NCBI RefSeq assembly: GCF_002163715.1
Contig: NZ_CP015698.1
Span: 3,981,674 to 4,045,673, forward strand
Reading direction: 5' to 3'
Origin: Curvibacter sp. AEP1-3
GTDB lineage: Bacteria > Pseudomonadota > Gammaproteobacteria > Burkholderiales > Burkholderiaceae_C
DNA: 64,000 nucleotides
In this document: one piece after another, positions 1 through 64,000 of the stretch
Layout of the letters: the number at the start of each line of letters is the position of its first letter
How positions within the stretch are numbered: the stretch's first letter is position 1
The notes under the pieces: model-generated
The model's input: only the letters and a program-made list of their open reading frames with translations
What the model was told of the DNA's origin: nothing
The model's database searches: none
Translations under genes and position numbers: made by a program

Positions 1-1149
1 CAGATCGATGGACAGCAGAGCCAAGGGGTGTTTCCCGGCTACCTTTTCCGTCAAAAATTCCCGGAGCTTGAAGCGGTTGGTCAGTCCGGTCAAAGAGTCC
101 GTGTGGGCCAGCTGACGCAAAAGGTTGGTGCTTTGCACTTTTTCCGTGACATCGGAGACCACACCACGCCAACCGGAGAAGATGCCGTCGTCGTCTTGCA
201 GCGCCTTGCCATTGAGCTGGATGTGTCGGTTTCCAGTGGCGCCTTTGAAGGAAATCTGCAATTCTTTGAACGGCTTGCCACTCGCCAAAGCCTCTGACAG
301 GCTGACTGCACCGGTTGCATCGATGGGCACCAAGATGCTCATCCATGTGTTGCCTGCGACTTTTTCCTCACTGACTTGGAGCAGCTCGCAAAACTTGGGC
401 GAGATGTGCACCAGGCGACCGGCGGCGTCGGTTTCCCAGAGTGCGTCTCCGGCGTTTTGTTCAAAGTCCGAGAGAAGCACAGAGATCGTCTGTTCCTGCT
501 GTTGCGATTGGCTCTCCGCATTGATCAAGGCCATGGACTTGCGCCAGGCGGTCAGGGCGGCGAGCGTCACCAAAGGGGCATAGACACTGACCAACGCCGC
601 AACGCCTGAATACGCAGGGTTACCGCTACGCCACAGAGCTGCGAGGGCCGAGGCACTGAACACCGTGACATAGGCCACGCTGGCCAGTGGTAGCGGGTTC
701 AGTACAAAACCGCCGGCACCGATCATCCCGGTCAGCAGGGTGGCGATGGTCAACTGTTGGCTGTCAGAGGCGCCCGGAAACCAGAAGACCGGAATAAAGG
801 CCCATACGCTACCGAGCACGATGGCGTGCCACGTGGCTTTGTGGATGGTGCCAGGTGAAGCTTGGGTGAATTGCCGACCCAAACTCCGGCGCCAGCTGCG
901 CAACGCAAACAATCACACGGTCAGGATGCCGGCAAACCAAAGCAACAGTTCCCAGCTGATGTCTGGAGAAAATGTCCACAAAATCAGCCCGGCGCTGGCG
1001 ATGTTGGCCAGCATGGTTTCGGGTGTCAGCCGGACGACGGCAGACAGATGCACAGCACGCAGCCTGCCCGCTTGCGGAGTTGCGGCGCTGTACATGTCTA
1101 CCAAGCCGGCCCGGAAACCGGTAGCAGGGCGGGAGGCGTTACCTTTCAT
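1..1149 (-). pseudogene. Membrane PAS-GGDEF protein, partial and interrupted by an in-frame TGA
   Basis: The gene reads leftward from an ATG at 1149 and runs off the left edge of the window. The frame is open over its whole length except for one TGA at 913-915 (codon 79). Residues before and after the stop form one continuous membrane domain of about six hydrophobic segments. A PAS-like stretch follows (ALWETDAAGRLVHISPKF), then the start of a GGDEF domain (HTDSLTGLTNRFKL); the GGDEF motif itself lies outside the window. Related proteins are membrane-bound diguanylate cyclases that make c-di-GMP. The stop most simply reflects a TGG-to-TGA or CGA-to-TGA change. Re-initiation, for example at the ATG at 726, would lose the first membrane segments. 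A sequencing error cannot be excluded. Confidence 0.7.
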
Positions 1150-1227
1150 GGTGCTGGGCTGGGGATTACACGGGTTCCGCAGAAATGTTGATGTACATCC
1201 TACACCGTGACTCAGCCGTCAAAGGCG

Positions 1228-1259
1228 AAAAAAAGCCCGGTGCTTCGCAGCAACCGGGC
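1228..1259 (-). terminator. Intrinsic terminator of the acyl-CoA dehydrogenase operon
   Basis: On the minus strand a stem GCCCGGT / ACCGGGC (1235-1241 with 1253-1259) is followed by a run of seven T. It lies 20 bases after the stop of the last dehydrogenase gene. Confidence 0.8.
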
Positions 1260-1279
1260 CTATCGGACACCGCCGCAGA

Positions 1280-2395
1280 TCAGGCGAAAACGCCAGCCGT
1301 GTCCTGCATGCGGGCTGACACTTCACCCAGGTGGTGCAGGGTGTCGCCAAAGCTCATTTCCAGTTCTGTGAGCTTTCGGAAGTAGTGGCTCACGATGTAC
1401 TCGTCCGTCACGCCAATGCCCCCATGCAGCTGCACCGACTGCTGACTGATGAAGCGCATGCTGGTGCCCAGCTGGTATTTGGCGCGGGCCATGGCCGCGC
1501 GGCGTTCCGGTGCGGGTGCATTGAGCTTGAGGCTGGCGTAGTAGCTCATGGAGCGGGCCAGCTCCAGCTGCATCTTCATGTCGGCCATGCGATGGCGCAG
1601 CGCCTGGAAGCTGCTGATCGCCACACCGAACTGCTTGCGGGTGTTCATGTACTCGGCGGTGATGTCCAGTGTCTTGTCCATCACGCCCACGGCCTCTGCG
1701 CAGGTGGCGGCAATGCCGATGTCCACCGCGTGTTCCAGCGCAGCCTGGCCTTGGGTGGTGATCAGGGTCGCAGGAGCATTTTTGAAGGCGACTTCTGCCG
1801 CGCGGCCACCGCCCTGGGTGTTGTAGCCCCGGGTGCTGACGCCCGCAGATTCGCGCTCCACCAAATACAGGCCCATGACGCTATTGACCTTGGCGGAGAC
1901 GATGTAGGCATCGGCCTTGTCGCCGGCAGCTACTATGCTTTTTGTAGCGTTCAGCACATAGCCACCGGGCGCCTGGTGCGCTTTTCCTGCAATGGCATCC
2001 AGAGCGTAGCGGCTGCCGCGCTCCTGGTAGGCCAGGGTCACCAGCTTTTCGCCACTGGCCACACCGGGCAGCCAAGCGGCACGGGTGGCGGCATCCGCAT
2101 AGCCTGCCAACACCGCACCGGCGATCAGGCTCTGCGCCAGAGGCTCCATCACCATGCCGCGGCCCAGCTCCTCCATCACCACCATGCCTTCGATGGGGCC
2201 CAACCCCATGCCGCCATCGTCTTCGGGCACATAGAGGCCGGTAAGTCCCAGCTCTGCCAGCTCGGCATAAGCGGCGGCATCAAAGCCACCGGCTTTTTCG
2301 GCCGCGCGGCGGCGATCGAAGGTGTAGCCCTTGTCAACGTACTTGCGCACCGCGTCGCGCAGTTGTTCCTGGTCGTCAGAAAAATCAAAGTCCAT
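1280..2395 (-). CDS. pimD: Acyl-CoA dehydrogenase, PimD-type small subunit
   Basis: This 371-residue FAD-dependent acyl-CoA dehydrogenase introduces a 2,3 double bond into an acyl-CoA, passing electrons to electron-transfer flavoprotein in the cytoplasm. The N-terminus (MDFDFSDDQEQLRDAVRKYV) and the C-terminal motif QLHGGIGVTDEYIVSHYFRK are typical of the family. It starts 12 bases after the stop of the larger dehydrogenase, so the two are one operon and probably form a heteromeric enzyme, as for the pimeloyl-CoA dehydrogenase pair PimC/PimD of Rhodopseudomonas. The dicarboxylic substrate is inferred from that pairing only. Residues around 1922-1956 are encoded by a sequence faintly like the dispersed repeat. 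Confidence 0.85.
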   Translation of the reverse strand: MDFDFSDDQEQLRDAVRKYVDKGYTFDRRRAAEKAGGFDAAAYAELAELGLTGLYVPEDDGGMGLGPIEGMVVMEELGRGMVMEPLAQSLIAGAVLAGYADAATRAAWLPGVASGEKLVTLAYQERGSRYALDAIAGKAHQAPGGYVLNATKSIVAAGDKADAYIVSAKVNSVMGLYLVERESAGVSTRGYNTQGGGRAAEVAFKNAPATLITTQGQAALEHAVDIGIAATCAEAVGVMDKTLDITAEYMNTRKQFGVAISSFQALRHRMADMKMQLELARSMSYYASLKLNAPAPERRAAMARAKYQLGTSMRFISQQSVQLHGGIGVTDEYIVSHYFRKLTELEMSFGDTLHHLGEVSARMQDTAGVFA

Positions 2396-2407
2396 GTTCT
2401 TCTCCCG

Positions 2408-3613
2408 TTAGCCCAGGACGACCTGAGCCACAATGTTTCGTTGCACCTCGTTGCTGCCGCCATAGATGGTGGTCTTGCGCAGGTTGAAGTAAGCGGAGGC
2501 CAAGGGCGCATTGCCCACTTCACCGCCGGGGAAGCCACCCAGGGCTCCGGCAGTGGCGTCGCCTTGCCAGCCGGCTTCCATGGCTTCGCGGATGAGCGGC
2601 AGGGCAAATGGGCCGGCAGCCAGCATCATCAGCTCGCTGTAGCGCTGCTGGATCTCGCTGCCACGAATCTTTAGCAAGCCTGCAATGTCCAGAGAGTTCT
2701 TGCCGCTCTTCTCAGCGGACAGTACGCGCAACACCATCATCTCGAGCGCAACGACGTCCACTTCCAACTTGGCGATTTCGTCGCGGAAGCGGCTGTCTTC
2801 CCACACGCCCTCGCGCTTGGCAATTCGCTTGAGGCGCTCCAGCTCGCGCTTGGAGCGGTTGATGTCGGCAATGTTGGTGCGCTCGTGGCTGAGCAGGTGT
2901 TTGGCGTAGGTCCAGCCCTTGTTTTCTTCACCGATGAGGTTCTCCACCGGGACTTCCACGTTATCAAAAAAGACTTCGTTCACCTCGTGGCCGCCGTCGA
3001 GCATGATGATGGGGCGCACCGTCACGCCGGGGCTCCTCATGTCGATCAGCAGGAAGCTGATGCCGGTTTGTGGCTTGCCTTCATTGCTGGTGCGCACCAG
3101 ACAGAAGATCCACTCGCCGTACTGGCCCAGCGTGGTCCAGGTCTTCTGGCCGTTCACGATGTATTGGTTGCCCTGGCGCTCTGCGCGGGTCTTGACCGAG
3201 GCCAGGTCCGAGCCGGAGCCCGGTTCGCTGTAGCCTTGGCTCCACCAGACTTCGCCGCTGGCAATGCCGGGCAAAAAGCGCTGTTGCTGTTCGGCGTTGC
3301 CAAAGGCCATGATGACCGGCGCCACCATCACCGGGCCGAAGGGGATGACCCTTGGCGCACCGGCGAGCGCGCATTCTTCTTCAAACAAATGCTTTTGGAT
3401 GGCCGTCCAGCCGGGGCCGCCAAACTCCTTGGGCCAGCCGAAACCCAGCCAGCCTTTGGCGCCCAAAATTTTGGCCCATCGCTGGTGGTCTTCGCGGGTC
3501 AGCTCCAGGGCGTTGTGCACTTTGTGGGCGATGTCGGCGGGCAGGTGGGAAGTCACCCAAGTGCGCACCTCCTCGCGGAAAGCCTGTTCCTCAGGCGTGA
3601 ATGCCAGATCCAT
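2408..3613 (-). CDS. pimC: Acyl-CoA dehydrogenase, PimC-type large subunit
   Basis: This is a 401-residue acyl-CoA dehydrogenase and the first gene of a two-gene operon. Visible family signatures are the N-terminal MDLAFTPEEQAFREEVRTWV, the flavin/substrate stretch QGYSEPGSGSDLASVKTRAE and the C-terminal TTIYGGSNEVQRNIVAQVVL. Together with the downstream small subunit it resembles PimC/PimD, which oxidise pimeloyl-CoA and other long or dicarboxylic acyl-CoAs. The usual catalytic glutamate position before the GGSNEVQR motif is not obvious, which may mean the partner carries part of the chemistry. The ATG at 3613 is preceded by a GGAG ribosome-binding site. Confidence 0.85.
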   Translation of the reverse strand: MDLAFTPEEQAFREEVRTWVTSHLPADIAHKVHNALELTREDHQRWAKILGAKGWLGFGWPKEFGGPGWTAIQKHLFEEECALAGAPRVIPFGPVMVAPVIMAFGNAEQQQRFLPGIASGEVWWSQGYSEPGSGSDLASVKTRAERQGNQYIVNGQKTWTTLGQYGEWIFCLVRTSNEGKPQTGISFLLIDMRSPGVTVRPIIMLDGGHEVNEVFFDNVEVPVENLIGEENKGWTYAKHLLSHERTNIADINRSKRELERLKRIAKREGVWEDSRFRDEIAKLEVDVVALEMMVLRVLSAEKSGKNSLDIAGLLKIRGSEIQQRYSELMMLAAGPFALPLIREAMEAGWQGDATAGALGGFPGGEVGNAPLASAYFNLRKTTIYGGSNEVQRNIVAQVVLG

Positions 3614-3681
3614 TGCAGTCTCCTCGGTCTCGTTATCAGGTTCAACAGAACTTTACGCCGTGTTTTAGCACGGTCGTTCTT

Positions 3682-4356
3682 TTATTCTTGTCCGGGTTGT
3701 GACATTCCGAGTTCGGCGCACAGTTTTTGTACGGTGGCGCGCAGGTCGGCAACCTCCGCTTCCAGTTGCGTGACACGGGCCTGAAGCTCCACGCTTGCCG
3801 GGCCCATTGCAGCGCCGGACCGGCAGCCCACCGCCGCGCTGGCATCCACCGGCCCGCACATCAGGTGGGCCCAGCGTTGTTCGCGGGCCCCGGGTGCGCG
3901 GTCCAGCTTGATGACCAAGGGGCCGCCTTTTTCTTCACTGCGTTCCTGCAGCTCGTCCAGAAACGCTTCGACCGACGAGGTGTCGGCAAAACGGTACCAG
4001 CGCTCGGCATTCAGACGCAGCTCGGCGGCCGTCTGCGGGCCGCGCAACATCAAGAGGCCCAGCAACACAGCACTTTGTTCAGGCACACCGATACCCCGTT
4101 GGGCGTTGTGGGTGAACTTGACGGCGCGTCCGCCGCTGGTCTCGTGCACCAGTCCGGCCTCACGCAGGCTGTCGACGGCATTGCTGACTTCGGACTCGCT
4201 CAGCTCCATCAGCGGCTCCCGGCTGGTTTTTTGGTTGCAGCCCAGCAGCAGGCTGTTCAGGGTCAGGGGGTAGCTGTCGGGCACGGTGCGGGCTTTTTCC
4301 ATCAGGGTGGCCAGCACGCGGGCTTCGACAGGGGTGAGCAGGAGGGGGGTGGTCAT
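3682..4356 (-). CDS. YceH family protein (UPF0502)
   Basis: This 224-residue cytoplasmic protein starts with [20 protein letters not shown] and continues into a tandem winged-helix region ([20 protein letters not shown]), the hallmark of the YceH family. The C-terminus (from about residue 180) forms a short coiled coil ([21 protein letters not shown]). The family is conserved but without a settled function; E. coli yceH lies beside the membrane protein gene mviM. Here it stands alone, divergent from purN with only 13 bases between the two start codons, so the two promoters must overlap or lie inside the opposite gene. Confidence 0.85.
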
Positions 4357-4369
4357 AATTCAGCCAGTT

Positions 4370-4963
4370 ATGAAAAACATCGTGATTTTGATCTCTGGCG
4401 GTGGCTCCAACATGGCTGCCATCGTGCGCGCATCCCAAAAAGAAGACTGGGCGAGCCGTTATGGCGCCCGTGTGGCGGCGGTTATCAGCAACAAAGGCAC
4501 CGCGAGCGGCTTGGTGTTCGGCAAAGAGCAGGGTCTGGATACCCATGTGCTGGACCACAAAACCTATGCTGACCGCGAAGCGTTTGATGCCGCCTTGGCT
4601 GAGGTGATCGACCGCTACGACACGCCGCAGGCACCCGTCCTGGTGGTGCTGGCCGGGTTCATGCGCATCCTCACCGCGGGCTTTGTGGGGAAGTATGCCG
4701 GGCGTCTGGTGAACATTCACCCCTCGCTGTTGCCGGCTTTTGGCGGCTTGAACACGCACCAACGGGCGCTGGATGCCGGTTGCAAATTTGCCGGTGCCAC
4801 CGTGCACCTGGTGACGCCTGAGCTGGACCATGGACCGATCTTGGAGCAGGCCGTGGTGCCCGTGTTGTCTGGCGATACAGCAGACGCACTGGCCGCCCGG
4901 GTACTCACGCAGGAGCACCGCATTTACCCCCAGGCGGTTGCGACGCTGCTATCAAAAAAGTAG
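4370..4963 (+). CDS. purN: Phosphoribosylglycinamide formyltransferase
   Basis: PurN transfers a formyl group from 10-formyltetrahydrofolate to glycinamide ribonucleotide, the third step of purine synthesis, in the cytoplasm. The 197-residue protein shows the N-terminal ILISGGGSNMAAIV phosphate loop, the catalytic Asn/His block NIHPSLLPAFGG and the catalytic Asp in DHGPILEQAV. The last codons (LLSKK stop) are encoded by the first part of a dispersed repeat copy (4948-4995), so the natural C-terminus appears to have been replaced or extended by it. The chosen ATG gives the standard start MKNIVILISGGG. Confidence 0.95.
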   Translation: MKNIVILISGGGSNMAAIVRASQKEDWASRYGARVAAVISNKGTASGLVFGKEQGLDTHVLDHKTYADREAFDAALAEVIDRYDTPQAPVLVVLAGFMRILTAGFVGKYAGRLVNIHPSLLPAFGGLNTHQRALDAGCKFAGATVHLVTPELDHGPILEQAVVPVLSGDTADALAARVLTQEHRIYPQAVATLLSKK

Positions 4964-4995
4964 CTGCCAGCGCACATTCCGTTTGCGCTAGCAGC
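4948..4995 (+). repeat. Dispersed repeat copy 1 (purN / EF-hand junction), bidirectional terminator-like
   Basis: This full copy begins GCTATCAAAAAAGTAGCTGCC and ends GCGCTAGCAGC. The right part forms a 12-bp stem (GCTGCCAGCGCA with a TGCGCTAGCAGC-type partner). A T run follows on both strands: ACTTTTTAT rightward, and TACTTTTTT leftward on the complement. It lies between convergent purN and the EF-hand gene, and contains the purN stop codon. Confidence 0.85.
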
Positions 4996-5000
4996 ACTTT

Positions 5001-5906
5001 TTATGCTGAAGCGCTGAGCAGGCTGCTTGTGCTTCCGCCCAGACCCTGCGCGACTTGGGCATAGATCTGCTTGGCAAGGTTGGCAATCACAGCGCTGGTT
5101 TTGCTGTCATCCGTGTCAGTCGCAGATGCAGACGACGTGCTGTCTGTCCCGGAATCGCTGTCACTTCCCGACAGCGAAGCCACCGCGTTCTTGATTTCTC
5201 CCACCAAGCGCTCAATCTCTGACACCGTGCCGTCCTGGTTGGTGTCCAAGGGGTCGTAGGTCGCACTGTTGCTGGACTCTGTTTTCTCGGCACCGCCATG
5301 CCCGCCACCGGGGGGCGGTCCGCCCGGTCCACCGGGGCCATGCGCACCTTGTGTGCCACTGCTGCCTTGGGAACCCTCAGGTGGCTGGGGCCGGCCGGCA
5401 TCGAACTCGGTTTGCGACAAGGAGCCACTGCCGTCGGTGTCGAGCTGGCTGAAGTCCTGGCTGACATCCTGGCCGGTATCAGCCTTGATTTTGTCGGTCA
5501 ACACTTGCAGCTCGTCCTTGCTGACGGAGCCGTCGCCATCGGTATCGACCTTGGCGAACAAGTCGTCCTGGCTGCCATTGCTGCCACCCATGCCACGGGA
5601 CTGGGCGAAGTCCATGGTCGAGGGCGGAGGCGGCATCAGGTCTTTCATGCCCTTGTCCAGCTCATCGCTGGAGAGGCTGCCGTCGGAGTTGCTGTCCATT
5701 TTCGTGAACAGTTCTTTGCTGTCGCCCAGGCTGGTGCCAGTTTTGCTGGCGATATCGCTCAACATGCTGCTGAGTTCGGTCTGGTCGACGCTGCCACTGC
5801 TGTCGGTGTCGACCTTGGCGAACATCTTCGCCTGGTGCTGGGCCCGTTGTGCACTGACTGCCGCCCAGGCATTGCTGGAACCGCTGACCCCGCTGATGGT
5901 GCTCAT
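5001..5906 (-). CDS. Five-EF-hand calcium-binding protein (XopAW-like)
   Basis: This 301-residue protein has five canonical EF-hand loops: DTDSSGSVDQTE (33-44), DSNSDGSLSSDE (71-82), DTDGDGSVSKDE (121-132), DTDGSGSLSQTE (156-167) and DTNQDGTVSEIE (221-232). A Gly/Pro/His-rich linker sits at about 177-206, and a Ser/Thr/Asp-rich stretch precedes a short C-terminal helix. No signal peptide is visible. Similar proteins are often labelled XopAW-type calcium-binding effectors, but no type III secretion genes are nearby. It is divergent from a two-component system 223 bases away. ATG 5906 is preferred over an ATG two codons upstream. Confidence 0.8.
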   Translation of the reverse strand: MSTISGVSGSSNAWAAVSAQRAQHQAKMFAKVDTDSSGSVDQTELSSMLSDIASKTGTSLGDSKELFTKMDSNSDGSLSSDELDKGMKDLMPPPPSTMDFAQSRGMGGSNGSQDDLFAKVDTDGDGSVSKDELQVLTDKIKADTGQDVSQDFSQLDTDGSGSLSQTEFDAGRPQPPEGSQGSSGTQGAHGPGGPGGPPPGGGHGGAEKTESSNSATYDPLDTNQDGTVSEIERLVGEIKNAVASLSGSDSDSGTDSTSSASATDTDDSKTSAVIANLAKQIYAQVAQGLGGSTSSLLSASA

Positions 5907-6129
5907 GGTCATTTCCTTTCTCGGTAGGTGGGTGAAGTGCCACCCGGAACCGATGGAGCCGAGCGACAGCTTGATTCTTGAAAGCGGAGGTATCGCCGGT
6001 TTGTCGGCTTTGTACCGGGCTTGATACAAAAGGCGGTTTCAAGCGTTGAGAAGCGGGCCGCACACCTGCCAATTCAGGGCTTTGCGAGGCGGGTGGTTTT
6101 CTACACTGAGCGGGCCGAAGGGACTGTCC

Positions 6130-6870
6130 ATGCATACCAAGATATCCATCCTCATCGTTGACGACGACGCCGAAATCACCGAGCTGTTGGGCGAGTACCT
6201 CAGTCGATTCAACTTCGAGGTGCACACGGCTTGCGACGCAGACAGCATGCGCGCCCAGTTGGCCCGCCATGCGGTGAATCTGGTGGTGCTGGATGTGATG
6301 CTGCCCGGCACGGACGGGCTCACCTTGTCCCGCGAAATCCGTGAACGCTCCCAGATCCCGGTGATCATGCTCACCGCCCGGACCACCACGTTTGACCGCA
6401 TCATGGGGCTGGAAAACGGGGCGGACGACTACATGGGCAAACCCTTTGAGCCGCGTGAGCTGGTCGCCCGTATCCACACCGTGCTGCGCCGCTCGCAAGG
6501 CGCCAAAGAGGTCGCCCCGAATGTGGCACGCAGTGATGTGGTCTGCTTTGACGGCTGGGAGCTGCACCGCGAGGAACGTACGCTGGTGTCGCCAACCGGC
6601 TTGGTAGTGGCCTTGTCAAACGCCGAGTTCAGGCTCCTGAATACCTTTTTGCAGACACCACGCCGTTTGTTCAGTCGTGACCAGCTGATGGAGCAGGCAC
6701 GCGGCCGGGCCATGGACGCGTTTGAACGCAGCATCGACTTGCTGGTGTCCCGCCTGAGGCAGAAGCTGGCGGATGACCCCGACGAGCCTTCCATGATCAA
6801 AACCGTGCGCGGAGCGGGCTACATGTTCAATGTGCAGTCGGTGCAAGGGCGGATGGCTTGGCGGGTATGA
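6130..6870 (+). CDS. OmpR-family response regulator
   Basis: This 246-residue DNA-binding response regulator has a receiver domain with the acidic pocket DDD at 11-13, the phosphorylated Asp55 (VVLDVMLPG) and Lys104 (DDYMGKPFEP). The C-terminal winged helix (about 140-235) ends with the typical RGAGYMF. It overlaps the histidine kinase gene by ATGA, so the two are translationally coupled. The genes form a divergent arrangement with the EF-hand gene, which is a plausible target. Target and signal are unknown. Confidence 0.9.
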   Translation: MHTKISILIVDDDAEITELLGEYLSRFNFEVHTACDADSMRAQLARHAVNLVVLDVMLPGTDGLTLSREIRERSQIPVIMLTARTTTFDRIMGLENGADDYMGKPFEPRELVARIHTVLRRSQGAKEVAPNVARSDVVCFDGWELHREERTLVSPTGLVVALSNAEFRLLNTFLQTPRRLFSRDQLMEQARGRAMDAFERSIDLLVSRLRQKLADDPDEPSMIKTVRGAGYMFNVQSVQGRMAWRV

Positions 6871-8027
6871 GGGCCTCGACGGCATGGCTTACACGATGGA
6901 AGGGGATGGCCGCGCGTTGCGTGCCGGATACCTTGTTCGGACGTCTCGCGTTGCTATTGGCTGTGGCGGTGCTCAGTAGCCATGTGCTGGCATTGACCCT
7001 GCTGTTTGAAATGCGGCCCGACTTCAAGCCGGGTTTTCCTCCGCATGGCGCACCCGGTGAGCAGATGGCATTTGCCACACCTATTGCGGATGCTGGCACG
7101 GGATTGCAGGGTCAAGCACTGCCGGAGCCTCCTCCTCATCCCGGACCGGGGCCCCACGGTGGTCCGCCGCCTGCCGGAATTCTGCTGGACATCGGGGTGC
7201 GTTTGGGGGCCTTGCTTTTGGCGGCTTGGGTGGGGGCGCGCTGGCTCTCCGACCCGGTGCGCCGGCTTGCCGGTGCTGCCCGTGAGTTGGGCCATAACAT
7301 CCACCGAGCGCCCTTGCCTGAGACAGGCACCCTGGAGTGCCGTGAGGCCACGCAGGTGTTCAACCAGATGCAGCAGCACATCCGAGCGCAGCTCGAGCAG
7401 CGCGACCAGTTTGTAGCTGCGGTTTCGCACGATCTGCGCACGCCGCTCACCCGCTTGGCGCTGAGGGCAGAGTCATTGAAAGACGAGGCGGAACGTCAAC
7501 GCTTTGCCAAAGACATTACCGAGATGGACGCGATGATCCGCGCGACCTTGGATTATCTGCGCGGGGCAGCGGATGCGGAACCCTGGAAGCCCATGGACAT
7601 GGCTTCTCTGGTCAGCAGTCTCGCGCATGACCAGCAGGACTGTGGTCACGACGTGTCCGTGGAGGCCACTACTTTGCAGGGGTTTCCCCCCGTGCGCACC
7701 CAGGCCAGCGCACTGCGGCGATGCCTCAATAACCTGCTGGACAACGCCGTGCGCTACGGCGGTGGGGCCAAGGTGCAATTGGAACTAGCAGACAAAACTC
7801 TGCGGGTGCTGGTGCGGGACCGGGGCCCCGGCATTCCCGAAGGCGAACTCACCAAGGTCTTGCAGCCTTTCTACCGGGTGGAAAGCTCGCGCAATAGGCA
7901 TACCGGCGGGGTTGGCTTGGGCCTGGCCGCAGCCCATGACATTGCCCGGCAGCACGGTGGTAGCCTGCTACTGCGAAACATCCCGCATGGTGGCTTGGAG
8001 GCCGAGTTGGCCTTGCCGGTCATCTGA
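6867..8027 (+). CDS. Membrane sensor histidine kinase
   Basis: This 386-residue kinase is the partner of the upstream regulator. Transmembrane segments at about 26-47 and 104-127 enclose a short periplasmic loop of about 55 residues that is very rich in His, Pro and Gly (PEPPPHPGPGPHGGPPP). A HAMP-like segment follows, then the phospho-acceptor His188 (AAVSHDLRTPLTRL) and an ATPase domain with N box (NNLLDNAVRYGG) and G boxes (DRGPGIP, GGVGLGLAAA). A small His/Pro-rich loop suits metal-ion or envelope-stress sensing, but this is inference. A dispersed repeat follows the stop by 4 bases. Confidence 0.9.
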   Translation: MRASTAWLTRWKGMAARCVPDTLFGRLALLLAVAVLSSHVLALTLLFEMRPDFKPGFPPHGAPGEQMAFATPIADAGTGLQGQALPEPPPHPGPGPHGGPPPAGILLDIGVRLGALLLAAWVGARWLSDPVRRLAGAARELGHNIHRAPLPETGTLECREATQVFNQMQQHIRAQLEQRDQFVAAVSHDLRTPLTRLALRAESLKDEAERQRFAKDITEMDAMIRATLDYLRGAADAEPWKPMDMASLVSSLAHDQQDCGHDVSVEATTLQGFPPVRTQASALRRCLNNLLDNAVRYGGGAKVQLELADKTLRVLVRDRGPGIPEGELTKVLQPFYRVESSRNRHTGGVGLGLAAAHDIARQHGGSLLLRNIPHGGLEAELALPVI

Positions 8028-8031
8028 AAAC

Positions 8032-8077
8032 GCTATCAAATCAGGAGCTGCTTGCGCATATCCCGCGGGCGCTAGAG
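8032..8077 (+). repeat. Dispersed repeat copy 2 (kinase / DUF1653 junction)
   Basis: It has the pattern GCTATCAAATCAGGAGCTG, then GCGCATATCC, then GGGCGCTAGAG. The copy fills almost the whole space between two convergent genes, as do copies 1, 9 and 10. Confidence 0.8.
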
Positions 8078-8083
8078 ATCAGT

Positions 8084-8323
8084 TTAGCCATCAATCTTGG
8101 TGAAGCGGGGCTGCGCTACCCCCTCAATCACCACCGTTTCCAGAAACATCGCTGCGGGTCGGACCCAGAGGCCTTGTTCGCCATACAGAGCGCGATACAG
8201 CGTCATGGGTTCACAGGTTTCGCTGTGGCGCACCGTGTCCAGCACCTGGTACTCCATGCCCTTGTAATGGCGATAGCGGCCGGGCGGGGTGATCACGAGA
8301 GGGGGTAGTTTTTCATCGAACAT
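8084..8323 (-). CDS. DUF1653 domain protein
   Basis: This small 79-residue cytoplasmic protein contains the family pattern PPGRYRHYKGMEYQVLDTVRHSET followed by LYRALYGEQGLWVRPAAMFLE. The function of DUF1653 is not established. It is divergent from the RsmB-type methyltransferase with only 16 bases between the start codons. Confidence 0.85.
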   Translation of the reverse strand: MFDEKLPPLVITPPGRYRHYKGMEYQVLDTVRHSETCEPMTLYRALYGEQGLWVRPAAMFLETVVIEGVAQPRFTKIDG

Positions 8324-8339
8324 GGGACAATACTAGGTT

Positions 8340-9611
8340 ATGCATCCAAAAGCCCTGCTTGAAGCCTGTACCGAACTGGTCCGGCTCACCCTCAAATTCG
8401 ACCACCCTGCAGACGCTATCGTCTCCCGTTTCTTCCGTGACAACCGCGGCTTGGGACCGCGTGAGCGTGCCACATTGGCGGAAACGGTGTACACCGTCCT
8501 CCGCAAAAAACTGCTGTTTGACCACCTTGCTCCTTCCGGCAGCGGCCCCAAAGAGCGCCGTTTGGCCATTCTGGGCTTTTATGGCCCCGGCGATTTCCTG
8601 CGTAGCGCATTGACGGACCAGGAAAAGCGCTGGCTGGACCAGTGCGAAGCCGTCAAGCCTGACGACCTGATGGAGCGCCATCGCCACAACTTGCCGGAGT
8701 GGCTGGTGCAGCCCCTGAAAGATCAGCTGGGGGATGGTTTTTGGCCTCTGGTCGAAAACCTGAATCTGGGCGCTGGCTTGGATTTGCGCGTTAACGCCCT
8801 CAAGGCCAAGCGTGCAGATGTACAAAAAGAACTGCAGCAAGCCGGCATCAAGGCTGTGCCCACGCCGTTTTCCCCCTTGGGGCTGCGCATTGCCGGCAAG
8901 CCGGCCCTGAACAAGAACGAAGCCTTCCTGCGTGGTGACTTTGAAGTGCAGGACGAAGGCTCCCAGCTCTTGGCCATGCTGGTCGACGCCAAGCGAGGTG
9001 AAATGGTGGTGGACTTCTGCGCAGGCGCCGGTGGCAAGACATTGGCGCTGGGCGCCGCCATGCGGAGCACCGGGCGCCTGTACGCCTTCGACACATCCGC
9101 GCATCGCTTGGACGCGCTCAAGCCCCGTATGGCCCGCAGCGGCTTGTCCAACGTACATCCTGCAGCGATTGCCCATGAGCGCGACGACCGCGTGAAGCGC
9201 CTCTCCGGCAAGCTGGATCGCGTGTTGGTAGATGCGCCGTGCACCGGACTGGGAACTTTGCGCCGCAATCCGGACCTCAAATGGCGCCAGACCATGGCGG
9301 GCGTGGAAGAAATGGCGTTGAAGCAAGCTGCCATCTTGCAAAGCGCTGCCCGTATGGTGAAGTCCGGCGGGCGCTTGGTCTACGCGACTTGCAGCGTCTT
9401 GCCACAAGAGAACGAGGCGATTGCGGATGCGTTTTCTGCGGCTAACCCGGAATTTTTACCTCTCTCGGCTGGGGAAGTCCTTTCCAACCTCAAGGTTGAA
9501 AATGCACCAAGCCTGTGCAGCGGGGGCAATAACGGACAGTTGTATCTGCGTTTGTGGCCACATTTGCATCAAACCGACGGATTTTTCGCAGCGGTTTGGC
9601 AAAAGAAGTGA
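8340..9611 (+). CDS. RsmB-type rRNA (cytosine-5) methyltransferase
   Basis: This 423-residue enzyme of the RsmB/NOP family methylates a cytosine of ribosomal RNA using S-adenosylmethionine. An N-terminal helical NusB-like region (1-130) precedes the catalytic domain. That domain shows the SAM motif VVDFCAGAGGKTLALG and two cysteines typical of m5C enzymes: VDAPCTGLGTLRRNPDLKWR (motif IV) and YATCSVLPQENE (motif VI). A classical RsmB modifies C967 of 16S rRNA. The exact base is not certain here, because betaproteobacteria also carry RsmB-like paralogues, so no symbol is given. Confidence 0.85.
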   Translation: MHPKALLEACTELVRLTLKFDHPADAIVSRFFRDNRGLGPRERATLAETVYTVLRKKLLFDHLAPSGSGPKERRLAILGFYGPGDFLRSALTDQEKRWLDQCEAVKPDDLMERHRHNLPEWLVQPLKDQLGDGFWPLVENLNLGAGLDLRVNALKAKRADVQKELQQAGIKAVPTPFSPLGLRIAGKPALNKNEAFLRGDFEVQDEGSQLLAMLVDAKRGEMVVDFCAGAGGKTLALGAAMRSTGRLYAFDTSAHRLDALKPRMARSGLSNVHPAAIAHERDDRVKRLSGKLDRVLVDAPCTGLGTLRRNPDLKWRQTMAGVEEMALKQAAILQSAARMVKSGGRLVYATCSVLPQENEAIADAFSAANPEFLPLSAGEVLSNLKVENAPSLCSGGNNGQLYLRLWPHLHQTDGFFAAVWQKK

Positions 9612-9623
9612 ATCTTTTGACGA

Positions 9624-9643
9624 AAGTTAATGTTTTTTAACTT
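9624..9643. promoter_or_regulatory. Perfect palindrome upstream of the desaturase gene
   Basis: AAGTTAA and TTAACTT are separated by six bases (tgtttt). The AT-only arms and the absence of a GC stem argue against a terminator. The position about 120 bases before the desaturase start fits an operator for a TetR-like regulator of membrane-lipid unsaturation. The regulator is not identified. Confidence 0.45.
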
Positions 9644-9760
9644 CACGTTGATTTATCTGGCTAAAACTGACTGCTGCATCTAAAATAGCGGCTTCACAAG
9701 GGGGTGTGCGTCGTCCCCTTGTCATACATAACCAAACCTCGTTGAGAGATTGAGCGAACT

Positions 9761-10975
9761 ATGTTCTTACCTGACTGGGCTGTGCTGAACGCAGCAATTG
9801 ATTGGCTGGCCCACGGTGCCTGGAATATCGCCTGGTGGCAGATGGTGCTGTTTACCCTGGCATTGACCCACGTGACCATGATCAGCGTGACCGTGTTTTT
9901 GCACCGCCACCAAGCGCACCGCTCGCTGGACCTGCACCCCATTGCCTCTCATTTTTTCCGTTTCTGGCTGTGGCTGACCACCGGTCAGGTCACCAAAGAG
10001 TGGGCTGCCATCCACCGCAAGCACCACGCCAAGTGCGAGCAGGCGGAAGATCCACACAGCCCTCACGTCCACGGCATCAAGACCGTGTTGTTCCAGGGTG
10101 CTGAGCTGTACCGTGCCGAGTCCAAAAACAAGGAAACCATGGCCCGTTTCGGCCACGGTACCCCGGATGACTGGATCGAGCGCAACTTGTACACCCGCTA
10201 CTCTTGGCAGGGCGTGGGCTTGATGATGATCATTGACCTGTTCATGTTCGGCGTTGCAGGCTTGGCCGTCTGGGCGGTGCAAATGGCGTGGACGCCCATC
10301 ACTGCGGCCGGCATCATCAACGGTGCGGCTCACTACTGGGGTTACCGCAACTTCGAAGCACCTGATGCTTCGACCAATATTTCCCCTTGGGGCATCATCA
10401 TTGCCGGCGAAGAGTTGCACAACAACCACCACACCTATCCCACATCCGCCAAGTTGTCGGTGAAGCCTTACGAGTTCGACATCGGCTGGATGTACATCTC
10501 CATCATGAGTGCCTTGGGTCTTGCCAAGGTCAAAAAGACGCCTCCCAAAGCTGCCTACGGCGACGTCCGCCCTGTGGCTGACGAGAAGACTCTGGAAGCG
10601 CTCATTGCAAACCGCTACGAAATCATGGCGACCTACGCCAAGGGCGTTCGCCAGGCTGCTCGTGACGAGCTGGAAGCCATGAAGGCTCGCAGTGCGGATG
10701 CCGCCATGATCCAAGCCGCCAAGCGCTGGATGCACCGCGATGTGGAAAAGGTGCCTGCAGCTGCTGCCCCTCAGTTGGCCCAAGCCCGCGCCGCTTCTCC
10801 AGTGCTCGACAAGATGGTCACCATGCGTGAAGAGCTGCGTCAGATGTGGCTCAACACCAGCGTGTCCCGCGAACAGTTGACCAAGGACCTGCAAGGCTGG
10901 TGCCACCGCGCGGAAGAAAGTGGCATTGCCGCTTTGCGTGACTTTTCCATGAAGCTGCGCGCAGCACGCGTTTAA
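9761..10975 (+). CDS. Membrane fatty-acid (acyl-CoA/acyl-lipid) desaturase
   Basis: This 404-residue integral membrane di-iron desaturase introduces a double bond into acyl chains and so adjusts membrane fluidity. The three histidine boxes are HRHQAH (near residue 45), HRKHHAK (near 85) and EELHNNHH (near 215). Hydrophobic segments flank them. About 150 residues follow the last box and form a charged, helical cytoplasmic tail (from about 275), longer than in the minimal desaturases. The ATG at 9761 follows an AT-rich leader with a palindrome at 9624-9643. An intrinsic terminator follows directly. Confidence 0.9.
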   Translation: MFLPDWAVLNAAIDWLAHGAWNIAWWQMVLFTLALTHVTMISVTVFLHRHQAHRSLDLHPIASHFFRFWLWLTTGQVTKEWAAIHRKHHAKCEQAEDPHSPHVHGIKTVLFQGAELYRAESKNKETMARFGHGTPDDWIERNLYTRYSWQGVGLMMIIDLFMFGVAGLAVWAVQMAWTPITAAGIINGAAHYWGYRNFEAPDASTNISPWGIIIAGEELHNNHHTYPTSAKLSVKPYEFDIGWMYISIMSALGLAKVKKTPPKAAYGDVRPVADEKTLEALIANRYEIMATYAKGVRQAARDELEAMKARSADAAMIQAAKRWMHRDVEKVPAAAAPQLAQARAASPVLDKMVTMREELRQMWLNTSVSREQLTKDLQGWCHRAEESGIAALRDFSMKLRAARV

Positions 10976-10994
10976 GCTTCGCCTCTCGGCATTG

Positions 10995-11018
10995 AAGCCC
11001 GCCTAGGCGGGCTTTTTT
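10995..11018 (+). terminator. Intrinsic terminator of the desaturase gene
   Basis: The stem AAGCCCGCC / GGCGGGCTT has a two-base loop and is followed by T6. It lies 20 bases after the desaturase stop. Confidence 0.9.
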
Positions 11019-11043
11019 GCGCTTGTATTTTTCCCTATTGCGA

Positions 11044-11133
11044 GAGGTGCCGAGTGCGCCGGCTTTGCGTAGGTCAAGGAGGGGAGCCCGCAGGGCGGGA
11101 GGGACGAAGCAAAGCCGGCGCACTCACCACCTC
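11044..11133. repeat. Long inverted repeat between two terminators
   Basis: A perfect 17-base arm pair, GAGTGCGCCGGCTTTGC (11052-11068) and its complement (11109-11125), is extended by GAGGTG / CACCTC on the outside. It encloses about 40 bases of purine-rich DNA that itself contains a CCCGC/GCGGG stem. No gene or T run is associated. It could be a REP/MITE-like element or a structured RNA; nothing in the sequence decides. Confidence 0.6.
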
Positions 11134-11167
11134 GTTCGGAGCGAAAGAGCGCAAAAGCAATGGACGT

Positions 11168-11195
11168 AAAAAAGCCCGCTCAAGGCGGGCTTTTT
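11168..11195 (-). terminator. Terminator of the rpmB-rpmG operon
   Basis: The stem GCCCGC / GCGGGC has a CTCAAG-type loop, with A6 on one side and T5 on the other, so it can work in both directions. It lies 18 bases after the rpmG stop. Confidence 0.85.
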
Positions 11196-11212
11196 ATGAA
11201 GGCAAGCGTGAA

Positions 11213-11383
11213 TTACTTCAGCTTGATTTCCTTGTAGTCGACGTGCTTGCGAGCAACGGGATCAAATTTCTTGATCAACATCTTCTCGGGCATGGTCTTC
11301 TTGTTCTTGTCGGTCGTGTAGAAGTGACCGGTGCCAGCTGTGGATTCCAGCTTGATTTTTTCGCGTCCGCCTTTGGTTGCCAT
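11213..11383 (-). CDS. rpmG: 50S ribosomal protein L33
   Basis: This 56-residue basic ribosomal protein ([20 protein letters not shown] at the start, [10 protein letters not shown] at the end) is of the form without the four zinc-binding cysteines. It follows rpmB by 13 bases, the standard bacterial arrangement. Confidence 0.97.
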
Positions 11384-11396
11384 GGTGCTTTACTCC

Positions 11397-11630
11397 TTAA
11401 GCTTGACCACGTGCGCGCAGATCGGCGAGCACAGAATCGATACCGTTTTTGTCGATCAGACGCAGGCCGGCGTTAGAAATACGCAGGCGAACCCAGCGGT
11501 TTTCAGACTCCACCCAGAAACGGCGGTATTGCAGGTTCGGCAGGAACCGGCGCTTGGTTTTGTTGTTGGCGTGGGAAACATTGTTTCCGACCATGGGGCC
11601 TTTGCCCGTTACTTCACATACGCGTGCCAT
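11397..11630 (-). CDS. rpmB: 50S ribosomal protein L28
   Basis: This is a 77-residue L28, with the diagnostic [20 protein letters not shown] start and [16 protein letters not shown] end. The frame stays open upstream but nothing there is conserved, so the start is placed at ATG 11630. It is the first gene of the rpmB-rpmG pair. The 193 bases between trxB and rpmB carry only small hairpins (for example 11709-11726) and the rpmB promoter region. Confidence 0.97.
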
Positions 11631-11823
11631 GTGGACACTCCGATTGATACGGCCGGTACAAAAGTGCGCCGGCCTCACCTCGCCAAGAGAAAGGGTGGCG
11701 GTAACCCCCCGCTGAAAACTCAGCGGAACTTGCCAAACCCCTCGATGAAAGGGCGGCCCCTCACGGGGCGAATTCAGCAAAGCCTCAAATTATAGCGGGT
11801 CCTGCAGGACCGCGCCAATTTCC

Positions 11824-12873
<1,050 letters not shown>

Positions 12874-12932
12874 CTAGCAGCCGGACCCTTGATTGTAAGA
12901 AGCAGCACATTAGCAAGCAGGAACCCCAATCA

Positions 12933-13607
12933 ATGGCAATGTTGAGCAACCAGGATTTGATTCGACGGGTGCCCCTTTTCGCCAATTTGACTCAGGAGCA
13001 GATTGACGATCTGGCGGCAAATGTCACCAAACGCAAAATCAAAAAAGGGGAGGACGTCGTCCGGCAAGGGCATAACTCCAACGCGCTGTTTCTGATACTG
13101 TCCGGCCGGTCGCATGTGGTGATGACCGACAGCAAGGGCAAAGAAGTCATTCTGGCTACGCTGAAGGCAGGTGACTATATCGGTGAGATGAGCCTGATTG
13201 ATAACGAAGCCCATTCGGCCACGGTTCAGGCCGAAACCCAGATGGATGTGCTGGTGCTGGGGCGAGATGATTTCACCCGCTGTGTCAGCAACAATGCGGC
13301 CATTGCCGGTGCTGTGATGCGCGGGTTGGTGCAACGCCTGCGCACGGCGGACCAGAAGATTGTGTCGCTTGCGTTGATGGGTGTTTATGGACGCGTGGCC
13401 AACGTGTTGTTGGACATGGCGGAGCCCATTGACAAAGGTGAAATGCTGATCCGTGAAAAAGTGTCCCGTTCGGACTTGTCCAAGATGGTCGGCGCCTCAC
13501 GTGAAATGGTGAGTCGTGTGATGAAGGACTTCGAAGACCAGGGCTTCATCAAAACCAACAAAGATGGCGGTATACGGGTGTGGGAGCGACGCTCCAAGCC
13601 ACGTTGA
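12933..13607 (+). CDS. Crp/Fnr-family transcription regulator
   Basis: This 224-residue regulator has an N-terminal cyclic-nucleotide-binding fold (about 15-135, with GEMSLIDNEAHSATVQAE in place of the cAMP phosphate pocket). Its C-terminal winged helix carries the recognition motif VSRSDLSKMVGASREMVSRV. No cysteine cluster for an Fe-S centre is present, so it is not Fnr itself. The 155-base spacer shared with trxB holds ACCGA/TCGGT (12807-12828) and TCCATATGGA (12839-12848) palindromes that might be its own or another operator. ftsK follows after 38 bases. Confidence 0.85.
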   Translation: MAMLSNQDLIRRVPLFANLTQEQIDDLAANVTKRKIKKGEDVVRQGHNSNALFLILSGRSHVVMTDSKGKEVILATLKAGDYIGEMSLIDNEAHSATVQAETQMDVLVLGRDDFTRCVSNNAAIAGAVMRGLVQRLRTADQKIVSLALMGVYGRVANVLLDMAEPIDKGEMLIREKVSRSDLSKMVGASREMVSRVMKDFEDQGFIKTNKDGGIRVWERRSKPR

Positions 13608-13645
13608 TTCCGCTTGCGCAACGCTAAGCCGTTGCGCACCATGAC

Positions 13646-15982
13646 ATGACCTATTCACTCCACACTCTTCATTCACCGACCCGCAAGAAGGCGCCAGAAC
13701 CTTCCGCCCCGGGCCTGAGCCGATTTGCGAACGAAATTGCTTTGGTGGTCGGCTTTGTTTTGCTGGCCTTGTGGCTGATCGCACTGTTGAGCCACTCCGT
13801 GCAGGATGCCGCTTGGTCGACATCCGGCTCCGGTGCGCCCACGCATAACCATGTGGGTCGTTTGGGTGCGCTGTGGTCGGATTTGAGCTATTTCCTGTTC
13901 GGATTTTCGGTGTGGTGGTGTGTGGCTGCTGCAGGTCGTGTCTGGTTGTCTTTGTTGGCAGACCGGCTTCGCGGAGACGAAGACGTGGAGGCTGCTTCTG
14001 TGGTCAATCATCGTCAGCGGCGCTGGATGTTCTGGGGTGGCTTGTTTTTGCTCATGTATGCCAGTACCTCCTTGGAGTGGGCGCGCCTCTATCGCCTGGA
14101 ACTGATGCTGCCCGGAGCCAGCGGTGGAGCCATGGGGCAATTGTTGGGCCCGTGGAGCGTGCGTTGGATGGGTTTCGCCGGCTCCGGCTTGATTGCCATT
14201 GTTTTGGGCTTGGTCGGTGTATCTTGGGTGTTCAATTTCTCGTGGCCGCGTGTGGCTGAACGCATCGGCAGCTTTTTGTATTCTTTGGTCGAATCCCGGC
14301 GTGAGAAAAAAGAAGAAGCACAGGACCGCGAGCTCGGGCAGCTGGCGGTTCGGGAACGGGAAGAGGTTTTCCTCGAAGAGCGTGGTGAAGAACTGATCGT
14401 TCACCCGCCACCGGCGCCGGTGGTGATTGAGCCCGTTTTGGTAGAGCTGCCGCCCAGCGTGCGGGTCGCCAAAGAGCGGCAGAAACCCCTGTTCAGCGAA
14501 ATGCCGGACAGCAAGTTGCCGCAAGTGGCTCTGCTGGATGATCCGCAAGTACGGCAGGAAACGGTGTCCCCCGAAACGCTGGAAATGACCAGCCGCATGA
14601 TCGAGAAAAAGCTCAAGGACTTCGGCGTGGAAGTGCGTGTGGTGCTGGCCCAACCCGGCCCGGTTATTACCCGTTACGAGATCGAACCCGCCACGGGCGT
14701 GAAGGGCTCTCAGATTGTGGGCCTGGCCAAAGACTTGGCGCGGAGCCTGAGCCTAGTGTCCATCCGTGTGGTGGAGACCATCCCCGGCAAGAACTACATG
14801 GCGCTGGAGTTGCCAAACGCCAAGCGGCAGAGCATTCGTCTCTCTGAAATTCTGGGATCGCAGGTCTACAACGAAGCCAAATCTATGCTCACCATGGGTC
14901 TGGGCAAAGACATCATCGGTAACCCCATCGTGGCCGATCTGGCCAAGATGCCGCACGTGCTGGTGGCGGGTACTACCGGCTCCGGCAAGTCGGTGGGTAT
15001 CAACGCCATGATTCTGTCCTTGTTGTACAAGGCGGAGGCGCGTGATGTGCGCCTGCTGATGATCGACCCCAAGATGCTGGAAATGTCCGTGTACGAAGGC
15101 ATTCCGCACTTGTTGGCACCCGTGGTCACTGACATGAAGCAGGCGGCGCATGGCCTCAATTGGTGCGTGGCTGAGATGGAAAAACGCTACAAGCTCATGA
15201 GCAAAATGGGCGTGCGTAACCTGGCCGGCTTCAATACCAAGATCGACGAGGCCAAAGCCAAAGGCGAGTTCATTTACAACCCCTTCAGTCTTACCCCTGA
15301 AAGCCCAGAGCCCCTGCAGCGCCTGCCGCACATCGTGGTCATCATCGATGAGCTTGCGGACTTGATGATGGTGGTGGGCAAGAAGATTGAAGAGCTGATC
15401 GCGCGGCTGGCCCAGAAGGCGCGTGCGGCGGGTATCCACTTGATCCTCGCCACCCAGCGTCCCAGCGTAGACGTGATTACGGGTCTCATCAAGGCCAACA
15501 TTCCGACCCGCATTGCCTTCTCGGTGGGGTCCAAGATCGACAGCCGCACGATTCTCGACCAAATGGGGGCTGAAGCCTTGCTGGGTATGGGGGACATGCT
15601 GTACATGGCCAGCGGCACTGGTTTCCCGGTCCGTGTGCACGGCGCGTTTGTGAGCGACGACGAGGTGCACCGCGTGGTGAGCTATCTCAAAAGCCAGGGT
15701 GAGCCGGATTACATCGAGGGCGTGCTGGAAGGTGGCACCGTCGAAGGTGAAGACGGTCCCGGCGGTGAAGAGGGCGGCGGCGAAAAAGACCCTATGTACG
15801 ACCAGGCGGTTGAGGTGGTGCTCAAGAACCGCAAGGCCAGCATCTCATTGGTGCAGCGCCACCTGAAGATCGGCTACAACCGCGCCGCCCGTTTGGTTGA
15901 GGACATGGAGAAGGCCGGGCTGGTCAGTGCCATGAGCGGCAGTGGGCAGCGAGATATTCTGGTTCCGAGCCGCAACGAATAA
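13646..15982 (+). CDS. ftsK: DNA translocase FtsK
   Basis: FtsK sits at the division septum, pumps DNA and helps resolve chromosome dimers. The 778-residue protein has four N-terminal membrane segments (about 28-215) and a short charged linker. A RecA-type motor follows, with Walker A GTTGSGKS at 442-449, Walker [15 protein letters not shown] and the C-terminal gamma winged helix that reads KOPS sites ([21 protein letters not shown]). The linker is much shorter than in E. coli, as in SpoIIIE-like FtsK. A 9-bp hairpin (13615-13638) ends 7 bases before the start codon. Confidence 0.95.
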
Positions 15983-15989
15983 GGTTTGC

Positions 15990-16619
15990 ATGAAGCGATT
16001 TGCTACTTTTTTTATAGCTACTTGCGCACTATCTGCGGGCGCTACCGGTTTGAATGACTTGGAATCCTTTATCAAGGGCGTCAAGTCGGGGAAAGCGGAG
16101 TTCAGCCAAGTCGTCACAGCGCCTGCCAAGGAAGGGCAGGTCGCCCGAAGCAAAGTCTCCAGCGGCACCTTCGAGTTTTTGCGCCCCGGGCGTTTCAAGT
16201 TCACCTACAAGAAGCCTTTTGAGCAAACCATCGTCGCAGATGGGCAGACGCTGTGGCTCTATGACGTGGATCTGAACCAGGTCACTGCACGCAAACAAGC
16301 CCAAGCCCTAGGCTCCACGCCAGCAGCACTGATTGCATCGTCGGCAGACATCAAGGCTCTGCAGGCGGATTTCAATCTCGCTGATTCCCCAGACAAAGAT
16401 GGTCTGCAATGGGTGCAGGGCGCACCCAAGGCCAAAGACAGCCAGTTGCAAAGTGTGCGGGTCGGATTCCGGCAAGGAAAGCTCGAAATACTTGAAATAG
16501 TTGACACTTTTGGCCAGAAATCAGTGCTGACGTTCAACGGATTCCAGAGCAACCCCGTTACGGACCCTGAACTATTCCAGTTCAAGCCGCCCGCTGGGGC
16601 GGATGTTGTCCGTCAATAG
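15990..16619 (+). CDS. lolA: Outer-membrane lipoprotein carrier protein LolA
   Basis: This 209-residue periplasmic protein carries lipoproteins from the LolCDE complex to LolB at the outer membrane. Family signatures include the GTFEFLRPGRFKFTYKKPFEQ region and a C-terminal NPVTDPELFQFKPPAGADVV. The signal peptide MKRFATFFIATCALSAGA is unusual: its hydrophobic core and cleavage region (residues 5-18) are encoded by dispersed repeat copy 3. The gene starts 7 bases after the ftsK stop, giving the common ftsK-lolA pair. Confidence 0.95.
   Translation: MKRFATFFIATCALSAGATGLNDLESFIKGVKSGKAEFSQVVTAPAKEGQVARSKVSSGTFEFLRPGRFKFTYKKPFEQTIVADGQTLWLYDVDLNQVTARKQAQALGSTPAALIASSADIKALQADFNLADSPDKDGLQWVQGAPKAKDSQLQSVRVGFRQGKLEILEIVDTFGQKSVLTFNGFQSNPVTDPELFQFKPPAGADVVRQ
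16002..16047 (+). repeat. Dispersed repeat copy 3, encoding the LolA signal peptide core
   Basis: It follows the family pattern GCTACTTTTTTTATAGCTAC, then GCGCACTATC, then GGGCGCTACCGG. The whole copy is inside the lolA coding region, in frame, coding for ATFFIATCALSAGAT. Confidence 0.85.
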
Positions 16620-16679
16620 ACGGTGTATCGGGGCCAGCCAGAAAATGTTGGCTTGGCCTCTATCTGAGGGAGATTGCGT

Positions 16680-17489
16680 ATGAATACAGAAGTCATCTGG
16701 AATTTTTTGACGACCCAAGGGGCTGATTTCGGCCTGAAATTGTTGGGTGCTTTGGCTGCCTGGATCATCGGCCGCTGGCTGATCAGTATGGCTCTGCGGC
16801 TGCTCGGGGCGGGGTTGCAGCGTGGCGGCAAGGTGGACCTGACCCTGTCCAACTACCTGACCTCCATCATCTCGGTGTTGCTCAACATTGTGTTGATCCT
16901 CGCCATTCTGGATATCTTCGGCGTCAAGACCACGTCGTTCGCCGCTTTGCTGGCGGGTGCAGGTCTGGCCATCGGCACCGCCTGGGGCGGTTTGCTCACC
17001 CACTTTGCAGCAGGTGTGTTCATGCAGGTGCTGCGCCCCTACAAGGTGGGCGATTTTGTGACCGCAGGCGGTATCACCGGTACGGTGAAAGAGCTGGGCC
17101 TTTTCGGCACCACGCTGATCACGCCGGACAACGTGGTCACCATTGTGGGCAATAACACCGTGTTTTCTGGCTCTATCCAGAACTTCAGCGCCTTGCCCCA
17201 TCGCCGTGTGGACTGCGTGGCCAAGGTCGCGCATAGCGTAGACGTCCAGGATGCGATCGCTCGCTTGCGTGTGGCCGTCACTGCGATTCCGAACGTGGCT
17301 ACTTCGCCTGCGCCGGACATTGAGATTCTTCAGTTCACACCCGAAGGGCCATTGCTGTGCGTGCGCCCCTACACCCACACCGACCACTATTGGCAGGTGT
17401 ATTTCGACACCCATAAAGCGGTGGTGCAGACCTTCGGTGCAGCCGGCTACCCCGTGCCTGAAACGCCGGTGGCACATCGCAATCTGTAA
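16680..17489 (+). CDS. Small mechanosensitive channel, MscS family
   Basis: This 269-residue inner-membrane channel opens on osmotic down-shock. It has three membrane helices in the first 100 residues; the pore helix is rich in Gly and Ala (AALLAGAGLAIGTAWGGLL). The beta domain (GTVKELGLFGTTLITPDNVV) and the alpha-beta C-terminal domain follow. The ATG at 16680 has a GGGAG ribosome-binding site; a TTG two codons earlier is a less likely start. The gene lies 60 bases after lolA. Confidence 0.92.
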   Translation: MNTEVIWNFLTTQGADFGLKLLGALAAWIIGRWLISMALRLLGAGLQRGGKVDLTLSNYLTSIISVLLNIVLILAILDIFGVKTTSFAALLAGAGLAIGTAWGGLLTHFAAGVFMQVLRPYKVGDFVTAGGITGTVKELGLFGTTLITPDNVVTIVGNNTVFSGSIQNFSALPHRRVDCVAKVAHSVDVQDAIARLRVAVTAIPNVATSPAPDIEILQFTPEGPLLCVRPYTHTDHYWQVYFDTHKAVVQTFGAAGYPVPETPVAHRNL

Positions 17490-17513
17490 CGCCTGAAGGC
17501 CTGACGCATCCCT

Positions 17514-18809
17514 GTGGCAACTTCCCCATCCAAACACCAGCCACTGGCCGAACTGCTGCGCCCCAAAACGCTGGGTGAAGTCATCGGCCAGCAGCATCTG
17601 CTGGGGGAGGGCATGGCCTTGCGTCTGGCTTTCGAGTCGGGCCAACCGCACAGCTGTATCCTGTGGGGGCCGCCCGGCGTGGGCAAGACTACGATCGCGC
17701 GCTTGATGGCCGACGCCTTTGACGCCCAATTCATCACCATCAGTGCGGTGTTGGGCGGAATCAAGGAAATCCGCGAGGCGGTGGATCAGGCCCTGAATGC
17801 GCGTGATGGCCTCGAGCAGCGTCGCACCATCGTCTTCGTGGACGAGGTGCACCGGTTCAACAAGAGCCAGCAGGACGCGTTTCTGCCGCATGTGGAGAGT
17901 GGCTTATTTACCTTCATCGGTGCGACCACCGAGAACCCGTCGTTTGAAGTGAATTCTGCTTTGCTGTCGCGTGCAGCGGTGTACGTGTTGCAGCCTCTGG
18001 ATGCTGAGAGTTTGAAGCAAATTGTGCTGAAAGCGCAGACGGAATATGCGCTACCAGCTATTGAAAGCATAGCAATTGATCGATTGATTGCGTATGCAGA
18101 TGGTGATGCACGCCGTCTTCTCAACACACTGGAAACGCTCGCCATTGCTGCCCGCCAGGAGCAAGTACCAGAGATTACGGATGCATGGCTGCTCAAGGTG
18201 CTGGGCGAACGCATGCGGCGCTATGACAAGGGCGGGGAGCAGTTCTATGACACGATTTCCGCCCTGCATAAAAGCGTGCGGGGTTCCGACCCGAACGCGT
18301 CACTCTATTGGTTCACCCGTATGTTGGATGGAGGGGCAGATCCGCGCTACATGGCCCGCCGCTTCATTCGAATGGCTGCTGAAGACATAGGATTGGCGGA
18401 TCCCCGTGCCCTGCGTTTGGCATTGGATGCGGCGGATGTATACGAGCGCTTGGGCAGCCCGGAAGGTGAATTGGCCTTGGCCGAATGCGTGGTCTATCTG
18501 GCTGTAGCGCCCAAGAGCAACGCGGTTTACAAGGCCTTCAATGAGGCCAAAGCGTTCGTGAAAAAAGACGGTACACGCCCAGTGCCCATGCACCTGCGCA
18601 ACGCGCCGACCAAGCTCATGAAGGAGCTGGACTACGGCAAGGGCTATCGCTATGCCCATGACGAGGAGGGCGGCTTTGCAGCGGGTGAACGCTATCTGCC
18701 GGATGGCATGCCAGACACCGACTTTTACCGCCCCGTGGAACGGGGGCTGGAAATCCGTATTGCTGAGAAGCTACGGGATTTGAAAGATCGCAATCAGAAG
18801 AAAAACTAA
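17514..18809 (+). CDS. rarA: Replication-associated recombination protein RarA (MgsA)
   Basis: This 431-residue AAA+ ATPase acts at stalled replication forks. It has Walker A GPPGVGKTT (near 48), Walker B IVFVDEVHRFN, sensor 1 FIGATTENPSFEVN and the C-terminal tetramerisation region (APKSNAVYKAFNEAKAFV). The start is a GTG. A stretch of the region just before GDARRLLNTLE (VLKAQTEYALPAIESIAID) is encoded by a complete dispersed repeat copy in reverse orientation, in frame and at a place where other RarA proteins vary. ftsK-lolA-rarA is a common gene order; mscS is inserted here. Confidence 0.95.
   Translation: MATSPSKHQPLAELLRPKTLGEVIGQQHLLGEGMALRLAFESGQPHSCILWGPPGVGKTTIARLMADAFDAQFITISAVLGGIKEIREAVDQALNARDGLEQRRTIVFVDEVHRFNKSQQDAFLPHVESGLFTFIGATTENPSFEVNSALLSRAAVYVLQPLDAESLKQIVLKAQTEYALPAIESIAIDRLIAYADGDARRLLNTLETLAIAARQEQVPEITDAWLLKVLGERMRRYDKGGEQFYDTISALHKSVRGSDPNASLYWFTRMLDGGADPRYMARRFIRMAAEDIGLADPRALRLALDAADVYERLGSPEGELALAECVVYLAVAPKSNAVYKAFNEAKAFVKKDGTRPVPMHLRNAPTKLMKELDYGKGYRYAHDEEGGFAAGERYLPDGMPDTDFYRPVERGLEIRIAEKLRDLKDRNQKKN
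18026..18073 (-). repeat. Dispersed repeat copy 4, inside rarA
   Basis: On the minus strand it reads GCTATGCTTTCAATAGCTGG, then GCGCATATTCC, then CTGCGCTTTCAGC, which is a complete copy. It lies wholly in the rarA reading frame without disrupting it. Confidence 0.8.
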
Positions 18810-19033
18810 TATTGCATGAAATGCGGGACGAATTGCTGAATCGGCATAAGACTCAAGGGTAAACCCACCCTGTACCCCCGAGACCCCCAAGCCTGACATC
18901 GCTAGAATCGCGGCACTGCTTTTGGCCTGCACCGCCAGTGAACCTGACGTGGCAGGCTTATTGCTTTCGATGGTCTGACGCCACCAGTGTTAACGGCCAT
19001 GGCCGTTCGCACACAAGAACAACGGAGTTTTCT

Positions 19034-19963
19034 ATGGATATTTTGATACAGCAGATCATCAACGGTCTGGTGTTGGGTAGCATGTATGCGCTCATCGCGC
19101 TGGGCTACACGATGGTGTACGGCATCATCAATTTGATTAACTTTGCCCACGGCGAAGTCGTGATGGTGGGGGCTCTCACCAGTTGGACCATCATCGGATT
19201 GATGCAAGAGTCCATGCCCGGCACTCCAGGCCCTGTCATTCTTTTGATCGCCTTGGTGATCGCATGCGTCGTTGCCGCTGCGTTGAACTTCGTGATCGAA
19301 AAGGTCGCATACCGTCCTTTGCGCAACAGCCCCAAACTGGCTCCGCTGATTACCGCTATCGGTATGTCCATTCTGTTGCAGACTTTGGCCATGATCATCT
19401 GGAAGCCCAACTACAAGTCCTACCCGACTCTGTTGCCCGGTAACCCGATCGATATCGCCGGCGCTGTGATCACTCCAACCCAAGTCATGATTCTGGGTGT
19501 GACAGCGGCGTCCCTCGCAGTCCTGATGTGGTTGGTGAATTACACCAAGCTGGGTCGTGCCATGCGTGCGACCGCTGAGAACCCACGCGTTGCCGCCCTG
19601 ATGGGTGTGAAGCCCGACGTTGTGATTTCTGCCACCTTCATCATCGGTGCCGTCTTGGCGGCTATCGCAGGCGTGATGTACGCATCCAACTACGGTACTG
19701 CCCAGCACGCCATGGGCTTCCTGCCCGGTTTGAAGGCCTTTACGGCTGCGGTGTTCGGAGGTATCGGCAACTTGGCCGGTGCTGTGGTTGGTGCACTGTT
19801 GCTTGGCTTGATCGAAGCCATCGGTGCCGGCTACATCGGCGCCTTGACCGGCGGCGTTTTGGGCAGCCACTACTCAGACATTTTTGCCTTTATCGTGTTG
19901 ATCATTGTGCTGACTCTGCGTCCTTCCGGTTTGCTGGGTGAGCGCGTTGCGGACCGTGCTTGA
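19034..19963 (+). CDS. livH: Branched-chain amino acid ABC transporter permease LivH
   Basis: This 309-residue inner-membrane permease has about eight hydrophobic segments and the LivH signatures NGLVLGSMYALIALGYTMVYG and INFAHGEVVMVG. It forms the translocation pore with LivM. The frame stays open upstream, but ATG 19034 with an ACGGAG ribosome-binding site gives the standard start. It is the first gene of livHMGF. The 224 bases upstream of it hold no gene; this stretch should contain the operon promoter, but no clear promoter elements stand out. Confidence 0.95.
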   Translation: MDILIQQIINGLVLGSMYALIALGYTMVYGIINLINFAHGEVVMVGALTSWTIIGLMQESMPGTPGPVILLIALVIACVVAAALNFVIEKVAYRPLRNSPKLAPLITAIGMSILLQTLAMIIWKPNYKSYPTLLPGNPIDIAGAVITPTQVMILGVTAASLAVLMWLVNYTKLGRAMRATAENPRVAALMGVKPDVVISATFIIGAVLAAIAGVMYASNYGTAQHAMGFLPGLKAFTAAVFGGIGNLAGAVVGALLLGLIEAIGAGYIGALTGGVLGSHYSDIFAFIVLIIVLTLRPSGLLGERVADRA

Positions 19964-19976
19964 GGAGAACCCGCAC

Positions 19977-21062
19977 ATGAACCCCCAAAAACGTCTTTTC
20001 ACCATGCTGCTGGCTGCTGCCGGCTTGCTGATTCTGCCGTTCGTTCTGCAAGGCTTCGGCAACGCCTGGGTGCGCATTGCCGACATGGCATTGCTTTTCG
20101 TATTGCTGGCGCTCGGCTTGAATATCGTTGTCGGTTATGCCGGCCTGCTGGACTTGGGCTACGTGGCGTTTTTCGCCATCGGCGCCTACATGTACGGCTT
20201 GATGTCCTCGCCACACCTGATTGAAACCTTCCCTGCCATCGCAGCCATGTTTCCGGATGGCATGCACACGCCTTTATGGTTGGTCATTCCTTTGGGGGCG
20301 GCGCTCGCGGGCATTTTCGGGGTGTTGCTGGGTGCTCCGACCCTGCGTCTGCGCGGTGACTACCTGGCCATCGTGACATTGGGCTTCGGTGAAATCATCC
20401 GTGTGTTCATGAACAACCTGGATCACCCGGTCAACATCACGAACGGACCCAAAGGTATCAATCAGATTGATTCACTGCACTTCTTTGGCCTGAACCTGGG
20501 CAAGAAGCTCATGATCGGCGACTTTGAGATTGCGTCGGTGACCTTGTACTATTACCTGTTCCTGACATTGGTAGTGGTCAGCGTGATCATTTGCCATCGC
20601 TTGGAGTTGTCCCGCGTGGGACGTGCGTGGATGGCCATCCGTGAAGACGAAATTGCTGCCAAAGCGATGGGCATCAACACCCGCAACATGAAGTTGTTGG
20701 CCTTCGGTATGGGCGCTACTTTCGGCGGCGTGTCCGGTGCCATGTTTGCCTCTTTCCAGGGCTTCATCTCTCCCGAGTCCTTCAGCCTGATGGAGTCCGT
20801 GATGATTGTGGCCATGGTGGTGCTGGGAGGTGTCGGTCACCTGCCGGGTGTCATTCTGGGCGCTGTCCTGTTGGCGGCCTTGCCGGAAGTGCTGCGCTAT
20901 GTCGCTGGTCCTCTGCAAACCATGACCGATGGCCGCTTAGATGCCTCCATCCTCCGCCAGTTGCTGATTGCATTGGCCATGATCAGCGTGATGCTGCTGC
21001 GCCCCCGTGGTCTGTGGCCTTCGCCTGAGCACGGCAAATCCCTGCAAAACGCCAAGAGCTGA
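19977..21062 (+). CDS. livM: Branched-chain amino acid ABC transporter permease LivM
   Basis: This 361-residue second permease has about nine hydrophobic segments. It carries the LivM signatures LALGLNIVVGYAGLLDLGYVAF, FLGAPTLRLRGDYLAIVTLG-type motif and GRAWMAIREDEIAAKAMGIN, the EAA-like loop that contacts the ATPases. It follows livH by 13 bases with a GAGGAG ribosome-binding site. Confidence 0.95.
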   Translation: MNPQKRLFTMLLAAAGLLILPFVLQGFGNAWVRIADMALLFVLLALGLNIVVGYAGLLDLGYVAFFAIGAYMYGLMSSPHLIETFPAIAAMFPDGMHTPLWLVIPLGAALAGIFGVLLGAPTLRLRGDYLAIVTLGFGEIIRVFMNNLDHPVNITNGPKGINQIDSLHFFGLNLGKKLMIGDFEIASVTLYYYLFLTLVVVSVIICHRLELSRVGRAWMAIREDEIAAKAMGINTRNMKLLAFGMGATFGGVSGAMFASFQGFISPESFSLMESVMIVAMVVLGGVGHLPGVILGAVLLAALPEVLRYVAGPLQTMTDGRLDASILRQLLIALAMISVMLLRPRGLWPSPEHGKSLQNAKS

Positions 21063-21121
21063 ACTTTGCGAGCTTCCCGCTGCATTCGTGTGGCGGGGAC
21101 CTTCAACTGATTGGAATACCT

Positions 21122-21892
21122 ATGACAGATACAGTATTGAACGTCTCCGGCGTCTCCAAGCGCTTCGGTGGCTTGCAGGCCTTGAGCGATGTGGGCATCA
21201 AAATTGAACGTGGCCAGGTGTATGGCCTGATCGGTCCCAACGGTGCCGGCAAGACCACCTTCTTCAATGTGCTGACCGGCTTGTACACACCGGATAGCGG
21301 CAAATTTGAACTGGCCGGCAAACCATACCAACCGACAGCGGTTCACACCGTGGCCAAAGCCGGTATTGCCCGCACTTTCCAGAACATCCGCTTGTTCGCT
21401 GAAATGACAGCCTTGGAAAACGTGATGGTGGGCCGCCACATCCGTACGCATTCAGGCTTGTTGGGCGCCGTGTTCCGCACCAGCTCCTTCAAAGCGGAAG
21501 AAGCAGCGATTGCTCAACGCGCCCAAGAACTTTTGGACTATGTGGGCATCGGCAAGTTTGCCGACTACAAAGCCCGCACCTTGAGCTATGGCGACCAGCG
21601 CCGTCTTGAGATCGCCCGTGCGTTGGCAACCGACCCCCAGCTCATCGCTCTAGACGAGCCAGCCGCCGGCATGAACGCGACTGAGAAAGTAATGTTGCGT
21701 GAACTGATTGACCGCATCCGCAAAGACAACCGCACCATCTTGCTCATCGAACACGATGTCAAACTGGTCATGGGCCTGTGTGATCGCGTAACGGTGCTGG
21801 ATTACGGCAAGCAAATCGCCGAGGGCACACCTGCGGACGTGCAGAAGAACGAAAAAGTGATTGAGGCCTACTTGGGCACGAGCGGCCACTAA
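21122..21892 (+). CDS. livG: Branched-chain amino acid ABC transporter ATPase LivG
   Basis: This 256-residue ATPase has Walker A GPNGAGKTT (near 38), the signature motif LSYGDQRRLEIARAL, Walker B LIALDEPAAGMN and the switch His in LLIEHDVKLVMGLCDRV. The long insert between Walker A and the signature (HIRTHSGLLGAVFRTSSF) is typical of LivG. It pairs with LivF to power the permeases. Confidence 0.95.
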   Translation: MTDTVLNVSGVSKRFGGLQALSDVGIKIERGQVYGLIGPNGAGKTTFFNVLTGLYTPDSGKFELAGKPYQPTAVHTVAKAGIARTFQNIRLFAEMTALENVMVGRHIRTHSGLLGAVFRTSSFKAEEAAIAQRAQELLDYVGIGKFADYKARTLSYGDQRRLEIARALATDPQLIALDEPAAGMNATEKVMLRELIDRIRKDNRTILLIEHDVKLVMGLCDRVTVLDYGKQIAEGTPADVQKNEKVIEAYLGTSGH

Positions 21893-21902
21893 GGATTGAC
21901 AA

Positions 21903-22622
21903 ATGACTACCCAGACTCTGCTCAAAGTAAAAGGCCTGAAAGTGGCATATGGCGGCATTCAGGCCGTCAAAGGTGTGGATTTCGAAGTGCACGAGGGTGA
22001 ATTGGTCTCCCTGATCGGCTCCAACGGTGCCGGCAAGACCACCACCATGAAAGCCATCACGGGTACCTTGCCTATCAACGCAGGTGATATCGAATACCTC
22101 GGGAAAAGCATCAAGGGTCAAGGCCCTTGGGACTTGGTGAAACAAGGCCTGGCCATGGTGCCGGAAGGTCGCGGTGTGTTCACCCGCATGACCATCACCG
22201 AGAACCTGCAAATGGGTGCTTACATCCGCAACGACAAGGAAGGCATCTTGGGGGACATTGAAAAAATGTTCACCATCTTCCCCCGACTGCGCGAACGCAA
22301 GGACCAATTGGCGGGCACCATGTCCGGTGGTGAGCAGCAGATGCTGGCTATGGGCCGTGCACTGATGAGTCGCCCGAAGGTCCTGTTGCTCGATGAGCCT
22401 TCCATGGGTCTGTCTCCCATCATGGTGGACAAGATTTTTGAAGTGGTGAAAGACGTTTACGCCCAAGGCGTAACCGTATTGTTGGTGGAGCAAAACGCCA
22501 GCCGTGCCCTGTCTATCGCCAACCGTGGCTATGTGATGGAGTCCGGCGTGGTCACCATGACCGGCAATGCTGCCGACATGCTGACCGACCCCAAGGTGCG
22601 GGCAGCCTACTTGGGCGAATAA
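21903..22622 (+). CDS. livF: Branched-chain amino acid ABC transporter ATPase LivF
   Basis: This 239-residue ATPase has Walker A GSNGAGKTT, the LivF-specific MVPEGRGVFTRMTITENLQMGAY, signature MSGGEQQMLAMGRALM and Walker B VLLLDEPSMGLSP. It is the last gene of the cluster. No periplasmic binding protein (LivK/LivJ) precedes or follows, so the binding protein must be encoded elsewhere. Confidence 0.95.
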   Translation: MTTQTLLKVKGLKVAYGGIQAVKGVDFEVHEGELVSLIGSNGAGKTTTMKAITGTLPINAGDIEYLGKSIKGQGPWDLVKQGLAMVPEGRGVFTRMTITENLQMGAYIRNDKEGILGDIEKMFTIFPRLRERKDQLAGTMSGGEQQMLAMGRALMSRPKVLLLDEPSMGLSPIMVDKIFEVVKDVYAQGVTVLLVEQNASRALSIANRGYVMESGVVTMTGNAADMLTDPKVRAAYLGE

Positions 22623-22632
22623 GCGACACCGC

Positions 22633-22681
22633 CGACGTCCGGATACAGGCTGTTACACAGCTTTGCATTCCGGATGTCGGA
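22633..22681 (+). terminator. Probable terminator of the liv operon
   Basis: CCGACGTCCGGA (22633-22644) pairs with TCCGGATGTCGG (22670-22681), with one G-T pair. An inner GCTGT/ACAGC stem lies within the loop, and AGTCTTTT follows. The short T run makes it imperfect. Confidence 0.6.
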
Positions 22682-22748
22682 GTCTTTTGCTGGCTCTCCG
22701 TTGAAAGTGCATGGAAATGTTCCATGCCACTTTTAAAAGGAGCTTCGC

Positions 22749-23120
22749 ATGAAATACCGTGCTTTGATTGCTACTGCCGTTTTGCTGTCGGCGGGTGTGA
22801 CGTTTGCTCAAAACGCACCTGCACCTAAAGATCCATTTGCTACACCGGGCATCGACAAGCGTGAAGTGAATCAGGAAAAGCGTATTGCGCAAGGCACAAC
22901 GTCCGGTGCCTTGACTGCCCGTGAAGCCCGCCGGCTCAACCGGGGCGAAGCCCGCATCGACAAAGCAGAGGATCACGCAGAAGCCGACGGCAAGGTGACG
23001 CGCCATGAGCGCAAGCACATCACCGCGATGCAGCGTGCCGAAAGCAAGGCCATCTATTTGCAAAAGCATGACCGTCAGGTTGACTTGAACCACGACGGCA
23101 AGCGGGATCGCAAGGGTTAA
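22749..23120 (+). CDS. Small secreted protein, unknown function
   Basis: This 123-residue protein has a clear signal peptide (MKYRALIATAVLLSAGVTFA, cleavage before QNAPAP). A highly charged mature region repeats ARxxxRxEARIDKAE-type helical segments (TAREARRLNRGEARIDKAEDHAEADGKVT). It ends with DLNHDGKRDRKG, which resembles half of an EF-hand loop. An AAAAGGAG ribosome-binding site precedes the ATG. It was not matched to a named family. It stands alone between the liv operon and a converging reductase gene, with a strong terminator after it. Confidence 0.75.
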   Translation: MKYRALIATAVLLSAGVTFAQNAPAPKDPFATPGIDKREVNQEKRIAQGTTSGALTAREARRLNRGEARIDKAEDHAEADGKVTRHERKHITAMQRAESKAIYLQKHDRQVDLNHDGKRDRKG

Positions 23121-23138
23121 CAAGCCCCTATCTTCAAC

Positions 23139-23163
23139 AAGCCGCTGTAAATCACAGCGGCTT
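23139..23163 (+). terminator. Terminator between the small secreted protein and the AscD-type reductase
   Basis: The stem AAGCCGCTGT / ACAGCGGCTT is followed by T5 and more T. The two flanking genes converge on it. Confidence 0.88.
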
Positions 23164-23170
23164 TTTGTTT

Positions 23171-24220
23171 TTAGGCTTGGGCTTTGTCAGCCTCAGAGGT
23201 AAAGGCGTCCGCGAAAAACTCTTCTTCAGGTAAACCGCCTAGCGAAACATAGTCGCGCCGAGCAGACTCCACCACCACGGGCGCGCCGCACGCATACACC
23301 TGATACCCGCTCAAATCGGTGTGGTCCGCCAACACTGCACGATGTACAAATCCTGTACGGCCGGCCCACGCGTCTTCCGGTAGGGCATCGGACAGGACCG
23401 GAACGTAGGCCAAGGTAGGCATCTGTATTTGGAAGTCTTTTACCCAAGCGTCCATGTAAAGGTCTTGTGGACGGCGGCCGCCCCAGTAGAGGGTGGTGTT
23501 GCGCGCAATGCCTTGCGCGAGCATGTGCTCCAGCAGCGCCTTGATGGGCGCAAAGCCCGTGCCGGAGGCCAGCAGGATCATGGGTTTGTCGGAGTCCTCC
23601 CGCAGGAAGAAAGACCCATGAGGCCCCTCCACCCGCAGAATTTCTTTTTCCTTCATGGCGCCGAATACGTGGTCGGTGAATTTGCCACCTGGCATATGGC
23701 GAATGTGCAGTTCCACACCGTTGCCCTGCGGCGCGTTGGCCATGGAGTAACTGCGGCGCGCGCCATCGCGGAGCAAGAATTCAATGTACTGACCGGCGCG
23801 ATACAAAAACGTGTCGTTCGCTGGCAGTTGAAGTTGCAGCACCATGACGTCGTCAGACACCTTTTGGAGGGTCGTCACACGGGTAGGCATCTTTTTGATC
23901 GGCAAAGCACCTTCTGCTGACACCTGTCTGGATTCCAGCACCACATCGGAGGTAGCGGTCGCGCAGCAGGTCAACACCAGTCCTTGCGCTTCTTCCTCGG
24001 GGCTCAGTGCCTTGGCTTGATGGGCGCCGTGCACCACGCTTCCGGACAGCATCCTGCACTTGCAGGAGCCACATGCGCCGTCTTTGCAACCATAGGGCAG
24101 GCCTACCCCTTGGCGTATGCCTGCAGCCAGCAGCGTTTCGTCGCTGTGTGTGCTGAAGGTGCGTCCGCTGGGCTGCACGGCAACAGAAAAAGTCATGGTG
24201 GCGGATGCGGTCTCGCTCAT
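23171..24220 (-). CDS. Flavin ferredoxin-type reductase (CDP-6-deoxy-glucoseen reductase / AscD-like)
   Basis: This 349-residue fusion joins an N-terminal plant-type 2Fe-2S ferredoxin to an FAD/NAD(P)H reductase. The cluster cysteines are in GCKDGACGSCKCRM, with a fourth in LTCCA. The reductase part has FAD motif RRSYSMANAP, NAD motif ILLASGTGFAPIKALLEHML and a C-terminal CGAPVVVES. Proteins of this layout are named after CDP-6-deoxy-delta-3,4-glucoseen reductase but also serve as electron donors for oxygenases; no sugar-synthesis or oxygenase genes lie nearby. The true partner is unknown. ATG 24220 gives the start MSETASATMTF. Confidence 0.85.
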   Translation of the reverse strand: MSETASATMTFSVAVQPSGRTFSTHSDETLLAAGIRQGVGLPYGCKDGACGSCKCRMLSGSVVHGAHQAKALSPEEEAQGLVLTCCATATSDVVLESRQVSAEGALPIKKMPTRVTTLQKVSDDVMVLQLQLPANDTFLYRAGQYIEFLLRDGARRSYSMANAPQGNGVELHIRHMPGGKFTDHVFGAMKEKEILRVEGPHGSFFLREDSDKPMILLASGTGFAPIKALLEHMLAQGIARNTTLYWGGRRPQDLYMDAWVKDFQIQMPTLAYVPVLSDALPEDAWAGRTGFVHRAVLADHTDLSGYQVYACGAPVVVESARRDYVSLGGLPEEEFFADAFTSEADKAQA

Positions 24221-24262
24221 CTTCGGTATCCTAGGTGGCTGCTTTGTCAACAACCCTCGATT

Positions 24263-25192
24263 TTGCCTTCAAACCAATCCCCCCTCGGTGCGCTCCCGGC
24301 GCGGTTCAGACGTCAGCGTGTGCTGGTGGTCGGTTGCGGCGATGTGGCGATGCGCGCCATTCGACAGTCCGGTTCGCACATTCGTTGGATGGCGCTCACG
24401 TCCAGCGAAGAACGCATTACTGAGCTCCGTAAAGCCGGTGTGATGCCTTTGCTGGGCAATCTGGATAAGGCGTCCAGCCTGAGAAGATTTGCAGGCTTGG
24501 GCAGCCGTTTGATGTACCTGGCACCGCCGCCCACGGAAGGATGGACCGATCCGCGCGCCGCAGCCTTGACGCGGGTACTTCGATTGCGCACTCCCTTGCA
24601 CTCCGCGGTCTATGGTTCGACGACCGGGGTCTATGGTGATTGCTCCGGTGAATGGGTCACAGAGACGCGCGCTGTATCCCCGCAAACCCCTCGTGCGCAG
24701 CGCCGTGTGCATGCGGAAGCTGTGTTGCGGACATGGGGCAAGGCAACGGGTACACCCATTGCGGTGCTGCGTATTCCGGGCATCTACGCGCCGGACCGGG
24801 AAGGTGGGACGCCGCGTACCCGGCTGCAAAAAGGTACACCTGTGCTCCAGCCGAAGGATGACGTGTACACCAACCACATTCATGCGGATGATCTGGCCCG
24901 TGCTTGCATGCGGGCGCTATGGGCTGGCGCTCCCCAGCGAATCTACAACGTGAGCGACGACACCCAACTGAAGATGGGGGATTACTTCGACATGGTGGCA
25001 GACTTGTACGGTTTGCCACGCCCGCCCCGAGTGGCACGAGACAGTGCCCAAAAGCAGCTGCCTGTGATGTTGTTGAGCTTTATGAGTGAGTCACGCCGAA
25101 TCGACAACCGGCGCATGAAGACTGAGCTTCGGTTGCGATTGCGTTACCCGGATGTGGCTGCTGGATTGGTGTCTGTGCCCTTCAGCCCGTAG
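24263..25192 (+). CDS. NAD-dependent epimerase/SDR family protein
   Basis: This protein of about 309 residues has a Rossmann motif VLVVGCGDVAMRAI, an active-site-like YGSTTGVYGD and the C-terminal substrate part NHIHADDLARACMRALW, as in YeeZ-type extended SDR proteins. The substrate is not known. No ATG exists near the conserved N-terminus, so a TTG at 24263 is proposed (LPSNQSPLGALPARFRRQR). The start is uncertain, and the frame remains open well upstream. The gene is divergent from the reductase with about 42 bases between, and its end overlaps the converging PAP2 gene by 49 bases. Confidence 0.75.
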   Translation: MPSNQSPLGALPARFRRQRVLVVGCGDVAMRAIRQSGSHIRWMALTSSEERITELRKAGVMPLLGNLDKASSLRRFAGLGSRLMYLAPPPTEGWTDPRAAALTRVLRLRTPLHSAVYGSTTGVYGDCSGEWVTETRAVSPQTPRAQRRVHAEAVLRTWGKATGTPIAVLRIPGIYAPDREGGTPRTRLQKGTPVLQPKDDVYTNHIHADDLARACMRALWAGAPQRIYNVSDDTQLKMGDYFDMVADLYGLPRPPRVARDSAQKQLPVMLLSFMSESRRIDNRRMKTELRLRLRYPDVAAGLVSVPFSP

Positions 25193-25860
25193 AGCTTCAG
25201 TAGCAGCTGCCAGACAAGCCAGCTGCTCATCAGCGTGATCGGGTAGGCCCACAGCACATCGCTCAACCAATGGGCGACCGCTGACATGCGGGAGAAACCG
25301 ATGGCAAGTCCGGAAACAGTTCCCACCACCAACCACACCTTGCGCCTGCGCGCATGGATCAACATCAGGCTGCTGAAGAAGAAGCCGCAGGCCACGTGCC
25401 CGCTGACAAAAGAGCAGTTGTTGTCGCACTGGTCTGTCATCACCGCGGCTCGGGTGAACTGCTGGGTGCCGCCAAAATTTTCGACCTGGTAGGGGCGTGC
25501 CCGTTGCCAGTGCTCTTTGAAACCCCAATTAACCACCGCACCCGGTCCGGCAATGCCGGCGCAAACCACAAAAGCCAGCGGCAAGCGCCACGCCTTCCAT
25601 CGCTGCGCAAAGTGCGAGAAGAGCCATGCGATTGCGCAAATGGCTAACATGGTCCGGAATGCGGCAGGCATCCATGCGTTGATCCATTCCACCCACCACC
25701 AGTTGACTGAATCAATGCTGGGTGTGGCGCCGGCAAAAAGAGCCGCCGCGCGAAGATCCAGCGCCGGCCAGAGGGTGGGTATCAGTGCCACCAAAATCGA
25801 AGCCGCCACCAGTTTCCAGAACAGGGCAGGTGTGCGATCTTCTGTGGAGTGCATTGACAT
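25144..25860 (-). CDS. PAP2-family membrane phosphatase
   Basis: This 238-residue membrane protein has about five or six hydrophobic segments and the three PAP2 phosphatase motifs: KEHWQRARP, the central CSFVSGHVACG with catalytic His, and SRMSAVAHWLSDVLWA. Family members remove phosphate from phosphatidate, undecaprenyl diphosphate or lipid A. The specific substrate cannot be told. ATG 25860 is chosen, because the open frame further upstream runs through the tRNA gene. Its end overlaps the epimerase gene. Confidence 0.85.
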   Translation of the reverse strand: MSMHSTEDRTPALFWKLVAASILVALIPTLWPALDLRAAALFAGATPSIDSVNWWWVEWINAWMPAAFRTMLAICAIAWLFSHFAQRWKAWRLPLAFVVCAGIAGPGAVVNWGFKEHWQRARPYQVENFGGTQQFTRAAVMTDQCDNNCSFVSGHVACGFFFSSLMLIHARRRKVWLVVGTVSGLAIGFSRMSAVAHWLSDVLWAYPITLMSSWLVWQLLLKLYGLKGTDTNPAATSG

Positions 25861-25955
25861 GGTGTGTGGGACGTACACAAAAAGCAGATTGTGATGCAAG
25901 CCATTTCGGGCATACGCCGGATCAGGACATTGCAAGTGGACCAGCCGACAAAGAA

Positions 25956-25986
25956 AAAGCCGAATGTTGCAAGAACATTCGGCTTT
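25956..25986 (-). terminator. Terminator of the tRNA-Leu gene
   Basis: The stem AAAGCCGAATGTT / AACATTCGGCTTT (25956-25968 with 25974-25986) has A and T runs outside. It lies 5 bases after the tRNA 3' end on the minus strand. Confidence 0.85.
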
Positions 25987-25990
25987 AATC

Positions 25991-26075
25991 TGGTGCCCAG
26001 GGCCGGACTCGAACCGGCACGCCTTGCGGCGGGGGATTTTGAGTCCCCTGAGTCTACCAATTTCACCACCTGGGC
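25991..26075 (-). tRNA. tRNA-Leu (anticodon CAA)
   Basis: This 85-base tRNA includes an encoded CCA. The acceptor stem is GCCCAGG / CCTGGGC, and the D-arm begins TGGTGAAATTGGTAGAC. The anticodon arm GGGGACTCAAAATCCCC carries CAA, so it reads UUG codons. A long variable arm (class II) and T-arm CCGGTTCGAGTCCGG follow. Confidence 0.95.
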
Positions 26076-26114
26076 AGGTATTTCGTGAAGCTCGAATTAT
26101 GGCACATTTATGGC

Positions 26115-27017
26115 ATGAAATATCCAACTATTGAAGAAGCAATCGGAAAAACACCTTTGGTAGCCCTGCAACGCATTCAGGCTACCGACAACCTCGCCCG
26201 CAACAATGTGTTGCTGGGCAAGCTTGAAGGCAACAACCCTGCGGGTTCGGTGAAAGACCGCCCCGCACTCTCCATGATTCAGCGCGCTCAGGAACGCGGC
26301 GACATTCAGCCCGGTGACACGCTTATTGAGGCCACCTCAGGCAACACTGGCATTGCGCTGGCCATGGCTGCTGCGGTCAAGGGCTACCGCATGATTTTGA
26401 TCATGCCCGAGGACCTGTCCATCGAGCGCGCGCAGACCATGAAGGCCTTCGGTGCTGAGCTCATTCTCACGCCCAAGAGCGGCGGCATGGAATACGCGCG
26501 TGACCTCGCAGAACAGATGCAACGTGAGGGCAAAGGTCGGGTGCTGGACCAATTCGCCAATGGCGACAACCCGCGCATCCATTACGAAACGACCGGCCCT
26601 GAGATCTGGGAACAAACCGGCGGGCGCATTACCCACTTCGTGAGCGCCATGGGCACCACAGGAACCATCACAGGTGTTTCCCGCTTCCTGAAAGAGAAGA
26701 ACCCTGCCATTCGCATCATCGGCGCGCAGCCCTCCGAGGGCTCGCGCATTCCCGGCATTCGCAAGTGGCCACAGGAATACTTGCCCAAAATCTATGATCC
26801 GTCCAACGTTGACGAGCTGATTTATGTGAGCCAGGGCGACGCCGAAGACATGTGCCGCCGCATGGCCCGCGAAGAGGGCATTTTCGGTGGCATCTCTGCC
26901 GCCGGTGCATGCTGGGTGGCACAGGAAGTCGCCAAGCGCGAGCGTGATGCGGTGATCGTTTTCATCGTCTGCGACCGCGGCGACCGTTACTTGTCTACCG
27001 GCGTTTTTCCCGCCTGA
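26115..27017 (+). CDS. cysM: Cysteine synthase B
   Basis: CysM makes cysteine from O-acetylserine and sulfide (or S-sulfocysteine from thiosulfate) with pyridoxal phosphate. The 300-residue protein has the cofactor lysine in NPAGSVKDRPALSMIQ, the phosphate-binding loop GTTGTITGV and the substrate loop ATSGNTGIALAMAAA. The PxxNPAGS-VKDR form and overall length indicate the B rather than the A isozyme. ATG 26115 gives the usual start MKYPTIEEAIGKTPLV. No other sulfur-assimilation gene is adjacent. Confidence 0.93.
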   Translation: MKYPTIEEAIGKTPLVALQRIQATDNLARNNVLLGKLEGNNPAGSVKDRPALSMIQRAQERGDIQPGDTLIEATSGNTGIALAMAAAVKGYRMILIMPEDLSIERAQTMKAFGAELILTPKSGGMEYARDLAEQMQREGKGRVLDQFANGDNPRIHYETTGPEIWEQTGGRITHFVSAMGTTGTITGVSRFLKEKNPAIRIIGAQPSEGSRIPGIRKWPQEYLPKIYDPSNVDELIYVSQGDAEDMCRRMAREEGIFGGISAAGACWVAQEVAKRERDAVIVFIVCDRGDRYLSTGVFPA

Positions 27018-27039
27018 TACTGAAGGTAAATCAGTCATT

Positions 27040-27081
27040 GGCGCTCGTGGATATTGCGCGGGCAGCTCCTGAAATAATAGC
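27040..27081 (-). repeat. Dispersed repeat copy 5 (upstream of the Nudix gene)
   Basis: On the minus strand it reads GCTATTATTTCAGGAGCTGC, then GCGCAATATCC, then GAGCGCC. It occupies the space between cysM and the Nudix gene and ends 11 bases before the Nudix ATG, so it covers the expected ribosome-binding region. Confidence 0.8.
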
Positions 27082-27091
27082 AAAGGCTTCC

Positions 27092-27643
27092 ATGTCAGCA
27101 GTTTTCAAGTTTTGCCCGCAATGCGCTACACCATTGGCTGAGATCACCCTGGCCGAAGACGGAGGTGACAAAACACGCCTGCGGTGCCCTTCATGCGACT
27201 TCACCCATTGGAACAACCCCACGCCCGTGCTGGCGGCCGTGATTGAGTACCGCGGGCAGGTGCTGCTGGCCCGCAATGCGGCTTGGCCCGGCAAAATGTA
27301 CGCGTTGATCACCGGCTTCATGGAAGCCGGCGAAACGCCTGAGGAGGGCATTGCGCGGGAGATCGCGGAAGAGACCAACCTCCACACCAGTGCCCTCAAG
27401 CTCTTGGGGGTGTATGACTTCCAGCGCATGAACCAGGTCATCATTGCCTACCACGCAGTGTGCGACGGGGAGGTGAAGCTCAGCCCCGAACTGGTGGATT
27501 ACCGTCTCTATGACCTGCAGGCCGTGAAATGCTGGCCTGCCGGCACCGGCTATGCACTTGCAGAATTTTTGCGGTCTCGCGGCCATGAGCCGGAGTTCAT
27601 TGATCCGGTGTGGCGCAAAGACATCGAGCAACGGGCCGACTAA
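27092..27643 (+). CDS. Zinc-ribbon Nudix hydrolase
   Basis: This 183-residue hydrolase has an N-terminal zinc ribbon (CPQCATPL and CPSCDFTHW, residues 8-45) and a Nudix box GFMEAGETPEEGIAREIAEE, as in NudC-like and related NADH/nucleotide diphosphatases. It is shorter than NudC and lacks its SQPWPFPxS motif, so NADH need not be the substrate. The ATG at 27092 gives MSAVFKFCPQC. The leader is formed by repeat copy 5. The TusA-like gene follows after 30 bases, probably in the same transcript. Confidence 0.85.
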   Translation: MSAVFKFCPQCATPLAEITLAEDGGDKTRLRCPSCDFTHWNNPTPVLAAVIEYRGQVLLARNAAWPGKMYALITGFMEAGETPEEGIAREIAEETNLHTSALKLLGVYDFQRMNQVIIAYHAVCDGEVKLSPELVDYRLYDLQAVKCWPAGTGYALAEFLRSRGHEPEFIDPVWRKDIEQRAD

Positions 27644-27673
27644 AATCAGTTCCAACGCCAGAAAGCAGCCTGC

Positions 27674-27901
27674 ATGAACTTCGACAAAGAAATTGACACC
27701 AGCGGTTTGAATTGCCCGCTCCCTATCCTGAAAGCCAAGAAGGCGCTGGCCGAGTTGCACAGCGGACAGACCCTCAAGGTGGTGGCTACCGACCCCGGTT
27801 CATTGCGCGATTTCCAGGCTTTCACCAAGCAGACCGGGCATGAGCTCGTGGACCAGCAAACCGTAGGCACCATGTTCATCCACGTGCTGCGTCGACGCTG
27901 A
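27674..27901 (+). CDS. TusA-family sulfurtransferase
   Basis: This 75-residue cytoplasmic protein has the diagnostic motif DTSGLNCPLPILKAKKAL with the sulfur-accepting cysteine in CPxP. Proteins of this family relay sulfur for 2-thiouridine in tRNA, molybdenum cofactor or other pathways. It is near tRNA-Leu, cysM and valS, but no tusBCDE genes are visible, so the pathway is not decided. Confidence 0.9.
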   Translation: MNFDKEIDTSGLNCPLPILKAKKALAELHSGQTLKVVATDPGSLRDFQAFTKQTGHELVDQQTVGTMFIHVLRRR

Positions 27902-27922
27902 CATTGCGATCAGCGCGCTAAC

Positions 27923-27951
27923 AAAAAAGCCGGCTTGAAGCCGGCTTTTTT
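27923..27951. terminator. Bidirectional terminator between tusA-like gene and valS
   Basis: The stem AGCCGGCTT / AAGCCGGCT (GA loop) has A6 before and T6 after, so it can stop both converging transcripts. Confidence 0.92.
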
Positions 27952-27982
27952 GTTGTCCGCCGGCGTACCGGCAAACTTGCTA

Positions 27983-30922
27983 TCACACCAAACGAGCCAA
28001 TTGCTCTTGCACCTTGGTCAAGGTGGCGGCGAAGTCGGCCACGCGCTTACGTTCCTGCTCCAGCACGGCAGCAGGCGCCTTGGCGACAAAAGCCTCGTTG
28101 TTGAGCTTGGTGCTGGCTTTGGCAATCTGCTCTTCCAAGCGAGTCACCTCCTTGCCCAAGCGCAGCTTTTCGGCCGCCACGTCCACTTCCACAAACAGGC
28201 ACACGCGGGCTTCGCCCACCACCGCTACAGGGGCAGACTGAGCCGCGGCTTGCCATGCAGCTTCGTTGTCGAACAGCTTGACTTCGCTCAGCTTGGCCAA
28301 TGCCTGCAGCACGGCGGCAGACGATTGCAGGAAGGCACCCTCGGCCTCTGTCTGGGCCACCACATACAAAGGCAGGCGGGTCGCGGGCGATACGTTCATC
28401 TCGCCGCGCAGGTTGCGGCATGCGTCCACCAATTGCTTGAGCTTGGCGACGTGCGCAATCGCAGCTTCGTCAATGCGCTCGGGCTGGCTGACAGGGTAGG
28501 CCGCAATCGAGATCGAGGGACCGCTACGGCCCGCGACGGGCGCCACCTTCTGCCACAGCTCTTCGGTGATGAAGGGCGTGATGGGGTGTGCCAGGCGCAG
28601 GATGGTCTCCAGGGTGCGGATCAGGGTGCGGCGGGTGGCGCGTTTTTGCGCGTCAGTGCCGGTGTTGATCTGTACCTTGGCGATTTCCAGGTACCAGTCG
28701 CAGAACTCGTTCCACACAAAGTCGTAAATCGTGTTGGCGACGTTGTCCAGGCGGTAGTCGGCAAAGCCTTGGGCCACGTCAGCCTCGGTCTTTTGCAAAA
28801 GCGACACGATCCAGCGGTCGCTTTGGCTGAACTCCAGGTAGCCGTGGGCAACGCCTCCAGGTGCGCACTGTTCCTTGGTGTGCTCCATCAGGCCGCAGTC
28901 TTGGCCTTCGCAGTTCATCAGCACAAAGCGGGTGGCGTTCCACAGCTTGTTGCAGAAGTTGCGGTAGCCCTCGCAGCGCTTGCTGTCGAAGTTGATGCTG
29001 CGTCCCAGAGAAGCAAGTGCTGCAAAGGTGAAGCGCAGGGCGTCGGCACCGTAGGCGGGAATACCTTCGGGGAATTCTTTCTCGGTGTTTTTGCGCACCG
29101 CAGGCGCAGTCTCGGGTTTGCGCAGGCCGGTGGTGCGCTTGTCCAGCAGCGGAGCCAAGGCAATGCCGTCGATCAAGTCCACGGGGTCGAGCACGTTGCC
29201 TTCGGACTTGCTCATCTTCTTGCCCTGGGCGTCGCGGACCAAGCCGTGGATGTACACGTGCTTGAATGGCACGCGACCGGTGAAGTGCGTGGTCATCATG
29301 ATCATCCGGGCAACCCAGAAGAAAATGATGTCGTAGCCGGTCACCAGTGTGCTACTGGGCAGGTAGAGGTTGTAGTCGTCGGTGGCACCGGTGCCGGCGC
29401 CTTCGTTGCCCCAGCCCATAGTGCTGAAGGGCACCAGGGCGCTGGAGTACCAGGTGTCGAGTACGTCTTCATCGCGGCGCAGTGTTTTGCCCGGTGCCTT
29501 GGCTTGCGCTTCTGCTTCGTTGCGGGCCACGATCACGTTGCCGTCCTCGTCATACCAAGCCGGAATCTGGTGGCCCCACCACAGTTGGCGGCTGATACAC
29601 CAGTCCTGGATGTTGTTCATCCACTGGTTGTAGGTGTTGACCCAGTTCTCGGGCACAAACTTCACTTCGCCGCTCTGCACCGCGTCGATGGCTTTCTGGG
29701 CGATGGACTTGCCGGTGGCGTCGCCTTTGCCGACCTGGTTCATAGCGACAAACCATTGGTCGGTCAGCATGGGCTCAATCACCTGGCCGGTGCGGGCACA
29801 GCGCGGCACCATGAGCTTGTGTTTCTTGACTTCGACGAGGAAACCACCGGCTTCGAGGTCGGCAACGACCTTCTTGCGCGCCACAAAACGGTCCAGGCCT
29901 TGGTAGGCGGCGGGAGCGTTTTCATTGATCTTCGCGTCCAGGGTCAGCACGCAGATCATGGGCAGCTTGTGGCGTTGACCCACGGCATAGTCGTTCTGGT
30001 CGTGCGCGGGCGTGACCTTTACCACACCGGTACCAAAGGCCTTGTCCACGTAATCGTCCGCAATCACAGGGATGGTACGGCCGCACAGGGGTAAGGTGAC
30101 CTGCTTGCCGATCAGCGCGGTGTAGCGCTCGTCTTCGGGGTGCACCATCACGGCCACGTCGCCCAGCATGGTCTCGGGGCGGGTGGTGGCAACAGTGATG
30201 TCACCGGAGCCATCGGCTAGCGGATAGCGGATGTGCCAGAGCGAGCCGTCTTCCTCTTCGCTTTCCACTTCCAGGTCCGACACGGCACTCATCAAAATCG
30301 GGTCCCAATTCACCAGGCGCTTGCCGCGGTAGATCAGGCCCTGTTCGTAGAGCTGCACAAAGGTCTCGGTGACCGTTTGCGACAGTTTGGGGTCCATGGT
30401 GAAGTACTCGCGGCTCCAGTCCACGCTGTCGCCCATGCGGCGCATCTGGGTGGTGATGGTGTTGCCGGACTTTTCTTTCCACTCCCAGACCTTTTTGGTG
30501 AAAGCCTCACGGCCCAGGTCGTGGCGGCTGACTTTTTGCTCTTGCAGCTGGCGCTCCACCACGATCTGGGTGGCAATGCCGGCGTGGTCGGTGCCCGGAA
30601 TCCACGCGGTGTTGAAACCGGCCATGCGGTGGTAGCGGGTCAGGCTGTCCATGATGGTCTGGTTGAACGCGTGGCCCATGTGCAGCGTGCCCGTCACGTT
30701 GGGTGGTGGCAGCTGGATGGAGAAGTTTTTGCCCTGTGCAGCCGCAGCCGCATCCGGCGCGCTGGTGCCGCGGAAGCCGGCGATGCCGTAGCCGCGCTTT
30801 TCCCACTCAGGGCCCCAGTGCGCTTCCAGCGCAGCGGGTTCAAACGACTTGGAGAGGGATTGCAGACCCGGTTGTTCGGGGGCGGTGGGGGCGGCAATGG
30901 GGGTGTTGGCGTTGTCAGACAT
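27983..30922 (-). CDS. valS: Valyl-tRNA synthetase
   Basis: ValS charges tRNA-Val in the cytoplasm. The 979-residue class I enzyme has the HIGH motif as HMGH ([14 protein letters not shown], near residue 80), an editing domain ([19 protein letters not shown]), the KMSKS motif intact ([14 protein letters not shown]) and a C-terminal coiled-coil arm ([21 protein letters not shown]). The N-terminus has a non-conserved 30-residue Ala/Pro-rich extension. ATG 30922 is preceded by a GGAACCTCC-type ribosome-binding region. Confidence 0.97.
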
Positions 30923-30981
30923 GGAGGTTCTTCTAAGAGCGAGCGGCGATTTTACCGGTGCAGGGCTATACCCCGGTATTT

Positions 30982-31029
30982 GCTATGATTTTGATAGCTA
31001 TTGGCGCATATTCAACGAGCGCTAGGGGC
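30982..31029 (+). repeat. Dispersed repeat copy 6 (valS / DUF1330 intergenic)
   Basis: It reads GCTATGATTTTGATAGCTAT, then GCGCATATTCAACG, then AGCGCTAGGGGC. The copy lies between the divergent valS and DUF1330 genes, unlike the copies at convergent junctions. Confidence 0.85.
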
Positions 31030-31110
31030 ATATTTCATTTGCAATCGTGCACGGGGTAGCCGGGGGCGGTATCTTCTACACTGTTGCGCAGCATTCCACA
31101 GGAGACAAAC

Positions 31111-31419
31111 ATGCCCAAGGGTTACTGGATAGGCCGTGTAGAGGTGTTCGACCCCGAGGCGTACAAGGCGTATCAGGCAGCGAATGCCGCACCGTTCAAA
31201 AAGTACGGCGCCCGCTTTCTGGTGCGCGCCGGGCGCTTTGAGAATCCCGAGGGTGAGAGCCGCAGCCGCAATGTGGTGATTGAATTCCCCAGCTACCAGG
31301 CGGCAGTGGACTGCTGGCATTCCCCCGAATACCAAGCCGCAATCGCCCTGCGCAAAGACGTGTCGGTGATCGACCTGATCCTGATTGAGGGCTACGAGGG
31401 CGCGCAGCCGGGGGACTAA
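31111..31419 (+). CDS. DUF1330 domain protein
   Basis: This 102-residue cytoplasmic protein has the ferredoxin-like DUF1330 fold (family pattern GYWIGRVEVFDPEAYKAYQAANA, then FLVRAGRFENPEGE and VVIEFPSYQAAVDCWHSPEYQ). The family is widespread and of unknown biochemical role. The ATG follows GGAGACAAAC. It converges on moaC with 16 bases between the stops. Confidence 0.88.
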   Translation: MPKGYWIGRVEVFDPEAYKAYQAANAAPFKKYGARFLVRAGRFENPEGESRSRNVVIEFPSYQAAVDCWHSPEYQAAIALRKDVSVIDLILIEGYEGAQPGD

Positions 31420-31435
31420 GCGGCTGGCAGCGCGG

Positions 31436-31954
31436 TCAGACGGTGGGCGGGGCGAGGTAGGTGCCCGACTTGCCGCCGTGCTTTTCAAGCAGCTTCACGT
31501 CGGTCATGACCATGCCTTTGTCCACGGCCTTGCACATGTCGTAAATGGTCAGCAGGGTGACCTGTACGGCGGTCAGCGCTTCCATTTCCACGCCGGTGCC
31601 GCCGGTGGTCTCGGCAATGGCCAGGCACTGGATGGCGGGCGGGGTGGTGGCCGTGGCGTGAATCACTTCAAATTCGATAGCCACCCGAGTGAGCATGATG
31701 GGGTGGCACAGGGGGATGAGGTCGCTGGTTTTCTTGGCGGCCATGATGCCGGCCACCCGCGCAACGCCCAGCACATCTCCTTTGGCAGCCTGTGCGTTCT
31801 GGATCAGGTCCAGCGTGTGCTGCTGCATCTGGATGCGCCCGCCCGCTACAGCCTTGCGGTGCGTCAATGGTTTGCCGGCGATATTGACCATGTGGGCATC
31901 GCCTTTGTTGTCGAAATGGGTCAGGGCTGAGCCTGCATCTGCGGGGTTGCTCAT
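31436..31954 (-). CDS. moaC: Cyclic pyranopterin monophosphate synthase MoaC
   Basis: MoaC, with MoaA, converts GTP to cyclic pyranopterin monophosphate, the first step of molybdenum cofactor synthesis. The 172-residue protein shows [13 protein letters not shown] with its catalytic region, [26 protein letters not shown] and the conserved [14 protein letters not shown] 31954 gives [15 protein letters not shown]; the open frame upstream is not conserved. No other moa gene is present in the window. Confidence 0.95.
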
Positions 31955-32022
31955 GGTGGTTTCCTCGTTCGCAATCAGTGATGGGTGAGCCGGGCAGCTT
32001 CCGGGCCGGGTGCTGTGCGGGC

Positions 32023-32904
32023 TTACAGCCTGCGCAAGGCGCCTTCGATATGCGGCTCGCCCTGCGGCAGCACGTTCAGCACAAAGCGGGTGCATTCCGC
32101 CTCTTGGCGGGTATGTAAGGCCACTTCGCCAGGAATCAACAGGGGGCGCTTGAAGCGCAGGTCGATTTGCAGGGGCGCGCAAGCGGGCAGATCGCGGCAG
32201 AGCAAGTCTACGCAGCGGGCGGCGCTGAACATGCCGTGTGCAATGGCCCGTGGGTAGCCGAACAGGCGTGCCGTGAAAGCACTCACGTGGATCGGGTTCC
32301 AGTCACCGGACGGGCCCGCAAAGCGGCGCCCGGCGTTGCCCGCCACCGCCCAGCGAGCCACAGGGCTGCCCCAGTCGGGCCGATCGTCAGGTGGCTGACG
32401 TTTTCCGCTACGGGGCAGGGGGGCCAGAAAGGTGCTGGTCTCGGTCCATACCGTCTCGCCCGCAGTTTGCAGCCGGGTATGCAAGGTAAAGGTCTGGCCG
32501 CGTTCGGTCGCCTCTATGCCATGGAGCTGGCAGTCCATATCCAAGGTCTCAAAGTCGCCGATGGGGCGCAGGCACTGCATGCTGTTGGCCAGATGCACCA
32601 GGCCCAGCAGGCGCAGGGGAAACTGCAGGTGACTCATGACCGCCATGTGCAGGGGCATGGCCATGGCGTGCAGGTACAGCGGGGGCAAAAATCCGGCATC
32701 CGTGAGGCCACACACTTCACGGTACTGCTTCAGTCGCCTGGCATCTGCTTGAGCACCGTGCCAGTGGGCATGGATGGCGATGGAAAGTTGATCCGATGGG
32801 GCCTGCGCCGGCCGTCCCGCCAGCAGGCTGCGGAACAAAGCCCCGGCATTGCGGGGCCGGGAAGAAAACGCCAGAGAAACGGGGGGCGAAACAGTAAGAG
32901 GCAT
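32023..32904 (-). CDS. MaoC-like (R)-hydratase domain protein
   Basis: This 293-residue protein has a C-terminal hot-dog fold with the hydratase-2 motif [20 protein letters not shown] followed by [10 protein letters not shown] (catalytic Asp and His). The N-terminal half is a degenerate second hot-dog domain, as in double-hot-dog enoyl-CoA hydratases. The substrate is probably an acyl-CoA or acyl-ACP enoyl thioester. The start is chosen at ATG 32904; an ATG at 32922 is possible, and a GCCGCC/GGCGGC hairpin lies around it. The gene follows the phytase-like gene by 42 bases and may share its transcript. Confidence 0.8.
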
Positions 32905-32946
32905 GGTGCCGCCATTGTGCATGGCGGCACCGGCCTGCAAACCCAA

Positions 32947-34323
32947 TTACTTCGCGTCGATCAGCGCCTGGATGTTGAGCAGGGTCAGCTCGTTGTCATC
33001 CGGCTTGCCCAGAGTGCGGCCGCTGGAGTAGGGGAAGTTGTTGTCGTTCACCACCACGATGTGCTTGGCGTCCACCACGGTCAGGCCTTCAGGTCCGAGG
33101 TGGGGCAGCACAAAAGTTTCCTCGTTCGGGCCGCGCTTGGCCAGCCGGTTGGGGTTGGCGATTTTGGTGAGGTCAATAAATGCCACCTTTTTCACAAAAC
33201 CATCGGCGTCGGTCTGGGCAAAATCGATCTTGTAGACACGCTTGAACTTGGCAGGGCGGGTGAAGCAGTCGGTGCGCGGCTCGTCCTTGCACACATTGCC
33301 GGAGCCTTCGGTCATGTCGTCGCGTTCGATGACCAGCCCCGTCGTGGCGCTCAGCATCTGGAAGTCGGCGGCAATGTTGCCGGCTTCTTCAAACGCGTAC
33401 TTCCACTGGCGGGTGCTGTAGGCTTTGCTGGCGGCGTCCAATTCCAAGATGCGGGTGTAGGGCTTGCCCTTGTGCATTTCTTGGGCCTTGGTGGCAGCGT
33501 CCCACAGAGGCCACTCAAACATGGGGTACAGGGTCTTGCCGTCCAAAGACTTGGCCATGGGCTCAAAGCCGCCGCTACGGCGGACTTCAAAGCTGGCGTC
33601 GCCGGGGTAGTTGGGCAAGCGGCCGTTCATGTAGTGGTCGGGGCTGCGGTAAGCCTTGCCGCCCACCACGGTTTCGATCACACCCAGCACCTTGCCTTGG
33701 GGGGTCACGCGCAGCACATAGGGGCCGAACTCGTCACCGATCCACCATTCGTCACCCACGATCTGGATGGATTCAGGGTCGAAGTCGATACCGGTCAGGA
33801 AGCGCTCTGCGGTGGCTTCGTTCTGGATGGCAAAGGGCACTTTGCGGTCCGGGTCTTGGAGGAAAGTGGTCTTGAGGCGGGTGACTTCGCCCTTGGCCCA
33901 GTCAGCCTTGGCGTGGTGCACCATCAGCAGCGCGTCCTGCGAGTTGAGCTTGCTGCCGAAGCCGTTGTCGGTCAGCACCAGGAATTCGCTGTTGCCCAGC
34001 GACACGATGCCGGAGAACCCTTGAACGGATTGGCCCTTGATGGGCAAGCTGCCACCGGACTTGCGTGGGTACTTGGGGTCGCCCACAAAGCTGATGCCGT
34101 CAATGCTGCCCAGTGCCTCGGTGCGCTGGCGGTTGGCAGCGTTGAACTTGCCGGCTGTCTCAAAGAACGGGCCGGCGGACTTGGGGGCTTCGACCGTGGT
34201 GGAGGCGGGCAGGGCGGCGTGGCCGGCCAGCACGGCCGTGACTTCCGTTTGGGCGGAGGCGCTGAAGGCGGTCACAGCCAGTGCAAGCGCGGTTGCGAGG
34301 CGGGTGGGGGAGAAAGCGTTCAT
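32947..34323 (-). CDS. Secreted esterase-like phytase-family protein
   Basis: This 458-residue secreted protein has a signal peptide (MNAFSPTRLATALALAVTAFSASA, cleavage before QTEV). A beta-propeller phytase-like domain follows, recognised by GFSGIVSLGNSEFLVLTDNGFGSK, FDPESIQIVGDEWWIGDEFGPYVL and HLGPEGLTVVDAKHIVVVNDNNFPY. The family is annotated as having esterase-like activity; the reaction has not been pinned down. The ATG at 34323 is used rather than a TTG three codons upstream. Confidence 0.85.
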   Translation of the reverse strand: MNAFSPTRLATALALAVTAFSASAQTEVTAVLAGHAALPASTTVEAPKSAGPFFETAGKFNAANRQRTEALGSIDGISFVGDPKYPRKSGGSLPIKGQSVQGFSGIVSLGNSEFLVLTDNGFGSKLNSQDALLMVHHAKADWAKGEVTRLKTTFLQDPDRKVPFAIQNEATAERFLTGIDFDPESIQIVGDEWWIGDEFGPYVLRVTPQGKVLGVIETVVGGKAYRSPDHYMNGRLPNYPGDASFEVRRSGGFEPMAKSLDGKTLYPMFEWPLWDAATKAQEMHKGKPYTRILELDAASKAYSTRQWKYAFEEAGNIAADFQMLSATTGLVIERDDMTEGSGNVCKDEPRTDCFTRPAKFKRVYKIDFAQTDADGFVKKVAFIDLTKIANPNRLAKRGPNEETFVLPHLGPEGLTVVDAKHIVVVNDNNFPYSSGRTLGKPDDNELTLLNIQALIDAK

Positions 34324-34476
34324 GGTGGTCAAGGTTCCCGGTTGAAGAAGGCGCCGAGACTAAGCCGCGCATATGAACAAACCGTGACGCTTGCGCGGGC
34401 CTTCACGCCTGCGATCTGTGCGACATAAGCCTTAGCGATAAACTGGCCGGCTCGCCTCGCGCAGCCCTAAATTGCC

Positions 34477-35250
34477 ATGTTGTTTTTGCTTTCCCCCGCC
34501 AAATCGCTGGACTACGACACCCCTCTGAATGGTCAGGCCCACACTGCGCCCCTATTCGTCAAAAAGTCCAAGGAATTGATCAGCTTGCTGCGTGCGTATT
34601 CGCCGCAGGACATTGCCGGTCTCATGGACCTGTCCGACAAGCTCTCTGCTCTGAACGTAGCGCGTTACGCGGCCTGGTCGCCCAAAGCCACTGAGAAAAA
34701 CGCCCGCCAGGCCGTGCTGGCCTTCAACGGCGATGTGTATGACGGTCTCGACGCCAAGACATTGGGCGCTGAGGACTTGGCCTGGGCGCAAGAGCACGTG
34801 TGCATCCTCAGCGGCCTCTACGGCGTACTGCGTCCGCTGGACCTGATGCAGCCCTACCGCTTGGAAATGGGCACCGGCCTGAAGGGCCCGCACGGCAGCA
34901 ACCTCTACCAGTATTGGGGCAGCCAGCTTTCGGACTACCTGAACAAACGCTTGAAAGTCGACACCACACCCGTGGTGGTGAATCTGGCCTCGAACGAATA
35001 CTTCAAGGCCGTGGACCTCAAGGCCCTGAAGGGTCGGGTGGTGGAGTGCGTGTTCCAGGAATACAAGGACGGGAACTACAAGATCATCAGCTTCTTTGCC
35101 AAAAAGGCGCGCGGCCTGATGGCCCGCTATGCCATTGAGCACCGCCTGAGTACGCCCGAGCAGCTCAGGGGCTTTGATGTGGACGGCTACGCCTTTGCTG
35201 CGCAAGAGTCCACGCCCGAGCGACTGGTATTTAGAAGAAAACAGGCCTGA
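34477..35250 (+). CDS. yaaA: Peroxide stress protein YaaA
   Basis: This 257-residue cytoplasmic DUF328 protein starts MLFLLSPAKSLDYDTPL, the unmistakable YaaA signature, and contains LSGLYGVLRPLDLMQPYRLEMG and INLASNEYFKAV-type motif. In E. coli it lowers free iron during hydrogen peroxide stress. Its stop codon lies inside dispersed repeat copy 7, which runs into the next gene. Confidence 0.95.
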   Translation: MLFLLSPAKSLDYDTPLNGQAHTAPLFVKKSKELISLLRAYSPQDIAGLMDLSDKLSALNVARYAAWSPKATEKNARQAVLAFNGDVYDGLDAKTLGAEDLAWAQEHVCILSGLYGVLRPLDLMQPYRLEMGTGLKGPHGSNLYQYWGSQLSDYLNKRLKVDTTPVVVNLASNEYFKAVDLKALKGRVVECVFQEYKDGNYKIISFFAKKARGLMARYAIEHRLSTPEQLRGFDVDGYAFAAQESTPERLVFRRKQA

Positions 35251-35291
35251 GCGCCCGTTGATATTGCGCGAGATGCTATGAAAATAAGAGC
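35244..35291 (-). repeat. Dispersed repeat copy 7 (yaaA / hydrolase junction)
   Basis: On the minus strand it reads GCTCTTATTTTCATAGCATC, then GCGCAATATCAACG, then GGCGCTCAGGCC. It contains the yaaA stop (35248-35250) and the ATG of the hydrolase (35278-35280). Confidence 0.75.
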
Positions 35292-36183
35292 AAACGGTAT
35301 CGAGATTGAAGTCGAAGACAGCGCCACGCAGGACGCGTCGTTCGCGGCCAAGCCGGCGGTTCTGCTCATCATGGGGCTGGGTTTGCAACTGATCGCCTGG
35401 CCGCCCGACATGGTGCAGGGGCTGGAGGATGCGGGCTACCGCGTCATCCGTTTTGACAATCGAGATGTGGGCTTAAGCACTCGTATGGATGCTGCGGGAA
35501 AGCCCAACCTGATGTGGGCCAGCCTGCAGTACAAGCTGGGCTTTACGCCTGCAGCCCCTTACTCCTTGAGCGATATGGCTGCAGACGCTATCGGCGTGCT
35601 GGACGCTTTGGGTGTGCGCCAAGCGCATGTGGTGGGCGTGAGCATGGGCGGCATGATCGCGCAGCGCGTGGCACTGGCTGTACCGCAGCGGGTTCTGAGC
35701 CTGACCAGCATCATGAGCAGCAGTGGTGCCAAGGGTCTGCCGGGCCCCGCCCCCGAGGTGCTGCGCGCCATGCTGAGCCGGCCTACGGGCAGCAGCAAGG
35801 CTGCGGTGATCGAGCATTCGGTGGGCCTGTTCCGCGCCATCGGTAGCCCGGCCTTCCCATTGCCGGAATCTGATTTGCGAGCACGCATCACCCGTGGGGT
35901 GGAACGGGCTTTTTACCCGGTCGGTACCTTGCGCCAGATGGTGGCCGTGGTGTCCGACCATGCGCGCTCTTCACTGCTAGGGCGCATCACCGCGCCCACC
36001 CTGGTGGTGCACGGCACGGCCGACCCCTTGGTGCCCTTGGCCTGCGGCCAGGACACGGCCCGCCGCATACCCGGTGCTAAGCTGGTGACCCTTGAAGGCA
36101 TGGGGCACGATCTGCCCCCGGAACCGGTACGTCGCATTCTGGCCGCGCTCTTGTCCCACATAGCGGCCCACCCCGCAGCTTGA
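35278..36183 (+). CDS. Alpha/beta-fold hydrolase
   Basis: This 301-residue protein has the oxyanion region LLIMGLGLQLIAWP, a nucleophile elbow GVSMGGMIAQ (catalytic Ser) and the acid/His near TLVVHGTADPLVPL and LEGMGHDLPPEP. It is a soluble esterase or hydrolase of unknown substrate. The first codons lie in repeat copy 7, which thus supplies its start codon. Placement 27 bases after yaaA suggests cotranscription. Confidence 0.88.
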   Translation: MKIRANGIEIEVEDSATQDASFAAKPAVLLIMGLGLQLIAWPPDMVQGLEDAGYRVIRFDNRDVGLSTRMDAAGKPNLMWASLQYKLGFTPAAPYSLSDMAADAIGVLDALGVRQAHVVGVSMGGMIAQRVALAVPQRVLSLTSIMSSSGAKGLPGPAPEVLRAMLSRPTGSSKAAVIEHSVGLFRAIGSPAFPLPESDLRARITRGVERAFYPVGTLRQMVAVVSDHARSSLLGRITAPTLVVHGTADPLVPLACGQDTARRIPGAKLVTLEGMGHDLPPEPVRRILAALLSHIAAHPAA

Positions 36184-36192
36184 GAACATCGC

Positions 36193-37038
36193 ATGAACAC
36201 CCCTGAACAATCCCAACTCGGCAAATCGTCGGCATATGTTGACCAGTACGACGCCTCGCTCTTGTTCCCCATTCCCCGCTCAGGCAAGCGTGCCGAGATC
36301 GGCATCACCGGTGCGGCCCCGTTTTTCGGCGCCGATATGTGGACCGCGTTTGAGCTGAGCTGGCTCAACACCCGCGGCAAGCCACAGGTGGCGTTGGTGC
36401 ACTTCACCATTCCCGCCGAGTCGCCCAACATCATCGAGAGCAAGTCCTTCAAGCTTTACCTCAACAGCTTCAACAACACGCAGTTTGCTGATGCTTCCGA
36501 CGTTCTGCAGCGGCTGCGCACCGACATTGCTGAAGCTGCTTGGCGTGGCGGGCCCGTGCAGTCCGTGGGGGTGCGCCTGATAGCGGCCGACCAGTTTGAT
36601 CGCGAGCCGGTGTATGAGCTCGACGGCCTGAACCTGGACCGCTTGGATGTGGAGTGCACCCGCTACCAACCCGCGCCGGAACTGCTGAGTACCGCTCCGG
36701 CCGAGGAGGGTGTGGTGAGTGAAGTGCTGGTGAGCAACCTGCTCAAGAGCAATTGCCTGGTGACCGGCCAGCCGGACTGGGGCAGCGTGCAGATCAGCTA
36801 CACCGGCGCGCAGATCAATCAGGAAGGCCTGCTGCAGTACCTGATCAGCTACCGCAACCACAATGAGTTCCATGAGCAGTGCGTAGAGCGCATCTTCATG
36901 GACATCTGGAGCCGCTGCCACCCCACCAAGCTCACCGTATATGCACGCTACACACGCCGCGGCGGGCTGGACATCAACCCTTTCCGCACCAGCCACCCAC
37001 AGGCGCTGCCAGCCAACACCCGCACCGCGCGCCAGTGA
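36193..37038 (+). CDS. queF: NADPH-dependent 7-cyano-7-deazaguanine reductase
   Basis: QueF reduces preQ0 to preQ1 in queuosine synthesis. The 281-residue protein is the long two-module form, as in E. coli. It has the active-site cysteine Cys188 in [16 protein letters not shown], Asp195 in the same block and the NADPH-binding [17 protein letters not shown] region at 82-98. It follows the hydrolase by 9 bases, and converges on the GGDEF-EAL operon with repeat copy 8 between them. Confidence 0.96.
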
Positions 37039-37068
37039 CCGTATTGCAGAGAGCCGGTGGCAAGCGAT

Positions 37069-37116
37069 GCTATGGAATTAGTAGCTGCTCGCGCAAAATG
37101 GCTGAGCGCTAGGCAG
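37069..37116 (+). repeat. Dispersed repeat copy 8 (queF / GGDEF-EAL junction)
   Basis: It reads GCTATGGAATTAGTAGCTGC, then GCGCAAAATGGC, then GAGCGCTAGGCAG. The GCGCTAG block contains the stop of the converging GGDEF-EAL gene, whose last residues EIAA are read from the repeat end. Confidence 0.8.
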
Positions 37117-39760
37117 CTATTTCTTCACTCATCAGCCCGCGATTGAAGGCATCTACCGGCTGGGGGCGCCCGAACAGGTAGCCCTGGCACAAGTGGCAGC
37201 CGTGCGCGGCCAGGAAGGCGCGTTGGGCTTCGGTTTCCACGCCCTCGGCCAGCACTTCCAATCCCAGGTTGTTCCCCATGCCGATGATGGTCTGGATGAT
37301 CATCGAGTCGGTAGCCTGCAGTCCGATGTTGTGCACAAAGGATTGGTCGATCTTCAGTTGGTCCAGCGGCAGGCGCGTGAGGTAGGCCAGCGACGAATGG
37401 CCGGTGCCGAAATCGTCCATGGAGAAGCGAACACCCAGTGACTTGAGCGCGTGCATTTTTTCTACAGTGTCATCCACGTTATCCAGCACCAGACTCTCAG
37501 TCAGCTCCAGTTTGAGCAGGCTGGCCCGGGCACCGCTGGCGCGCAGCGTGCCACGTACATGCTCCACAAACTCGGCTTGCCGGAATTGGCGGGCACTCAC
37601 ATTCACCGACAGCTGCAAATCCGCTGTCTCCGGGGTAGATTGCCACTCGGCCAACTGTTTGCATGCCTGCTCCAGCACCCACTGGCCCATAGGCAGAATC
37701 AGGTTGGTCTCTTCCGCCAGACTGATGAACTCTGCCGGCATCACCATGCCGCGCAACGGGTGGTGCCAGCGGATCAAGGCCTCGGCGCCTACCGGTGTAC
37801 CGTTGTCCGTGACCTGCAACTGGTAGTACAGCTCAAACTGGGATTCACTGATGCCGCGGCGCAGATCGTTTTCAAGGTTGGCGCGTGCCTCGATGATGGC
37901 CAGCATGCCAGGGTCAAAGAAGCACAGCGCATTGCGCCCGGTGTTTTTCACCTGGTACATCGCAATGTCCGCTTGTTTGAGCAGCTCAGCCGCATTCTGT
38001 TGGCTATCGCCGAACATGGCTGCACCCAGACTGCAAGAGCTGCGGTAGTGTTTGCCTTTGAGCGTGTAGGGCTCGTTGATGGATCGCAGCACGTTGTCGC
38101 CCACCAGTCGGGTCTGGCGCGCGGCCTCCGCGGCGTCCGGGCTCAGGTCCAAGAGCATGACCACAAATTCGTCACCGCCCAGCCGCGCCACCGTGTCTGC
38201 TTCGCGCACGCAGCCTTTCACGCGCTGCGCCACTTGCTGCAACAGCAGGTCCCCCACATCGTGCCCCAGGGTGTCGTTCAGCGTTTTGAAGTGGTCCAGG
38301 TCCATGAACAACAGGGCGCCATGCCGGCCACTGCGCACGGTGGCCACCAGCGCCTGTTGCAGCCGGTCGGTCAGCAGCCGACGGTTGGGCAAGCCGGTGA
38401 GGGGGTCAAAGAAAGCCAGTTGCTCGATCTCGGCGCTGGCACGGCGCAGGCGGGTCACGTCCTGGTAGACGATGACCACGCCGCCATCCGGCGTGCCACG
38501 CTCCGTGATTTCGATGATGCGGCCATTGGGAAACTCGCGCTCGTGGCTGTGCACCCCTTGCGACATGAGCGACATGCGGTTGGCCACCCACTGCACTCTG
38601 GCCTCCTCGGGTACATCGCCCAGGGTTTCCAGTGCCGTGACCATAAGCATCTTCTCGAAGGAAGCGCCCGCCTTGATCTCACCCGCCTGCCAGGGGTACA
38701 TCTCCAGGTAGCGGCGGTTCCAGGTCACGACTTTGCGCTGGGCATCCAGCAGCAGAAAGCCGCTCTCCATGGATTCAAGGGCGCGGTCGGTCGTGGCCTT
38801 GGCGTCGCTGATGGAGCGCTGGGCGCGGCCCATGCTTTGCAGATAGCGCACCGCGGCAAAGCCTGCCCCGGCCAGGAACAGGCTGAAGGCCAGTCCCACC
38901 AGACCGATCAGTCGCACCTGGAAGCGCCAATCTGCCATTACGGTTTCCATGGGAATGCTGGCCGTGATCAGCAGATCGTTATAGAGCATGGGCCGTGAGG
39001 CCACCAGGGCAGGGCGCTGCTGGATGCGCGACTGCATTTCCCGGGCGTTCACACTGGCGTTGCTCCCCAAAGCCGGGTTGAGGATGACGCCGTTCAGCGC
39101 GTCCTGTGCCGGCATGCTGGCCAGAAGTTGCCCGTTCCCCCGTTCCAGGGTGGCTTCCAGCTGGCTGATGTCGGCCCCTTGCACGAGGATGGTGGTGATC
39201 AGGTTGACCGGTACCTCCGCCACTGCAAGTAGCTTGCTGCCATCGGCTAGTTTCAGGTGCCGCCCGAAAAACAAGACCTGCTCCGCACTGCGCGGGCTGA
39301 TCACCGGCTGGCTGATGATGAGGGTGGACACCGGCACGTTGATGGCCTCACTCACAAAGCTCGGTGGTGTCTCAGGGTTGGTCTCCGCACCCTGGCTTTC
39401 GGAGCTGGCGACGACCGTGCCTTGTGCGTCCATGAGCCAGACATTGCGCACCAGCAGGTTTTGCCGGGTGGCACCCTGAATCAATTTGCCGGCCAGCGGA
39501 CCCTCCAGCCAGTCGGCCTGCATGCTGTCCAGATTGAGCAGGCTACTCAGGCTGGCCAGCAGCACATCGACCCCCAGCAAGCTGCGGTTGACCGCAGCTT
39601 GTGCCCCCGTGACAAAGCGGTCTGCTTGCGATTTGCCATCCGTGATGGCACCGGTGTAAAGGTTTCTGGCCAGCAGCGTGGTGGCGGCGGCTACTGACAA
39701 AATCAAGGCCACCGTCACCACGACGGCGGACAAAGTGGCCTTGGAGTAGCGTTGTGGCAT
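37109..39760 (-). CDS. Membrane GGDEF-EAL protein with periplasmic sensor
   Basis: This 883-residue inner-membrane protein can make and break c-di-GMP. A membrane helix at about 10-30 is followed by a periplasmic region of about 250 residues. A second membrane helix (GLVGLAFSLFLAGAGFAAVRY), a PAS domain (about 340-455), GGDEF at 528-532 with an upstream RxxD inhibitory site (CVREADTVARLGGDEF), and EAL at 660-662 (GAEALIRWHHP) follow. Both catalytic motifs are intact. It overlaps the stop of the upstream binding-protein gene by one base (TGATG), so it is translated with it. This makes the binding protein a candidate ligand-loaded partner of the periplasmic region. Confidence 0.92.
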   Translation of the reverse strand: MPQRYSKATLSAVVVTVALILSVAAATTLLARNLYTGAITDGKSQADRFVTGAQAAVNRSLLGVDVLLASLSSLLNLDSMQADWLEGPLAGKLIQGATRQNLLVRNVWLMDAQGTVVASSESQGAETNPETPPSFVSEAINVPVSTLIISQPVISPRSAEQVLFFGRHLKLADGSKLLAVAEVPVNLITTILVQGADISQLEATLERGNGQLLASMPAQDALNGVILNPALGSNASVNAREMQSRIQQRPALVASRPMLYNDLLITASIPMETVMADWRFQVRLIGLVGLAFSLFLAGAGFAAVRYLQSMGRAQRSISDAKATTDRALESMESGFLLLDAQRKVVTWNRRYLEMYPWQAGEIKAGASFEKMLMVTALETLGDVPEEARVQWVANRMSLMSQGVHSHEREFPNGRIIEITERGTPDGGVVIVYQDVTRLRRASAEIEQLAFFDPLTGLPNRRLLTDRLQQALVATVRSGRHGALLFMDLDHFKTLNDTLGHDVGDLLLQQVAQRVKGCVREADTVARLGGDEFVVMLLDLSPDAAEAARQTRLVGDNVLRSINEPYTLKGKHYRSSCSLGAAMFGDSQQNAAELLKQADIAMYQVKNTGRNALCFFDPGMLAIIEARANLENDLRRGISESQFELYYQLQVTDNGTPVGAEALIRWHHPLRGMVMPAEFISLAEETNLILPMGQWVLEQACKQLAEWQSTPETADLQLSVNVSARQFRQAEFVEHVRGTLRASGARASLLKLELTESLVLDNVDDTVEKMHALKSLGVRFSMDDFGTGHSSLAYLTRLPLDQLKIDQSFVHNIGLQATDSMIIQTIIGMGNNLGLEVLAEGVETEAQRAFLAAHGCHLCQGYLFGRPQPVDAFNRGLMSEEIAA

Positions 39761-40848
39761 CAGCGAGCGGCGGTGCTGGGCGGCACGGCGGACCATACGC
39801 TGCCGATGGTGTTGTCCCACATATCTTTGCAGCGCTGGTTACACCGTTGCATCCAGCGTGGAATGACCACTGTGCGCAGGATTTCTTGCATTCTTTGGGC
39901 ATCTTTTTTGGAAGGAGCGACTTCCTTCATGCTGCCTTTGCGTGTACCTGTGCAGGATGCATCGCCTCGGTTGCAGGCAAGTCCTTCGGCAGTCTCACGT
40001 TCGCTTTCGGCCCATATGTTGGCCTCCAGCTTGGGTATTTCGCGCCCCAGAACTGCGCGCAAGTCCGCAGGCAGTGCGTTCCAAGCATTCAGATTGGCGC
40101 CGAAAAGTGCCAAGCCCCAGCTGATGGGCATGGGGTGGTAATACTCGGTGACTTCATGCAGGCCGATGGTGTAGCCGGACATGGTGCCGGTGATAGCGCA
40201 CTCGGTGTTGCCGGACTGCATATTCGCCACGATCTGGCTGAATCCCACCAGCACGGGCACTCCGCCCAACGCAGCGACCATGTCGGATTGGGTGGGTGAG
40301 GAAACACGGATGCGCCGCCCTTCCAGATCCAGCAGGCTGCTGAATTGGCGTTTGCAGAACAGCACTTGCGCCGGGTAGATATACACCGCCAGCAGTTCCA
40401 CTCCATGTTTTTCACGCAACATTTTTTGCAAATAGGGGCGGTACGCGGCGAGATTGCGGCGCAGGCTGGCGATGTCGGGGTTCAGGCCTGCGAGGTCGAT
40501 GGCACCCAGCATGGGATTTTGGGCGGAGGAAAGGTTCATGAGCGCAGTGCCGAAGGGCACGACGCCGAGTTCCATCAAGCGAAGCATTTCTTCACCAGGA
40601 ACGCCGGACCGGTCAAAAGGAGCTATCTCTGCGCTGTATTTGCCTGCGGTCAGACGGGACAGCTCTTGGGTCCAGAAGGGCTCCTCATTGCGCACGTACT
40701 GGTGTATGCCCGCCAAGCCGCCCACGATGCGCAAGCGTTGTCCACCCGCGGGTGCTGGTGGCGCGGCCTGAGCCCAAGCCTGCGCAAGGCAAGTCCAGAG
40801 TACCAACATCCAAGCCAACAACGTGCGGGGGCTTAGTTTTTTCTCCAC
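39760..40848 (-). CDS. Orphan TRAP-type (DctP-like) periplasmic binding protein
   Basis: This 362-residue secreted protein has a signal peptide (KLSPRTLLAWMLVLWTCLAQAWA). DctP-type fold signatures include GGVPVLVGFSQIVANMQSGNTECAITG and the domain around MLGAIDLAGLNPDIASLRRN. The start is a GTG with an ideal AGGAGG ribosome-binding site. The C-terminal 80 residues are unusual, with two cysteine pairs (CNRGDASC and CNQRCKDMW). No TRAP permease genes are nearby. It is cotranscribed with the GGDEF-EAL gene, so a sensory rather than transport role is likely. The ligand is unknown. Confidence 0.85.
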   Translation of the reverse strand: MEKKLSPRTLLAWMLVLWTCLAQAWAQAAPPAPAGGQRLRIVGGLAGIHQYVRNEEPFWTQELSRLTAGKYSAEIAPFDRSGVPGEEMLRLMELGVVPFGTALMNLSSAQNPMLGAIDLAGLNPDIASLRRNLAAYRPYLQKMLREKHGVELLAVYIYPAQVLFCKRQFSSLLDLEGRRIRVSSPTQSDMVAALGGVPVLVGFSQIVANMQSGNTECAITGTMSGYTIGLHEVTEYYHPMPISWGLALFGANLNAWNALPADLRAVLGREIPKLEANIWAESERETAEGLACNRGDASCTGTRKGSMKEVAPSKKDAQRMQEILRTVVIPRWMQRCNQRCKDMWDNTIGSVWSAVPPSTAAR

Positions 40849-40915
40849 AGTACGCCTCCTGCTGATCTGCAGGTTTCATCCTAACGCCAAGGAGCAAAGT
40901 TTTATGTGAAAACCT

Positions 40916-43531
40916 TCACAGATTCAGATTTTGGGTCCCAGCGGACAAGATCAGTGCATCAGCGGGCGCCGGGCGCCCGAAGTAATAGCCTTGGAAGGCA
41001 TCACATTGCATGGCGGCCAGGGCATCGCGTTGTTCGGCGGTTTCCACGCCTTCCGCAATCACCGTCAGTCCCAGGCTGTGGCCCAGTGCGACCACCGTGC
41101 GAGCGATCACCGCATCGCTAGGGTCAGTCAGTACGTCGCGCACAAAGGACTGGTCGATCTTGAGTTGCGACAGGGGCAGACGCTTGAGGTACGAAAGGGA
41201 CGAATAGCCTGTGCCGAAGTCATCGAGCGAGAAGCTCACCCCCAGCTCCTTGATCGCCATCATCTTGACGATGATGTCTTCCACATCGTCCACCAACATG
41301 CTCTCTGTCAGTTCCAGCTTGAGCTGACCGGCCGGCGCACCGGAGCGTTGCAGCGCCTCGCGTACGCTGGCCACGAATTCGGGTTGCGCCAGCTGCGAGG
41401 CACTTACGTTGACAGCGAGGGTCCAGTGGGCGGTCATGGGGTTGCGGCTCCATTCCACCAATTGCTGGCAAGCGGACTCCATCACCCATTCGCCCAGCGG
41501 CAGGATCATGCCGGTCTCTTCGGCCAGCGGAATGAAGTGGGCAGGCGACACCAGCCCGCGCACCCGGTGGTTCCAACGCACCAGAGCCTCTGCGCCTGTA
41601 CAGCGGCCCTGGCTATCGATTTGCACCTGGTAGTGCAGCACGAATTCGTGCCGCTGCAAGCCCAGCCGGATTTCCTTGGCCAGCTCGGCGTGGGTAGTAA
41701 CGGCAGCCTGCATGACCGGGTCGAAGAAGCGCGCGGTGTTGCGGCCTGCTGCCTTGGCCTGGTACATGGCGACGTCCGCTTTTTTGAGCAGGTCGTCCAT
41801 GGTTTCATGGTCTTCCATGAACACCACAATCCCGATACTGGGGGTGCTGTTGTAGCCGTGGCCACGCAGACTGTAGGGCAGGGCCAGTGCGTCCAGAATT
41901 TTGTGGGCCACCACCTCGGCCTGGTTGGCGGCGTCGGTGCGGTTGTCGCTCAAGCCTTCCAGCAGCACCACAAATTCATCGCCGCCCAGGCGCGCCACGC
42001 TGTCGCCTTCGCGAACGCAGTTGCGCAGGCGGTAGGCCACTTGCTGCAAAAGTTCGTCCCCCACATCGTGGCCCAGGGTGTCATTGAGCAGCTTGAAGTG
42101 GTCCAGGTCCAGAAACATCAGCGCGCCATGCTGACCTAGTCGTGCACTATTGACCATGGCCTGGCGCACTCGGTCCATCAACAGGCGCCGGTTGGGCAAG
42201 CCGGTGAGCGGGTCGTAGAAGGCGAGGCGGCGGATTTCTTCTTCGTCCTGGCGCTGCTGGGTAATGTCCCGCAGCGTCACCACAAAGGTATCGTGTTCGG
42301 TGTGCGGTATGCGTGAGGCCGACACGCTGATGGGCCGTATGGCCCCGTTGGCATGCCGTCCGTTGACCTCGGCGCTTGCGCCTTCAATGCCATCCACCGT
42401 GCTCAGCAACTCGAGGTGTCCTTGTGCATTGAGCGGTAGCTGCGTGCCCAAGAGTTCGCTGAGTGTCTGGGGGCGGGGCGCCTCGGGGTCGCGCCCCATC
42501 ATTCGGCAGGCGGCATTGTTGAAAGTGTGGATACGACCATTCAAATCCAGTGTGACCAAGCCGTCAACCATGCTGTCGAGGATGGCCTGGCGATAGAGCC
42601 CCGCTTCTTCAATGGCCTGGCGGTCCTGCCGGATCTGCCGGTCATTCAAATCGTTTTCAATCGCCAGGCTGAGCAGGTAGGCGCTTCGGCGTGCCGACTG
42701 GAGTTCCGAGTCAGACGGAATGCGGGCTACGCCGTAATAGTTGGCAAAGGTACCGATCACCTTGCCCTTGGTGGACCGGATGGGCACCGACCAGCAGGCC
42801 CGCAGCCCATGGCTCAGGGCTAGTTCCTTGAAGGGTGCCCACAAGGGATCACTGGCAATATCCGAGACAAGGACTTCCTTGCCAGTGAATGCCGCGGTAC
42901 CACAGGAGCCAACACTGGCACCGATGGCGATTCCGTCAATCGCCTGGCAGTACGCCGCGGGTAGGCTGGGCGCTGCGCCGTGTTTGAGGTGCTTGCCTTC
43001 TTCGTCCATCAACAGGACCGAGCCCATCACACCGGTGAATACGGCTTCGTAGCGCAGGATGAACTCCGACATGATGTCCAGCAAGGGCACATCAGAGGCC
43101 AGCATCTCCAACAAGCCGCGCTCTGCCGCATTCTGTTGCTGTAGTTGGCGTTGTTCGGTGATGTCGACCGTGGAGCCCACGATCAGGGAGGGTTGTCCCT
43201 CTGCATCAAAAAGGGGAACCAACGTGGTCAGGGTATGGCGTGCGCTTTGTTGCCCGTTGCCCTTCACCTCGTCTTCGTGGGTGACCGTAGTCCCGGCACT
43301 GAACGCCTCAAGATCCCGCTGGTGAAAAGATGCGAGCTGCTCCGCGCTCAGCACATCGCTCACTGCGGCTGCCGGTGAGCCGCCCAATGCGGGCGCCATG
43401 GACTGGCGCCAGGTCCGGTTCACATAGATGACATGGCCCTGGGTGTCTTTGACGAACAGCGGAACCGGCACCCCTTCCAGCAACTGGATCAGATCGTGTG
43501 ATTGGAGTGAGCGCAGGTTCTTGTCAGGCAT
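40916..43531 (-). CDS. PAS-GAF-PAS-GGDEF-EAL protein
   Basis: This soluble 871-residue c-di-GMP protein has an N-terminal PAS (VPVPLFVKDTQGHVIYVNRTW), a GAF domain (about 130-300, with SVPIRSTKGKVIGTFANYY), a second PAS (about 315-430) and GGDEF at 516-520. A conserved inhibitory site (CVREGDSVARLGGDEF) precedes GGDEF, and EAL is at 648-650 (GAEALVRWNHR). All catalytic residues look intact. There is no membrane segment, so the signal is cytoplasmic. It lies 67 bases upstream of the binding-protein gene in the same direction and could belong to the same transcript. Confidence 0.92.
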   Translation of the reverse strand: MPDKNLRSLQSHDLIQLLEGVPVPLFVKDTQGHVIYVNRTWRQSMAPALGGSPAAAVSDVLSAEQLASFHQRDLEAFSAGTTVTHEDEVKGNGQQSARHTLTTLVPLFDAEGQPSLIVGSTVDITEQRQLQQQNAAERGLLEMLASDVPLLDIMSEFILRYEAVFTGVMGSVLLMDEEGKHLKHGAAPSLPAAYCQAIDGIAIGASVGSCGTAAFTGKEVLVSDIASDPLWAPFKELALSHGLRACWSVPIRSTKGKVIGTFANYYGVARIPSDSELQSARRSAYLLSLAIENDLNDRQIRQDRQAIEEAGLYRQAILDSMVDGLVTLDLNGRIHTFNNAACRMMGRDPEAPRPQTLSELLGTQLPLNAQGHLELLSTVDGIEGASAEVNGRHANGAIRPISVSASRIPHTEHDTFVVTLRDITQQRQDEEEIRRLAFYDPLTGLPNRRLLMDRVRQAMVNSARLGQHGALMFLDLDHFKLLNDTLGHDVGDELLQQVAYRLRNCVREGDSVARLGGDEFVVLLEGLSDNRTDAANQAEVVAHKILDALALPYSLRGHGYNSTPSIGIVVFMEDHETMDDLLKKADVAMYQAKAAGRNTARFFDPVMQAAVTTHAELAKEIRLGLQRHEFVLHYQVQIDSQGRCTGAEALVRWNHRVRGLVSPAHFIPLAEETGMILPLGEWVMESACQQLVEWSRNPMTAHWTLAVNVSASQLAQPEFVASVREALQRSGAPAGQLKLELTESMLVDDVEDIIVKMMAIKELGVSFSLDDFGTGYSSLSYLKRLPLSQLKIDQSFVRDVLTDPSDAVIARTVVALGHSLGLTVIAEGVETAEQRDALAAMQCDAFQGYYFGRPAPADALILSAGTQNLNL

Positions 43532-43569
43532 GTCCGGTGAAGCGTTCAGCGCGCGGTGTCATCAGGCTT

Positions 43570-45129
43570 CTATGGTAGCTGGAACACCTGAACCGCACGC
43601 GCAACCGATGAGGCACTGTTGTTCAAACCGTCCGAAGACGCGGCTGACTCTTCCACCAAGGCCGCGTTTTGTTGGGTCACCGTGTCCAGTTGGGTCACTG
43701 CTTCGTTCACCTGGGCGATGCCGATGGCTTGCTCCTTGGTGGCGCTGGTAATCATCTGGATCAGGTTGCCTACTTCCTGCACGTTGGCAACCACCGCATC
43801 GATGGTGCGTCCGGCATTCTTCATCTGCGTTGCACCTTCAGAAATCTGCTCTGAAGATTGGGCGATGAGTTCGCGGATTTCTTTGGCGGCGGTCGCACTG
43901 CGCTGGGCCAGAGCCCGCACCTCGGACGCCACCACGGCAAAACCACGGCCCTGTTCACCGGCGCGAGCAGCTTCCACTGCGGCATTGAGCGCCAGGATGT
44001 TGGTCTGGAACGCAATGCCTTCAATCACACTGATGATGTCGCGCATCTTGCTGGAGGACTGGTCAATCCGTTCCATCACTCCAATCACGTGGTGCACGGC
44101 CTCTCCGCCCTCCGTGGCCACCTTGGAGCTGCGGGCGCTCTGGTCCGCTACACGGGCTGCAGTGTCTGCCGTTTGTTTGACGGTGCTGGAGAGTTCCTCC
44201 ATGGAGGCAGCGGTCTCCTCCAGGCTGCTGGCCTGGGACTCGGTGCGTGCAGACAAATCCATACTGCCGGAGGCAATCTCCGCAGCAGAGCGGCTGAACG
44301 AATCGATTTCCTCGCGCACATCGCCGACCACGGCCCGCAGGTTGATTTGAATCTGGCGCAAAGCCCGGATCATGTCGCCCAGCGGTGGCGGGTAGGCGCC
44401 CGAAACATTGGTGGTCAGGTTGCAGCCTGAGATGTCATTCGCAAAGTCTTCAGCTGCCTTGATCGCAGCACCGAAGCGGAGTTGGAACCAGGCCATCACC
44501 CCCAGCGCGCCCACAGAGAGCACACCCAATTGGGTCCAGAACAGGGCCGAACCCTCCAGACCCAAAAGGTCCGGAAGCATTCCCAGTAGCACCATGCCCG
44601 CCAATGCGATGCCCAGCCGTGCAGTCAACGATAAGCGCCCCAGCGCACCGGCCCAGCCTTTGATGCCGTGGTACCGGACCCGGCCGTTGCGCAGGTAAAT
44701 GGTGGCTTTGCCGGATTTTTCTTCGGCACGCATCTGGGCATACAGCGCTTCTGCTTCCTGGATTTCTTGCCGGCTGGGCTTGATGCGGACAGACATGTAG
44801 CCCTTGGGCTTGCCGTTGTCCAGAATCGGGGTCACATTGGCCTGCACCCAATAGTGGTCGCCATCTTTGCGGCGGTTTTTGACCAGCGCTGTCCAAGGCA
44901 GGCCTCGGCCTATGGTGTTCCACATGTCGCGGTAGGCGGCAGGTGGCATGTCGGGGTGCCGCACCAGATTGTGGTTCTGGCCTATCAGCTCTTCGTAGCT
45001 GAAACCGCTGGTCTCTACAAATGCATGGTTGCAATGGGTAATGACGCCCTTGGTATCTGTCATCGACACCAACATCCGGTCGGATGGGTAGTCGTATTCC
45101 CGCTGGCTGATCGGTAGATTCACGCGCAT
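43570..45129 (-). CDS. Aer-like methyl-accepting chemotaxis protein
   Basis: This 519-residue chemoreceptor has an N-terminal PAS domain (10-115, with [22 protein letters not shown] and [13 protein letters not shown] as in the FAD-binding Aer PAS). A double membrane-anchored region at about 165-215 follows, then a cytoplasmic signalling hairpin whose tip is [29 protein letters not shown]. No C-terminal NWETF-type methyltransferase tether is present. Aer PAS domains sense redox state through FAD. An FNR-like box lies about 130 bases upstream. ATG 45129 gives [12 protein letters not shown]. Confidence 0.92.
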
Positions 45130-45257
45130 ATGGACTTTCCCCTTTTTTTGGATGGTGTAACTATCAAAGACCTCTGCACCAATGCATTTAGCAACAGGGA
45201 TGTTGATGAAGTCAATGTGCAATAACCCAGAGAATGCGCGCTTGTTTTTTTGCCGGG

Positions 45258-45271
45258 TTGACCTTGATCAA
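45258..45271. promoter_or_regulatory. FNR/Anr-like box upstream of the Aer-like gene
   Basis: TTGACCTTGATCAA matches the consensus TTGAT-N4-ATCAA except for one base. It lies in the 257-base spacer shared with the divergent BLUF-EAL gene, so it could affect either. The rest of this spacer shows no gene. Confidence 0.6.
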
Positions 45272-45386
45272 GCGTTTGATCGATTCTTGACTGGAATCAA
45301 TTAAGTCAGGCTTGGCGAGTTAGTCAAGCGAGCGGTGCTGAGTTAGCATGGCCCTCAGATGCTCTTTTGATGAGAGGCAGAACGCT

Positions 45387-46628
45387 ATGCTGTCCCAGCT
45401 GATCTATACCAGCCAGGCCCATGAGGACCTCACCCCTGAGGCCCTGCAAGCTATTGCCTCGGCCGCAGCCCGCAACAACGCGCGGGTCGATGTTTCGGGC
45501 TTGCTGATTTATGACCAGGGCTGCTTCTTGCAGGTCATGGAAGGCGAAGATCCAGTCATCCTCGCACTCTTCCAAAGGCTCAAAAAAGACACCCGCCACA
45601 GCAATATGGTGAAGCTGATTCACGAGCCGATCGCGCAGCGCCGGTTTGCGAAATGGAGCATGGGCTTGGCGGCACCCAAGCTGGGTGTGCAATCCGAGGT
45701 GGGCATCGTGGGGCTCTCCACCTGGAGTGAGCTGCTGGCCAGCCATGCGCTGCAAAACCTGACTGAAGACCGAGTGCGCACCGTACTCGATGCGTTTACC
45801 CAAGGCCGTTGGCACCATCACGTGATGATGCCGGGCGCCGATTCTGTTCCGCATTCGCGCAGTGCCAAGGACCCGGAGTTGTTCATTGCGGGTCGCCATC
45901 TGAGCCCTGAGTACAGGGCATTGCTACCCGCCTCGGGCCCTTTGTTTGCGTACCAGCCTATCGTGGATTTCCAGACCCGGCGCGTGAGCTCTTACGAGGC
46001 ACTGCTCCGCGGTCCGGCAGGTGAGTCGCCGCATTCCGTGCTGGGGGCTTTCTCCGGCGAGGCCTTGCACCGTTTTGACCTGATGAGCAAAGTGTCTGCG
46101 CTTTCCATCGCCCAGCAGCTGGGTACTGATGCCCGCCTTTCACTCAATCTGCTACCCCAATCGTTGCTGGCGGACGCCAATGCCGTCGACTTTCTGGTGC
46201 AAGCGGCAGCACGCCACGGCTTCACCCCGGATCGCATCGTGCTGGAAGTCACCGAAGAAGAAGCGATAACGGACCCCGACATGTTTGCCGACGCGGTCAA
46301 ACGCGTTCGCTCAGCAGGTATGCGCGTGGCCATTGATGACTTTGGCGCCGGGTTTGCAGGTCTGTCGCTCTTGGCGGACTTTCAGCCCGACAAACTCAAG
46401 ATTGACCGTTGCATAGTCCAGAACGTGCACGAAAGCGGGCCCCGTCAAGCCATTGTGCGGGCCATCGTGGAGTTTTGTTATTGCCTTGGCATTGCCGTGG
46501 TGGCTGAGGGCGTGGAGACCGTCGAGGAGTTCAACTGGCTGCGCCATGCGGGTGTCAACCGGATTCAGGGATATTTGATTGCCAGGCCCGGACTGTGTGC
46601 CTTGCCAGCGGTGGAGTGGCGGGGTTAA
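45387..46628 (+). CDS. Blue-light sensing BLUF-EAL protein
   Basis: This 413-residue protein has an N-terminal BLUF flavin domain (1-95) joined to an EAL domain. The BLUF residues needed for the photocycle are visible: Tyr7 (LIYTSQ), Asn31, Gln49 (FLQVMEGE) and Trp90 (KWSMGL). In the EAL domain the motif is intact at 204-206 (SYEALLRG), and the metal-binding DDFGAGFAGL is present, so it should hydrolyse c-di-GMP under light control. ATG 45387 is used because it gives MLSQLIYTSQ. Its stop overlaps the end of converging dinB by four bases. Confidence 0.93.
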   Translation: MLSQLIYTSQAHEDLTPEALQAIASAAARNNARVDVSGLLIYDQGCFLQVMEGEDPVILALFQRLKKDTRHSNMVKLIHEPIAQRRFAKWSMGLAAPKLGVQSEVGIVGLSTWSELLASHALQNLTEDRVRTVLDAFTQGRWHHHVMMPGADSVPHSRSAKDPELFIAGRHLSPEYRALLPASGPLFAYQPIVDFQTRRVSSYEALLRGPAGESPHSVLGAFSGEALHRFDLMSKVSALSIAQQLGTDARLSLNLLPQSLLADANAVDFLVQAAARHGFTPDRIVLEVTEEEAITDPDMFADAVKRVRSAGMRVAIDDFGAGFAGLSLLADFQPDKLKIDRCIVQNVHESGPRQAIVRAIVEFCYCLGIAVVAEGVETVEEFNWLRHAGVNRIQGYLIARPGLCALPAVEWRG

Positions 46629-47893
46629 AAGAGCTGACCTGTCAGCGGATCGTTTGCTATGTTTTTAGTAGCTGCTCGCGCATATTCCACGTGCGCTACC
46701 GGCTTGTTTTTCATAAATTCCAACGCTTCATCCTCACTGAGCAGTGCGCCTACGCGGACGCCCAGGAGGCGTAGGCGTTTTTGTAATGGCGCGCGCTTGA
46801 GGCACAGGCCCGCAATTCGTCGTATGTCTTTTGCGTCAGCCGTGAAGTAGTCCACCGTGATGTCTCGGGTCACGCTTTTGAAATCGTCAAACCGCAGTTT
46901 GATTCCCACGGTTTTTCCGCGGTAGCCCTTGCGCTGCAGGTCGTCCGCCACCTGTTCACACAGACGGGTAAAGATGGCGCCTAGCTCGGCCTTGTCGCGC
47001 ACCGCGTGCAGGTCGCGGTCAAACGTGGTCTCGCGGCTCATGCTCACCGGCTCACTCTCGGTTTCCACCGGCCTGTCGTCCTGCCCGTGGGCGGCAGCAA
47101 ACAGCCAGGCACCGGTGCGCGGTCCAAAGGTGTCCATCAGCCACTGCAGCTCTTTGGCGGCCAACTGGCCAATGGTTTCTATGCCGTGCTTTTTGAGTTT
47201 CTCGTCGGCCTTGGGGCCTATGCCATTGATCTTGCGGCAGGCCAGGGGCCAGATCATGGGTTCCAGGTCGCTCTCATGGACGATGGCAATGCCGTTGGGC
47301 TTGTTGAACTCGCTGGCCATCTTGGCCAGCAGTTTGTTGGGCGCTACGCCCACCGAGCAGGTGAGGCCCGTGTCATCAAAAATGGCCTTCTGGATCAGCC
47401 GCGCCAGCACGCGGCCGCCTTGGCGTTGCCCACCAGGCACCTGGGTGAAGTCGATGTACACCTCATCCACCCCGCGGTTCTCCATGACCGGGGCAATGTC
47501 AGTGATGATGGCTTTGAAGCGCTGCGAGTAGTGCCGGTACTGGGCAAAGTCCACCGGCAACAGAATGGCTTGCGGACACAATTTGGCCGCTTTCATGAGC
47601 CCCATGGCCGAGCCCACGCCGAACTGCCGGGCGGCATACGTGGCGGTGGTGATGACGCCGCGACCGGTGTAGCCATCCAAGAGCGGGAAATCGGCGACCG
47701 GAATTTTGTGCAGCGGCGTGTCTGCGTGTTTGACCAGTAACGCGTCATCCGCATGCCGCCGCCCGCCACCAATCACCACCGGCAGCCCCTTGAGCTGCGG
47801 GTAGCGGAGCAACTCCACCGACGCATAAAACGCATCCATGTCCAAGTGCGCAATGCGGCGCACGACGGATGAGGGCGACTTTTCAGCTTGCAT
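46625..47893 (-). CDS. dinB: DNA polymerase IV
   Basis: This Y-family translesion polymerase extends past damaged bases. The 422-residue protein has the active-site HLDMDAFYASVELL at the start and the catalytic GVDEVYIDFTQ with its Asp-Glu pair. It also has the helix-hairpin-helix INGIGPKADEKLKKHGI and the little-finger region. The C-terminal 18 residues, beyond the conserved part, are encoded by repeat copy 9; a beta-clamp-binding motif, usually at the very end, is not obvious there. A GTG two codons upstream of ATG 47893 is an alternative start. Confidence 0.94.
   Translation of the reverse strand: MQAEKSPSSVVRRIAHLDMDAFYASVELLRYPQLKGLPVVIGGGRRHADDALLVKHADTPLHKIPVADFPLLDGYTGRGVITTATYAARQFGVGSAMGLMKAAKLCPQAILLPVDFAQYRHYSQRFKAIITDIAPVMENRGVDEVYIDFTQVPGGQRQGGRVLARLIQKAIFDDTGLTCSVGVAPNKLLAKMASEFNKPNGIAIVHESDLEPMIWPLACRKINGIGPKADEKLKKHGIETIGQLAAKELQWLMDTFGPRTGAWLFAAAHGQDDRPVETESEPVSMSRETTFDRDLHAVRDKAELGAIFTRLCEQVADDLQRKGYRGKTVGIKLRFDDFKSVTRDITVDYFTADAKDIRRIAGLCLKRAPLQKRLRLLGVRVGALLSEDEALEFMKNKPVAHVEYARAATKNIANDPLTGQLF
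46656..46703 (+). repeat. Dispersed repeat copy 9, inside the end of dinB
   Basis: It reads GCTATGTTTTTAGTAGCTGC, then GCGCATATTCCACG, then TGCGCTACCGGC. It is wholly in the coding region of dinB (opposite strand), giving its C-terminal residues KPVAHVEYARAATKNIAN. Confidence 0.85.
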
Positions 47894-48022
47894 GTCCACG
47901 AGGATATCAAGCCCGAGGAGTCGTAAGCCTCCTGCCCAGTGGCTGAGATATCATGGATTCGGGGATATCAGCAGCGCCACAAAAACCAAAGAGCGCTGCA
48001 TAAATGGACAGCAGGAACGTCG

Positions 48023-49366
48023 TTGATTTCCAAAGCCGCCAGCCGCCGCCGCCTTCTGGCCGGTAGCGCACTTGCCGTGTTCGGCAGCGCACTACCTCTC
48101 GCCAGCAGCCGCGCGCAGGACCGCCATGCCCGATTCAAGGGGCAGACGGTGGCTTTCAGCGTGCCCGATCACCCGCACTTTGACGCCATGCTCAAGCTGC
48201 TGCCGCAGTTCACGGCAGAGACGGGCATCAAGGTGGACGTGGCGCGCGACAACATCTTGCGCATGAAGCACGTGCAAATGGCGGAGATGGCCAAGCCGCA
48301 AAGTAGCCTGGATCTGGTGACTTACATCGTCACCTGGAAGGGTGAGTACGTCAAAAAGAAACTCATCGCACCACTGGAAGGCTTTTTCGCGAACCGGCAA
48401 TTAGCCGACCCGGACTACGCTTTTGGCGATTTGGTGCCGCGCTATGTGCAAAACATCGGTCTGGTAGGCGGGCCCAAGGGCTATTTGCCAGGCCCTGGCG
48501 CCAAGTTGTATGGCGTGCCTTACGGTGCCGAGACGTCCGTGCTGGCCTACCGGCGCGACCTGTTCGAAAAACATGGCTTTGCACCGCCTCGCACCTATGT
48601 CGAGTTGGCCGACTTGCTGGGCCCCTTGCACGACAAGACCGGCATGGGCGCTTTGACCTCGCGCGGGCAATCCGGGCACAACTGTGTGCACGCATGGTTG
48701 CTGCACTTCAATGCCCTGGGGGGCCGTTTTTTTGACGATCAGTGGATCCCGTTGTTCCACCGCAAAGAGGGCGTGCAGGCGCTGGAGCTGCTCAGGCGCA
48801 TTGCCGAAACCGGTCCCAAAGGAATTCCCCAGTTTTCCTACAACGACATGCTTGCGAGCTTTCTGCAGGGAGAGAGCGCGATGTATCTAGACTCCACCGC
48901 CGTGTTCGGCGCGGTGCGCAGTTCCCCCTTATCCAAGGTAGAAGGCAAAGTAAGTTATGCCCTGCATCCGCGTGGCACTCGCTATGCCTCGCAGTCCGGT
49001 GGATTGGGGCTGGCCATTGCGCGTAACTCGGCCCGGAGTGAGGCGGCCTTTTTGCTTTTGCAGTGGCTCACTTCCAAGGCGCAAGACAAGGCGGTGGTGC
49101 GTCACGGAGGAGGCCCGAGCCGGGTCTCCACCCTGGCGGATGCCGACATGGTGCGCCAGTTCCCTGAGTTCATCACCCTCAAAGAGCAGCTCCGCTATTC
49201 GGAGCCTGACTGGCGCCCCATCATTCCCGAGTGGGACGACATCAACACCGGCCCCTTGGGGGCGGCGGTGTACCAAGGCATGACCGGCGCAAAACCGGCG
49301 GACAAGGCGCTGGGCGATATCGTGCGCCGGGTGAACGACATCATGGCTGCAGCGGGTTACCGCTGA
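48023..49366 (+). CDS. Orphan ABC-type extracellular solute-binding protein, Tat-type signal
   Basis: This protein of about 447 residues has an N-terminal SRRRLLAGSALAVFGSALPL sequence, a likely twin-arginine signal, and a family-1 solute-binding fold (QGESAMYLDSTAVFGAVR and AYRRDLFEKHGFAPPRTYVELADLL). Such proteins bind sugars or glycerol-phosphate compounds. No ABC permease or ATPase genes adjoin it. The start is probably a TTG (48023) with an AGGA ribosome-binding site; a GTG at 47939 is an alternative that would give a long non-conserved leader. It converges on the lactate dehydrogenase gene. Confidence 0.78.
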   Translation: MISKAASRRRLLAGSALAVFGSALPLASSRAQDRHARFKGQTVAFSVPDHPHFDAMLKLLPQFTAETGIKVDVARDNILRMKHVQMAEMAKPQSSLDLVTYIVTWKGEYVKKKLIAPLEGFFANRQLADPDYAFGDLVPRYVQNIGLVGGPKGYLPGPGAKLYGVPYGAETSVLAYRRDLFEKHGFAPPRTYVELADLLGPLHDKTGMGALTSRGQSGHNCVHAWLLHFNALGGRFFDDQWIPLFHRKEGVQALELLRRIAETGPKGIPQFSYNDMLASFLQGESAMYLDSTAVFGAVRSSPLSKVEGKVSYALHPRGTRYASQSGGLGLAIARNSARSEAAFLLLQWLTSKAQDKAVVRHGGGPSRVSTLADADMVRQFPEFITLKEQLRYSEPDWRPIIPEWDDINTGPLGAAVYQGMTGAKPADKALGDIVRRVNDIMAAAGYR

Positions 49367-49382
49367 GGCGAAAGGGGCCGGC

Positions 49383-50528
49383 TCAGAAGGTGCCGGGTAC
49401 CAGGATATTGCGGTCCACGTTCTGGATGTTGGTGTGGCCGCAGAAGGCCATGGTTACGTCCAGCTCTTTGTGGATGATTTGTAGCGCCTTGGTCACCCCG
49501 GCTTCGCCCATGGCGCCCAGACCATACACCATGGCGCGGCCGATCATGGTGCCTTTGGCGCCCAGTGCCCAAGCCTTCAGCACGTCCTGCCCGCTGCGGA
49601 TGCCGCCATCCATCCAGACTTCCAGCTTGTCGCCCACGGCCGCCACGATGGCCGGCAGTGCGCTGATGCTGCTGGGTGCGCCGTCCAGCTGGCGCCCGCC
49701 GTGGTTGCTCACCACAATCGCGTCCGCTCCGCTTTGGGCGGCCAACACGGCGTCTTCCACGTCCTGAATGCCCTTGAGGATGAGCTTGCCACCCCATTTT
49801 TCCTTGACCCATTTCACATCGTCCCAGGAGAGGCGGGGGTCGAACTGTTCGTTGGTCCAGGCGGCCAGGGACTTCATGTCGCTCACCGACTCCACATGCC
49901 CCACCAGGTTGCGGAAGGTGTGGCGGCGGGTGCCCAGCATCCCTAGGCACCAGCGCGGTTTGGTGGCCAGGTTGATGATGTTGGCCAGGGTGGGGCGGGG
50001 TGGGGCGCTCAGGCCGTTTTTCAGGTCTTTGTGGCGCTGGCCGATGACTTGCAGGTCCAGCGTCAGCACCAGGGCACTGCAGCGCGCGGCGCGGGCGCGC
50101 TCGATCATGTTGGCCATGGCGTTGCGGTCCCGCATCATGTAGAGCTGGAACCAGAAGGGGGCGCTGGTGTTCTCGGCAATGTCCTCGATGGAGCAAATGC
50201 TCATGGTAGACAGTGTGAAGGGAATGCCGAACTTTTCGGCAGCCCGAGCAGCGTGGATCTCCCCATCGGCGTGTTGCATGCCGGTCAAGCCTACCGGAGC
50301 AATGGCCACCGGCATTTTGGCCGCGGTGCCCACCATGGTGGTGGCGGTGCTGCGGTTTTCCATGTTCACGGCGACCCGCTGGCGCAGCTTGATCTTCTGG
50401 AAATCCGCTTCATTGGCACGGTATGTGCCTTCGGTCCAGGAGCCGGAATCGGCATAGTCGTAAAACATGCGGGGAACCCGCTTCTCAGCCAGTACGCGCA
50501 AGTCTTCAATATTCGTGATCACAGGCAT
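49383..50528 (-). CDS. lldD: FMN-dependent L-lactate dehydrogenase (alpha-hydroxy-acid oxidase family)
   Basis: This 381-residue FMN enzyme oxidises L-lactate (or another 2-hydroxy acid) to the keto acid. Visible are the N-terminal RMFYDYADSGSW with the catalytic Tyr, the catalytic His in IVVSNHGGRQLDG and the FMN-phosphate-binding VWMDGGIRSGQDVLKA and GTMIGRAMVYG. The length fits the quinone-linked LldD. The ATG 50528 has a GGAGAC ribosome-binding site. It is flanked by an orphan binding protein and a divergent DUF3999 gene. Confidence 0.9.
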   Translation of the reverse strand: MPVITNIEDLRVLAEKRVPRMFYDYADSGSWTEGTYRANEADFQKIKLRQRVAVNMENRSTATTMVGTAAKMPVAIAPVGLTGMQHADGEIHAARAAEKFGIPFTLSTMSICSIEDIAENTSAPFWFQLYMMRDRNAMANMIERARAARCSALVLTLDLQVIGQRHKDLKNGLSAPPRPTLANIINLATKPRWCLGMLGTRRHTFRNLVGHVESVSDMKSLAAWTNEQFDPRLSWDDVKWVKEKWGGKLILKGIQDVEDAVLAAQSGADAIVVSNHGGRQLDGAPSSISALPAIVAAVGDKLEVWMDGGIRSGQDVLKAWALGAKGTMIGRAMVYGLGAMGEAGVTKALQIIHKELDVTMAFCGHTNIQNVDRNILVPGTF

Positions 50529-50616
50529 GCAAAGTCTCCTTCATCGATGCGGCATGGTAGTCCGCAGGCGGTGGTTTGCCCGTGAAATCCGCCCTTCGGC
50601 GCGTGAAATTATTGAA

Positions 50617-51912
50617 ATGGCCCGCTGGGCGACGGTCTGCAGCCTGCTGCAGGCGACTTTGGCAACCGGCGCCGAGTCCTTGGCCGCTATCCCCAGGGTG
50701 TCCGAATTTGCATGGTTGGGCACCGTGGCCGGGGTGGAGTCCGGCAGCCTGGTGCGCATTGCCCTGCCTGCCGATGCACTGACCCGCCTGCAAAGCCGCG
50801 CCGGCCATGACGTGCGGGTGCTGAATGCCGCGGGCGACGTGATTCCCTTTGCGGTGACGGGCGGCAACGGGCCGGTGCGCCAACGCCATGCGGTGCAGAC
50901 CCGGTCTTTTTCGTTCACATCCACCGCGACGCAGGCCATTGCCGACCTGCGCGCCGAGGTGCAGTTGCTGGCGGCGCTGGACATCAAAGGTGCGTGGCAT
51001 CGCAACACGTTAGTGCATATGCAAGTGGCGGTGAGTGACAACCTGCAAGACTGGACGCCGGTGCCCGTGAAGGGGCCGGTGTACCGCTTTGATGGCGCCG
51101 AGCCGCCGGTGAACACCGTGGTGGAGCTGCAGGAGCCTCTGAGCGTGGAGGGGCGCTACCTGCGGATCACCTGGCCGGGGCACACGGGCGTCAAGCTCGC
51201 CAGTCTGACAGGGCGGGTGGCGGGTTTGCGCCCCCCGGAGCCCGCAGTGCGCGCCGAGTTGGGGGCTGGTGTTACGGATGGCACCTCAGGTTTGGTCTGG
51301 TCTTTGCCATTCGCTACGCCCTTGAGCGCGGTGCACCTGCAAATGCTGCCGGGTGACGAACCCGTGCCCTTGCGCATTTCAGCCCGGGCCGACCCTGCTC
51401 AGCCTTGGAAGCTTCTGACCTCGACGGTGGTGTACCGGTACGACCTGCCGGGCGGGCCAGGCCGTAACCCGCCACAAGCTCTGCCGGATGCACAGATTGC
51501 GCAACTGCGCATAGAGGCCGGTAACGGCGTGCCTTTGCCGGCCGGCGGCTTGCGCTTGGCGGCAGAACTGGCGCCCCTGCAGGTGTTGTTTCTGGCTACA
51601 GGCAAAGGGCCCTACACCGTGGCAGCCGGCCGGGCTGGCACTGTACAGGCTGCCGTTGAAGTGGAGAGCCTGATTCCCGGCCCTGCGATGGTGCCTGACA
51701 TCGTGCCGCTGCGTCCGGTCAAGCAGCTTCGGGCCGTGCTGCCCGGGGCGCCCCAGTTGTGGGCTGCTTCGCTGATGCCAGCACATTGGACGGTGCGCGG
51801 GCCGGTGTTGTGGGCTTTGTTTCTCGTGGCTCTGGCCGTGGCCATGGCCGCCATGTTTGCGCTGCTGCGGCCGCCTGCCGCCAAGCCAGTGGATACCCTG
51901 CAGTCTCAGTGA
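50617..51912 (+). CDS. DUF3999 membrane-anchored protein
   Basis: This 431-residue protein has an N-terminal secretion-type segment (ARWATVCSLLQATLATGAES), a long beta-rich periplasmic part (signatures ADLRAEVQLLAALDIKG and HIRITWPGH-like) and one C-terminal membrane helix (VLWALFLVALAVAMAAMFALL). DUF3999 proteins usually lie in an operon with a large DUF2339 membrane protein; that partner is absent here. The ATG lacks a clear ribosome-binding site, so an upstream start remains possible. Its end overlaps the converging membrane-protein gene by 7 bases. Confidence 0.75.
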   Translation: MARWATVCSLLQATLATGAESLAAIPRVSEFAWLGTVAGVESGSLVRIALPADALTRLQSRAGHDVRVLNAAGDVIPFAVTGGNGPVRQRHAVQTRSFSFTSTATQAIADLRAEVQLLAALDIKGAWHRNTLVHMQVAVSDNLQDWTPVPVKGPVYRFDGAEPPVNTVVELQEPLSVEGRYLRITWPGHTGVKLASLTGRVAGLRPPEPAVRAELGAGVTDGTSGLVWSLPFATPLSAVHLQMLPGDEPVPLRISARADPAQPWKLLTSTVVYRYDLPGGPGRNPPQALPDAQIAQLRIEAGNGVPLPAGGLRLAAELAPLQVLFLATGKGPYTVAAGRAGTVQAAVEVESLIPGPAMVPDIVPLRPVKQLRAVLPGAPQLWAASLMPAHWTVRGPVLWALFLVALAVAMAAMFALLRPPAAKPVDTLQSQ

Positions 51913-52718
51913 GCCGCGTGCTGCGCCAAGGCCTGCCCCAATGAGTGGGCGCCCGGCGCATACAACCCCAGACCCAGACCGACCAAGGCCAACAACAGTG
52001 CCGTTACCGCAAAGGGCACTGCAGTGTGGCGCATGGCGGTTTGCACCCAATGCGGGCTGTCTGAGGTGCGCAAACGGCGGTACAGGGTGTACGAGAGCAC
52101 GCCATCAAACATCAATTCAGAGAACAGCACCGGCGCGATGTAAATCACATACAGCGAGGCCAATGCCATGCCCACGGCCATCACGATGGCAATCAGCGGA
52201 ATGGCGATCTCATCCGCATCGCTCACACTGCCTGCGGCATCGCTCAGCCCGGAAAACAAACCGGGTGTGTCCGTGGAGGGCAATGAGGGGCTGCCCAAGG
52301 CCGGGCTGTCGAGGGCGGGGCTATCCCATGGGGCGCTGGCGCCACCGCCCGCATAGTCGCCACCGCCACCACTTTTGAAAGGCGCTGCGGCAAGGTCTGC
52401 GGCGTCGGCGCAGTGGCGGCTGCTACCCGTGCCGTTCCAGTTGGGGCTGGGCAGGTCAAAGAAATCCCGGCTGTCTATGCGAAGCCACAGCCATAACAGC
52501 AGCATGAAGAATCCGTAGGCAGCGCCCACCGCCAGCGGGTAGCGTAGGGCCATGCTGTGCATGCCGGCATGCAAGAGCAGGGCAGAACAAAGCCAACCCC
52601 CCGCGCCCGTGAGTGCCACCAGCAGGGCCATTTGCAGGCGGGGGAATGACTTGGTTTCCAAATGCTGCTGTACACGCAGGATGGCGTGGTAGCGGGTAAC
52701 GCGGATGTGTCGGGTCAT
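51906..52718 (-). CDS. Integral membrane protein, unknown function
   Basis: This 270-residue protein has about five hydrophobic segments (for example LQMALLVALTGAGGWLCSALLL, ALRYPLAVGAAYGFFMLLLWLWL, IPLIAIVMAVGMALASLYVIYIA). A Gly/Ser/Asp-rich soluble insert lies in the middle (SGGGGDYAGGGASAPWDSP, 115-185). It was not matched to a named family. The start overlaps the stop of pbpC by ATGA, so it is translated with the penicillin-binding protein and may act in the same envelope process. Confidence 0.65.
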   Translation of the reverse strand: MTRHIRVTRYHAILRVQQHLETKSFPRLQMALLVALTGAGGWLCSALLLHAGMHSMALRYPLAVGAAYGFFMLLLWLWLRIDSRDFFDLPSPNWNGTGSSRHCADAADLAAAPFKSGGGGDYAGGGASAPWDSPALDSPALGSPSLPSTDTPGLFSGLSDAAGSVSDADEIAIPLIAIVMAVGMALASLYVIYIAPVLFSELMFDGVLSYTLYRRLRTSDSPHWVQTAMRHTAVPFAVTALLLALVGLGLGLYAPGAHSLGQALAQHAAH

Positions 52719-54979
52719 GGTCGGCGTGGGGCGGTCTTGCTGTCCTGCATTTTGACGCCGGCGCCTCGCACCTCCAGGCGTACCTGGTCCAGTACCTTGC
52801 CTTTGCTGTCGACGATCTGGATCACATGCCGCCCCGGCCAGGGCAGCCACAGGGCGGTGTTGCCTTTGGCGACTTGCTTGCCGTCGATCAGCCAACGCAG
52901 GTTGCTGCCTTCTGCTTCCAGGCTCAGGCGCTGAGCTTGGGGCGGAATGTCGGGGTCCAGCGCGAGGATGGTGCCGCTGGTGGGGGACGTGATGCGGGCT
53001 GTGTTTGTGGTGGTGTTGCCGTGATTTTTTGAGTCGTTTGGGCCTCCGGCGCTCGTGGAATATGCGCGAGCAGCTCCTTTTTCCATAGCAAATTTGGCCT
53101 GCTCAGTGCCGCTGATGAACCATTCGCTGCGGGGCGCTTCTCCCTCCACCGTCACCGTTTTTTGCACCAGGCCTGCCGGTGCTTGGGGCGCGCGGCTGCT
53201 TCGCTGGCGATGCAGCTGGTTCATGACCGCGGCCCAGATGGGGGCGGCGCCGGTGGTGCCGCTCACGTCCCACATGGGGGCGCCGCTGGCGTTGCCTACC
53301 CACACGCCCACGGTGTAGCGCTGGCTGTAACCCACGGCCCAGTTGTCGCGCATGTCTTTGCTGGTGCCGGTTTTGACGGCGGCCCAGAAGCGGGTGGCCA
53401 GTACGCTGTCGGTGCCGAAGGTGCGGGCCCGCGCCATCGGGTCGCTCAGGATGTCTCCCACGATGAAAGCGGCCCGCGCATCCAGCGCCGGGCTGAAGGC
53501 CGGAGGCGTGCGGCCCACCGTCAGGCGGGCGGGGCTGGCGCGGCCGCCATTGGCCAGGGTGCGGTAGCTGTTGGTTAGGTTGAGCAGCGTGGTCTCAGCA
53601 CTGCCCAAAGCCAGGCTGTAGCCATAGTAGTCGCCACTCTCCTTGAGCGGCATTCCCATGAGGGCCAGCTGTTTCTGAAAAGCGTCGGGCGACACCATGA
53701 CCAGCGTGCGCACTGCCGGCACGTTCAGCGAGGCGCCCAGTGCGGTGCGGGCCGACACCCAGCCTTTGAACTGGCGGTCGTAGTTCTGCGGGATGTAGAG
53801 CCCGCCGGTGGTCTGAATCTGGGTGGCCGAGTCTTCGAGCAGGGAGGCGGCGGTGATGCGCCGCTCGGAGAGCGCCTGCCCGTACAAAAACGGCTTGAGC
53901 GTGGAGCCGGGCTGGCGCAGCGAGGTCACAAAGTCCACCTCAGGCGCGGCGCTCAGGGGGCCGCTGCTGTTGACCCAAGCCAGCACCTCGCCGCTGGCGT
54001 TGTCCAGCACCAGCAGGGCGGCGTCTTCCACATGCCGGCCGCTCAACTCTCGCAGCTGGGTTTGCATGGCCTGTTGGGCAAAGCGTTGGAGGGGCGCACT
54101 TAAAGAGCTGCGGATGGTGGCCGGTGTGGCGCCATCCCCCGCCGTGGTGCGGGCCAGCTGGCGCGCCACGTGCGGGGCGATGCCCTCGCTGGCCGCAAAG
54201 TCGCGGCGGGCCAGGGCGGAGGCCACCAACAGCTCCATGGCTTCGCAGCCACCACTGCTTGGGCCTGCGGCCTTGTTTGCACTGGTGGGCTCCAGGGTTT
54301 TGAACACACTGCAGGCCCGCTGGGTGACCTGCGCCTCTTTGGCATTGGGCGCGCGGATCAGGGCGGCGGCCACTGCGGCCTCGCGGTGGTCCAGGCCGTG
54401 CGGCGCCTTGCCGAAGAGGCTGCGGCTTAAAGCGTCAATGCCCACCAGCTCGCCCCGGAAGGGCACGAGGTTGAGGTAGGCCTCCAGAATCTGGTCTTTC
54501 CGCCAGCCGCGTTCCAGGCTCTCGGCGGCCATGGTTTGGCCCAGCTTTTGCACCACGCTGCGGCCGGAGTTGCTGCGCTTCAAATCCTCGTCCAACAAGC
54601 CGGCAAGCTGCATGGTGATGGTGGAGGCTCCCCGGGTTTTGGTGTTCCACAGGTTGGCCCAGGCGGCGGCGGACACGGCTCGCCAGTCCACCCCGCTGTG
54701 CTCGTAAAAGCGCTTGTCCTCGCTCAGCACCAGCGCCGTGCGTAGCGCGGGCGACACATCCGCTAGCGCGACCCACTGCCCGCGGCGCACGCTGGTGTCG
54801 GTGCGCAGGCGGTGCAGCACTTCGCCTTGGCGGTCCAGCAGCATGGTGTCAGAAGGCTTATAGCCAGCCTTTACTTGCTCAAAAGTGGTTTTGGCGCCCG
54901 CCGAATGTGCGCAAGCGGCTATCAAAAGCGTAGCAAAAGTGAGGCGCAGCCTGCCTGTAGCCTTGGTGACCTTAGGCAC
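52715..54979 (-). CDS. pbpC: Penicillin-binding protein 1C
   Basis: This bifunctional class A PBP polymerises and crosslinks peptidoglycan in the periplasm. It has a transglycosylase domain (LSEDKRFYEHSGVDW, GASTITMQL), a transpeptidase domain with active-site STLK (QPGSTLKPF), the SxN motif ASLN and KTGT (AVKTGTSKD), and the PBP1C C-terminal domain (SPTSGTILALDPDIPP). No ATG lies between the divergent gene and the conserved region, so GTG 54979 is proposed (about 754 residues). Its signal sequence LTFATLLIAACAHSAGA and a linker before the C-terminal domain are both encoded by dispersed repeat copies. The IAAC stretch would also fit a lipobox. Confidence 0.88.
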   Translation of the reverse strand: MPKVTKATGRLRLTFATLLIAACAHSAGAKTTFEQVKAGYKPSDTMLLDRQGEVLHRLRTDTSVRRGQWVALADVSPALRTALVLSEDKRFYEHSGVDWRAVSAAAWANLWNTKTRGASTITMQLAGLLDEDLKRSNSGRSVVQKLGQTMAAESLERGWRKDQILEAYLNLVPFRGELVGIDALSRSLFGKAPHGLDHREAAVAAALIRAPNAKEAQVTQRACSVFKTLEPTSANKAAGPSSGGCEAMELLVASALARRDFAASEGIAPHVARQLARTTAGDGATPATIRSSLSAPLQRFAQQAMQTQLRELSGRHVEDAALLVLDNASGEVLAWVNSSGPLSAAPEVDFVTSLRQPGSTLKPFLYGQALSERRITAASLLEDSATQIQTTGGLYIPQNYDRQFKGWVSARTALGASLNVPAVRTLVMVSPDAFQKQLALMGMPLKESGDYYGYSLALGSAETTLLNLTNSYRTLANGGRASPARLTVGRTPPAFSPALDARAAFIVGDILSDPMARARTFGTDSVLATRFWAAVKTGTSKDMRDNWAVGYSQRYTVGVWVGNASGAPMWDVSGTTGAAPIWAAVMNQLHRQRSSRAPQAPAGLVQKTVTVEGEAPRSEWFISGTEQAKFAMEKGAARAYSTSAGGPNDSKNHGNTTTNTARITSPTSGTILALDPDIPPQAQRLSLEAEGSNLRWLIDGKQVAKGNTALWLPWPGRHVIQIVDSKGKVLDQVRLEVRGAGVKMQDSKTAPRRP
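53041..53089 (-). repeat. Dispersed repeat copy 10, in the PBP1C linker
   Basis: On the minus strand it reads GCTATGGAAAAAGGAGCTGC, then GCGCATATTCCACG, then AGCGCCGGAGGCC. It is read in frame as AMEKGAARAYSTSAGG, exactly between the transpeptidase and the C-terminal domain. The reading frame of the repeat is the same as in the signal peptides. Confidence 0.85.
54893..54934 (-). repeat. Dispersed repeat copy 11, encoding the PBP1C signal sequence
   Basis: On the minus strand it reads GCTACGCTTTTGATAGCCGC, then GCGCACATTCGG, then GGGCGCC. It codes for ATLLIAACAHSAGA, matching the LolA copy (ATFFIATCALSAGA) in 10 of 14 residues and in the same frame. Confidence 0.88.
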
Positions 54980-55040
54980 GGTGTGCCCGGTTCGGTCTGC
55001 GTAAACTGTGTTGATCTGCAACCCACCCACCTTTGCTCTT

Positions 55041-56141
55041 ATGTCTAACGCCGCACCCTTGTTCCAGCCCTTCAGCTTCAAAGGCTTGAAGCTTGCCAAC
55101 CGCATTGTCATGGCACCCATGACCCGTTCTTTCTCGCCCGGCGGTGTGCCCACTCCGGCGGTGACCGAGTATTACCGCAAGCGCGCGGCCGCCGCTGTGG
55201 GACTGATTGTTTCCGAAGGCACGGTGGTGCAGCGCCCCTCTGCCGCCAACGACCCGGATGTGCCGCACTTCTGGGGCGATGCTGCCTTGGGCGCTTGGCA
55301 AGACGTCATCAACGCGGTGCACCAGGCCGGTGGCGTGATGGCACCGCAGCTCTGGCACGTGGGCGCAGCCCGCAACCCGCGCACCACCTGGACCGCGCCA
55401 CCGCCCGTGGACTCGCCCTCCGGCCTGTCGCGCCCCGGCAAAACCTTTGGCGAGCCCATGACCGACGAAGCCATTGCCGACACGATTGCCGCATTCGCCA
55501 AAGCCGCCGGCGCTGCCAAGCGCCTGGGCTTTGACACGATTGAGCTGCATGGCGCCCATGGTTACTTGATCGACCAGTTCTTCTGGGAAGGCACCAATGC
55601 GCGCACCGACAAATACGGTGGTGATTTGGTGGCCCGTGGCCGCTTTGCCGCCGAAATTTTGAAGGCCGTGCGCACCGAAGTGGGCCCGGACTACCCGGTC
55701 ATCATCCGCCTCTCGCAGTGGAAGCAGCAGGATTACGCTGCCCGCATTGCGCAAACGCCCGATGAAATGGCCGCCTGGCTGCAGCCATTGGCTGACGCTG
55801 GTGCAGACATCTTCCACTGCTCGCAGCGCCGTTTCTGGGAGCCGGAGTTTGAAGGCTCTGACCTGAACTTTGCCGGCTGGACCAAAAAGCTCACAGGTCG
55901 CCCCACCATCACGGTGGGCTCGGTGGGCCTGAGTGGTGAGTTCATTGCGGCTTTCGGCGGCGAAAGCTCGAAGCCCGCATCGCTGGACGAATTGCTGCGC
56001 CGCTTTGACCGGGGCGACTTTGACTTGGTGGCCGTGGGCCGCGCGCTCATCAGCGACCCGGATTGGGCGGTGAAGGTGCGTGATGGCCGCGAGGCGGAGT
56101 TGTCGAACTTCTCGCCGGCAGCGCTGGGCACTTTGGTCTAA
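55041..56141 (+). CDS. Old Yellow Enzyme-family NADH:flavin oxidoreductase
   Basis: This 366-residue FMN enzyme reduces activated alkenes such as enones. It has the N-terminal FMN contact IVMAPMTRSFSPGGVPT, the substrate-binding HGAHGYLIDQFFWEGTNARTDKYGG and the phosphate loop ITVGSVGLSGEF. It is divergent from pbpC with about 60 bases between starts and is followed by a LOG-like gene after 8 bases. It lies within the stretch between pbpC and the macroglobulin gene, whose direct neighbourhood is usually empty in other bacteria. Confidence 0.9.
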   Translation: MSNAAPLFQPFSFKGLKLANRIVMAPMTRSFSPGGVPTPAVTEYYRKRAAAAVGLIVSEGTVVQRPSAANDPDVPHFWGDAALGAWQDVINAVHQAGGVMAPQLWHVGAARNPRTTWTAPPPVDSPSGLSRPGKTFGEPMTDEAIADTIAAFAKAAGAAKRLGFDTIELHGAHGYLIDQFFWEGTNARTDKYGGDLVARGRFAAEILKAVRTEVGPDYPVIIRLSQWKQQDYAARIAQTPDEMAAWLQPLADAGADIFHCSQRRFWEPEFEGSDLNFAGWTKKLTGRPTITVGSVGLSGEFIAAFGGESSKPASLDELLRRFDRGDFDLVAVGRALISDPDWAVKVRDGREAELSNFSPAALGTLV

Positions 56142-56149
56142 GGCACGCC

Positions 56150-56662
56150 ATGGCCACGACGATCCGCCGACGGCAGGTATGTGTGTTGGGGAGTGCAGAG
56201 CCCGGCTCGGCGGCGTATGCACTTGCTGGTGAGGCCGGCCGCCTGATGGCGGGGCTGGGCATCACGGTGGTCAGTGGCTGTGGCAGCCCGGCCACCCGCC
56301 ATGCCGCCGAATGCGCGGTGGCTGCGGGCGGGCAGGTGCTGAGCATCATCCCCGAAGGCGAGATGCCGCCGCCCGATTGGCCTGCCACCGTGGTAGTGCC
56401 TTCAGGCGTGGGGGATGCGCGCAATTTGTTGATGGCCTTGGCGGGCGACGCCTGCCTGGTCATAGGCGGGCGGGCCGGCACCATCTCGGAGGTGTGCCTG
56501 GCCTGGTTGCACAAGCGGCCTTTGCTGCCGCTGACAGGTTGCGGCGGCTGGTCTGATCAGCTGGAGCAGAACCCGCCGGATGAGCGCAAAAACTCACCTA
56601 TCCTGCCTTGGGGCTCTGTGGCAGAGCTGGAAGCGCGCTTGAAAGCTTTGGGACTGGCTTAA
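56150..56662 (+). CDS. LOG-like (TIGR00725-type) nucleotide-binding protein
   Basis: This 170-residue Rossmann-like protein shows VCVLGSAEPGSAAYALAGEAG and the family-typical VIGGRAGTISEVCLAWLHKRP, in the position of the PGGxGTxxE motif of lysine-decarboxylase-like (LOG) proteins. LOG enzymes remove ribose phosphate from nucleotides; for the TIGR00725 branch the substrate is not known. It follows the Old Yellow Enzyme by 8 bases, suggesting one transcript. Confidence 0.8.
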   Translation: MATTIRRRQVCVLGSAEPGSAAYALAGEAGRLMAGLGITVVSGCGSPATRHAAECAVAAGGQVLSIIPEGEMPPPDWPATVVVPSGVGDARNLLMALAGDACLVIGGRAGTISEVCLAWLHKRPLLPLTGCGGWSDQLEQNPPDERKNSPILPWGSVAELEARLKALGLA

Positions 56663-56676
56663 GGCTACTGCCTGCT

Positions 56677-57036
56677 TCAGAGCAGGTAGAGCGCAGCCAA
56701 GCCCAACACTGCGGGCACGGTCTGGATGTACAGAATGCGCACCATCACCGTGACCGCGCCCCACACACCTGCCACCGCCACGCAGGCCAAGCCGAAGGTG
56801 GCAAAGGCCTTGGCAATCGCCGGGTCGGGGTAGACCAGGCCCAGCAAAAGGGCCGCAGCCAAAAATCCGTTGTAACAGCCCTGGTTGGACATGGCTGCCT
56901 TGCGCGACTCCACTTCAGAGGGTGGAATGCCAAATACCTTCACCCCACGGCTCTTGTAGAGCACGGTTTCCAGCAGAAAGATGTACACGTGGATCAGGCA
57001 GACCAGTGCAATAAGAACTTGGGCGACGATGGGCAT
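56677..57036 (-). CDS. DUF1304 membrane protein
   Basis: This 119-residue membrane protein has four hydrophobic segments and the DUF1304 signatures LIHVYIFLLETVLY and NQGCYNGFLAAALLLGLVY. It is divergent from a TetR regulator, whose likely operator lies between them, so it is a probable target of that regulator. The family may export small compounds but is uncharacterised. Confidence 0.85.
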   Translation of the reverse strand: MPIVAQVLIALVCLIHVYIFLLETVLYKSRGVKVFGIPPSEVESRKAAMSNQGCYNGFLAAALLLGLVYPDPAIAKAFATFGLACVAVAGVWGAVTVMVRILYIQTVPAVLGLAALYLL

Positions 57037-57071
57037 GGGAGCATTCCGGTTGATAAAGTGGTTTGAAGAAT

Positions 57072-57088
57072 ACATAATCACGTTATGT
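57072..57088. promoter_or_regulatory. Candidate TetR operator
   Basis: ACATAA and TTATGT flank a 5-base centre (TCACG), a 17-base palindrome. It lies between the starts of the DUF1304 and TetR genes (57036 and 57122), the usual place for TetR autoregulation. Confidence 0.6.
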
Positions 57089-57121
57089 TTGTAAAGGGTG
57101 CAGTTGTCACCCCCGTTACCC

Positions 57122-57754
57122 ATGTCTGACACCTCCACCAAACGCGACGGCCGCAAAGAAAACGCTAGTGCCACCCAGGCCGCACTGCAAAGCTCCGCAC
57201 TGCGCTGGTTCAGCGAGCAGGGCTACGAGAAAGCACCGGTCGGCAGCATCTGCGCGGATGCCGGCGTGACCGTGGGCGCGCTCTACCACCACTACGGCGA
57301 CAAAAAAGGCTTGTTTGCTGCGGTAGTTGAGCAGGTGGACGCGCAGTTGGTGCAAGCAGCCATGGCAGCAAGCCACGCCGTGACCGCGAAAGGTGGCAAC
57401 GCCTGGGATGCGTTTTTGGCCTCTATCGACACCGTGCTGCAAGCCGGCACCAACGCACCCATGCGCCGCCTGATGCTGGTGGACGCGCCCGCGGTGCTGG
57501 GCGCGCAGGTGTGGGGTGACGTCCGCCAACGGCAGGGCTTGGGCGCCATGCGCGGCAGCATCGCCGCCATTCAGTCACATGGCATTTTTCAGGGGCACGA
57601 TGCCGAGCGCTTGGCACGCATCGTGTTGGGCGCTTTGTATGGCGGCATGGACTCTCTGCCGGACGATGAAGCGGGCGTGCAGGACGCGCTGGCAGACACC
57701 CGACAGTGTCTGGTGGCCATGCTGGAAGGCCTGCGAAACAAGGATGCGCGATGA
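57122..57754 (+). CDS. TetR-family transcription repressor
   Basis: This 210-residue regulator has an N-terminal helix-turn-helix (VGSICADAGVTVGALYHHYGDKKGLF) and a ligand-binding helical C-terminal part. ATG 57122 gives MSDTSTKRDGRK. It is divergent from DUF1304, with a palindromic operator between, and overlaps the following unknown gene by ATGA, so it is translated together with it. The inducer is unknown. Confidence 0.88.
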   Translation: MSDTSTKRDGRKENASATQAALQSSALRWFSEQGYEKAPVGSICADAGVTVGALYHHYGDKKGLFAAVVEQVDAQLVQAAMAASHAVTAKGGNAWDAFLASIDTVLQAGTNAPMRRLMLVDAPAVLGAQVWGDVRQRQGLGAMRGSIAAIQSHGIFQGHDAERLARIVLGALYGGMDSLPDDEAGVQDALADTRQCLVAMLEGLRNKDAR

Positions 57755-58218
57755 CGCTTCAAACCACACTTCAACTCGGTACGGAGACCAGCACTTTGTT
57801 GTGTACGCAGGACGGCCATGTCGTCTTGCAACAAGAGTTGCAATTGGGCACCACATCGCTGGCCCGCCAATGGATGCGGCACACACCGCCCACGCCGCTG
57901 GACATTGAACACGCCATAGAGGTGACTGAGGACGTGCTGATGCCGCTTGCTGTCAAGCTGGCTCGCACGGAGCAGTTGCAACTAAGCGGCTCAGGTGCGG
58001 CGTTGATATCGCAAGGTGTGGGCGCTGCGCCGGATGCGGTGCTGATCTGGAGTCTGGAGGAGGTGGAAGACCAGTTCAACCGCATCGCCATGGTCAGCCA
58101 AGGTAGGCCGATCGGGCATGAGGCCTTGCCTACGGCGCCGGAGTTTTATGCGGCGATGGTAATAGTGCGGGAGTGTTTGCACCACCTGAGGTTTTCTGGG
58201 GTGCTTGTACTCTCTTAG
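57751..58218 (+). CDS. Unknown protein coupled to the TetR gene
   Basis: This 155-residue protein has no signal peptide or membrane helix. It starts MTLQTTLQLGTETSTLLCTQ and carries a mixed alpha/beta sequence with LSGSGAALISQGVG and a C-terminal IVRECLHHLRFSGVLVLS. It was not recognised as a named family. The ATGA overlap with TetR suggests that it works with the regulator or its ligand. Confidence 0.6.
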   Translation: MTLQTTLQLGTETSTLLCTQDGHVVLQQELQLGTTSLARQWMRHTPPTPLDIEHAIEVTEDVLMPLAVKLARTEQLQLSGSGAALISQGVGAAPDAVLIWSLEEVEDQFNRIAMVSQGRPIGHEALPTAPEFYAAMVIVRECLHHLRFSGVLVLS

Positions 58219-58242
58219 AAGCTGTTGACGAGGGACTCCAGG

Positions 58243-58304
58243 ATTTCCGCTTTAGGCTGTTAGGAGACATTGCCTAGACTCCGAAGCCGCCTTACCGCGG
58301 AAAT
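58243..58304. repeat. Imperfect inverted repeat next to the Imm35-type gene
   Basis: ATTTCCGC (58243-58250) and GCGGAAAT (58297-58304) are arms, with TTTAGGC opposite GCCTTAC just inside and a GGAG/CTCC pair in the loop. The region separates the GC-rich TetR unit from the AT-richer Imm35-type gene. It may be a terminator, or a boundary of an inserted piece. Confidence 0.45.
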
Positions 58305-58347
58305 GCCGGAAAAGACAGGAAGTAGACGTTTGCAGAGGAGCAATCTG

Positions 58348-58878
58348 CTAGACAGCATAGTGGATCACCGCTTCAAATCCGACGGATGCAAGAGCAAGAA
58401 CCAAAGCTCTTGCTTCTGCTACTGTGGGGACGGATACCACGGGCGATTGGTTGGCGAGACAGGACTCAATGGCGTTCTTTGATTGGGCAAGGTCAACGCC
58501 TGCGTGTTGCCGAACGGCCAAAATGGCGGAAACAGACAGAGCTCCTTTGCGCCATCCCGTAAGGCGAACCTCAGGAACCTCTTGTGCGTTGGGGTTGCCG
58601 TAGGCTCGATATGCGGCTACTGATTCCGCGAGCGGACGGTGATAGCTGATGAAAAAAGGAAGCCCATCTGAACGTGAAACGAAGAGCGGTGCATTGCCAA
58701 CGACAGAAGCGCGAACATCGCCTGTATTGATGAAACCAGCAGACTGATAGTAGAAGACCCAGCCTACATCGAATTCCTCGGTCTTGTCTGAAAGTAGTTG
58801 CAGCGTCACACCTTCATAGCTACGGGATGAAAGCTGGTTGATGGCAACCTCAATGGCCTGTAGAAAGGTGAAAGTCAT
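58348..58878 (-). CDS. Orphan Imm35/YrhB-type immunity protein fused to an L7/L12-like tail
   Basis: This 176-residue protein has an N-terminal half (1-98) with the Imm35/YrhB signature FDVGWVFYYQSAGFINTG followed by VGNAPLFVSRSDGLPFFIS. Such proteins are often immunity partners of polymorphic toxins. The C-terminal half (about 105-176) resembles the ribosomal L7/L12 C-terminal fold (VSAILAVRQHAGVDLAQSKN, then EARALVLALASVGFEAVI). Base composition is about 50-53% GC in the lines counted, against about 70% in a neighbouring line. It has no toxin gene next to it. It is likely horizontally acquired. Confidence 0.75.
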   Translation of the reverse strand: MTFTFLQAIEVAINQLSSRSYEGVTLQLLSDKTEEFDVGWVFYYQSAGFINTGDVRASVVGNAPLFVSRSDGLPFFISYHRPLAESVAAYRAYGNPNAQEVPEVRLTGWRKGALSVSAILAVRQHAGVDLAQSKNAIESCLANQSPVVSVPTVAEARALVLALASVGFEAVIHYAV

Positions 58879-58995
58879 TTGACTGCTCGAAAATAATGTA
58901 CAGAGCGGAAATCAGTATCAGATTGAGGCTATTGATGGATGTCCGCTTCCGCTGCAAAGCAGAAGTAATTTGATCCTTGCAAATGTTCGGCCGCA

Positions 58996-61900
58996 TCACT
59001 TCACCCCCATCACTTTTACCCGCGCATTCGGCGCCTCCCCAAACATCTCCGGGGCGTACATCGCTTCCACGCGTGAAGGCGGAAGCGAGAACTCTCCGAC
59101 GTTGTTGAGGCGAATGGTGTATTCCATCTTCACCACGCCCTTGGGCAGGTACTCGTAGTAGCTGCGGAAGGACTCGAAGCTGCGTTCCTCAAACGCGGCC
59201 CAACCGTAGCCTTCTTTCTTTTCTCCTTGCGTGGCGATCTCGCTGTCGCGGCCCAGGCCGCTGCCCAGAATCGTGGCGCCGCCGGGCACGGGGTCAGTGA
59301 TGGCGACCCAGGTCATGTCGGCGCTCGCGTTCACCTCAATGCTGATGCGCAACACGTCTCCGCGCGTGTAGCTGCCGGCCGGCAGACTCTTGTTGGCCTG
59401 CTCCACGGGTGTAATGGTTTTCCTGATCTGGTAGCCCGCAAAGAACGGCGCTTTCAGTTGCACTGCTGCTACGGACTGCAATGTGAGCCACGGCTTGCCT
59501 GCGCCCTGGTGGGTCACGTTCAGCGTGTCTTTGGCTGCAGTTTTGCTCCAGGGCAGGAACATGGTGTTGTTCTTCAGGTTGCCCGGTGACGCAGGCGCGC
59601 CGAACCATGTGGTCTGGTGTGCAGCACCGGATGCATCGGTGGTCTTGATGCGTTCCACCTTGCTCCAGTCCACTGCCGCAGTGCCTGTGCTCAGGCTGGC
59701 CTTGGTGCTTCCAGCGACCGGCACCGCTTCAAACTTGGCGCTGAATTTTTCCAAGGCCAAGCCACCCCACAGATTGGCGGTGGTGGTGTGCCATGCGCCG
59801 TTTTGCTGGCGGCTGATGAAGCCATTGGCCAAGCGGCCCATATCGTCTTTCCAAGCCGGGTCGTCCATTACGCTCAAGATCAGGCGCGCGGTGTTCACGT
59901 CGCCACTTTGCATCAGCCACCACCAGTAGTCGTCCTTCTCGGTGCTGAAGATCATCTTGGTGCCTTGGTAGCTGATGCGGCTGCGCAGAATCTGGTTGGC
60001 CTCAGCCAGGCGCTTGTCGCGCTCGGGTACATCAGTCACGCGCTTCAAGATGTTGAGCCAGTCGATGACCGCATGCGTGGGCCACTGGTTGGGCGCGATG
60101 GTGATGCTGTTCACCATACGGCCTTGGGCCTTGCCGTAGCGCGACAGGGCTTCGATGGCGGCCAGCTTGCGCATGTCCAGGTCTTTGCGGGGGCTCCAGA
60201 ACTCGCGCTGGATACGGCCTTCCACAAAGGCAATCAGGCCACGCTCCATGGGCGCGCGGATCTCGTCGCTGAGGGCAAAGGCCGGGTCAATGCTTGCAGC
60301 CTCGTGGGTCGCTGCCAGCAGGTAGGCGGTCAGCGTGTCGCTGCCGCGATTGGCCTCTCCATCGCGCGGCGGGAAGTAGTTGGCCAGGCCGTCGCTGTCC
60401 AGGTAGCTCGGTATTTGCGCTGCTACGGTTTGCCACAGCTTGCCGTCGCGCAGGCCCACGCTTTTGCTGGTCTTTTGCTCCAGGCAGGCAAAGGGGTAGA
60501 GGGCAAACCAATCTTTCACCCCCGGCAGGCCTTCGGCCAGCTTGGGCTGAAGCGCCATCTTCAGGCCGCCACGGCCAGGCAGGGCATCGGCAGGCGCATT
60601 CACGTCCATGGTGAGCGGACCGTCAATCTGTACCAGCGTAGCCTGCTGCACCGTGAGCGGCACGGCAGGCACGATGCGTTGGCGGGCCTTCAGCGCGTCT
60701 TTGGCGCCGCTGATGGTGTCCTTGGCTTCAATCTCCCACAGGATGGCCTCGTTGCGGCTCAATGCGAGCTGTGCGGGGGCAGTCACGTTCCAAGCTACCT
60801 CGCGGGCATCACCGGCGGGAATATCTACGGTTTGCGGCTCCAGAGTCAGCAGCGTGGCGCGCGGGGTCACTAGCACCTTCATGGCCTGCTTGGTGGTGTT
60901 ACGCAGGGTCAGTTGGGCGCGGTACTGGTCGTCTTCACGCACTAGGGGCGGCAGGCCGCTGATGATCTGCAGATCTTGCGTGGCACGTATGCTGGTGCTG
61001 CCGGTGCCAAACAGGCCGGTGGAGGCATCGGCCACTGCCACGATCTTGAATGTGGTGAGGGCATCGTTCAGCGGCACCGTCACTTGGGCTTGGCCATTGG
61101 CGTCCAGCTTGACCACCGGCTTCCAGAGCAGCAGGGTCTCCAGCAGCTCGCGCGCACCGCTGTGACCGCCACCGCCACCGGGCGCCACGGCCTTGCGGCC
61201 ATAGTGGCGCCGGCCGATGATTTCCATTTGCGCGGTCGATGTTTCCACGCCCCAGCTGCGCCGCTGCAACATGGCGTCGAGCAGGTTCCAGCTGCGGTTG
61301 GGCATCAGCTCCAGCAGGGCCTGGTCTACCGCGGCCACGGCCACTTCGGCGTTGGCAGCCGGTTGGCCATTGGGCAGCTTGACGGTGATGGTAACCTGCG
61401 CTTTGCCGCGCACGGCGTAGCTTTCCTTGTCGGCCTTGACGCTCACATTGAGTTCATGCGCTTGGGTGCCCACGCGGATTTCGGCCACACCCAGCCTGAA
61501 GGCGGGCTTGCTCAGGTCCACCAGTGCAGTGGGCGCCACGTACTCGCGCCCCTCGTACCAGAAGCTGGTCCACCACTCGCGCGGAGCCTTGAAGCCCCAG
61601 GTGAAGAAGCTGTACCACGGCACCTCGCGCAGGCGGCCGCGCAACACCAGTGCGCTCACATACACATTGGGGCCCCAGCCTTCCTGAATCTTCAGGTGGA
61701 TGGTCGGGTCCTGGCCGTTGAGCTCCACTACCTCGGTGTGCACAATGCCTTCGCGCTCCACCGCTACCAACGCGGTGGCAAAGCGGAAGGGCATGCGAAC
61801 CTGGAAGTTGGCCGTCTCGCCGGCTTGGTAGCTCTTTTTCTCAGGCAGCAGGTCGATGCGGTCGTTGTTGTCGCCACCGAACCAGAGCTCGCCTTGCTTG

Positions 61901-64000
61901 GTCACATACACGCTGCTGGCCGCCTGAATGCTGTTGCCCGAGCCGTCTTTGGCGGTCACCACCAGCTCCACTTGGCCAGCTTCGTTGACTTCGGTTTCGC
62001 ACAGCAGCAGGCCGCGGGCATCGCTCTTGCCGGAGCAGACGCTGCCCAGTTCTTTGGTACTGGTCTTGTTGTCGTAGGTGTAGAAGCCGCCCACCATGCG
62101 CTTGCGGGTGGTGGTGGTGATGCGGGCGGTCGCTTTCACCTCCAGCGCCACACCGGCTTGCGGTTTGCCGGACAAGTCCAAGGCGAGCGCGCGGAACTTG
62201 ATCTTTTGTCCGCTGGAAACCCAGCCCTCGGTCTTGATGCCGGCAATCACGCTGGCAGGCCACAGAGTCTGGGTGCTGCGTATGGTTTGCACTTCGCCGT
62301 TGGGGTCGGAGTAAGTGGCTTCCAGCAGCAGGTCTTGCGGCTGGCGGCTCTTGGGCACATCAGCAATAGTCAGCTTGCCGCCGCCGTTCTTGTCCAAAGT
62401 GATCGGCATTTTGTCGGCGATGACACGCGCATCCGCGCTAGCCGTGTTTTCTTCTTCGCCGTCGTCCGAGCGGGCTTGCTGCCCCACTTGCGGTGGCGAG
62501 AAGCTGAATTCGCTGAAGTCCGCAAAGCTCAGGCCTTTGGCCCGCACCAGGGCCGACACGCGCACCGGCAGGTTGACCGCGCCGCCACCAGAGACGTAGT
62601 TGATCTGCACATCCACCGGCACCTGGGTGGAGTTGACCAGAGGCTTTTTATCGGTGGGGGTGACACGCCCCTCAAGCACCGGCAGCCTGAACTCTTCGAC
62701 CCGGAACTCGCCGGTGTAAAAGTCCTGCCGACCGTTGCCACTGGTGAGCTGCACCTGGTAAGCACCCAGCTTGGCGCCTTGGGGTATGGAGAAGCTGTTT
62801 TCTGCACTCAAGCCCCCGGTGGCGGTTTTGCGCCACCCGAGTTGCAGCGCGTATTGCTGGCCGCTGCCCATATGGGTGATGAGTAAGGTGTCGGGCTTGG
62901 CATCCGGCAGGCCAAAGCCTTTGCTGGTTTGGGTGCGCAACACGTGCTTCATGGACACGGTTTCGCCTGCCCGGAGCAGGGTGCGGTCGAAGATGGTGTG
63001 GGCGACTTCGTCGGGCAGGGCCTGGCGGCTGGTAGGCACGTTGAAGCGCCAGGGTTCAATGCCGCGGTTCCAGTCGCTCCAGGTGAAGGCCAGGTCTTGC
63101 ACCGTGCCTTTGCCGTCGGCCGCAGGCTGGGCGGCGCGGGCGCTCACAAAGTAGGCACTGCTGTAGTAGCCGTCTTCCCCGTTGCAGCGGGGCGCTTGGG
63201 GCGACACGCCACTAAGGGTGGCAATGCCTTGGGCATCGGTCTGGCCACGGGCCACTTCTTGGCCCCGGCAATCGGACACCACGACTTGGGCGCCGGCCAC
63301 GGGCTTGCCCTTGTCCAGCGATGTCACCCAAGCGAGCGCATTTTCGCGGCCTAGCTTGAAGTGCACACCCAGGTTGGTCACCAGTGCGGCGGTGCGGACA
63401 TACATGGTGCGACTATTGCCGTAGCGCTCGTCCAGTAGGCTGGTGCCCAGCTTTTGGGAGGCGATCTCCACCACATGGAAGCCGGGGGTGAGGGGAATGC
63501 CCACCACCTCGAAGGGGCGTGGGTCCTGACTTTGGGGCTGGGGCAGGTCCAGCGTTTTGGCGCCGGGGCGGCCGTCCAGCAGCGAAAGCATGCGCGTTTG
63601 CACATAGTCGCGGTCTGTGGGCGTGGAGGGCTGGGGCAACTTGGTGCCCAGTTCGCGGGCTGCTTGGCTGCGTGAGATGTTGGTCTCGTCATAGCGCAGT
63701 ACCTTGCGGTACCAGGCAATGATGTCGGCGTCCGTCCCCGGCTGGAAGGTACGCACTTTGCCGGCAGGCGCCTTGGCGGCAGATTTGTCGTGCTCGGCGT
63801 TCAGACCCTTGACCTTCAGCGCCGCTTCGACGTTGCGCAAAGTCACCGGCAGCATGGCCACTCCATCGGGCTCGGCAAAGCGCTCCACGATGCCGAAGGG
63901 CGAGGCCGCAAACTTGGCCAGCGGCGGCATGGCGGCGGTCGCGGTTTTGAGCGGGAAGCTGTCCGCATTGCGCAGGGTGCGGCCGGACGCGTCTTTGAAA
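58996..64000 (-). CDS. Alpha-2-macroglobulin family protein (YfaS/YfhM type), 5' end outside the window
   Basis: This very large periplasmic protein has at least 1667 residues present and stays open to the right edge. The thioester motif CLEQ is present at 60475-60486 (PFACLEQKTSKSVG), with the bait and MG-type domains before it. Such proteins trap proteases with a thioester and partner with PBP1C in periplasmic defence or repair; in E. coli the two genes are adjacent. Here pbpC lies 4 kb away, separated by the Old Yellow Enzyme to Imm35-type block. The N-terminal signal lies beyond 64000. Confidence 0.9.
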   Translation of the reverse strand, partial: FKDASGRTLRNADSFPLKTATAAMPPLAKFAASPFGIVERFAEPDGVAMLPVTLRNVEAALKVKGLNAEHDKSAAKAPAGKVRTFQPGTDADIIAWYRKVLRYDETNISRSQAARELGTKLPQPSTPTDRDYVQTRMLSLLDGRPGAKTLDLPQPQSQDPRPFEVVGIPLTPGFHVVEIASQKLGTSLLDERYGNSRTMYVRTAALVTNLGVHFKLGRENALAWVTSLDKGKPVAGAQVVVSDCRGQEVARGQTDAQGIATLSGVSPQAPRCNGEDGYYSSAYFVSARAAQPAADGKGTVQDLAFTWSDWNRGIEPWRFNVPTSRQALPDEVAHTIFDRTLLRAGETVSMKHVLRTQTSKGFGLPDAKPDTLLITHMGSGQQYALQLGWRKTATGGLSAENSFSIPQGAKLGAYQVQLTSGNGRQDFYTGEFRVEEFRLPVLEGRVTPTDKKPLVNSTQVPVDVQINYVSGGGAVNLPVRVSALVRAKGLSFADFSEFSFSPPQVGQQARSDDGEEENTASADARVIADKMPITLDKNGGGKLTIADVPKSRQPQDLLLEATYSDPNGEVQTIRSTQTLWPASVIAGIKTEGWVSSGQKIKFRALALDLSGKPQAGVALEVKATARITTTTRKRMVGGFYTYDNKTSTKELGSVCSGKSDARGLLLCETEVNEAGQVELVVTAKDGSGNSIQAASSVYVTKQGELWFGGDNNDRIDLLPEKKSYQAGETANFQVRMPFRFATALVAVEREGIVHTEVVELNGQDPTIHLKIQEGWGPNVYVSALVLRGRLREVPWYSFFTWGFKAPREWWTSFWYEGREYVAPTALVDLSKPAFRLGVAEIRVGTQAHELNVSVKADKESYAVRGKAQVTITVKLPNGQPAANAEVAVAAVDQALLELMPNRSWNLLDAMLQRRSWGVETSTAQMEIIGRRHYGRKAVAPGGGGGHSGARELLETLLLWKPVVKLDANGQAQVTVPLNDALTTFKIVAVADASTGLFGTGSTSIRATQDLQIISGLPPLVREDDQYRAQLTLRNTTKQAMKVLVTPRATLLTLEPQTVDIPAGDAREVAWNVTAPAQLALSRNEAILWEIEAKDTISGAKDALKARQRIVPAVPLTVQQATLVQIDGPLTMDVNAPADALPGRGGLKMALQPKLAEGLPGVKDWFALYPFACLEQKTSKSVGLRDGKLWQTVAAQIPSYLDSDGLANYFPPRDGEANRGSDTLTAYLLAATHEAASIDPAFALSDEIRAPMERGLIAFVEGRIQREFWSPRKDLDMRKLAAIEALSRYGKAQGRMVNSITIAPNQWPTHAVIDWLNILKRVTDVPERDKRLAEANQILRSRISYQGTKMIFSTEKDDYWWWLMQSGDVNTARLILSVMDDPAWKDDMGRLANGFISRQQNGAWHTTTANLWGGLALEKFSAKFEAVPVAGSTKASLSTGTAAVDWSKVERIKTTDASGAAHQTTWFGAPASPGNLKNNTMFLPWSKTAAKDTLNVTHQGAGKPWLTLQSVAAVQLKAPFFAGYQIRKTITPVEQANKSLPAGSYTRGDVLRISIEVNASADMTWVAITDPVPGGATILGSGLGRDSEIATQGEKKEGYGWAAFEERSFESFRSYYEYLPKGVVKMEYTIRLNNVGEFSLPPSRVEAMYAPEMFGEAPNARVKVMGVK

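Follow-up and report, generated by a model that had tools for sequence, protein, structure and literature searches.

Known repeat systems and how the present repeat compares

Short dispersed repeats have been described in many bacteria, and the comparisons made here are limited to excerpts of the cited sources. REP sequences, which occur with RAYT transposases, are short palindromic repeats present in hundreds of copies (PMC2817692). Rickettsia palindromic elements (RPE) are in-frame palindromes of 105–150 bp, with one long stem-loop, found in many protein genes; signal peptides go unmentioned in the review passages that treat them (PMC2229807, PMC10969869). BRE elements are betaproteobacterial, measure 75–91 bp at full length, have 69% G+C in Bordetella and form tandem clusters, with at most 29 copies reported; their hosts include Rhodoferax and Polaromonas, and some copies lie wholly within coding sequences (PMC3110155). 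In Delihas (2007), a Yersinia repeat contributes to the signal peptide predicted for a putative exported protein, the signals of relatives being unrelated, and RU-2/YPAL and RU-1 (ERIC) elements lie in enterobacterial genes, with a hydrophobic reading frame noted (PMC2759123).

The repeat described here is, like REP sequences, short, palindromic and present in hundreds of copies, but its consensus (TGCTATcaatttaatAGCtgctcgCGCA...) has two stems and lacks the GTAG/GTGG head, which in REP sits on a single stem, and about half of its copies lie inside genes. Like RPE it sits in frame in many genes (of 323 copies, 157 are intragenic, with one main frame on each strand); its core of about 45 bp, rather than 105–150 bp, sets it apart from RPE as described. 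With BRE it shares the class and family of hosts and some in-gene copies; it differs from BRE as described in length and tandem layout. In contrast to RU-2/YPAL, where the excerpt gives one main case, a putative protein and a 168-bp element, we deal with an element of about 45 bp, from another family, that lies in many conserved envelope proteins and is apparently old. What is known in print is thus a mobile element as part of one predicted signal peptide; what appears to be new is a short, old element that recurs in many conserved exported proteins. Among the titles and abstract starts listed in searches of the open-licence PMC library, no report was recognised that deals with this repeat, or its use in signal peptides, in the Comamonadaceae.

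The repeat family and its distribution

"The window" is the whole stretch of DNA analysed, 64,000 nucleotides long (bases 3981674–4045673 of contig 1). A profile built from exact seeds was run over 2.4 Mb of chromosome and the window (2.464 Mb, or 56% of the 4.38-Mb genome) and found 323 copies of an interspersed repeat, 11 of them within the window. The core is about 45 bp (the profile model has 54 positions), and the consensus, TGCTatcaatttaatAGCtgctcgCGCAgattccacggGCGCtagaggccgatT, comprises two short stems, variable loops and a weaker tail. A pattern search allowing one mismatch gave 397 matches in the genome versus 3 with a reversed control.

Copies of the repeat in the window:
4947..5000, plus strand, 37.7 bits; overlaps the 3' end of a gene
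8032..8077, plus strand, 45.6 bits; between called genes
16001..16048, plus strand, 35.5 bits; encodes the predicted LolA signal-peptide core
18032..18074, minus strand, 29.1 bits; within the called plus-strand gene 17514–18809
27029..27082, minus strand, 43.1 bits; between called genes
30981..31034, plus strand, 45.5 bits; between called genes, without counterpart in relative G001
35250..35292, minus strand, 30.6 bits; covers the start (35278) of a called plus-strand gene
37068..37113, plus strand, 39.4 bits; at the 3' end of the minus-strand gene 37109–39796
46655..46704, plus strand, 48.2 bits; at the 3' end of the minus-strand gene 46625–47899
53040..53090, minus strand, 46.9 bits; PBP1C linker, sense, signal frame, reading AMEKGAARAYSTSA
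54882..54935, minus strand, 40.6 bits; encodes the predicted PBP1C signal-peptide core

The copy at 37068–37113 has the same place in relative G007, with 33 of 43 core bases identical, the fewest among the copies compared; its loops have changed and its stems are kept. Direct repeats at 38087–38462 and 41894–42269 (74% and 70% alike) lie in two neighbouring large minus-strand genes, which are probably paralogues.

Against the 2172 genes of our own gene caller, 157 of the 323 copies are intragenic and 122 intergenic; a further 30 overlap a 3' end and 14 a 5' end. Of the copies inside called genes, 67 of the 80 in sense and 68 of the 77 in antisense orientation keep to a common frame, because the consensus has a single frame on each strand that is free of stops over the whole model (sense AINLIAARADSTGA..., antisense ...APVESARAAIKLIA). 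In the sense frame the pattern is A-x-x-x-(I/V/G)-A-A-(C/R)-A-x-S-x-G-A.

The strict pattern is present in 16 of 61 genomes (our own, 36 of the genus and 24 of other families) and in 19 of 150 genomes of the family, our own counted; a tree of LolA places the protein of the window within Rhodoferax. A variant ending in GGGCTA is the majority form in some relatives, with 88 copies versus 1 in G015, and our own genome (G000) holds 65 of the GCGCTA type versus 2 of the GGGCTA type. The majority subfamily thus differs between these two relatives, as if whole families had turned over. In other genera, ATGA followed by the repeat pattern was found in 10 of the 12 genomes tried, and some readings are signal-like at the level of the pattern. 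An Rfam scan of the window gave a tRNA as its sole match at gathering score and no RNA family for the repeat, and a plasmid search matched neither the lolA region nor the repeat consensus.

The predicted signal peptides of LolA and PBP1C

The two genes whose predicted signal-peptide core is encoded by the repeat are as follows:
15990..16619, plus strand, LolA (209 aa), PF03548 and TIGR00547 above cut-off, ATG at 15990
52715..54979, minus strand, PBP1C, TIGR02073 above cut-off, with a putative GTG start at 54979

The scores are 215.9 bits for TIGR00547 (cut-off 112) and 612.4 bits for TIGR02073 (cut-off 494.2). The open frame of PBP1C extends to 55153 and a divergent gene is called from 55041; the GTG at 54979, 15 codons ahead of the repeat, is the likeliest start.

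The sequence-only reading had held that the signal cores of these proteins come from the repeat, in the same frame and with 10 of 14 residues identical, and this is borne out, with the DNA matching the profile at 35.5 and 40.6 bits, respectively. LolA begins MKRFATFFIATCALSAGA-TGLNDLE, that is, MKRF-ATFFIATCALSAGA-TGLNDLE, where the 14-mer (residues 5–18) corresponds to codons 16002–16043 of the repeat copy, and cleavage is predicted after 16043, from A-G-A. PBP1C reads RLTF-ATLLIAACAHSAGA-KTTFEQ, with its 14-mer encoded by minus-strand codons 54934–54893. Judged by eye and by our own crude score, MKRF-ATFFIATCALSAGA in LolA has the features of a Sec signal peptide, namely a basic n-region, a hydrophobic core and A-x-A, and MPKVTKATGRLRLTF-ATLLIAACAHSAGA in PBP1C satisfies the same criteria. 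Neither protein has any other hydrophobic stretch, and the repeat would therefore have to be their present signal. The copy in the PBP1C linker (53090–53040) also shares the signal frame, as had been proposed.

Relatives with and without the repeat

We collected 43 lolA loci and dropped six that were duplicate or short, leaving 37 in the tree. In 21 of these loci the signal region scores at least 20 bits against the repeat, in 5 it scores 5–20 bits and in 11 less than 5 bits; LolA relatives without a match, outgroups such as Ramlibacter and Variovorax among them, have unrelated signals. The repeat labels cluster on the tree (5 changes versus 12.3 when shuffled, with 0 of 500 shuffles as low), though the repeat type does not form one clade, and the starred branches force 3 changes. 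LolA of Acidovorax matches at 21–24 bits, so the exchange in lolA may predate the genus or have occurred twice. Among the 120 nearest LolA proteins listed, most have a related signal by eye.

PBP1C gives a similar picture: among 23 loci, 15 match at 20 bits or more, 3 at 5–13 bits and 5 at zero, and the signals of those with no match are unrelated. FIAGCA or a close form occurs by eye in many LolB homologues, with LALAGCA in the Delftia protein, and DUF1775 homologues show a split similar to that of LolB, likewise by eye. Descent of the same signal in repeat-free relatives would have spoken against the sequence-only reading; in LolA and PBP1C the signals there are unrelated, and the repeat therefore most likely replaced the signals of proteins that were already exported. 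No gain of export was found among the proteins with an N-terminal copy. Judged from these sequences, the exchange of signals in lolA and pbpC is old.

Copies at gene starts across the genome

Within 45 nt of called starts there are 12 sense copies versus 1 antisense copy (Fisher p=0.0024); the 12 include one out-of-frame copy and one weak match of 18 bits. The ratio is 14:4 within 60 nt (p=0.022), and the excess fades within 90 nt (15:9, p=0.27).

For the N-terminal set we kept 23 sense in-frame copies at most about 25 codons from a plausible start, sorted by hand and with Pfam. Sixteen lie in proteins of exported type, two in a first membrane helix and five elsewhere:
Exported types: LolA, PBP1C, LolB, GspD, DUF1775, PLA1, SLT_2 and SLT transglycosylases
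Further exported types: Peripla_BP_6, HupE/UreJ, M16 peptidase, UrtB, DUF3047
Exported-type proteins without a family: 119, 138 and 149 aa
First membrane helix: Lnt and a BPD_transp_2 permease
Not fitting: an ABC ATPase, DUF934, a GTP_EFTU protein, a BPD_transp_1 permease tail and a ThiD-like protein

We assigned by eye the ThiD-like label (2064611) as well as the N-termini of DUF3047 and of the 119-, 138- and 149-aa proteins. The division into exported and not exported is our own judgement, with 12 of the 16 assigned by family alone; UrtB and HupE/UreJ, both membrane proteins, are presumed to bear signals. By our own score 361 of 2172 genes look signal-bearing, and against this background the share of 16 in 23 is in excess (binomial p=2.5e-8; p=1e-4 for the 12 assigned by family alone). 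Further exported proteins that carry the pattern, which the sequence-only reading expected the genome to hold, do therefore exist. In LolB the repeat encodes the lipobox FIAGC. M16, the 119-aa lipoprotein and GspD have a further hydrophobic stretch downstream of the repeat, which may thus only lengthen their signal. Among 103 distinct strings, copied by hand from across the genus, that begin with ATGA ahead of the repeat, the signal frame accounts for 53 and the other two frames for 28 and 22 (p=0.0004). Antisense copies after ATGA were dropped as a control, because the element's own 3' end often yields ATGAAAT on the opposite strand and inflates the count.

The researcher who wishes to repeat the count should keep in mind the sense copies that were left out of the 23. 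In 1320153, 1257368, 1323074 and 113499 the start is apparently downstream; 891068 is ambiguous, 2376705 overlaps by 5 nt, and 1571842 has its start codon within the repeat and is Tat-like by eye. Matches 936993 (24.2 bits) and 2360321 (18.2 bits) are probably chance, 367982, 1884905 and 1469584 are internal, and 2330256, 1000575, 2269606, 812117 and 1379211 are in other frames. One retained copy, 1042487, is also weak (18.1 bits).

Which copies may serve as signals

The 15 signal-peptide copies (all 16 except DUF3047) have a mean hydrophobicity of 1.52 versus 0.59 for 40 internal sense copies (p=4e-6), and the first loop alone differs as well (p=0.015). At residue 8 these 15 copies have Cys (10), Arg (3) or Gly (2), and among the 40 internal copies Arg is found in 19 and Cys in 9; AINSGAARAHSTGA is an example of an internal-copy reading. 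The sequence-only reading called the repeat a ready-made export signal. One repeat does supply the core in two unrelated proteins, but "ready-made" is too strong, since the consensus reading AINLIAARADSTGA has Arg and Asp at positions where a hydrophobic core is needed; moreover, 5 of the 23 N-terminal copies lie in proteins that are not exported at that point. Apparently, only copies that are suitable, or were later tuned, serve as signals.

Conservation at the DNA level

A codon test was made on 24 lolA loci with at least 13 bits. At one place of the signal peptide all 23 Ile codons are the rare ATA (23 of 23), GCT codons of the blocks are kept in 21/21, 22/24 and 21/23 cases, and the excess codon identity of the block codons is 0.353 versus 0.108 in the mature part, a value reached in 0 of 20000 draws. 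In 349 ordinary genes of signal-peptide-like type ATA is not enriched (0.066 vs 0.061). At 8 orthologous copies compared with G001, blocks are identical at 143 of 160 positions and loops at 125 of 184 (p=2e-6), with flanks at 0.72; for orthologous copies in G007 the values are 194/200 and 208/230 (p=0.006). Match scores track the repeat count of the host (rho 0.90, n=18; 0.84, n=15), kinship being uncorrected. The lolA copy type agrees with the host's majority subfamily in 10 of 13 cases (p=0.10), and we do not claim that the two change in concert.

Taken as sequence comparisons, these results suggest that the repeat is conserved as DNA as well; neither a function nor a factor came to light. 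A stronger version, that it is a motif maintained by the host which also writes the targeting signals of proteins that build the envelope (LolA, LolB, PBP1C, GspD and lytic transglycosylases), we consider unlikely. If it were true, a DNA function would fix rare codons in signal peptides wherever a genome keeps the repeat family, and loss of the family would let the DNA drift while the peptide stayed hydrophobic.

Mobility

Copy number and patchy distribution point to a repeat that has been mobile. The relatives compared show no clean empty site, and neither a target duplication nor a mover was found. MITEs have terminal inverted repeats and leave target duplications at clean insertions; copy 30981 lacks a counterpart in G001, but its site is not clean. 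A RAYT-type transposase was considered as the mover but is not supported: Y1_Tnp occurs in 11 of 12 genomes, repeat-free ones included, and in the four genomes inspected the single Y1 gene is not flanked by two copies. Within the 3.5 kb around that gene, G000 has one copy at a distance of about 0.4 kb, G034 has one, G007 has a weak one (10.5 bits) and G001 has none.

Interpretation

We regard it as probable that a two-stem Rhodoferax repeat of about 45 bp came to lie over the signal regions of already exported proteins and was kept or tuned as a signal. The repeat would be a Rhodoferax element, patchy elsewhere in the family, with one stop-free consensus frame per strand. A copy that ended up over the signal-peptide part of such a gene would have been retained if its variable bases happened to encode hydrophobic residues, or tuned afterwards, and would have taken the place of the old signal or extended it. 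The end of the h-region and the A-x-A cleavage site (the lipobox in LolB) would come from the fixed blocks, and the remaining hydrophobic stretch from the loops. We infer from sequence that these N-termini function as signal peptides, how the events were ordered and that the repeat moved.

Signal peptides tolerate much exchange, and the repeat could simply survive there without benefit, in the most permissive of coding regions, so that insertions are filtered and no signal is donated. We hold this to be a real possibility, somewhat short of an even chance: the proteins of known family all belong to exported types in any case, we found none that had gained export, and non-exported N-terminal copies have more polar loops (e.g., ATNNIAATAHSTGA), yet LolA and PBP1C have no other hydrophobic stretch left and the signal-peptide copies look tuned, being more hydrophobic than internal ones. 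A little more doubtful is an immobile DNA motif under selection of its own, a binding site or RNA element that arose or was kept in place, some of its sites happening to be signal peptides. The greater conservation of blocks than loops at orthologous copies (G001, G007), ATA in 23 of 23 lolA cases despite no enrichment in ordinary signal-peptide-like genes, and the tracking of host repeat load by match scores (rho 0.90, 0.84) would fit it; however, no factor or RNA family was found (Rfam, window), the load correlation is uncorrected for kinship, and lolA type agrees with the host majority in only 10 of 13 cases (p=0.10). Chance convergence of two hydrophobic Ala-rich signal peptides is extremely improbable. 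Ala, Ile, Leu and Ser abound in signal peptides, and two weak near-start matches (18.1 and 24.2 bits) may indeed be chance, but the DNA matches of 35.5 and 40.6 bits, the rare codons, the 397 matches versus 3 in controls and the bias in frame and strand all stand against it, and for LolA and PBP1C the match at DNA level refutes it.

If the repeat did supply these signals, evolution appears to have swapped signal peptides repeatedly, with one dispersed repeat, in conserved envelope proteins. Genes with and without the repeat, in genomes with rich and poor families, offer a natural series for studying the origin of new signal peptides, and the same series bears on whether selection on the repeat as DNA can dictate protein sequence. 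We recommend caution when annotating these genomes: similar N-termini of unrelated exported proteins should be read as the repeat and not as kinship.

Additional observations

One antisense copy of our own genome lies in a signal-like N-terminus, in the antisense frame, and reads MKKSLLALILLAQAATFSVA (C1:1410882–1411124). The sense copies 367982 and 1884905, also in our own genome, apparently encode internal membrane helices, ALILVAVCAALTSA and AAILIASGAYSMGA, and the hydrophobic reading of the repeat may serve as membrane-helix material.
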